Virus record (IMG/VR): IMGVR_UViG_3300009537_000137
Location: 1-27,792 of that record
From: a virus
Reading direction: 5' to 3' (one strand)
DNA length: 27,792 nucleotides
Position 1 is the first letter of the stretch. The number at the start of each line of letters is the position of its first letter. Below the pieces are notes generated by a model. The model was given only the letters and a program-made list of their open reading frames with translations, did not search any database and was not told the DNA's origin. The translations under genes and the position numbers were made by a program. Below are positions 1-27,792 of this stretch, one piece after another.

Positions 1-1955
1 GCGCTGGCTGATATAGTTTCTTTTGATGTGGCAGATATACCCGCACTGGCGGCTATGGATGCCGAAGCGCTCACCACCACCGTAGCAGATGCCGACATGG
101 TAGCTTGTGCCATATCGAAAGCCGCCGACGCACTTACCGATACGCTGGCAGATGCCGATACATCAGCTTGTGCGCCGAAGGTAGCCGCGCCAGATACATC
201 CATCTTCGCATCGGCTATCACATCAGCTATGGCATTGATCACCGCCGCGCCTTGCAGCGTGGCAGCTTCATTTTGTATCGCGTAAGTGGATGATGGGTTA
301 TATTGCTGTGTGAATTCATCCGCTATCCACGTACCACTTCTATTAATACCCGAAAACCGAACCTCATCTATGTCACCAAGCCAGAAATCTCTAAACACAC
401 CGCCGTAATAATTACACCCAATCATGTTTTTGTCCCCAGTCGCAATATTGGGGGACATTGAAACAGGTGATCCATCTGCGCTGCCGTCAATGTATAATTG
501 CGTAGAACCCGAAGTGTGAACCACACAAACGTACCTCCACGCACCGTTACTGATGGTATTTGTTGAAACAGGCCCGGCGATATTTGTATTGTCAGACGCT
601 AATTTTTCAGCGTTTGTCTTCTGAAAAGTACCTCCATCATTATTAGTTATTTGCTGTCCCCATTCGGCTATCCCTCTTCGTGTGCCTGTGGAAGACGTTT
701 TCACCCAAGCGGAAACCGTATAGTTACCCGTTCCGGTGGGAAGCGGCACTGATGCGATGGTTAGCTTATCAGTAGAACCATTAAAACTAAGCGCCCCGCC
801 TATCTTACCTACCGCCGCGTTTGTATTAGTATTCGCTACAGATATTGCGTTTTGCGTGCTCGTTGCATCAATAACATCAGTGGAGGCTGCATTGTCCGAG
901 AGATGGTAAACCCTATTATAATCAGCACTCCATACCCCCGCTGCATCTTCCTGGCTGCTGCTTATCCCGCTATCCCCATAGGCTATCCAGATGCTGGTAT
1001 CTACAGTGTGCGACAACGATGGGATTTTTACCCACGCTATAGTATCACCTGTGCTGCCATCCCATTTCTCCACCTCATGCGCCAGCTGCGTGGTCAGAGC
1101 CTCATCGGCATAGAACGCAACATCATACCCGCTGCTATGCTCCACATCTCCCCCATTGCTCACATGCTTCAGGTAGGGATATGTGCCGGAGATAAGAAAA
1201 GGAAAATCACTATGCGTACCCGTAAACTGGTTATGATCAATGATGATCTCCCGCTTATGGGCATAGTTAGCAGATGGTGCGGTTATATCGCCGTCGGCGG
1301 TAACACTGGCGCCTGCACTTATAGTGGCAGCCGCAGCCACCATTACCGTAGCCAATGCAGTCAGCAGCCCGGAGGCGCTTATGCTCGCCGCGCCAGCCGC
1401 AGCCATCTTCCCATCCCCGCTCATGGTGGCGCTGGCAGGTATAGTGGCGCTTCCCTGCAGCGTGGCATCATAGCTCACTGTTATGATTACTGAGGCATAC
1501 TCCACCGTTGGGTTGGCATCATCACTAAAGAAGCCAAACGCCTGGAGGGCATTGGCACCCACGCCGTTAATATCAACTACCGTCCAGCCCACGCCGGTCT
1601 TCGGGTTATTCGCCCAGGTATCTGTGCGCAGCACCCAGCTACCGTTGCTGGGATTGTGGGTGGATGCGTTGTAATAATTGCCACCCACCTTCAGCCTCGC
1701 TGCTGATGCTGCCGATCCTCCACCGGTCTTCTCGTCATAATAGCTCACTTCTACCGATATGCTGGTAGCAGCCGCCGGGATGGCAAAAGCAGAGAACCCG
1801 AACGTCAGATTACCCGCCGTAGTTCCATGCGTCAGCTTACTGCTGCCTGTGGCATCCGGGTGATCATTCACACTGGCATACCGCGACCCGGCAGAACCAG
1901 ACCAGGTTCCGCTTACTGCCTCATCAGAGGTGGGGTTGCGTGTTGCTGTTGCCAT
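1..1955 (-). CDS. DUF2341 and LamG-like domain tail/adhesin protein, partial at the left edge
   Basis: An open leftward frame starts at the ATG complementary to 1953-1955 (MATATRNPTSDEAVSG) and runs off the left edge after 651 codons with no stop. Residues 1-165 are a Gly/Ser-rich beta-type domain. Residues 167-230 are a low-complexity Ala/Ser/Thr/Gly repeat. Residues 232-335 match DUF2341 (HKREIIIDHNQFTG, then FPFLISG, DVAFYADE and SIWIAYGDSG). Residues 345-550 look like a LamG/concanavalin-A-type jellyroll (GGALSFNGSTDKLTI, YTVSAWVKTSS, WRYVCVVHTSG, DEVRFSG). A second, longer Ala/Ser repeat runs to the edge. DUF2341 and LamG are carbohydrate-binding-type folds found in secreted adhesins, so a receptor-binding or side-fibre role at the end of the tail operon is inferred. 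The C-terminus and any chaperone are outside the window. Confidence 0.85.
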   Translation of the reverse strand, partial: MATATRNPTSDEAVSGTWSGSAGSRYASVNDHPDATGSSKLTHGTTAGNLTFGFSAFAIPAAATSISVEVSYYDEKTGGGSAASAARLKVGGNYYNASTHNPSNGSWVLRTDTWANNPKTGVGWTVVDINGVGANALQAFGFFSDDANPTVEYASVIITVSYDATLQGSATIPASATMSGDGKMAAAGAASISASGLLTALATVMVAAAATISAGASVTADGDITAPSANYAHKREIIIDHNQFTGTHSDFPFLISGTYPYLKHVSNGGDVEHSSGYDVAFYADEALTTQLAHEVEKWDGSTGDTIAWVKIPSLSHTVDTSIWIAYGDSGISSSQEDAAGVWSADYNRVYHLSDNAASTDVIDATSTQNAISVANTNTNAAVGKIGGALSFNGSTDKLTIASVPLPTGTGNYTVSAWVKTSSTGTRRGIAEWGQQITNNDGGTFQKTNAEKLASDNTNIAGPVSTNTISNGAWRYVCVVHTSGSTQLYIDGSADGSPVSMSPNIATGDKNMIGCNYYGGVFRDFWLGDIDEVRFSGINRSGTWIADEFTQQYNPSSTYAIQNEAATLQGAAVINAIADVIADAKMDVSGAATFGAQADVSASASVSVSASAAFDMAQATMSASATVVVSASASIAASAGISATSKETISAS

Positions 1956-1977
1956 TTAGTTTCTACTTTTCTACTTC

Positions 1978-2283
1978 TTACTTTCTCTCTGCCTTTCTGC
2001 GCTGCGCCCTGTTCGGTACCGGGGCAGGTGCAGGTTTCGATGTGCCGGTAGCTGAGGCTCTCGAAGCGCCCGGCACAGGTATCTTTCTTTGAAATATACC
2101 CAGTGCCTCCACTACTACTGCGTAGGGCAGATTACTCTGTTTTAACAGGTTCTCAAAACCTGCTATCTCTCCCTCGTGCATAGGTATCAGGTACTGCGCC
2201 GGAGCCTTGTCACCCTGAGCTTGTCGAAGGGTTGTCTTTTGACTTTCGTCTTTTGTCTTTTGACTTTTTACTGTGTTTGCCAT
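1978..2283 (-). CDS. small tail-region protein of unknown function with an inserted repeat
   Basis: 101 residues, starting with MANTV and ending in a basic NRAQRRKAERK tail, a type of ending often seen in small phage structural-module proteins. The core (AQYLIPMHEGEIAGFENLLKQSNLPYAVVVEALGIFQRK, about residues 29-68) looks like a compact helical domain. Residues 5-25 do not look like normal protein: they are encoded by a short-word repeat (AAAGAC/AAAGTC) and by a 19-bp dispersed repeat read as TLRQAQGD. The gene lies between the fibre gene and the DUF2341 gene, so a role with the distal tail is possible, but I do not recognise the family. The start could be lower if the repeat is a leader rather than coding. 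Confidence 0.6.
   Translation of the reverse strand: MANTVKSQKTKDESQKTTLRQAQGDKAPAQYLIPMHEGEIAGFENLLKQSNLPYAVVVEALGIFQRKIPVPGASRASATGTSKPAPAPVPNRAQRRKAERK
2213..2231. repeat. dispersed 19-bp CCCTGAGCTTGTCGAAGGG repeat inside a coding region
   Basis: The sequence CCCTGAGCTTGTCGAAGGG has complementary ends (CCCT/AGGG). It is a word I recognise as recurring at high copy in many unrelated bacterial genomes, mostly between genes. Here it lies in frame within the 101-residue protein and is read on the minus strand as TLRQAQGD. Recognition is from memory of the word, not from a search. Confidence 0.6.
2232..2271. repeat. short-word low-complexity tract (CTTTTGA/CTTTCGT)
   Basis: The tract consists of near-tandem copies of TTTTGACTTTCGTC-like words next to the 19-bp repeat. 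It encodes the Lys/Gln/Ser-rich residues near the N-terminus of the 101-residue protein (KSQKTKDESQK). Confidence 0.55.
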
Positions 2284-2315
2284 GATTATGAAATTTTAAA
2301 CGTTAAACTCTAAAC

Positions 2316-4049
2316 TTAAGGTTGCACCGTGGTTACCAGGTTACCACTGTTATCAATCGTCACCAGATACACCGCAGTGCCATCAGGTGTGCGTAGGTGA
2401 ATGCCTTTGCCGGCTCCGTGAATTTGCAAATTCCCATCGGCGAGGAGCGACATCTGCGCAGATGATGAATTGCCAGCCATCAGCTCAATAATCCCAGCCG
2501 CATCTAAAGATTTGATCCTCAATTTAGGTGCAGATGCATCCAAATAAACTGTATTTGCGTCAGTAGAATGAGCAGATCCTCCTATACCTAAAATATAATA
2601 CTTTCCTGCATCATTTACCACAAAATGATAGCCTATTCCAGTTGTACTATTATAACGTAAGCCAGAAAAAACACTGGCACCTGACGCCGAGCTGGTATTA
2701 GCTACCTCGCTCGCAAACAATGATGTGCTAGCTGATACATCGGCTTTCGTTATATAAGCGGTACCTGTTATAGTTCCATCAACATAATGAGCTTTAACAT
2801 TATTTACATTATCAAGTGTTGTATAGAACGGCAGTTGAAAATTATGTTCAAAGTGGTTTCTTCCAAACTTAAATCCATTGGTGGCATTAGTAGTAAAGAT
2901 CACATTATCGTTGGCTATCTGCCACCTCATGTATTTGTTATCTTCAAGATTTACAAAATCCCAAACGGAAGATGATTTTGAAGATGCTTTACTAAAAAAA
3001 TTGCCACCTACCGACTGCCCTAAATATTGAGTTCCATCAATATCACTTAATGACCATTGACTACCACGTATTAAATGGTTGCTCACCCCTGTTGTTCGAT
3101 TAATTAAGATAGAGTATGGTCTGTAATTTATAGTTCCGTCAATGTTCTTAAACTGAGATAAATGGTGTTCAAAATCACCGTAAAAATTTGTCTCCATCGC
3201 CATATGTAGAGATGGCTCACTTGAGTTTATTCGATCTCCTCCCCCATTCTGGTTGTACCCAAACATCCAGACTGTATTAGGGTCTTCTCCAACATCGTAG
3301 GTGAAATCAACAATACTTTCAGAGAACCCTTCTCTATTGCTCGTGCCGTAGTAAGCGGAACGCAAATTCCTCTTAATCCCGTTGCCTATCTGCGTAATTG
3401 ATAGTGTTGTCGAATTCCCCGCAGCCAGCACGCTGCTCAGGTCTCCCGTATCGCTCACCTTCACCGCGCTGTAGCTCACGCCATCGTCATAGATGATGAT
3501 CACCCCGCTGGCGGCTATGCTCACGCTGCCAAAATTGGTAAAAGTCTGCGGGCTGCCCGTAGTGGCTGCTATCCAGCTCCTACCTGCCACATGCGCGCCG
3601 GGACTGGTACTGATGGTAGCCGTGCCCTGGAAACCTACACTTCCTACCCCAAGAAACTTAGTGTCAGTATAAGCATTGGCGGTAGCCAGCGTAGCCGCAT
3701 CACCCGCGTCCGTCTGCGCTATGGTGTAATAGTTCGTCAGGTTCAGAGGTATCGGCACTTTCACGTAATCTGTTCCGTTATCAACTATGTAGGCTACTTC
3801 ATTGCTGCCTATCACTATGGGCGTGGCAGTATCATCCGGGAAATCTGTATAAGTGCCCGGAGTTGATGCCACCCATATCCTGCTGCCCTGCGGCGCGCCG
3901 GGATCATCGGCAGGCTCCGCGCTGTCTATCGCTATCAGCGATTCGCTTTTGTGAGAAAAAGAATCTATCAAATCTGCAAACTGCTCCTGAGTTGGTTTAT
4001 CTCTTGTCTCAAAATATTGCTTCAGTAACGCTCTGTTTTTTATAGCCAT
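2316..4049 (-). CDS. tail fibre-like structural protein
   Basis: 577 residues. The N-terminus (MAIKNRALLKQYFETRDKPT, then EQFADLIDSFSHKSE) is a helical segment common at the start of Bacteroidetes phage fibre-region proteins. It is followed by a repeated motif, seen at about residues 58-75 and 160-180, in which a bound 'SRIW/RSWIAATTG' strand precedes 'YTDFPD/TFTNFG'. The C-terminal half is Gly/Ser/Asn-rich beta structure. It ends in SLLADGNLQIHGAGKGIHLR and a final DNSGNLVTTV, resembling the C-terminal beta repeats of fibres. A distal tail/receptor role is inferred from composition and from its place between baseplate genes and the DUF2341-LamG gene. The ATG directly abuts a TTTAAA-N5-TTTAAA element. 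Confidence 0.72.
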   Translation of the reverse strand: MAIKNRALLKQYFETRDKPTQEQFADLIDSFSHKSESLIAIDSAEPADDPGAPQGSRIWVASTPGTYTDFPDDTATPIVIGSNEVAYIVDNGTDYVKVPIPLNLTNYYTIAQTDAGDAATLATANAYTDTKFLGVGSVGFQGTATISTSPGAHVAGRSWIAATTGSPQTFTNFGSVSIAASGVIIIYDDGVSYSAVKVSDTGDLSSVLAAGNSTTLSITQIGNGIKRNLRSAYYGTSNREGFSESIVDFTYDVGEDPNTVWMFGYNQNGGGDRINSSEPSLHMAMETNFYGDFEHHLSQFKNIDGTINYRPYSILINRTTGVSNHLIRGSQWSLSDIDGTQYLGQSVGGNFFSKASSKSSSVWDFVNLEDNKYMRWQIANDNVIFTTNATNGFKFGRNHFEHNFQLPFYTTLDNVNNVKAHYVDGTITGTAYITKADVSASTSLFASEVANTSSASGASVFSGLRYNSTTGIGYHFVVNDAGKYYILGIGGSAHSTDANTVYLDASAPKLRIKSLDAAGIIELMAGNSSSAQMSLLADGNLQIHGAGKGIHLRTPDGTAVYLVTIDNSGNLVTTVQP

Positions 4050-4066
4050 TTTAAATTCTTTTTAAA
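4050..4066 (-). promoter_or_regulatory. paired TTTAAA element before the fibre gene
   Basis: Read leftward it is TTTAAA-AAGAA-TTTAAA, directly followed by the ATG of the fibre gene. Two self-complementary hexamers lie 11 bp apart, start to start. It is one of five copies in the window; function unknown. Confidence 0.6.
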
Positions 4067-4083
4067 CGTTTTATAAATCACTC

Positions 4084-4914
4084 TTAGTCCAGCGAAATGA
4101 TCTCGTTGAAGCTTACCGCATAACTCGTCACCCCTGCATTTGGCTTAATAATACCCATGGTAATATTGCCGTTTGGCAGCACTTCCATATATAACCCGCG
4201 GATGATATCCACCCCTGCCAAATCAGTAAACAACGGTTTCGCAGTATCATGGTACCGGTACAATGCGGTAAACGGCGCCTTCACTGCCGGCCTGTATTCT
4301 GCTGGCAATGTGCCGAGCAGATGTTGCATCGGAGGATCACCAACCGACCCGGGCGCGCCCACGGTCAATGTGCCATTGAGGTGCAGCGTCCGCGTCAGAA
4401 GGTTGCGCCGGTAATTGATCGTGCCAGTGGTATTTCCTCCCGAGCCGGTCAAATTCACGGCTATTGATCCGGTCAGTCCGCCAACCCAAGCTCCATTAAC
4501 AGCCATATAACCGAACCGCTCAGCCCATAAAACTTCAAATCTTTTAAATCCGGAAAAGGGTGTGCCCGGCGTTGTGGTTATCTCCACATATCGCTCCCAT
4601 TCCACATCTTCGGCAAACCCTGTTTCAAATTGAATCCCCGTTCTGTTTTCAATAATATTCCAAAAAGACCCCAGTCCGCCACGAAAGGGCAATATCTCCC
4701 CATCAACAGCTACCCATCCATCCGTCAAGCCTCCTGTGCCATTATCCCCTACTCCAGACAGTATCATCCACTGGAAACTCCCGGCACCAGGGCTATACAG
4801 ATCGTCGCTATACGACAGCCACTTATGCATATCCGCAGTCGCCTCCTGCATGAATTTCAGGACATCCTGATCGAGGGGGAAGCCGCCTGTGCGCGTAAAA
4901 TCGTATTGATTCAT
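4084..4914 (-). CDS. distal tail / baseplate-associated protein, unknown family
   Basis: 276 residues beginning MNQYDFTRTGGFPLDQDVLKF. The first 150 residues are Trp/Gly-rich beta structure (SFQWMILSGVGDN, GWVAVDGEILPF). A Gly/Thr-rich linker (NLTGSGGNTTGTINY, about 152-167) leads to a C-terminal beta domain (LTRTLHLNGTLTVG...LPAEYRPAVKAPFTALYRY). The ATG overlaps the upstream stop by 4 nt (ATGA), so it belongs to the baseplate operon. It occupies the usual place of a short fibre or fibre-connector after gpJ and gpI. I infer a structural role in the tail tip. No catalytic motif is visible. Confidence 0.68.
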   Translation of the reverse strand: MNQYDFTRTGGFPLDQDVLKFMQEATADMHKWLSYSDDLYSPGAGSFQWMILSGVGDNGTGGLTDGWVAVDGEILPFRGGLGSFWNIIENRTGIQFETGFAEDVEWERYVEITTTPGTPFSGFKRFEVLWAERFGYMAVNGAWVGGLTGSIAVNLTGSGGNTTGTINYRRNLLTRTLHLNGTLTVGAPGSVGDPPMQHLLGTLPAEYRPAVKAPFTALYRYHDTAKPLFTDLAGVDIIRGLYMEVLPNGNITMGIIKPNAGVTSYAVSFNEIISLD

Positions 4915-5393
4915 ATTGTCTCTATTAAATAGTTATGCTTTGATGGCAGCCTGTATTTATTGATCAGCGCCTTCATTTCATTTAAGTCAAATGTTATGAT
5001 CGCGGGCACCTCTACCAGGAAATCAGGACCGTTAATCGTTTCCGCCCCGGTATATATATATCGAGGAATGGTCTCAATCCGCGCATAGATATAATTTGGT
5101 TTATTTTCCAGCCTTGTGTACAGGTACAGCGGGTCTATGTCCGGTCCGTCCACTACCCTTATCCTGCGCAGCGCCACATCCCATCGGTCATTGAGCACTG
5201 CCTCCAGATATACCACCTGGCTGCTGTGGTTGAGATAATACAGCGTATTGTTCCTGAACGTCATAAACTGCGTGTGCAGCCATACAATGGGAGCAATCAG
5301 CGCATCCATCCACGCCAGCATTTTCGCACCCCGCAGCCGTTTCGGAATAAGAATCCGAACCAATACAAACCAGTCTATATTATATGGGTTCAT
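4911..5393 (-). CDS. baseplate protein in the gpI position
   Basis: 160 residues (MNPYNIDWFVLVRILIPKRL...). It is Arg/Tyr-rich with a helical centre (KMLAWMDALIAPIVWLHTQFMTF, about residues 24-46). Its position directly after the baseplate J gene, with a 14-nt overlap, equals that of P2 gpI or Mu gp48, which connect the baseplate to fibres. Sequence similarity to those families is not evident by eye, so the assignment is positional only. It is followed by the 276-residue protein with an ATGA overlap. Confidence 0.62.
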   Translation of the reverse strand: MNPYNIDWFVLVRILIPKRLRGAKMLAWMDALIAPIVWLHTQFMTFRNNTLYYLNHSSQVVYLEAVLNDRWDVALRRIRVVDGPDIDPLYLYTRLENKPNYIYARIETIPRYIYTGAETINGPDFLVEVPAIITFDLNEMKALINKYRLPSKHNYLIETI

Positions 5394-6219
5394 GCGGCAG
5401 GAAGTTTAAGGTGAGATCAGAAGGGTTGGCCAGACGCAGATAACCCGCGTCTGGCTGGTACTGCACTCCTACACTGAGGAAGGGGAATAAGCCATACTGA
5501 GACTGAGCCAGTACCAGGTGCGGTATTACCACACCTTCCACGGCTTGCAGCTTATCAGTCAGCTTCACCGGCAGGAACAGCCCGTTGAAGGTCATGTCTT
5601 CCTTCAGGTATTCGTCTATCGCATCCTGCACCGGCGTATTGTTGATTCCGTCCAGGCGCTGCCCGGTGGCATCCAGTATCAGCGGGTCGTAATAAATATC
5701 ATATTCCAGCTTCAGACTGTCCGCCACGCTGTTGGTATAATAGAGCTTCACACCAGCGTCCTTGATCCTGCCCATGTAAGTCTTCAGCGCATCGAGCTGC
5801 GGCGTGGTCAGCGGTGCGAGATCACCGGCGGTTTCGCCCGCCACCTTTATGCGCACACCCTTCACCACCTCCACGGCGGCGGCATACTTCACCACCTGTG
5901 CGGCTGTTATCGTTGCCTCGTCAATGCCGGTATTATCATAAAAATCTTCGTCGGGGAATAAGGAATAGCCGAACTGGAACAGCTTTGCCTTCAATGCATA
6001 CCAGCGCAGCGTATGTGGCTTACCTGATGCTATGAGGGTATTCACATCGGCTTTGAAGAGGTCAAAGAGTTTTTCGAGCGCCCAGATAGCAACGGCAACG
6101 ATATACGTCCACAGCCGCCAGATAGCCACGGCGCTGGTGCTGCTCAATGCACTCAGGTTGCTGTCCGCGTTCTTCGCGTCTATGATCTGCTGCTGTATCT
6201 GTGCTATGGTTCTTGCCAT
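5380..6219 (-). CDS. baseplate J-like protein
   Basis: 279 residues. The N-terminus is helical (MARTIAQIQQQIIDAKNADS, then SAVAIWRLWTYIVAVAIWALEKLFDLFKADV, about 29-59). Residues 110-150 carry a J-like segment in which a value is assigned (VRIKVAGETAGDLAPLTTPQLDALKTYM). The C-terminal part has the wedge pattern (VQDAIDEYLKEDMTFNGLFLPVKLTDKLQAVEGVV), matching the J-family layout in which a helix precedes a strand pair near the C-terminus. Baseplate J (P2 gpJ, Mu gp47, T4 gp6) forms the wedge ring. The order tail X, gp25, then J upstream supports this. It is shorter than Mu gp47, as is usual for Bacteroidetes versions. Confidence 0.75.
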   Translation of the reverse strand: MARTIAQIQQQIIDAKNADSNLSALSSTSAVAIWRLWTYIVAVAIWALEKLFDLFKADVNTLIASGKPHTLRWYALKAKLFQFGYSLFPDEDFYDNTGIDEATITAAQVVKYAAAVEVVKGVRIKVAGETAGDLAPLTTPQLDALKTYMGRIKDAGVKLYYTNSVADSLKLEYDIYYDPLILDATGQRLDGINNTPVQDAIDEYLKEDMTFNGLFLPVKLTDKLQAVEGVVIPHLVLAQSQYGLFPFLSVGVQYQPDAGYLRLANPSDLTLNFLPHEPI

Positions 6220-6230
6220 TTTCTTTTTTG

Positions 6231-6509
6231 TTATTGTACCTCAAAATCTTCCTCGATTGCCCAGTAACCTATACCTGCCATCAGGTCGGGGTCGTCGAGC
6301 GTGGCGGGCTGCAGCCCAATTTCTTTTATGCCCTGCAGCATTTTTTTATTCTTCAGTTCCTCGGCAGGCTCTATGATCTCAGTGCCTGGCTGTGGCTCTT
6401 CGTTAATCCGCAGACCATACAATGCCGCCACCTCAAACAGGCTTTCGAGTGTGCCTGTGGTCTGGATGGCTATGTCCATCATCGTCTGGTTGCTATGCGT
6501 AGTAGGCAT
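6231..6509 (-). CDS. tail protein X-like (LysM-type) protein
   Basis: 92 residues. The first 50 residues read as a LysM/tail-X module: MPTTHSNQTMMDIAIQTTG (compare the 'T.wDIA.q..G' pattern), then SLFEVAALYGLRINEEPQPGTEI. Tail X proteins (P2 gpX) are small LysM-like proteins, thought to bind peptidoglycan or the baseplate hub. The C-terminal extension is acidic. The gene overlaps the gp25-like gene by 17 nt and is followed by baseplate J after an 11-nt gap. Confidence 0.6.
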   Translation of the reverse strand: MPTTHSNQTMMDIAIQTTGTLESLFEVAALYGLRINEEPQPGTEIIEPAEELKNKKMLQGIKEIGLQPATLDDPDLMAGIGYWAIEEDFEVQ

Positions 6510-6792
6510 CTGTCTTAATTTTATCCTGCACGAGGCGCACCTCGTTCACTTTCATTCCATCTTTTGCAAACTGGCTGCTGATCTCCCGGATCAGCGCTTC
6601 CGGATCTTCATCATTGAGGTACTCCATAGCGCCCACGCACACCAGCGGGTTTTCCTTAAAGCTGCCCTTGGCATTTTGCAACAGTTGCTTCTGGTGCATC
6701 TTGGTGCTTTCTTCGCCCGCAAAATCACCATCGGCGGAGATCACCAGGTCGTCCGTGGTATAATCAAGCGCTATGTCTATCTGTTTTCTCAT
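6493..6792 (-). CDS. gp25/GPW-like baseplate wedge protein
   Basis: 99 residues. The pattern DIALDYTTDDLVISADGDFAGEEST near the N-terminus, then MHQKQLLQNAKGSFKENPLVCVG and a C-terminal IREISSQFAKDGMKVNEVRL, fits the GPW/gp25 and Mu gp46 type: a short beta start, a helix that aligns the transcript of values, and an amphipathic end. This family forms the inner wedge of contractile baseplates. Placed between the spike and J genes, as in Mu (gp45-46-47). The assignment is medium because the family is short and diverged. Confidence 0.62.
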   Translation of the reverse strand: MRKQIDIALDYTTDDLVISADGDFAGEESTKMHQKQLLQNAKGSFKENPLVCVGAMEYLNDEDPEALIREISSQFAKDGMKVNEVRLVQDKIKTDAYYA

Positions 6793-7010
6793 TAGCTGAT
6801 CGTATGTACCATTGAACCCACCACCGGATCACCGCCAGCCGTAAGCCCTGTTGAATAATTTACCTGTGCCTGCTTCACGAATGCATCCACCGCGTCTGCT
6901 ATCGCTCCCGCCAGTTGATCAGCGGCAGCGGTCGGGTCAGAGGTTATATTCCTCTGCGCCAGCAATGCGCCTTTAATCGAAGCCTTCAGTGTCCCTTTAT
7001 CTAAACTCAT
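6792..7010 (-). CDS. small baseplate-operon protein, unknown function
   Basis: 72 residues (MSLDKGTLKASIKGALLAQRN...). Helical, Ala-rich (AAADQLAGAIADAVDAFVKQAQV) with a Gly-rich C-terminus (TAGGDPVVGSMVHTIS). The start overlaps the upstream spike gene stop as ATGA and its stop overlaps the gp25-like ATG by 1 nt, so it is embedded in the operon and very likely translated. Function not recognised; small proteins in this place are common in Bacteroidetes phage baseplate operons. Confidence 0.65.
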   Translation of the reverse strand: MSLDKGTLKASIKGALLAQRNITSDPTAAADQLAGAIADAVDAFVKQAQVNYSTGLTAGGDPVVGSMVHTIS

Positions 7011-7492
7011 GTAAGAAGGTTGGGTATTCTGTTCTTAATAGCGGTGAACGCTGCAGCATTGATCGGCACACCGCTCGGTCCTGCCGATGTAGGCACAGTG
7101 AGCTGGTTGATCGTATCTATCAGGTCCTCCAGTATTTTTTTAAGATCTTCGCCACCGCGCTTTATCTGGTAGCCATCTGCATCTATCACAAACTCGGTAG
7201 TCTCAATCGTTCCTTTCACCTTCTCTACCTCGTCCACGCTGATCACCAGGTGATCCCTGCCGAGCTGCAGCAGCGTCACATCGCTGCCCGTCTTCGGGAT
7301 GATCACCACCGCATCGCTGCTTTCCTTCAGCGCTTTAAGCTGCACCTCTTTGAGCTCCAGTCCGTTTGCCAGCTTCACAGTGCACGTATATTCGCCCTCG
7401 TCCACAGCCGTCACTTCGCCATGCAGCACTCTGCCGTCCTGGTTCATCAACCGCTCCAAACCGCTCAATACCTTATGCTGGCTGTAGTTCAT
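7007..7492 (-). CDS. baseplate spike protein (gpV / Mu gp45-like)
   Basis: 161 residues. An N-terminal helix (MNYSQHKVLSGLERLMNQDG) precedes an OB-type beta domain: VLHGEVTAVDEGEYTCTVKLANGLELKEVQL (about 22-52), then VVIIPKTGSDVTLLQLG and LVISVDEVEKVKG (about 61-91). This is the layout of P2 gpV/Mu gp45-type membrane-piercing spikes. The C-terminus (IDADGYQIKRGGEDLKKILEDLIDTINQL) is a helix rather than a beta-helix needle, and no His/Cys iron-binding tip is seen. It overlaps the gpD-like gene by 20 nt and lies directly after it, the expected order. Confidence 0.72.
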   Translation of the reverse strand: MNYSQHKVLSGLERLMNQDGRVLHGEVTAVDEGEYTCTVKLANGLELKEVQLKALKESSDAVVIIPKTGSDVTLLQLGRDHLVISVDEVEKVKGTIETTEFVIDADGYQIKRGGEDLKKILEDLIDTINQLTVPTSAGPSGVPINAAAFTAIKNRIPNLLT

Positions 7493-8480
7493 CCTGTGGT
7501 TTGCTTAAGGTTTTACCAATCTCCACCATGCGCCTTGCGCCACGGGTTCCGAAAATCACATCCGTACTCACCAGCAGGTAAGCGCCTGACCGTTCCGCAT
7601 ACACATCATCCTCTATCTCTGCCTTCCATCCCGGCAGCGCAAAGGGCACCAGGAAGGTGTTTAACTTTCCCTCATACCCGCTGTAGCGCATTTCCCGCGC
7701 TTCCTTATTCACTATTCTTTTCAGCAAATCATTGTCGGTGATCACACCCATCTCTATCACTTTGTCCGCGCCGCCTTCCTTTCCGAATATCTTATGCAGG
7801 CTCTTGCCTTTTTTATTTTTATAATTCACCCGCACCCGGCAGCGTACATCCTCATCCCTGCGAAACTTCAACTGGTCGTCCTTGATGGTATTCCATCCCA
7901 GGCGATACTTCACCATTTTGTCTAATTGCGTGGTCTGCTCCAGACCGGCATACAGTTCGCTGCCTATAAAGTATATAGTGAGGAACATTTCCTTTTTAAG
8001 CCGTTCCAGGCATTCCACCCCGTCTTCATCATTGAGCCGGAAATACCCTTCAAACTTTATATCCGGAATACTCTTGCTCAGCGTAATGTCTGTGCCGGAT
8101 ATGATGTGCTGCAGAATCTCTTTCACCTTTGCGTCCTTCCATTCCTTCACGAATGTTTTTTTCCGAAGCTGCCAGGAGTAACCCTCACATTCCACCTCGC
8201 AGGGGGTGGAGAAATTCACACGCTTTACAAAGCCCACAAACTCCTCCTGCAGGTTGTTGTCATAACCCAGCTTTATAGTCACTTTATCGCCTTCGTGAAA
8301 CTGTTTTGCCGTCTCCACGCTTTCCGCAGGACGATCACCTGATTGCTTCAACATTGCCGATGCTGGCAGGCGGATGCTGGCAGTATCTACATAACTGTAA
8401 ATGCTGCGCTTCACGCGTGCCTCATTCACTGAGGTAAAGCGGAAATCGCCAATGGTTATATGTGGGGTCAGCACAAACAT
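7473..8480 (-). CDS. baseplate hub / late control gpD-like protein
   Basis: 335 residues. MFVLTPHITIGDFRFTSVNEARVKRSIYSYVDTASIRLPASAML at the N-terminus, FHEGDKVTIKLGYDNNLQEEFVGFVKRVNFSTPCEVECEGYSWQLRKK (about 82-129) and KEILQHIISGTDIT (about 139-153) follow the gpD/Mu gp44/T4 gp27 hub plan, in which a barrel with 'G+..F.G.V' is followed by a second barrel and a helical domain. The C-terminal third has SGYEGKLNTFLVPFALPGWKAEIEDDVYAERSGAYLL, the gp27-like fold end. It caps the tube and holds the spike, encoded next. Its ATG abuts the stop of the DUF6046 gene. Confidence 0.78.
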   Translation of the reverse strand: MFVLTPHITIGDFRFTSVNEARVKRSIYSYVDTASIRLPASAMLKQSGDRPAESVETAKQFHEGDKVTIKLGYDNNLQEEFVGFVKRVNFSTPCEVECEGYSWQLRKKTFVKEWKDAKVKEILQHIISGTDITLSKSIPDIKFEGYFRLNDEDGVECLERLKKEMFLTIYFIGSELYAGLEQTTQLDKMVKYRLGWNTIKDDQLKFRRDEDVRCRVRVNYKNKKGKSLHKIFGKEGGADKVIEMGVITDNDLLKRIVNKEAREMRYSGYEGKLNTFLVPFALPGWKAEIEDDVYAERSGAYLLVSTDVIFGTRGARRMVEIGKTLSKPQDELQPA

Positions 8481-9029
8481 TTATAGCTCTAAAACAAATT
8501 CAGAATCACTGATAAGGTCTATCTGGTAAGGCACTACTCCTTTAAATCCTTTGGTTTCTAAAATATCCAGGTGCGTGATCACCGCCTTGTCACTCCCGCC
8601 TCGTGCTTTCGTCTTCAGGAAGATGTCGGTAAGCGGGCAGCGTATGCTAACCGCTTTATTGAGCGCAAACAAATCCTGCAGTCCTGCCACCAGTTCCTCC
8701 GGCCACTGCTGGCTGTTGCCCAGGCAGATGCCCCGGATGGATATTTTATAATCATCCACCGAAATCAGTTCTTTCACCGTGCCCTGGCGGTTCACCATCG
8801 TGGTCTCCACAATGTTCTTGCGCGCATTGATCCGGATCACCGGCAGCGGTAACTCCAGGTCTCCCAGCTTCACGGGCATAAAGTAATTCCTGCCAAGCGC
8901 ATCCTGTGCATAGTAAGGGCTGCCCAGCTTCGCGCTTTGCGAAGGGATGGGCAATGCTTCCGCGTCAAACCTGGGGCTGATGCCGAAAAACTGCTCAAAC
9001 AGTTGCGGTATGGGAAACTCTGCTATCAT
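8481..9029 (-). CDS. DUF6046-type baseplate/tail protein
   Basis: 182 residues. Matches my recollection of DUF6046, a family found in Bacteroidetes myovirus operons: MPVKLGDLELPLPVIRINARKNIVETTMVNRQGTVKELISVDDYKISIRGICLG (about 57-111), then PEELVAGLQDLFALNKAVSIRCPLTDIFL and a final beta pair. The 'VNRQGTVKELIS.DDY.I.I.G' segment suggests a beta-rich hub- or LysM-like adaptor. Its place between tape measure and gpD is that of Mu gp43, so a baseplate-hub adaptor role is inferred. Start overlaps the tape-measure stop by ATGA. Confidence 0.75.
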   Translation of the reverse strand: MIAEFPIPQLFEQFFGISPRFDAEALPIPSQSAKLGSPYYAQDALGRNYFMPVKLGDLELPLPVIRINARKNIVETTMVNRQGTVKELISVDDYKISIRGICLGNSQQWPEELVAGLQDLFALNKAVSIRCPLTDIFLKTKARGGSDKAVITHLDILETKGFKGVVPYQIDLISDSEFVLEL

Positions 9030-10840
9030 TTATCTTGCAAGGCGCCACCGCTGTATAGTACGCGGGACAGTGCTTCCACCACCCGCTCTTCCAGCCGGTC
9101 CACGCCTTCATTTATCGTTTGTGTTGTAATATTTATATCATCGAACAGCTTGCCGAGGTTAATGGTGATATTGCGCACCCCTCCGCCGTTGATCTTCTTA
9201 TCTGTGTCGAGGCTGGAAAATGCTCCTGCCCCGGATGTGGTTCCTGCTGACGGCATGGCTGCTGCCGCTGCCGCAGAAGACGCACCAGGAATACCTGCTA
9301 TTTTGCTGGCTCCATTGGCATATCCTTTTCTCCAGGCGTCACCCACTTTCTTTGCTCCTTCGTAAGCCTTGGCGGCAGTGCTTACCCCTGTGAGGTCCAT
9401 CACAGCCTGTGCGCCGGTGGTAAATGCCTGCTTAAACTCTCCGGTGAATAGCTGGTATAATGCCCTGCCTATACCGGTAATGCCGCTTAGCAAGGTCTTC
9501 AGCCGGTCTATCACCACATCCTTTATCAGATTGCCGAAAGCATTCATACTTTCCCATAAGGCAGTTACCCCGCCGCGGAACCACTCAAACCTGTTGTAGG
9601 CGTAAATGATGCCCGCCACCAGGGCGGCTACGGCAACGATGATGACTCCAATAGGGTTTGCCGACATAACTATATTGAGTAATGCCTGTGCGCCTGCCCA
9701 TAGCTTAGTGGCAAGGGTGATGGTTTTAACAACGAGAATGGCGGAGCCTATTGTTGTCACTAAGAACCCTATCCAGGTACTGTTATCTCTAATCCATACC
9801 GCAACATCCTTGAGCCATGTAACAAACGGAACACCATAATTAGTCACTAACTCACCGATTGATTCGGCGATTTTTGGTAAAGTATTTTGAGCGAATGCAG
9901 TTCCCCAGTCCAACAATTTGGTGATCATAGGTCTCATAGCATCGCCCATAGTTGCCAACTGAAGGGTAATATTGTCTTTAAATGTGCTCCACTTGCCGAT
10001 TATGGTCTGACTTTGCGCCTCCAGAGCTCCGGCATAAATGCCTCCGGCAGCTCCTGCCTTGGCAAGCGCAAAAGAGAGAAGCTCATATGAAACATCCATT
10101 TCCTGCACTTGTTTTATGCTCTTTCCTGTCGCATCGGAAAGCATTTTATAAATGTTGATCCCTGCCATTCCAAACTGCCTCACATCCATTGCGGTTGCTT
10201 TGCCCAAGGTCTTTATCTGCTGCATATTGGCAGCCATTCTACTCAATACATCATTTCCCCCACCAACTGCGGCAACAGCGTTCGCTAGGTTCATGGCATC
10301 TTTTCTGGCATCTTTGAAATTGACACCCGCACTGATTAATGACCTGTTGACCTCCATTAATGCATCGAGGCTATAAGGTGTTCTTGCGGAGTCTTTCTTA
10401 ATATCCGCAAAAGCTGCGTTTGCATTTTGCTCGCCAAGAAATGTCCTAAGACCTACAAGCTGCTGCTCCTGCCTGGCACTGGCACCTATAGCAGAACCGA
10501 TCCCCATACCAATTCCAGCTATCCCTCCAATCCCTGCCAGCATTCCGCCCAGTCCCATTCCGCCGCCCCTGTTCAAACCAAGGTTTTGCATCCGGGTCAT
10601 CCTACGCTCCAGCCGGTCTATCTCCCGGTTGACGTTGCGTATCTGTCGGGTGTCCACACTCAGATCCCGTGTTTTGCGCAGTTGGTCCAGCCGGGTATTG
10701 AGGTCTGTAATATTTCTGGTCGTGCGCCCCACCGTTCTGTCCACCGTATTAAACGCCGATTGAGTGGTAGATGCCACTCTCTGCATCGTACCACTCATCA
10801 GGTCTTTAAGTTTCAATATGAATTCTACGGTGTTGCTCAT
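9026..10840 (-). CDS. tail tape measure protein
   Basis: 604 residues. Residues 1-88 are coiled-coil/helical with many Arg/Gln (VDRTVGRTTRNITDLNTRLDQL, NREIDRLERRMTRM). A Gly-rich hydrophobic stretch follows (93-122). Residues 125-300 resemble the TMP_2-type tape-measure domain (SARTPYSLDALMEVNRSLISAGV, MDVRQFGMAGINIYKML). Two long hydrophobic segments lie at about 356-390 and 395-416, and a low-complexity Ala/Ser region near 515-545. The length would set a short contractile tail of roughly 90 nm by the known tape-length scaling of about 0.15 nm per residue. It starts right after the frameshift extension of the tail chaperone (ATGA overlap) and is followed by DUF6046 and gpD, as expected. Confidence 0.85.
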   Translation of the reverse strand: MSNTVEFILKLKDLMSGTMQRVASTTQSAFNTVDRTVGRTTRNITDLNTRLDQLRKTRDLSVDTRQIRNVNREIDRLERRMTRMQNLGLNRGGGMGLGGMLAGIGGIAGIGMGIGSAIGASARQEQQLVGLRTFLGEQNANAAFADIKKDSARTPYSLDALMEVNRSLISAGVNFKDARKDAMNLANAVAAVGGGNDVLSRMAANMQQIKTLGKATAMDVRQFGMAGINIYKMLSDATGKSIKQVQEMDVSYELLSFALAKAGAAGGIYAGALEAQSQTIIGKWSTFKDNITLQLATMGDAMRPMITKLLDWGTAFAQNTLPKIAESIGELVTNYGVPFVTWLKDVAVWIRDNSTWIGFLVTTIGSAILVVKTITLATKLWAGAQALLNIVMSANPIGVIIVAVAALVAGIIYAYNRFEWFRGGVTALWESMNAFGNLIKDVVIDRLKTLLSGITGIGRALYQLFTGEFKQAFTTGAQAVMDLTGVSTAAKAYEGAKKVGDAWRKGYANGASKIAGIPGASSAAAAAAMPSAGTTSGAGAFSSLDTDKKINGGGVRNITINLGKLFDDINITTQTINEGVDRLEERVVEALSRVLYSGGALQDK

Positions 10841-11019
10841 ATTACTCTGCTGTTCCGCTCCTCCTGTCTTATATATTCCAGGTGAGCTATTGCCTGGGCA
10901 AATTCTGTCTTACTCATCCTATTCGGGTCCGTGTGGTAATGATACCTTATAAGGTAACTGTAATAGCCAACGGGATCGTATGATGGACCGCCCACCGACC
11001 CCTTTATAAGTTTACCAGC
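10837..11019 (-). CDS. tail assembly chaperone extension, likely made by a -1 frameshift
   Basis: An open frame of 60 codons in the -1 frame relative to the upstream chaperone runs from just after a TGA at 11020-11022 to a TGA at 10837-10839 that overlaps the tape-measure ATG as ATGA. The translation (GGPSYDPVGYYSYLIRYHYH, then TDPNRMSKTEFAQAIAHLEYIRQEERNS) is a convincing globular helical protein. It has no well-placed start: the only ATG (10915-10917) would give 26 residues. This is the G/GT arrangement, in which a fraction of ribosomes shift frame to make a longer chaperone before the tape-measure gene. The shift must happen between 11019 and 11004. No canonical XXXYYYZ heptamer is visible; GGTAAAC is the nearest. 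Confidence 0.7.
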   Translation of the reverse strand, partial: AGKLIKGSVGGPSYDPVGYYSYLIRYHYHTDPNRMSKTEFAQAIAHLEYIRQEERNSRVI

Positions 11020-11336
11020 TCACCCTTCTCACCCTCTATCTTCACCTTGATCTGCTCTATAAAACCCATAAACAGGCGCGGCTGGCTGATGATCTCATCG
11101 CTGCCACCGATCTTTGTCTCTCTGAAAATCGCCTTGAAATAATCGAGCTGCGTGTCTGCGGTGGTCTGGCTCATAGCCACATTCATGTCGGCTATCTCCG
11201 GCTCACGGAAGTAGGCAATATGTGCGCCTACCTTGATGGCGTAGATGCCGCCCTTATGTTTTTCTTTCCACTCCCGGATCTGCTCCGGCGTAGCCTGCCC
11301 TGTGAGGGGCGTCTGTAATCCGTTGTTTGTTGTCAT
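11004..11336 (-). CDS. tail assembly chaperone (gpG / Mu gp41-position)
   Basis: 110 residues (MTTNNGLQTPLTGQATPEQI). The body (WKEKHKGGIYAIKVGAHIAYFREPEIADMNVAMS, about 23-56) and LDYFKAIFRETKIGGSDEIISQ are typical of the small tail chaperones encoded just before the tape-measure gene. The final residues EKGELVNL lie over the frameshift window. It sits 18 nt downstream of the tRNA gene. Chaperone role inferred from position, size and the overlapping -1 frame. Confidence 0.75.
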   Translation of the reverse strand: MTTNNGLQTPLTGQATPEQIREWKEKHKGGIYAIKVGAHIAYFREPEIADMNVAMSQTTADTQLDYFKAIFRETKIGGSDEIISQPRLFMGFIEQIKVKIEGEKGELVNL

Positions 11337-11354
11337 GATACTTCAATTATTTTG

Positions 11355-11427
11355 TAACGGGGAGCGGATTCGAACCGCCGACCTTGTGGTTATGAGCCAC
11401 ACGAGCTGACCGCTGCTCTACCCCGCA
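11355..11427 (-). tRNA. tRNA-Met (anticodon CAT) inside the tail operon
   Basis: A 73-nt cloverleaf fits on the minus strand. Acceptor TGCGGGG pairs with CCCCGTT (positions 2-7 with 66-71, including one G-T pair, while 1:72 is a T-T mismatch). D stem is GAGC/GCTC with a GG-containing loop. Anticodon stem is TGTGG/CCACA with loop CTCATAA, anticodon CAT at 11392-11394. T stem is GGCGG/CCGCT with loop TTCGAAT. No CCA is encoded (3' end A, then CAAA). A CAT anticodon can mean elongator Met, initiator or, after lysidine modification, Ile. The anticodon stem lacks three consecutive GC pairs, so initiator is less likely, although the 1:72 mismatch is an initiator-like trait. It lies in the leftward transcript between tube and chaperone. 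Confidence 0.88.
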
Positions 11428-11432
11428 ATGAT

Positions 11433-11852
11433 TTAAACTACCTCTGGTCTGAAGCAGCGGGCAGTAAGCGCTATAGGCATACTCTTCGCATTCTGCTCCA
11501 TACCCACCTCGTAACCCTGGAAACGCACATTGGTGTAAGTGCGGGTTTGACGTGGTGACTGGATCGTTGGTTTATAGCCTGCAACAATTACCCAGGGAAT
11601 ATCCATCAGGTCACGCCCACCTGCGGCTTTCGCGGCACTGTTCATATTGTCGATTACGGATTTATAAAAGGTAGCCTGCACGCCATATTTTCGGTTGCCG
11701 GTCTGAATATCCACAGGCTCGTCACCGGCACCGTAGATTTCTTCTACCTCCGTTTCATTCATTTCCTTGATGGCAGTAACCTTTCCAACGGATACCCCGT
11801 TAACGAAGACCTCAAGGTCTCTCCATGCTACTTCGGTTGAATCAAAAGCCAT
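11433..11852 (-). CDS. tail tube protein
   Basis: 139 residues. MAFDSTEVAWRDLEVFVNGVSVGKVTAIKEMNETEVEEIYGAGDEPVDIQTGNRKYGVQATFYKSVIDNM is the contractile tube-protein plan, with a beta hairpin, an 'EEIYGAGDEPVDIQTGNRKYG' loop and a helix. The second half (IVAGYKPTIQSPRQTRTYTNVRFQGYEVGMEQNAKSMPIALTARC) provides the remaining beta sheet. The tube forms the inner rigid rod beneath the sheath. It follows the sheath gene directly and lies before the chaperone and tape measure, the usual order. A paired TTTAAA element lies 12 nt before the ATG. Confidence 0.83.
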   Translation of the reverse strand: MAFDSTEVAWRDLEVFVNGVSVGKVTAIKEMNETEVEEIYGAGDEPVDIQTGNRKYGVQATFYKSVIDNMNSAAKAAGGRDLMDIPWVIVAGYKPTIQSPRQTRTYTNVRFQGYEVGMEQNAKSMPIALTARCFRPEVV

Positions 11853-11864
11853 TTTATTATTTTT

Positions 11865-11881
11865 TTTAAAAGCTGTTTAAA
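11865..11881 (-). promoter_or_regulatory. paired TTTAAA element before the tail tube gene
   Basis: Read leftward it is TTTAAA-CAGCT-TTTAAA, 12 nt upstream of the tube ATG. Its extended form TTTTAAACAGCTTTTAAAA (11864-11882) is identical to the copy at 19957-19975, which faces the other way. Confidence 0.65.
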
Positions 11882-11903
11882 ATTTGTTCTTTAAGGTTGG
11901 GCT

Positions 11904-13109
11904 TTATAGCGTCAGCGCAAAACCAAGATCCACTTCAATGTCTTTCAGGTAGCCTTTAGGGCGTGCGCGCATTTTCATTTTTAAGAGCGAAGTGCTCAGC
12001 ACATTCTGATCCGGATCAATGAAGCTGCGGAATGCCACGGTGCCGTCCTCGTTGGCAGAAAGCTCTCCCGCCATCTGTGTTTTCACGGCACGCTCCACTT
12101 TGGCATTGATGGTGGCGATCACCGCAGGGTGCAGCTTGCCGCCGTCTATGGTGTCCACATCATCATTTAGCTCATCCACCAGGGTGAGATACGTGATGCG
12201 GTGTGCCTTGTCTATGACGCGTCCGCGTCCCAGCTGTGCATAGTCGTCAGAGGTAGGCGCAGCCATAGGATCATCATTCATGAAGTAACCAGCCTTGCCC
12301 ACCAGGGTGCGCAGGATGATGTACCCTTTATCGTGCACGCTGTCCAGCGAAGCCAAAGCCGCTTCTACAGTGCTGTCGCCAATGTAAGGCTGCACGGTAA
12401 GCGGCAGCGGTCCGTTCTTCACACGACCGATATTGCGCTGCACCGGTAATCCGCAGGCTACGCCCAGCACGAAACCAAGTGATGCGCTTTTATCATTGGC
12501 AGTGCTCCAGGCTACGATGCCCACTCGATTGGCGGAGAGCGCCCTCAGATCAGGCCAGCTTCCGACTGATGCGAAGAGCATGTTCCTGCCTTCTATCAGG
12601 CAGCGCACAGGTTTCTGAGCAGTAGCGGCTGCCGCAGCCAATACCTGCGCGTTGGTGACCGCATTCTCCACATCCAGGTCAATACCATTTGTGGTGGTAG
12701 GCGTGTATCCGGATGCAGGCACCCGGCTGAAACCGAGCAGCTTGATCCTTCCACTTGCACCATCCAGCAATTTTTTAGCACCGGAGGCATTGGTATTATC
12801 TGCCATCTGCGTCAATGAAGTGGTGTCTGCCACCAGCATGATCCACAGCTCCGCATTCTCAGAGCCGGTGATATAAAGGATACCATCGTAGAACTCCTTG
12901 ATCTGGCGGTGCTGCTTTGGAAACAGCGCCGAGGTAATGCCCAGGGCTTCCGCCTCTTTGAGGTTGAAGATCACCTTCGGTGTGGCAAGCGCCAGACCCG
13001 AAGGAGGAGCGTCAATGCTGATGATTAAACCGCCGATGCCGTCACCGGTGGCAGAGACAGAGCCGAGCGCCCCGTTGGCAAGACTTATTTTTACTTTTCC
13101 TAAAGGCAT
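11904..13109 (-). CDS. tail sheath protein (DUF2586 type)
   Basis: 401 residues. MPLGKVKISLANGALGSVSATGDGIGGLIISIDAPPSG is the start of the DUF2586-type sheath, with a Gly-rich N-terminal beta arm. The middle has FKEAEALGI and LYITGSENAELWIMLVADTTS, and the C-terminal half has SLDSVHDKGYIILRTLVGKAGYFMNDDPMAAPTSDDYAQLGRGRVIDKAHRITYLTLVDEL, the sheath signature in which a loop 'G.Y..DD..ap..DDY......GRV.DK' precedes the C-terminal domain. The last residues (MRARPKGYLKDIEVDLGFAL) form the arm that links subunits. Contraction of this protein drives the tube. The gene is preceded by a paired TTTAAA element abutting its ATG. Confidence 0.85.
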   Translation of the reverse strand: MPLGKVKISLANGALGSVSATGDGIGGLIISIDAPPSGLALATPKVIFNLKEAEALGITSALFPKQHRQIKEFYDGILYITGSENAELWIMLVADTTSLTQMADNTNASGAKKLLDGASGRIKLLGFSRVPASGYTPTTTNGIDLDVENAVTNAQVLAAAAATAQKPVRCLIEGRNMLFASVGSWPDLRALSANRVGIVAWSTANDKSASLGFVLGVACGLPVQRNIGRVKNGPLPLTVQPYIGDSTVEAALASLDSVHDKGYIILRTLVGKAGYFMNDDPMAAPTSDDYAQLGRGRVIDKAHRITYLTLVDELNDDVDTIDGGKLHPAVIATINAKVERAVKTQMAGELSANEDGTVAFRSFIDPDQNVLSTSLLKMKMRARPKGYLKDIEVDLGFALTL

Positions 13110-13126
13110 TTTAAAAGGTCTTTAAA
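13110..13126 (-). promoter_or_regulatory. paired TTTAAA element before the sheath gene
   Basis: Read leftward it is TTTAAA-GACCT-TTTAAA, directly followed by the ATG of the sheath gene, the same abutting geometry as at 4050-4066. Confidence 0.6.
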
Positions 13127-13143
13127 GTGAACTGTTGATTTAC

Positions 13144-13401
13144 TTATTTTTTGGCTGCGCTCTTCTTGGGAGTGGCAGGTTTCCTGGCAGGTTCATTTTT
13201 CACGGTAGGCTCTACCTCACCTGCAATCTCTCCGCAGGCTTCCGCCCTGGTGATGGTGGTCACGGTCCTGTCCTTCTGGCTTAGGCTGTGCGCTTCAGCG
13301 TTCGACTTAATAAAGAAACCCTGACCGTCGGCAGTGTAATGCAATACATCCGTCTGCGGATGGCTTTCAAAATGACCTTGTGCTATTTTTTTGATGTTCA
13401 T
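13144..13401 (-). CDS. small K/A-rich structural-module protein
   Basis: 85 residues. The first 60 residues are a small mixed domain (IAQGHFESHPQTDVLHYTADGQGFFIKSNAEAHSLSQKDRTVTTITRAE). The tail is flexible and basic (EPARKPATPKKSAAKK). Similar small proteins precede the sheath gene in Mu-like phages; the 'G.FESHP..+.+....G..F' segment is suggestive of a small conserved Bacteroidetes phage family, but I cannot name it. It lies 13 nt after the endolysin stop. Confidence 0.6.
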   Translation of the reverse strand: MNIKKIAQGHFESHPQTDVLHYTADGQGFFIKSNAEAHSLSQKDRTVTTITRAEACGEIAGEVEPTVKNEPARKPATPKKSAAKK

Positions 13402-13414
13402 AACAATGGTTTTT

Positions 13415-13924
13415 TTAGATTATCAGAAACCCGTCGCGGTCATAGCGACCGGCAAGGTGTAATTGCTGAAGTTGAATGATACTTTTATTAAACGTCTTTT
13501 GAAAATGCGGTTTGTCCGAAAACTTCCAGTCTCCTCCCCACTCCCAGCCATAGAGCTTGAATATCTTCACCACCTCCTGCCAATCTGCAATACCGTCCCT
13601 ATCAAAATCAACATTGGTTTCCCAGCTTGCGGATTCGTAAGTGCCGTTGCCGTCCCGGTCAACCAGGAGCACAATATCAAGTGCGAGACCGTAGTTATGA
13701 TAGCTCTGTCCGCCTTTCGCATTCGTCACTATTTTACCTGGCTTGGTTCTGCCAAGAGCATAGAGCTCATTCTGTTCATGAAATGTGCGAAGCGTGTGCG
13801 AGAACCTGCATATCGCACGTCCTTTCAATTCGGAGCAAATGACATTGTATATTTCGTACACTTCATCGCGCAACTTCGGATGAAGCTTTGCGATTCGATC
13901 AAGTGTAATTTTATCCTGGTACAT
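13415..13924 (-). CDS. endolysin, M15-type peptidase
   Basis: 169 residues. The zinc-peptidase signatures are visible: SYHNYGLALD (Ser74, His76, Asp83) and KPHFQ (His140), the S-x-H-x-x-G-x-A-x-D and PHF motifs of L-alanyl-D-glutamate or D-Ala-D-Ala peptidases. The N-terminal part (RFSHTLRTFHEQNELYALGRT) carries the substrate-groove 'R...T..EQ..LY..GRT' pattern. Between the two motifs lies an acidic loop rich in Asp and Gly (VDRDGNGTYES, DFDRDGIADW) that resembles EF-hand-like calcium loops. It cleaves the peptide cross-links of peptidoglycan at lysis. It starts within the stop of the spanin-like gene (TGATG) and forms a lysis cassette with the holin-like genes. Confidence 0.85.
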   Translation of the reverse strand: MYQDKITLDRIAKLHPKLRDEVYEIYNVICSELKGRAICRFSHTLRTFHEQNELYALGRTKPGKIVTNAKGGQSYHNYGLALDIVLLVDRDGNGTYESASWETNVDFDRDGIADWQEVVKIFKLYGWEWGGDWKFSDKPHFQKTFNKSIIQLQQLHLAGRYDRDGFLII

Positions 13925-14496
13925 CAGAAATAATATTTTTTAACAACCATCACAACAATAAACATCACTATCGCTATCCACCATACATTACTGAGCAGCC
14001 ATCCGCCCACCGTCTGCTTTTCCTTCACCACCTCTTTATCTGTGGCTGTGCTCACCACGGCATTACGGAAATCAATCTGTTTTTTATACGCTGCCGCGAT
14101 ATAGCTGATGCTGTCTTTTTCCCGGATCAGCCCTTTTACTACCAGCGTGAAGCTGTCAGCGCTGGCGCCATACCTTAAGTTGCCACTGGTGTCAATAGCC
14201 ACCCAGGCTTTCAGACCGTTCACTGTTTTTTCCTTATACACCGGAATTTTTGCTTCGCGATGGAAATTTAATACTGCAGACAATAAGCTATCATCAACAG
14301 CTTTTGGCGCAATGCCTACAGTGCTGTCTTCTTTCACTCGCTCCGTGAAATGCGTGAACTGGCTGGCATTGCTGTCCTGCGACTGCGATACCAGGCTGTC
14401 CTTCCTTTCGGTTATGGAGGTGAATGAAGTCTTCCGGCTGGCGGTGCAGGAGCACAGCGCAAGGATGATGAATGATATGTAGATAAATAGTCTCAA
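13924..14496 (-). CDS. unimolecular spanin-like lipoprotein with C-terminal membrane helix
   Basis: 190 residues. The N-terminus is a lipoprotein signal (MRLFIYISFIILALCSCTAS; lipobox LCSC with Cys17). The C-terminus is a hydrophobic helix (LLSNVWWIAIVMFIVVMVVKKYYF, about 165-190). Residues 20-160 are a hydrophilic periplasmic region with long helical segments (ITERKDSLVSQSQ, DSTVGIAPKAVDDSL, VSTATDKEVVKEK). An outer-membrane lipid anchor plus an inner-membrane helix in one chain is the topology of u-spanins such as T1 gp11, which fuse the outer and inner membranes in the last step of lysis. Position beside endolysin and holins supports this. It could also be an ordinary lipoprotein with a membrane tail. 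Confidence 0.75.
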   Translation of the reverse strand: MRLFIYISFIILALCSCTASRKTSFTSITERKDSLVSQSQDSNASQFTHFTERVKEDSTVGIAPKAVDDSLLSAVLNFHREAKIPVYKEKTVNGLKAWVAIDTSGNLRYGASADSFTLVVKGLIREKDSISYIAAAYKKQIDFRNAVVSTATDKEVVKEKQTVGGWLLSNVWWIAIVMFIVVMVVKKYYF

Positions 14497-14499
14497 CGC

Positions 14500-14724
14500 T
14501 TAAGTCTTGTTTTTATCGCTTTCGTTTTTTGATGACCCGAAGTAATAGCCCACCACTTGTGCCAGTCCGCCGCTCAGCACAGAGCCAACGGCTATATTGA
14601 GCACATCTTTATTCCCAGGCGGCATCGGGTGAAACAGAAGAAAATAGAGCAACAGGAAACAACCCACCACCACCACTATTGCGATGGCGTTCCGGATTCC
14701 TGCTTTTCTAAAAAACTCATTCAT
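14500..14724 (-). CDS. holin-like membrane protein
   Basis: 74 residues with two predicted membrane helices: AIAIVVVVGCFLLLYFLLF (about 13-31) and VLNIAVGSVLSGGLAQVVGYYFG (about 41-63). The N-terminus is short and basic, and the C-terminus (SSKNESDKNKT) is charged. Small two-helix proteins with a charged end next to an endolysin are class II holin candidates. Start overlaps the upstream holin-like gene by ATGA. The spanin-like gene follows 3 nt after its stop. Confidence 0.65.
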   Translation of the reverse strand: MNEFFRKAGIRNAIAIVVVVGCFLLLYFLLFHPMPPGNKDVLNIAVGSVLSGGLAQVVGYYFGSSKNESDKNKT

Positions 14725-14915
14725 TTCAGCCTGTTTCTTTTAATGCTCTTCAAAAAGATAAATACCTGGTTGAGGGCATAGAAGGTTCCTCCGACCGCTG
14801 TCACCAAACCGATTACCTCATTCATGGTTACATTAGTTATGATCCATCCGGTAATCACCCCAAGCAGACCCACTCCACCCCCATACGATTCGTGCTGCAT
14901 CTGTTGCGCTTTCAT
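14721..14915 (-). CDS. second small holin-like membrane protein
   Basis: 64 residues. Helices at about 12-30 (GGGVGLLGVITGWIITNV) and 34-56 (VIGLVTAVGGTFYALNQVFIFLK), followed by a basic tail (SIKRNRLK). Two-helix topology and the basic C-terminus match many small holins. Its start lies only 8 nt after the T-run of a strong intrinsic terminator, so expression would need read-through. Whether it and the next gene act as holin and antiholin or as two components cannot be told from the sequence. Confidence 0.65.
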   Translation of the reverse strand: MKAQQMQHESYGGGVGLLGVITGWIITNVTMNEVIGLVTAVGGTFYALNQVFIFLKSIKRNRLK

Positions 14916-14923
14916 TTTTTTTT

Positions 14924-14957
14924 AAAAAAAGGGCTGGCTCACACATCCAGCCCTTTT
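14924..14957 (-). terminator. intrinsic terminator just upstream of the lysis cassette
   Basis: Read leftward: AAAAGGGCTGG, a 9-nt loop, CCAGCCC and a run of seven T. The stem is 7 GC-rich pairs, extended by A-T pairs. It sits downstream of the small secreted gene (stop at 14987) and 8 nt before the ATG of the first holin-like gene. It also has some symmetry for the opposite strand. Confidence 0.85.
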
Positions 14958-14986
14958 GGTTTTGGATATATACGTCTAACTGGAGT

Positions 14987-15403
14987 CTAATCGTCTTCCC
15001 TTCGCCAGGCAAAGGTTACCGTTGCTGTTACCGTTCCATACGATCTTACCCACGCCCGGTAATAATTATAGCCGGTGCCGGTGGTGGTAGCATAACTGGT
15101 AGTGGTATAGCTCAGGTTAAGCATGGTATCTGATGCCACATTTACCCATGCATTGCCGTCGTCAGAGCCCTGAATGATCATCTGACCAAGCGGAGTGCCG
15201 GTAAGTTTACGCACTGTGATCTGGAGGCTTTTAAGCCCCTTGGGCATCACATTGCTGGCAATGATCACCGTGTCGGCATTGGTAAGCGTGTCGGTGGATA
15301 GTTTCGCTACGCGCTCCACTTTTGGCTGCGCCTGCACTTCCGTAGTAGGTGCTGCTGTGATGCAGATGCCTGCTGCGAGCGCTAAGAAGAGTATATTTTT
15401 CAT
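14987..15403 (-). CDS. small secreted protein following the capsid gene
   Basis: 138 residues from the ATG at 15401-15403 (MKNILFLALAAGICITAAPT). A further in-frame ATG lies upstream but the signal peptide begins here, and TTTAAA abuts this ATG. The hydrophobic signal (about 3-20) ends near a TEVQAQPK cleavage region. The mature part is a beta-rich domain (SLQITVRKLTGTPLGQMIIQGSDDGNAWVNVASDTMLNL; YNYYRAWVRSYGTVTATVTFAWRRE), the kind of small Ig-like or galactose-binding-like fold found in decoration proteins. No family recognised. It directly follows the capsid gene with a hairpin between, so a head-decoration or secreted role are both possible. Confidence 0.6.
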   Translation of the reverse strand: MKNILFLALAAGICITAAPTTEVQAQPKVERVAKLSTDTLTNADTVIIASNVMPKGLKSLQITVRKLTGTPLGQMIIQGSDDGNAWVNVASDTMLNLSYTTTSYATTTGTGYNYYRAWVRSYGTVTATVTFAWRREDD

Positions 15404-15442
15404 TTTAAAAGATTGACTGTTGAAGAATGAGGTTTGAGATGA

Positions 15443-15467
15443 GCAGGCGGCTTTGGTAGCCACCTGC
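15443..15467 (-). other. stable hairpin between capsid gene and the next gene
   Basis: Inverted repeat GCAGGCGGC/GCCACCTGC, 9 pairs with one G-T on the minus-strand transcript, and a 7-nt loop. No T-run follows on the leftward transcript, so it is more likely a 3' mRNA-stabilising or partially terminating hairpin than a full intrinsic terminator. Confidence 0.5.
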
Positions 15468-15483
15468 TTTAATTAGTCACTTA

Positions 15484-16587
15484 TTAAGGAGTGCCCTGTG
15501 CAATGGCGATCACACCGGTGCTGGCAGAGTATCTGCGGCGTCCGCCGTAACGGATGGTGGCAGAATACACATCACCGAGGTAGAGCGCATCTTTAATGTT
15601 CTCATAGAACATCACCTCACCCATTGCGCGCGCAATGCTGTTCTTATGGTAGAGGACATTCACCGCAAGGTCTGTACCTGCCGTAGCCGCGCCGTAGGCG
15701 TTCACCGCAAGGTTGCCGCCACTCAATGCAGCAGCCGCTATGGCTACCGCACTGCGTTCGAAGATGTTCACCCCGTAGAGGCGTCCTATCTGTCCGGTGC
15801 TGGCGTTGTAGTATTGGTTAAATGCGTTCCACTGGGTGCTGTCCATACCTGTGGTCAGCTCATCGAGGCTGTTGCTGTCAATGATCAGGAACAGGTTGTT
15901 ATCAATGGGTATATTTTGAAGCTTCAGCATCACCACGGCAGCCTTGAGGTCTGCGGCTGAAAATGCTTTACGCTGTCCTGTCTGCCCGCTGATCTTAGCA
16001 TTCACCGCGCTGCCCGTAGTATATAACACGTTGGTGCTGCCCGGTATAAGGTCCACGCATTTGATCAGGTGTTCCTCTGCAATGCGGGTGTTAATCACAT
16101 CCAGGTGGTCGCCGATCACGGAGTCCATCTTATCATAAGAGATCTCCTGCTTATCAGCATCCAGGATATGCGTCGGGTTGGTAACATACAGATCCAGGTC
16201 ATAGCTGATCACCGTGTCTGTGCGCTGCGTAGCCGTAAGCGGGAAAACGGTAGGATTCTTTTGCATGGAAGGATCGGAGCCGGGCTGATTTATGTGCACC
16301 GTCTTACCGCCCACTACATACTGGTCGTCTGAATAGAAATTATTGAGGAAGCTGTTGGCTTTCCTGAATTTCTTAACAATGTAGTCCACCCACACTTCTA
16401 CCTGCACACCCATTACCTGGATGTCGGTTTGTTTACGGGTAACTGAAGCAACAACGGCAAGCGCCACCATGCCAATGACGGTGACCTGCTGCGGAATGCC
16501 AAAATCTGCCTGCAACGAAGAGGCGGCAACTGATGTCAGCGCTGTGAACATCAGGAGGGAAACTGCGAACTGCAAAAAGCGTTTCAT
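15484..16587 (-). CDS. major capsid protein, with an unusual hydrophobic N-terminus
   Basis: 367 residues. From residue 60 on it looks like a Mu-like/HK97-fold capsid protein: VEVWVDYIVKKFRKANSFLNNFYSDDQYVVGGKTVHINQPG, then a long beta region (VFPLTATQRTDTVISYDLDLYVTNPTHI), a spine-helix segment (MDSVIGDHLDVINTRIAEEHLI) and the C-terminal domain (DLAVNVLYHKNSIARAMGEVMFYENIKDALYLGDVYSATIRYGGRRRY). Protease and scaffold genes lie immediately upstream in the usual order. Residues 1-24 (MKRFLQFAVSLLMFTALTSV) look like a signal peptide and residues 33-50 form a second hydrophobic stretch. These would be expected to be removed at prohead maturation or to be a delta-domain; an internal start at Met40 or Met59 is possible. 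Confidence 0.78.
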   Translation of the reverse strand: MKRFLQFAVSLLMFTALTSVAASSLQADFGIPQQVTVIGMVALAVVASVTRKQTDIQVMGVQVEVWVDYIVKKFRKANSFLNNFYSDDQYVVGGKTVHINQPGSDPSMQKNPTVFPLTATQRTDTVISYDLDLYVTNPTHILDADKQEISYDKMDSVIGDHLDVINTRIAEEHLIKCVDLIPGSTNVLYTTGSAVNAKISGQTGQRKAFSAADLKAAVVMLKLQNIPIDNNLFLIIDSNSLDELTTGMDSTQWNAFNQYYNASTGQIGRLYGVNIFERSAVAIAAAALSGGNLAVNAYGAATAGTDLAVNVLYHKNSIARAMGEVMFYENIKDALYLGDVYSATIRYGGRRRYSASTGVIAIAQGTP

Positions 16588-16655
16588 AATTCTTATCTGG
16601 TTTTTCTGTTTAAAAAAATTGGTTCGTTTAATAGTGATCCTGTTCGGGGGCTGGC

Positions 16656-17168
16656 TTATTTCTTTCCGAATTTTGCTTCCTTCAATGCCGCGAAATGATC
16701 GGGGTTGCTGTTCTGGATGTCCGAAAGTGTGCCGTTCTCAAAAGCCTCGTCATACTCCTTCACCAGCTCTGCCTTGTTCTTAGGCTCTGCGGGAGGCGTA
16801 AGACCCGGCGTGATCGGCGTGTAAGCCTTCAGGGTATTCACCACCTTTTCCAAGCCTTCAGGATTTTCCGCATAATCCGCTTCCAGGGCATCAGATGCTT
16901 CCTTTGTGAGCTTGTTTTCCTTCAGCGCGTTGGCGAGGATGGTTTTCACCTTCTCGGTCTTTGCGTTTTTCTGGAAAGTGGCAAGATTGGTTTCGGCTGC
17001 GGTTTTAGCTGCAGTGAGCGTGTTTACCGTCTCGGTCAGCTCGTCCACTTTCTGAGCTTTACCAGCCATGTTCTTGATCGCCGTGGCGATGGCAGCTTCG
17101 TCTGATCCGTTGGTCAGTCCGAGAGCGTTGTAAAGGTTCTCGTCAATGACGAGCGTGATCTTCTTCAT
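16656..17168 (-). CDS. capsid scaffold protein
   Basis: 170 residues, strongly helical: MAGKAQKVDELTETVNTLTAAKTAAETNLATFQKNAKTEKVKTILANALKENKL (about 34-87) is a long coiled coil. A flexible Pro-rich linker (TPITPGLTPPAEPKNK, about 115-131) leads to a short C-terminal helix (PDHFAALKEAKFGKK) of the type that binds capsid. The position between the prohead protease and capsid gene is the Mu gpZ place. Its ATG overlaps the protease stop by ATGA. Assigned by composition, size and order. Confidence 0.75.
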   Translation of the reverse strand: MKKITLVIDENLYNALGLTNGSDEAAIATAIKNMAGKAQKVDELTETVNTLTAAKTAAETNLATFQKNAKTEKVKTILANALKENKLTKEASDALEADYAENPEGLEKVVNTLKAYTPITPGLTPPAEPKNKAELVKEYDEAFENGTLSDIQNSNPDHFAALKEAKFGKK

Positions 17169-17815
17169 ATTACTGCGATTATTGGATTTTGAATGATTGT
17201 TGCGTTGATTGCTTGAGAGTAGATGTTGTACAGCTCTTCCACTGTCTTCATATTCTCCGGCACCTCTACCAGGGCGCCATCCACTATGCCGGTGATCAGC
17301 TTTGATCTCTCAGCTTCCGCGGCGGTGATCCATTTGTCCTGGTTGGTGATGTATTGATCTCTTACCTGCTCTGCGGTGAGCCCTGTTTTGATGGATATAA
17401 TCTCCACCAGGTCATTCTCCAGGCTTTCGCACTGGTCCGCCTGTGCGCGCAGTTCGTCCGCGTTGCCATAGCAGCCGCCCGTAACACGGTGTGTCATCAG
17501 GCGTGCGTATTTGCTCATGTAACAGCTCTTCAGAGAAAGCGCGATGATAGAAGCCATTGATGCGGCAATACCATCAATGTAACCTGTAATCTCAGCTTTT
17601 GAAGTCTTGATGGCGTTGATGATCGCCAGACCTTCAAACACGCTGCCGCCCCCGCTGTTGATGTGCAGGTCAATTTTGGAATAATTCTTCTCCAGCTCCT
17701 TCAGCTCCTTAACGAAGTAGGAGGCGGTAGCCTGCTCTTCATACCCGATATACCCGTAGAGGTATATCTCGGCTTTGTCTTTAGCAGCGTTTATGATCCA
17801 GAATTGTTTGTTCAC
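17165..17815 (-). CDS. ClpP-like prohead maturation protease
   Basis: 216 residues, starting at GTG. IDLHINSGGGSVFEGLAIINAI (about 48-69) is the ClpP/SppA oxyanion-hole loop, GIAASMAS (Ser86) holds the nucleophile, MTHRV (His109) the general base and NQDKWITAAEA (Asp160) the acid, giving a Ser-His-Asp triad in ClpP order. It matures the capsid by cutting the scaffold. It is the first gene of the leftward head operon; GTG is used because no ATG lies upstream in frame before the divergent region. It has a C-terminal helical tail after the catalytic domain (about 185-216). Confidence 0.85.
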   Translation of the reverse strand: MNKQFWIINAAKDKAEIYLYGYIGYEEQATASYFVKELKELEKNYSKIDLHINSGGGSVFEGLAIINAIKTSKAEITGYIDGIAASMASIIALSLKSCYMSKYARLMTHRVTGGCYGNADELRAQADQCESLENDLVEIISIKTGLTAEQVRDQYITNQDKWITAAEAERSKLITGIVDGALVEVPENMKTVEELYNIYSQAINATIIQNPIIAVI

Positions 17816-17956
17816 GATGTAAAAATGGAAAGCCCTGAAACCCTCTCCAAATCAGGAATACACCATAGTTATAGGGTTGCGGTGTGCTACCCGCCATAGT
17901 GTAGTATGATACTTTTTGCTAAGAAAAATTTAGCCCTGTGAGGTGAAATTTGTTGC
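17816..17956. promoter_or_regulatory. divergent intergenic region between the two late operons
   Basis: 141 bp between the GTG of the prohead protease (leftward) and the ATG of the small terminase (rightward), the only divergent junction between the head operons. It contains an imperfect hairpin GGGTTGC-GGTGT-GCTACCC (17874-17892) flanked by direct repeats CCATAGT (17863-17869 and 17894-17900). A TACTTTTTG word near 17910-17918 is one base longer than the TAnnTTTG -7 motif of Bacteroidetes promoters. Promoters for both operons are expected here; none can be placed exactly. Confidence 0.5.
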
Positions 17957-18409
17957 ATGGCAACCAGGAAAGAAGAAATGGACAGGAAAAAGCGGCTCGC
18001 TTTCACCCTGTACGTGGACAATGGTTTGGATCAAAAGGTGATCGCGGACATCACCGGCATAAGCGAAAATTCCATCAGCAAATGGAAGCGGGAAGGAGAA
18101 TGGGATGATGAGCGCCGGATGAACCTCTTAGGACCTGATAAGCAGATGCGCCGCATTATAAAGATGTATGACACGCTGCTCACCCAGATCGAAGAACGCG
18201 ACGCGCCAAAGAATGTGCCGGACAGCAAGGAGAGCGACATCCTGAACAAGCTTGCAGACTCAGTGAAGAAACTGCAGACGGACCTTACCATGTTTATGAA
18301 AACGGAAGTGGGCAAACAATTTATCGCCTACATCCAGCAGACCCACGGGCAGGCAAGAGCCATAGAATGCGTGGAGCTGTGGCATGAATACCTAATGGCA
18401 ACATCATGA
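17957..18409 (+). CDS. terminase small subunit (Mu gp27-like)
   Basis: 150 residues. A helix-turn-helix region (KKRLAFTLYVDNGLDQKVIADITGISENSISKWKREGEWDD, about 11-51) is followed by a helical C-terminal part (ILNKLADSVKKLQTDLTMFMKTEVGKQFIAYIQQTHGQAR). Small terminases bind pac DNA through such an HTH and oligomerise by helices. The stop overlaps the ATG of the large subunit by ATGA. It starts the rightward operon. Confidence 0.8.
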   Translation: MATRKEEMDRKKRLAFTLYVDNGLDQKVIADITGISENSISKWKREGEWDDERRMNLLGPDKQMRRIIKMYDTLLTQIEERDAPKNVPDSKESDILNKLADSVKKLQTDLTMFMKTEVGKQFIAYIQQTHGQARAIECVELWHEYLMATS

Positions 18410-19962
18410 GTGTACGCATCAACGACAAACAGGCAGTTACTAACTGGGAACGGTTTCGCGAAAGCGTGCGTAAAAGCACTCCTGTGGACCTCTCCGAAAC
18501 TCCGGAGGCTAAGAAAAAACGTATTGCCAACCTGGAGGCAGACCCCCAGGCATGGAAACAGTATTATTTTCCAAAGTATTTTAAATACCCATCCCCGAAA
18601 TTTCATATCGCCGCCTCAAAAAGGCTGCATAAGAATCTTGAGAAACACCGCCACTGGTATGATGTGCGGCACTGGGCGCGGGGGCTTTCCAAAAGCACAA
18701 CTTGCATGTTCGACGTGCTGTACCTGGTGCTTACCGGCAAGCTGAAAAACATCATCCTCACCAGCAGCACTTATGATGCTGCGGAAGCTTTCCTGGAGAA
18801 ATACCGGGTGCAGCTCGATAGCAACGACCGGGTGATCAACGATTATGGCAAACAGGAAATGCCAGGAAGCTGGACGATGGGCAGCTTTACCACCCGCAAG
18901 GGTGCTAAGTTCCTCGCGCTCGGCGCAAGGCAATCGCCACGCGGCAATGGTAACGAGGAAGTGAGACCGGATTGCATTATCGTGGACGATTTCGACACGG
19001 ACGAAGAATGCCGCAACCCGGAGATCATTAACCAGAAATGGGACTGGTTTGAGAAAGCCCTGTTTTTTGCAGTGGATACAGCCGAACCTTACCTGATCAT
19101 CTGGAATGGCAATATCATAGCGGAAGATTGCTGTGTGGTGAGAGCCGGACAGAAGGCAGACCATACCGAGATTGTGAACATTCGCGATGCTGATGGAAAA
19201 AGCGTCTGGCCCGACAAAAACAGCGAGGCGGATATAGACTACCAGTTATCGAAGGTGAGCTATGAGGCAGGACAACAGGAGATGTTCAACAATCCCATCC
19301 GCCAGGGGCAGGTCTTTAAAGAAATGACCTATGGCAAATGCCCGCCGCTAAAATCATTACAATTTGTGGTGATCTATGCAGATCCTTCCACCTCCAATAA
19401 AGACAAACCTTCGCTCAAGGCGAAAGTGCAAAATAGCTGTAAGGCTGTTGTTATTGTCGGATACCGCGATTTGAAATACTATGTCTATAAGGCGTTCGTG
19501 GATACTACCACCAACAGTAATTTCATAGACTGGCTGTATGCCGCTCATAATCAAACGCGAGACTTAACGCAGCCTTACATTTTTATTGAAAACAACACAT
19601 TGCAGGACCCGTTCTACACACAGGTGCTGCTGCCGCTCATCTTCCAGAAGGGAAAGGAAAACGGAGGCGTGCTGCCCATAACACCGGATGGCAGGGATAA
19701 ACCCGATAAATATTTCAGAATTGAAGGAACGCTGGAGCCTTTGAACCGCCTCGGCTTACTGATACTCAACATTGACGAAATTGACAATCCGCACATGCAG
19801 CGGCTGGAAGCGCAATTTAAAAGTGTGAAGAGCAGCAGCAAGACTATGGACGGACCGGATGCCGTGGAAGGCGCAGTGCACATCATCAAAAACAAACTTG
19901 CCATGCAGGCCGCCGGAGGTATAGAGATGATGAAGCGCAAACCCAATTCAAAACGCTTTTAA
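18406..19962 (+). CDS. terminase large subunit (Mu gp28-like)
   Basis: 518 residues. Walker A-like WARGLSKST (about 90-98, with Gly93, Lys96, Ser97), a Walker B DCIIVDD (about 189-195, Asp194-Asp195) in the ATPase half, and an RNase H-like nuclease half with IYADPSTSN (Asp326), YIFIENNT (Glu395) and MDGPDAVEGA (Asp482/Asp485). These are the residues of the large-terminase motor and headful nuclease. The N-terminal AWKQYYFPKYFKYPSPKFH is typical for phage terminases of this group. Encoded right after the small subunit. Its stop lies in a paired TTTAAA element. Confidence 0.88.
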   Translation: MSVRINDKQAVTNWERFRESVRKSTPVDLSETPEAKKKRIANLEADPQAWKQYYFPKYFKYPSPKFHIAASKRLHKNLEKHRHWYDVRHWARGLSKSTTCMFDVLYLVLTGKLKNIILTSSTYDAAEAFLEKYRVQLDSNDRVINDYGKQEMPGSWTMGSFTTRKGAKFLALGARQSPRGNGNEEVRPDCIIVDDFDTDEECRNPEIINQKWDWFEKALFFAVDTAEPYLIIWNGNIIAEDCCVVRAGQKADHTEIVNIRDADGKSVWPDKNSEADIDYQLSKVSYEAGQQEMFNNPIRQGQVFKEMTYGKCPPLKSLQFVVIYADPSTSNKDKPSLKAKVQNSCKAVVIVGYRDLKYYVYKAFVDTTTNSNFIDWLYAAHNQTRDLTQPYIFIENNTLQDPFYTQVLLPLIFQKGKENGGVLPITPDGRDKPDKYFRIEGTLEPLNRLGLLILNIDEIDNPHMQRLEAQFKSVKSSSKTMDGPDAVEGAVHIIKNKLAMQAAGGIEMMKRKPNSKRF

Positions 19963-19974
19963 ACAGCTTTTAAA
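19958..19974 (+). promoter_or_regulatory. paired TTTAAA element between terminase and the 78-residue gene
   Basis: Reads TTTAAA-CAGCT-TTTAAA. It overlaps the terminase stop codon and lies 8 nt before the next ATG. The 19-bp core TTTTAAACAGCTTTTAAAA is identical to the copy upstream of the tail tube gene. Confidence 0.65.
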
Positions 19975-19982
19975 ACATACTC

Positions 19983-20219
19983 ATGAAGCACATCGCACGC
20001 ATTATTTCTAAACTCGCATTTCGCATCATCAGAAACACGCTGGTCATGTGTATGCGCACAGAGGGTCATTCCTGGCTGCAGATCAACCGCATACTGAATA
20101 AATGCGGGCAGAAAGTGGTATTGAGAGTAGATCATGACAAAACCGGCAGATCGCGCGCACTTATCCGCTATGGGAAATTTGACCCCAACAACAGGGTAGA
20201 TCAAAGAGTTCATTTTTAA
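19983..20219 (+). CDS. small protein of unknown function after terminase
   Basis: 78 residues (MKHIARIISKLAFRIIRNTL). Basic at the N-terminus with a hydrophobic helix-like start, then a domain with RTEGHSWLQINRILNKCGQKVVLRVDHDKTGRSRALIRYGKF. Reading frame is intact and the start follows the terminase stop by 20 nt. The reverse frames in this stretch are also open, so coding evidence is moderate. I do not recognise the family. Confidence 0.5.
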   Translation: MKHIARIISKLAFRIIRNTLVMCMRTEGHSWLQINRILNKCGQKVVLRVDHDKTGRSRALIRYGKFDPNNRVDQRVHF

Positions 20220-20229
20220 ATTATAAGCC

Positions 20230-20667
20230 ATGTTGCTCGTAACCATTGACGATTTTAAAACGCATCTGTACACCGAGATCATGGACGAGATCACGCGGGC
20301 AGATGAATCTATAATCCAGACAGCGCTCGACCGGGGCATCGCCCAGGCAAAAGGCTATTGCAGCCGATACGCCATTCCTGCCATCTTCGGCACGGCAGAC
20401 GAAGAAGCTACGGTGAAAGACCCGCAGCTCGCTGGCATCATAAAAGACCTCGCGCTTTGGCATTTCCTGCAGTTGGGTAACACCAACATAGAAATGAGCC
20501 GGGCACAGGCTGCCTATGAATATGCTGTAAGCTGGCTGAAGGACCTGCAAAAAGGAATGGTGCAGCCGGAAGGCTGGCCATACCACGATACCAGCACCGA
20601 TGCCACGCCGCCGGAGGGCAATGCAGTAGCCTGGTCATCAAACACTAAACGCAGCAATCATTTTTAA
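20230..20667 (+). CDS. head-tail connector, Mu gp36-like (DUF1320)
   Basis: 145 residues. LVTIDDFKTHLYTEIMDEITRADESIIQTALDRGIAQAKGYCSRY and a second helical part IAPAIFG...VKDPQLAGIIKDLALWHFLQLGNTNIEMSRAQAAYEYAVSWLKDLQKG match the Mu gp36 / DUF1320 plan: an N-terminal helix with 'DE...AK...Y' and a 'L.D...YHL....' helix pair, as in gp6/gp15-type connectors. It probably sits at the head-tail connector next to portal. The C-terminal Asp/Thr/Pro-rich part is likely flexible. Confidence 0.78.
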   Translation: MLLVTIDDFKTHLYTEIMDEITRADESIIQTALDRGIAQAKGYCSRYAIPAIFGTADEEATVKDPQLAGIIKDLALWHFLQLGNTNIEMSRAQAAYEYAVSWLKDLQKGMVQPEGWPYHDTSTDATPPEGNAVAWSSNTKRSNHF

Positions 20668-20668
20668 C

Positions 20669-20785
20669 ATGACCGCAGAAGAAATCATTCAAGCAGCCGC
20701 GCAGGAAATGCGCATCCATTATACAGCATTCGAGGGCATGGACAGTATCCTGCTCCTGCAATGCTTTTTTATAGGACTCAACTAA
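20669..20785 (+). CDS. possible 38-residue protein before the portal gene
   Basis: A short frame starting at the first ATG after the gp36-like stop codes for MTAEEIIQAAAQEMRIHYTA and an amphipathic end FEGMDSILLLQCFFIGLN. It has a helical pattern, abuts the gp36-like stop and ends 5 nt before the portal ATG. It may be a real small protein or just leader sequence; nothing recognisable. Confidence 0.35.
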   Translation: MTAEEIIQAAAQEMRIHYTAFEGMDSILLLQCFFIGLN

Positions 20786-20790
20786 TTTTT

Positions 20791-22059
20791 ATGGCAACAT
20801 CCAAAAAAACGCCCGCACCAGCCAAGAGCAAATATGTGATCACCAACCACGAGGTGAACATCCGCTCGGCAGACCGCAGCAGCAAGGACATCAGCACCTG
20901 GAGGGATGCACTCAGGACGGCGGAATCTGTCTATTACCCGCGCCGGGTAAGGCTATACGATCTATATGCAGACATCCTGCTCGATGGACACCTGTCCGGC
21001 ATCATCAGCAAACGCATGGACGCAGTGCTCAACAAGGATATTTTCTTTGAGAAAGGCGGCAAGCGGGTAGAAGATATGGACGCGCTGGTGCATTCGCAGA
21101 AGTTCCGCGAGATCATGCACAACATTCTGGAAACACAGCTTTGGGGTATCTCAGGACTTGAGTTCATTCCCGGTGCGGAGCTTAACTTTTTAAGGATGCA
21201 CCGTAAACACATAAGACCGGACCTCGGTAAGTATGTACTGGAGCAGAACGGCGAGGAAGGCTATGATTACCGCAGCCTGTCCAACCTCTGGGTGATGGGT
21301 GATAAAGACGACCTGGGACTGCTGCTCAAATGCTCGCCTTACGCGCTCTACAAACGCGGAGGCATGGCAGACTGGGCGCAATATGTGGAGATCTTTGGAA
21401 TGCCGGTTCGGGTGGTGAAGTATGATGCCCACGATACGCAGACCAAGGTGGAGCTGCGCAAGACGCTCGATGAAAGCGGATCGGCGCTGGCGCTCATGAT
21501 CCCGAACCAGGCGAACTTCGAAATGCACGACGGCAAGCAGAGCAACGGCAACGGTGAGCTGCAGCAGAAGTTCACACAGGCGCTCAATAACGAAATGTCG
21601 GTGATCATTCTCGGCAACACCGAGACCACCAGCAACGATAATGGCGGCAGCAATGCCAAGAGCCAGACCCACCAGCAGCAGCAGATAGAAGTTACCAAGT
21701 CCGACCTGAAGTATGTGGCTAACATGCTCAACGATCCGCAGTTCATTTCCATCCTCCGAAGTTATGGCTACCCTGTCGAGGGCGGCAGCTTCGTCTTCGA
21801 GAAGGAAGTGGACATGGCGCAGATCAAAGAGCAGGTGGGCATTCTGCAAACAGTGAAGACCCTGGGCACGCCGGTGGATGATGATTATATCTACGAGCTT
21901 ACTGGCATACCCAAACCCAAAGATTACGACAAGCTGAAAAAGCAGCGGGAGGAAGAGCGTAAGGCAGTGATGCAGCAACGTGCCGCAGGTCCGCAGAATG
22001 TGGACGATGACCGTAACTGGTGGCAAAAGGCGCGGGATTTTTTCGTGCAAGCCCCGTAA
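20791..22059 (+). CDS. portal protein (Mu gp29-like, DUF935)
   Basis: 422 residues from the ATG at 20791, used because the longer frame from 20761 adds 10 residues of unrelated sequence. DUF935 hallmarks are visible: LRTAESVYYPRRVRLYDLYADILLDGHLSGIISKRMDAVLNKDIFF (about 37-83), LWGISGLEFIP, and GLLLKCSPYALYKRGGMADWAQYVEIFGMPVRVVKYD (about 170-206), and later NEMSVIILGNTETT and FEKEVDMAQIKEQVGILQTVKTLG. The portal dodecamer is the DNA gate at the capsid vertex. Its stop overlaps the start of the gpF-like gene by 40 nt. Confidence 0.85.
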   Translation: MATSKKTPAPAKSKYVITNHEVNIRSADRSSKDISTWRDALRTAESVYYPRRVRLYDLYADILLDGHLSGIISKRMDAVLNKDIFFEKGGKRVEDMDALVHSQKFREIMHNILETQLWGISGLEFIPGAELNFLRMHRKHIRPDLGKYVLEQNGEEGYDYRSLSNLWVMGDKDDLGLLLKCSPYALYKRGGMADWAQYVEIFGMPVRVVKYDAHDTQTKVELRKTLDESGSALALMIPNQANFEMHDGKQSNGNGELQQKFTQALNNEMSVIILGNTETTSNDNGGSNAKSQTHQQQQIEVTKSDLKYVANMLNDPQFISILRSYGYPVEGGSFVFEKEVDMAQIKEQVGILQTVKTLGTPVDDDYIYELTGIPKPKDYDKLKKQREEERKAVMQQRAAGPQNVDDDRNWWQKARDFFVQAP

Positions 22060-22886
22060 ATCCGGGGCAGGTAAGCAATATCATCCACCAGATCGGAGAC
22101 CTGTATGAGGGGTGCTGCCACCATGAGCCGCGCAATGTGGCAGACGATAACGAAGAGCTGCCCGCAGCACTGGAAGACCTTTTGCAAAACCTGCACAGCG
22201 GCGCCATTAAGGCGGGAATGATAGACACCGCCACCGCATTAGACACCGCTCGTAAATTGATGGAAGCAGTGTTTGAAGGTTATGGGCAAAATTTCGATAC
22301 GGTACTATTCGATAGTCCGGATCTGGAAATGCTCATCAACCTGGAAAAAAACGTGTATCAGTTCTCCGCAGCCAAAAACTACCAGATGCTCAAAGACCTT
22401 ACCCTGTCGCTGAAAGATGGCGATAAGCTCAGGAGCTTTGCCGAATTCCGCAGGGAAGCATCTCAAAAGCTGGACACCTGGGTAGGAAGCTGGCTGGAGA
22501 CGGAGTATAACACCGCAGTAGGATCGGCACAGATGGCTGCCCGGTGGACGGAGTACCAGCAATATGCCGGAGCCATACCCAATGGCACTTACCGTACTGC
22601 GGGCGATGAGCGGGTAAGTGCAGAGCACCGGCTGCTGGATGGTATCACCAAACCCCTGAGCGATCCGTTCTGGAACATCTACTGGCCACCGTTAAGGTTT
22701 AACTGCCGCTGCCTGGTAGATCAAACCAGCCTGGCGGTTACCGACACCACAGAAAAACCATTACCGGAAGTGCCGGAAATGTTTCGGGTAAACCTCGCCA
22801 AAGAAGGGCTGGTATTCCCTCCGGGACACCCGTATTACGATGGCGTCCCCAAAAAGCTGCTCAACAAAATAAAACCCGATGCCTAA
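22020..22886 (+). CDS. head morphogenesis protein (Mu gpF-like / SPP1 gp7 family)
   Basis: 288 residues from a GTG. The C-terminal region carries the gpF motif: YRTAGDERVSAEHRLLDGITKPLSDPFWNIYWPPLRFNCRC (about 196-237; 'D.R....H..LDG....DDPFW..Y.PP..FNCRC'), typical of Mu F and SPP1 gp7, minor head proteins that act in head assembly. Before it, FAEFRREASQKLDTWVGSWLETEYNTAVGSAQMAARW is the helix-rich part of the family. It overlaps the portal end by 40 nt, the known portal-F coupling. The N-terminus (GCCHHEPRNV) is unusual and the true start is uncertain. Confidence 0.82.
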   Translation: MAKGAGFFRASPVNPGQVSNIIHQIGDLYEGCCHHEPRNVADDNEELPAALEDLLQNLHSGAIKAGMIDTATALDTARKLMEAVFEGYGQNFDTVLFDSPDLEMLINLEKNVYQFSAAKNYQMLKDLTLSLKDGDKLRSFAEFRREASQKLDTWVGSWLETEYNTAVGSAQMAARWTEYQQYAGAIPNGTYRTAGDERVSAEHRLLDGITKPLSDPFWNIYWPPLRFNCRCLVDQTSLAVTDTTEKPLPEVPEMFRVNLAKEGLVFPPGHPYYDGVPKKLLNKIKPDA

Positions 22887-23430
22887 CCAGTTTCCATTTA
22901 ACAAGGTGCAGGCTGCACTCAAAGACGCGGTGAGACGGCTGCCCGCCAAACTGGGCACCGAGGCGGTGAACTTTTTCCGCCACAACTTCCGCGACCAGGG
23001 ATGGAACGGCAACAGCTTCATGCCCTGGACACCCCGAAAAGGCGGCAAGGATAAAGGCAGGGGCATACTTATAAAAAGCGGCAGGCTGCGCAGGTCCATA
23101 AGAATAGCCCGTGTCACTTCCGGCAGCGTGGTGATCGCCACCGATGTGCCTTATGCCCGCGCGCATAATGAGGGATTTAGTGGCATGGTGCATGTAAAGG
23201 CGCACAGCCGAAACCGCTACGGCAAAGAAAAAGTGGGCACAGGTAAGCTCACCAAAACCGGCAAGGAAAGAATGCGCAGCGTGACCAGGGTAACCGGCAC
23301 CGGCGCTGTGGGGCAACACAACCGATACATGAAGATGCCCCGCAGGCAGTTCATGGGCGACAGCCCGTTCCTGAACAAACGATTAGAGCGTGTGATAGCC
23401 GCAGATATTATTAAGGCTTTAAAATTTTAG
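22879..23430 (+). CDS. virion morphogenesis / tail completion protein (Mu gpG-like)
   Basis: 183 residues. Matches the gpG family: AVNFFRHNFRDQGWNGNSFMPWTPRKGGKDKGRGILIKSGRLRRSIRIARVTSGSVVIATDVPYARAHNEGF (about 30-101), with the 'F...F..QGW.....F.PW..R......G.iL..SG.LRRSI' signature and a C-terminal RRQFMGDSPFLNKRLERVIAADI. Members are minor tail or head-tail joining proteins. It overlaps the gpF-like stop by 8 nt. Confidence 0.82.
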   Translation: MPNQFPFNKVQAALKDAVRRLPAKLGTEAVNFFRHNFRDQGWNGNSFMPWTPRKGGKDKGRGILIKSGRLRRSIRIARVTSGSVVIATDVPYARAHNEGFSGMVHVKAHSRNRYGKEKVGTGKLTKTGKERMRSVTRVTGTGAVGQHNRYMKMPRRQFMGDSPFLNKRLERVIAADIIKALKF

Positions 23431-23434
23431 TATT

Positions 23435-23992
23435 ATGGAAGGACCATTCGGGAACCTGATATTACAGATACAGGAGAAAATAAAAGAAGCGGTGCCAGAG
23501 ATCCGCGAGGTGGCGGAAGACAAGGGGCAGATAGACGCTTATGAGAACAGACCGGCGGTATCATTCCCCTGCCTGCTCATAGATTTCGACTTCAAGTTTG
23601 ACGACATGGGCGAGAACACGCAGATGGGTGAGGGTGCTGTGATCATCCGGTTGGCATTCCCGCCCTACAGCAGCAGCAGCAGCCTGATGCCGGTGGAAGT
23701 GCGCGAGAAAGGGATGGCTTATCTTGACTATGAGCTGAAGGTGTACCAGGCGCTGCAGGGATGGCAGCCGTTGAGTGATCCTGCTGCCGATGGTTTTGCC
23801 TTCAAAGCGCTAAGCCGAAGGACGGCGGTAACCGAAAAAAGGAATGACCCTATAAGGGTGCGGCAGATCAGGTATGACACGGCGCTGGAAGATGCCACGG
23901 CACAGGATATATATGCGAAGGCGCATATTGACGATGTGCAGATAAGCGGAGAACTGGTGGAGGATATGAATGTGCCGGTGGTGTATGATTAA
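23435..23992 (+). CDS. tail terminator / neck protein (Mu gp37-like position)
   Basis: 185 residues. MEGPFGNLILQIQEKIKEAVPEIREVAEDKGQIDAYENRPAVSFPCLLIDFDFKFDDMGENTQMGEGAVIIRLAFPPY is a helix-strand-strand plan with a 'FPC.LID' strand, and LDYELKVYQALQGWQPL followed by FKALSRRTAVTEKRNDPIRVRQIRYDT completes a gp37-/gpU-like beta sheet. Tail terminator proteins end the growing tail and join it to the head. The assignment rests on position after gpG and on fold pattern. Its stop lies near the end of the rightward operon. Confidence 0.65.
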   Translation: MEGPFGNLILQIQEKIKEAVPEIREVAEDKGQIDAYENRPAVSFPCLLIDFDFKFDDMGENTQMGEGAVIIRLAFPPYSSSSSLMPVEVREKGMAYLDYELKVYQALQGWQPLSDPAADGFAFKALSRRTAVTEKRNDPIRVRQIRYDTALEDATAQDIYAKAHIDDVQISGELVEDMNVPVVYD

Positions 23993-24306
23993 ACCGTCCA
24001 GGAGAACTGCGGCCATTTTCGCGCCAGTTCTTTTACCGGCACCTGGTTTTTTTTGTTTTTCTGGATGTGAGCGAGCTGCTGGGTGATGATCTCCGGCACG
24101 GTATAGACCGAGAGGAAGAATTCATCGGCAAGCGTCTGGATTACTTTTTCATATCGGATATTGAGATAAGAGCCGTAGAAATAATAGCGGTCGGCGATGG
24201 CTTCGTTTCGGCGTGCGTGCAGTTCGTTGCTGCGCCCCTTGCGTTGGCGGGGTGCTGGCAAATCAGTAAACAAATCTGTAAAAAGGCGGCTGCCGCGAAG
24301 CTGCAT
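23989..24306 (-). CDS. small basic helical protein, possible DNA-binding protein
   Basis: 105 residues. The core HARRNEAIADRYYFYGSYLNIRYEKVIQTLADEFFLSVYTVPEIITQQ (about 30-77) is a pattern I recall in small Bacteroidetes phage proteins ('RN..IA.RYYY......RYD..L..L..EFFLS..T'), resembling a helix-turn-helix. The ends are basic (APRQRKGRS, KNKKNQVPVKELARKW). It overlaps the tail terminator stop convergently by 4 nt and lies alone between the two opposing transcripts. A regulatory role is possible but unproven. Confidence 0.62.
   Translation of the reverse strand: MQLRGSRLFTDLFTDLPAPRQRKGRSNELHARRNEAIADRYYFYGSYLNIRYEKVIQTLADEFFLSVYTVPEIITQQLAHIQKNKKNQVPVKELARKWPQFSWTV
24003..24034 (+). terminator. 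possible terminator at the end of the rightward operon
   Basis: Inverted repeat AGAACTG/CAGTTCT (24003-24009 and 24025-24031) with a 15-nt loop, followed by a run of four T; a further T-rich tract lies at 24047-24060. It lies 11 nt past the tail-terminator stop and inside the convergent gene's 3' end. Confidence 0.4.
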
Positions 24307-24325
24307 GTGTTGTGTGGTGGTTACA

Positions 24326-24356
24326 CAAAAATAGCGAGCTGTGTAATAGCTCGCTA
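24326..24356 (-). terminator. intrinsic terminator closing the leftward early operon
   Basis: Read leftward: TAGCGAGCT-ATTACAC-AGCTCGCTA (9 perfect pairs) followed by five T. It lies 39 nt downstream of the secreted-protein stop and 20 nt upstream of the next gene, separating the early operon from the isolated 105-residue gene. The same T-run contains TATTTTTG, which fits the Bacteroidetes -7 word TAnnTTTG, so a start site for that gene may overlap it. Confidence 0.75.
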
Positions 24357-24394
24357 ATAAACTTATTCAACAATTCACAATTACGTAAGGCAAA

Positions 24395-24892
24395 TCATTT
24401 TTCGAACCAGCTAAACATCATCCACCAATAACCCTCCTTAGATGCCGGTTCGAATATTAAATGATAGCGGTGTGCATTTTTATTGTAGAATACAGATCCA
24501 TAAACCTTTTTAGGGGAATTTATTTCGGCTTCAAATATCCTGTTAAATACCCGCTGCATTGTAAGCCACTGCCCCGTGATCTGAATCTTTCTTATTGCAG
24601 GCACTCCGGCTATCTTGTAGTTTGCATCACCGCCAATGATCTCATAATCATATCGCACTACTAATTTTTCTGCATCATTATTTTCATAAACGAAAGACAA
24701 ATTTTTCCGACTCTGGTTCGAATCAAGGCTTTGTAATTTATAATCAGGTATCTGCTGTAAAATAAAATCATTGAAACGAAAGCCGGCATCAGGTATGGAA
24801 TCCATAACAAAATACCTGGCTGAAAGACTGCCCTGTGCAGAGCAAATAATAAAGTGTAACAGGATGGCAAAGAGCAAGGATATTTTTTTCAT
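24395..24892 (-). CDS. secreted protein of unknown function, last gene of the early operon
   Basis: 165 residues. A signal peptide (MKKISLLFAILLHFIICSAQ, cleavage about SAQ-GS) is followed by a beta-rich domain (LQSLDSNQSRKNLSFVYENNDAEKLVVRYDYEIIGGDANYKIAGVPAIRKIQITGQWLTM, then VYGSVFYNKNAHRYHLIFEPASKEGYWWMMF). No known family is visible. A signal-peptide gene at the end of a phage operon is often a lysogenic-conversion or exclusion factor, but nothing in the sequence proves that. Start chosen at the first ATG with a signal peptide. Preceded by a paired TTTAAA element. Confidence 0.65.
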   Translation of the reverse strand: MKKISLLFAILLHFIICSAQGSLSARYFVMDSIPDAGFRFNDFILQQIPDYKLQSLDSNQSRKNLSFVYENNDAEKLVVRYDYEIIGGDANYKIAGVPAIRKIQITGQWLTMQRVFNRIFEAEINSPKKVYGSVFYNKNAHRYHLIFEPASKEGYWWMMFSWFEK

Positions 24893-24925
24893 GATCGTTG
24901 ATTTTTGAGTTATAAAATTATAGTT

Positions 24926-24942
24926 TTTAAATCCCTTTTAAA
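24926..24942 (-). promoter_or_regulatory. paired TTTAAA element between gemA-like gene and secreted-protein gene
   Basis: Read leftward it is TTTAAA-AGGGA-TTTAAA, overlapping the stop codon of the GemA-like gene and 33 nt before the next ATG. A TATAAT word follows 3 nt after it. It is the only copy in the early operon. Confidence 0.6.
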
Positions 24943-25331
24943 AAGCTTTTATAGACTGCTTCAAATTGTGTGACCAGCTTCGGAAGCTCTGCATAAAGAT
25001 ATTGGTTGAGTTTCTTATGCAGGTAGCTGCTTTTCACCATCCATGCATCTATGCGTTTCATATCTGCCCTGCCGTGCTGCTCCCATTTCATTTCGTGTGC
25101 CAGGGCAATGATCTTGCGGCGCATCACCTCGGCAGCTTTTTCTTCCGGGTCTTGCGATTTTAGGTAACGGATCATTTCAGTGGCTTCAACAACATGAAGC
25201 TCACGGAGGCTTTCGGTTCTGCCGCTTGAGAAACCATGTATAAGGCTCATGCGCTGGCTGTTCAGCCGGAGTTTTGCAAGCATTACCTGTATGCACTTTA
25301 TTTGTCCGGGGGTGATGGTGTTATTGTTCAT
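24927..25331 (-). CDS. GemA-like regulator (Mu gp16, DUF1018)
   Basis: 134 residues. Matches the DUF1018 plan in the Bacteroidetes version: QIKCIQVMLAKLRLNSQRMSLIHGFSSGRTESLRELHVVEATEMIRYLKSQDPEEKAAEVMRRKIIALAHEMKW (about 9-82) and a C-terminal KLNQYLYAELPKLVTQFEAVYKSFLKG. Mu GemA is an early protein that affects host DNA gyrase/host gene expression. It sits in the early-type operon; the last residues are encoded in a paired TTTAAA element. Start overlaps the stop of the preceding gene by 11 nt. Confidence 0.75.
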   Translation of the reverse strand: MNNNTITPGQIKCIQVMLAKLRLNSQRMSLIHGFSSGRTESLRELHVVEATEMIRYLKSQDPEEKAAEVMRRKIIALAHEMKWEQHGRADMKRIDAWMVKSSYLHKKLNQYLYAELPKLVTQFEAVYKSFLKGI

Positions 25332-25524
25332 CGCTTATCATTTCAAAGTGGGTGTGAAATTTCTCCTTAAACCAGCATACGCACCCGCCTTCACCGAAGA
25401 CCTTCATTTCATCATCATCCTTTTTGCACTTATAAACCTTTCCATATAGAAATGCTATCCTGCCATCGGGCAGGGTATGTGTCAGTTTGCAAGCACACTT
25501 CTTGTACTCTTTATTTCCACTCAT
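25321..25524 (-). CDS. small Cys-rich protein
   Basis: 67 residues with five Cys: KKCACKLTHTLPDGRIAFLYGKVYKCKKDDDEMKVFGEGGCVCWFKEKFHTHFE. The CAC...C...CVC spacing and a terminal 'F...F.THF' pattern resemble small phage proteins of Bacteroidetes, but zinc binding is only a guess. It overlaps both neighbours (14 nt and 11 nt), which supports translation. Confidence 0.6.
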   Translation of the reverse strand: MSGNKEYKKCACKLTHTLPDGRIAFLYGKVYKCKKDDDEMKVFGEGGCVCWFKEKFHTHFEMISDEQ

Positions 25525-25939
25525 TTTCCCAGTATTTATCGCGCAAATAAGTGTCCGGGTTTGCTTTGTTTTTCCATGTGTTCTTTTGCAAGTGCCGGAA
25601 GTAAGGAGTTATACCCGCATAGGCTTTGGCGCGGTCTGCCTTTGGCATACGGTCCCAGCGCTTGAGACAACGGTCCCGGTTTAGCTTCTCGTCATACTTT
25701 CTCCAGAACATATCGAAGGTGACCTCGTAACCTTCTATTACGAATTCAAGCCGCGCCTTGCCGAAAGCCTCCGGAAATTGATCATTATAAAACACGGGTG
25801 TGAACTGCTTGAGGAAATTGATCTGCTCCGGCGAAAGGACTGCGTTCATAAAGTCTATAAGCAAAAGCATATTGTTTTCGCCGTACACGATATAAACCTC
25901 GCCAGAGAATGCAGCAGATGTGGTGATGATGCGTTTCAT
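25511..25939 (-). CDS. conserved early-operon protein, unknown function
   Basis: 142 residues. The first 30 residues are hydrophobic and beta-like (IITTSAAFSGEVYIVYGENNMLLLIDFMNAV). The C-terminal half (FDMFWRKYDEKLNRDRCLKRWDRMPKADRAKAYAGITPYFRHLQKN, about 77-122) is a pattern seen in Bacteroidetes phage proteins near replication genes ('FW..YD.K.....CLK.W..M....R..A...I..Y.......'), followed by TWKNKANPDTYLRDKYWENEW. Role unknown. Its start overlaps the HNH stop by ATGA. Confidence 0.62.
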   Translation of the reverse strand: MKRIITTSAAFSGEVYIVYGENNMLLLIDFMNAVLSPEQINFLKQFTPVFYNDQFPEAFGKARLEFVIEGYEVTFDMFWRKYDEKLNRDRCLKRWDRMPKADRAKAYAGITPYFRHLQKNTWKNKANPDTYLRDKYWENEWK

Positions 25940-26238
25940 AAATCAAGTTTCAATTGATGTTGTTTCCAATTCCTGCCATACTTGCGATTGTCGGCGTGCT
26001 GATGGATATCATGTTTTAAATGGCAGCGTTGACAAAGTGCGGCAAGATTGCTAAAGTGATTATTTGTTTTGTCGTGATCAATGTGTGCAACGGTGAGCAC
26101 TACTTTACTGCCGGTAATTGGATGTGGTTCATAATTGACAGCATCACACCATTCACATTTATTCTCTGCTCTGCGAAAGCGAATAAGCCTGCTGATCAGC
26201 CGCCACTTGGGATGATATTCTTTATAGTTAATTGGCAT
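25936..26238 (-). CDS. HNH endonuclease
   Basis: 100 residues. A Cys pair CEWC (about 28-31), the HNH motif AHIDHDKTNN (about 51-60), ALCQRCHLKHD (about 67-77; Cys pair CQRC plus His) match zinc-knuckle HNH nucleases of the group that cut DNA. Such phage HNH proteins often act with packaging or in DNA replication. The stop of the upstream gene overlaps its ATG (TAATG). The organisation does not suggest a homing element because it is inside an operon with normal overlaps. Confidence 0.82.
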   Translation of the reverse strand: MPINYKEYHPKWRLISRLIRFRRAENKCEWCDAVNYEPHPITGSKVVLTVAHIDHDKTNNHFSNLAALCQRCHLKHDIHQHADNRKYGRNWKQHQLKLDL

Positions 26239-26477
26239 TATGAAAATTCCTTTATAATCTCTTCAATTTCTTGTTTCAGACGGTATAGCGAATCCAGGCG
26301 CACACCGTATGTTGCCTGCCCTTCGTTTTTGGGATCATTTTCGATCTTGCTGATTTTTCGATCCAACAGCTTGAGCGCATGTTTCTGTAGGCTTTCAGCG
26401 ATCAGCGTTGATTCTTCCGAATGGAACTGATAATAGGTTTCCATTCCCAAACCGGCATTATATCTCATTTTTTCCAT
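26238..26477 (-). CDS. small helical protein
   Basis: 79 residues from the ATG at 26475-26477, chosen because it overlaps the DUF4406 stop as TGATG; the longer upstream frame would run antisense-like through that gene. Contains coiled-coil-like helices (LIAESLQKHALKLLDRKISKIEND, LYRLKQEIEEIIKEFS). No family recognised. Situated between DUF4406 and HNH genes with overlaps at both ends. Confidence 0.65.
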   Translation of the reverse strand: MEKMRYNAGLGMETYYQFHSEESTLIAESLQKHALKLLDRKISKIENDPKNEGQATYGVRLDSLYRLKQEIEEIIKEFS

Positions 26478-26905
26478 CAGTGATAAACTATTTTCATTCC
26501 TAATCTTATGGCGATGTCTCTCTCCAGGGTGGCGCCACGGCTGTCGTTCCAGCAAGGGAGCAAATGCACCTCATCGCATCGGAACATTTCAGCCAGGCAT
26601 ACCTTCATAATGTCCTCCCAGGAATGTTCGAGCATATCATTTATAGTAACGTGTTCCACCGGGTTGAAGACCCTGTGTCCGTTCTGCTCCAAACGAGCCT
26701 GTGCAAACCGGAACTTTTTATGAACCTCTGCCGGTGGCAATCCGGTTACTTTACCGGCGAGGTAGATTGTTTTTGCCATGTTATGTGTGTTTTTAGTTGT
26801 TGAATCAAAATCTGTTGTGCCCGTAAATCCGTCATCCCATCCGCACGTCTCACACCACTCCAGGATGAAGCCTTTTATCTTACAGTTGCCGGTGCATTGG
26901 CTCAT
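26477..26905 (-). CDS. Cys-rich N-terminus fused to a DUF4406 nucleotide-like domain
   Basis: 142 residues. Residues 1-42 (MSQCTGNCKIKGFILEWCET, with Cys4, Cys8, Cys18, Cys21) look like a small zinc-binding knuckle. Residues 43-142 match DUF4406, related to nucleoside 2-deoxyribosyltransferases: MAKTIYLAGKVTGLPPAEVHKKFRFAQARLEQNGHRVFNP, then HSWEDIMKVCLAEMFRCDEVHLLPCWNDSRGATLERDIA with the 'D-SRGA..E' end of the nucleotide-binding motif. The start at 26905 is supported by an ATGA overlap with the recombinase stop; an alternative start is Met43 (26779). Function unknown; nucleotide metabolism or a nucleotide-sensing role is suggested by family. Confidence 0.72.
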   Translation of the reverse strand: MSQCTGNCKIKGFILEWCETCGWDDGFTGTTDFDSTTKNTHNMAKTIYLAGKVTGLPPAEVHKKFRFAQARLEQNGHRVFNPVEHVTINDMLEHSWEDIMKVCLAEMFRCDEVHLLPCWNDSRGATLERDIAIRLGMKIVYH

Positions 26906-27735
26906 GATAATTTAAGGTGTGATATTGGTGAAGTGATATTGGCAATTGCCCGCCGACTTACATGTAGATATATGGATGTGGTTTTGATAGAGTTGTGACC
27001 TAATAGCTTTTGAATAAAGGGCAGCTCCACCCCATTTTCAAGGGCATGGGTGGCAAAGGAATGCCGCAGCAGGTGAGCGTGGATATGCCCGGAAACTCCC
27101 GCACGATGAGCATACTTTTTCAGGAACTGGTTGATGGACCGCTCAGAATATTTCAGATCAAACTGACCATTGAAAAGATATTCCTTCGGCATGTATTCTT
27201 TATAATATTCGCGGAGCAATAGCAACAAAGAAGCATCGAGCATGACGATCCTGTCTTTCTTCCCTTTGCCGGCAATGATATTAATGACCATAGCCCTACT
27301 GTCAATGTGCTCTGGCTTAAGATTGATCACTTCCCCGATCCTTAACCCTGCACCATAAAGCAGGCAGATGATGGCTTTGTGCTTACGGTTGATACATACA
27401 TTGATCATGCGCTGAATGTCTGAAGCCTCTATGGGTTGAGGTAGTTTTTTTTCTTTTTTTGGCCACGGTATATGTGCCAGTTTCATGGGTTGATTGATGA
27501 CGAGTTTGTAGAATGCCTGGATGGCGCAGCGGGCGTGCTTGCGCGAGTTGACAGATACCTTCTGAAGAAGGTACTGCTCTATCTCAATGGCAGATATTTC
27601 TTTGGCGCGTTCGCGTGTTTTGAAGGTGCGCAGGAATAGGTCAACCTGGCAGCGGTAGTTTTTAATGGTCTTTTCGCTCCAGTTTTTTGATTTCATCCTC
27701 TGTACAAAGAGTTCAGATGCTTTTACGATGTCCAT
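26902..27735 (-). CDS. tyrosine recombinase (integrase-type)
   Basis: 277 residues. N-terminal SAM-like domain (FVQRMKSKNWSEKTIKNYRCQVDLFL, about 10-35) and C-terminal catalytic domain with GAGLRIGEV (Arg132), AGKGKKDR (Lys157 or Lys159), HLLRHSFA (His221, Arg224), LGHNS (His247) and SIYLHV (Tyr256), the full R-K-H-R-H-Y set. Length and KTTSIYLHVSRRAIANITSPI ending resemble Xer/integron-type recombinases. It may carry out phage integration or excision; an inversion or other site-specific role cannot be excluded. It is the first gene of the leftward early operon and no attachment site was found. Confidence 0.83.
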   Translation of the reverse strand: MDIVKASELFVQRMKSKNWSEKTIKNYRCQVDLFLRTFKTRERAKEISAIEIEQYLLQKVSVNSRKHARCAIQAFYKLVINQPMKLAHIPWPKKEKKLPQPIEASDIQRMINVCINRKHKAIICLLYGAGLRIGEVINLKPEHIDSRAMVINIIAGKGKKDRIVMLDASLLLLLREYYKEYMPKEYLFNGQFDLKYSERSINQFLKKYAHRAGVSGHIHAHLLRHSFATHALENGVELPFIQKLLGHNSIKTTSIYLHVSRRAIANITSPISHLKLS

Positions 27736-27792
27736 ATAATAAGTGTTTGTTTTTCAGATGATTAAATGAGGCGGGGTACATATACATGTTAT

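Follow-up and report, generated by a model that had tools for sequence, protein, structure and literature searches.

The genome of bacteriophage Mu contains a central strong gyrase site (SGS). Quinolone cleavage of Mu DNA revealed a single strong gyrase site, and the right arm of the SGS is essential to the phage (PMC10052514). The central SGS cannot be exchanged for most other strong gyrase sites. In the available structure, the AT minor grooves of the right arm are turned toward the GyrA pinwheel, with GC outward (PMC11626157). The gyrase motif of Escherichia coli spans 130 bp and has 47-bp arms with a GC period of 10.75 bp (PMC6379681). Additionally, the Mu domain requires the SGS, MuB (described as a non-specific DNA binder), and nucleoid proteins, and AT elements with a 10-12 bp period have been proposed as a packaging code in E. 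coli. In the literature searched, which had the original SGS papers (Oram and Pato) outside its scope, no phased TTTAAA element of the kind treated here was described for Bacteroidetes or Mu-like phages.

The DNA analyzed here (the window) is a stretch of 27,792 nucleotides from an IMG/VR record that is an apparent fragment. It harbors five exact copies of TTTAAA-N5-TTTAAA (pairs 1-5), and its main features are as follows.

4050-4066, minus strand: pair 1, TTTAAAAAGAATTTAAA in gene sense, adjoining the ATG of the gene at 2316-4049 (minus strand)
11865-11881, minus strand: pair 2, TTTAAACAGCTTTTAAA, 12 nt 5' of the ATG of the tail tube gene
11904-13109, minus strand: tail sheath gene (DUF2586; PF10758, E=1.9e-47; phrog_907), used as a query for relatives
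13110-13126, minus strand: pair 3, TTTAAAGACCTTTTAAA, adjoining the ATG of the sheath gene
19958-19974, plus strand: pair 4, TTTAAACAGCTTTTAAA, with the terminase stop codon within its first unit
20761-22059, plus strand: Mu-type portal gene (gp29 family; PF06074, E=4e-67), a marker of the Mu-like head module
24926-24942, minus strand: pair 5, TTTAAAAGGGATTTAAA in gene sense, overlapping the 3' end of the gene at 24927-25331 (minus strand)
26902-27735, minus strand: tyrosine recombinase gene (PF00589, E=6.9e-39), at the right end of the record

A MuF gene is also present, the tail tube gene downstream of pair 2 matches phrog_4579, and the terminase gene upstream of pair 4 matches phrog_38. The gene at 2316-4049 had been labelled a fibre gene, a label that no family match backs. 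No Mu transposase was found inside the window, the record of which is incomplete; Mu-transpos_C is encoded by several relatives, including L063 (G404), the terminase of which is 72% identical to that of the window. On a layout like that of L063, pair 4 would lie closer to mid-genome than any other pair. The window and many of the phages considered below have 45-50% GC.

The preliminary description of this DNA had reported five pairs at gene junctions, far beyond chance and with half-sites one helical turn apart, and all of this was borne out: every copy is exact, all five lie at junctions, and 100 dinucleotide shuffles of the window yielded none. Among the 25 TTTAAA words of the window, the five closest pairs are all at a distance of 11 bp and the next pair is at 39. 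In gene sense, the ATG lies 0, 12, 0, 8, and 33 nt downstream of pairs 1-5, respectively, with pair 4 preceding the gene at 19983-20219 and pair 5 preceding that at 24395-24892 (minus strand). Two of the five overlap stop codons, namely the terminase TAA (19960-19962) and the stop of the gene at 24927-25331. Near-match units prolong three pairs at the same 11-bp step: TTTATA at 4039 and TATAAA at 4072 make pair 1 an array of four units, TTCAAA at 19947 extends pair 4, and TTTATA at 24948 extends pair 5. The arrays of the window are short (2-4 units each), and they are dispersed over five sites, unlike the single central location of the Mu SGS. In the flanks of these five sites the AT content showed no 11-bp signal (t=0.5, n=5), five sites being too small a sample to reveal one.

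When IMG/VR was scanned for the three-unit TTTAAA-N5 array alone, at least 120 stretches were retrieved, these being the first found and not a random sample. Among the N5-array matches listed, the Mu portal (PF06074) was encoded by 38 of the 50 records tested, compared with 4 of 50 for an N6-spaced control array, a comparison in which the control is more AT-rich and several records are closely related. The N5 arrays among the matches listed had a median spacer GC of 0.60 (0.25 in the N6 controls) and came from contigs of ~42% GC (34%). Three N5 units put TAA in all six frames, so that their absence from genes is automatic and was not counted as evidence; the contrast between coding and noncoding DNA was dropped as proof for triples, since the six-frame stops bar genes and leave the enrichment in Mu-like phages unexplained. 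Searching DNA for the array alone retrieves Mu-like phages, with no need to compare proteins.

The same period was found in phages picked by portal or sheath homology and not by motif. Degenerate triples (≤3 mismatches in 18) at period 11 numbered 5 in Mu, 6 in D108, 6 in Vibrio phage ZX4290, 8 in Shewanella phage MuM16, 6 in Bacteroides phage BX-TP1, and 12 in Peternella, compared with a mean of 0-0.4 at control periods in these six Mu-like phages (in Mu, 0 at most other periods). At period 11 there were none in lambda or HP1, none in the GC-rich JBD25 or in Porphyromonas phage 008a, and no excess in the non-transposing relatives pippi8-1 and FPSV-S1. Mu-like genomes carry up to ~11 short pairs or arrays of 2-4 units at many junctions; those of Mu lie at the A/B junction (3304-3345), at 17894-17942, at T/35, before gp47, and in gin.

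In particular, the Mu array at 17894-17942 adjoins the annotated gyrase cut at 17879/17880 and is the right arm of the SGS. Relative to the portal gene, array positions cluster, most notably at +3.2 to +3.6 kb, which is the gap holding the SGS in Mu (the G-I gap), and phased TTTAAA-like units were present in this gap in all 20 of the Mu-like phages inspected. In near-complete genomes the gap array lies at a genome fraction of ~0.46-0.54, with further arrays elsewhere. The Mu layout TTTAAA-N14/15-TTTAAA-N5/6-TTTAAA, that is, one unit followed by two more ~20 and 31 bp on, recurs in ZX4290, G309, G310, G311, and Pmp9. The phased score of the gap falls in the top 3-28% of each genome, so the gap is enriched and not unique. 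With a crude cosine template of the gyrase arm, the Mu SGS did not rank first at the true cut, nor were the window sites singled out; because of the former result the template was not used. Outside the SGS, the arrays of Mu do not act as strong cleavage sites in vitro, given the one strong site obtained by quinolone cleavage (PMC10052514).

Sheath and terminase searches collected 88 further loci related to the window phage, making 89 with the window. Noncoding TTTAAA pairs in these loci numbered 28 at distance 11, and no other distance up to 40 had more than 4; control AT hexamers at distance 11 gave 0 or 1, apart from TTTTAA (4), a word overlapping with the motif itself. The array might in principle arise incidentally from AT-rich gaps, from terminator stems, or from FKxxLK-type helices encoded by AT-rich genes, and some matches are indeed terminator-like stems, with coding pairs in fF4 and G211. 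This reading is highly improbable, and as a general explanation it is already refuted by the 45-50% GC noted above, by the GC-rich spacers, and by the finding that nothing comparable is seen with different spacings or with different AT words. The prophage cluster of G211 was given little weight because most of its copies are coding and lie in AT-rich DNA. A signal of the host as the source of the pairs was likewise rejected: 61 Bacteroidota genomes had ~1 pair per Mb, similar to the reversed control in most of them, compared with 180 per Mb in the window. Three-unit arrays were almost missing from 297 genomes, and 3 of the ~10 found were in or near DUF2586 prophages.

Within the 89 loci, pairs stand before capsid, portal, tube, sheath, and other genes. 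At homologous junctions the pair was found in 1 of 58 relatives for the tube and 0 of 60 for the sheath, and in none of the 11 homologues of 2316-4049, so the element recurs in the group and is not tied to one gene; conservation of the pair at the same genes was rejected. The three closest terminase relatives (L061-L063) had no exact pair, and L063 had no excess of degenerate arrays. The lead option of the preliminary description, an operator or promoter class through which a phage regulator would control structural genes, draws on the palindromic half-sites one turn apart and on their position before the sheath, tube, and other window genes. A gene-specific operator is unlikely since homologous junctions rarely keep the pair. 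Arrays 0-2 nt from an ATG leave no room for a transcription start, divergent junctions are depleted (4 of 91 arrays in Mu-like phages vs. ~13 expected by gap length), and Mu has arrays at A/B, T/35, and gp47, away from its known late promoters. Bacteroidota promoters have a -7 box TAnnTTTG and a -33 TTG. The element contains no TAnnTTTG, and two window copies adjoin the ATG. We therefore regard an operator or promoter as very unlikely.

The signal extends beyond the exact units. In 120 Mu-like arrays, AT content outside the units was periodic and in phase, with a peak at 11-11.5 bp (t=9.9), and the same was seen in arrays of relatives of the window (t=4.8, n=28); around isolated TTTAAA and N6 triples this periodicity was much weaker. 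In the Mu-like set, TTTAAA distances kept their coherence from 40 to 160 bp, exceeding every one of 200 jittered controls, a behaviour that other AT words did not share, and period 11 was enriched inside genes too (104 vs. 7-12). Because the periodicity reaches past the exact units (to ~160 bp) and into genes, the signal is one at the DNA level. Together with the mix of junctions, these results favour DNA bending or wrapping over an RNA or promoter element.

The junctions themselves bear on a further alternative, a translation-initiation or operon-junction element in which AU-rich repeats between stop and start would recruit ribosomes or isolate cistrons. Of the 91 arrays in Mu-like phages, 81 are co-directional, 6 convergent, and 4 divergent; 35 of the 81 lie -1 to 4 nt from the start codon, many begin on the upstream TAA (commonest offset -5), Shine-Dalgarno bases fall within the last spacer, and three units supply stop codons in all six frames. 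Of the sheath-family sites, 21 are co-directional, 2 divergent, and 0 convergent. Such an element should stand only 5' of reading frames at a fixed distance, but arrays also occur in genes, midway along long gaps, and where convergent genes meet, and they are rarely kept before homologous genes. The translation enhancer and the mRNA hairpin suggested earlier leave the in-gene enrichment, the helical coherence to 160 bp, and the array of the Mu SGS arm unexplained, and we consider this class of explanation unlikely.

Taken together, the element is real and recurrent. It belongs to Mu-like phages as a phased array, and the arm of the Mu SGS is a known relative of it. The preliminary description was right about a DNA site at junctions and wrong about its scope; a promoter or operator class preceding particular highly expressed genes is not supported. 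In the literature searched, the dispersed form with an exact hexamer appears to be undescribed, as does its wide host range.

The paired TTTAAA units probably serve in DNA bending and not in switching genes. With middling confidence, we propose that the pairs are short members of the phased-array family and act as SGS-arm-like gyrase-wrapping sites in transposable Mu-like phages, a reading drawn from the published gyrase motif and the structure of the SGS arm, of which the N5 arrays with GC spacers are the sharpest form. The arrays, with TTTAAA every 11 bp and GC-rich spacers, are scattered through the genomes of transposable Mu-like phages. At each helical turn, TTTAAA gives one face an AT minor groove that is flexible and centred on TpA, and the opposite face carries GC. 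Such DNA is easily wrapped and has the pattern of the Mu SGS right arm, which is wound on the GyrA C-terminal pinwheel with its AT minor grooves inward. In this model, the arrays would wrap DNA around GyrA (or a nucleoid protein) and load gyrase along the phage genome; this may hold the genome as a distinct domain under negative supercoiling and assist synapsis of its ends during replicative transposition. Their position at gene junctions would mainly reflect where compact genomes leave bases free. Gyrase as the ligand outside the SGS, the role in domain structure, and the extension to the five window sites are parts of the model that we infer.

Several observations count against this model. 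Many arrays adjoin the ATG exactly, which wrapping does not require. Mu has a single strong cleavage site, the window arrays have 2-4 units, the window has no transposase, and L061-L063 lack the exact pair; L063 has no degenerate excess, the gyrase-arm template missed the window sites, and the window flanks gave t=0.5 (n=5).

All of the DNA-level evidence also fits other proteins, as long as they bend DNA on one face; candidates are a nucleoid protein (HU, IHF, or Fis-like) or MuB, which might mark or compact phage DNA in the Mu domain and in Mu genome immunity. The requirements of the Mu domain, the proposed packaging code of E. coli with its 10-12 bp AT period, and the lack of an array excess in the two non-transposing relatives checked are consistent with such a ligand. 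Nevertheless, we judge it rather unlikely, as gyrase is what binds the Mu SGS right arm, the only array whose ligand is known, the array period (11-11.25 bp) is close to the 10.75 bp of the gyrase motif, and MuB is described as non-specific. Extending the gyrase-wrapping model, we suggest only tentatively that transposable phages of several phyla share a structural code that is genome-wide, in which multiple phased arrays, the SGS being one, would load gyrase (or MuB and nucleoid proteins), hold a supercoiled domain, pair the ends, and block self-insertion.

The signature recurs in Mu and its enteric, Vibrio, Shewanella, and Pasteurellaceae relatives and in Mu-like phages of Bacteroidota, at the SGS as well as at further junctions. 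This recurrence makes testable why Mu needs a central SGS, why most other strong gyrase sites fail to stand in for it, and what Mu genome immunity is based on, and the signature supplies the exact bases to shift by half a turn.

Compared with known systems, the arrays resemble the translation-initiation region of Bacteroidota (A-rich, no Shine-Dalgarno) in being AT-rich just 5' of the ATG, but they consist of an exact hexamer with a helical period and also occur in genes and in phages that use Shine-Dalgarno sequences. With phased A-tract clusters they share AT elements, a 10-12 bp period, and clusters of ~100 bp, whereas the arrays are built of a palindromic, TpA-centred hexamer and are strongly concentrated in one phage type. 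The 130-bp gyrase motif of E. coli (Topo-Seq) likewise has periodic AT/GC arms (10.75 bp vs. ~11-11.25 bp for the arrays); it is a degenerate pattern at the level of GC, with no exact hexamer. The Mu SGS differs from the arrays in that it occurs once, at the centre, and has a mapped point of cleavage, a wrap of ~130 bp, and two arms round a 36-bp centre, and gyrase binding and quinolone-induced cleavage belong to the Mu SGS itself, the dispersed arrays being candidates on sequence grounds. Nevertheless, its right arm has the phased TTTAAA-like units with GC between them, the place in the G-I gap of Mu-like phages, and the bendable, DNA-level character of the arrays, and AT/GC alternation of the SGS type at about one helical turn is present both in relatives of the window and in the Mu-like set.

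Any array of three TTTAAA units spaced at 11 bp, such as those in the phage or prophage loci L203 and L206, puts a stop codon into each of the six reading frames. Many arrays extend precisely from one gene's stop codon up to the following gene's start codon.

Several arrays (loci L203, L205, L228, and G302) are immediately adjoined by ACCGCACTT or its complement, a Haemophilus-type DNA uptake word, and the hosts of these phages are apparently Pasteurellaceae. Additionally, in the loci L187, L206, and L231, some TTTAAA pairs make up intrinsic-terminator stems, in which CTCCCTTTAAA...TTTAAAGGGAG precedes a run of T.

In Bacteroides phage BX-TP1 (L017), TTCAAA was found alongside TTTAAA as an array unit with the 11-bp period kept (positions 142, 5254, and 27404); this unit is a lineage variant of TTTAAA. 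Flavobacterium phage fF4 (L014) contained ten 11-bp pairs, most of them intragenic and encoding FKxxLK-like stretches; in AT-rich phages, DNA phasing is confounded with amphipathic helices.

The last gene of the early operon in the window (24395-24892) encodes a 165-aa product whose N-terminal start resembles a signal peptide and for which no family match was found; it is possibly a host-modifying gene. A tyrosine recombinase gene was identified at 26902-27735, in the same phage as the Mu-type head module. Mu transposases are present in relatives of this phage, and its tyrosine recombinase may represent an additional recombinase or a changed mode of integration.
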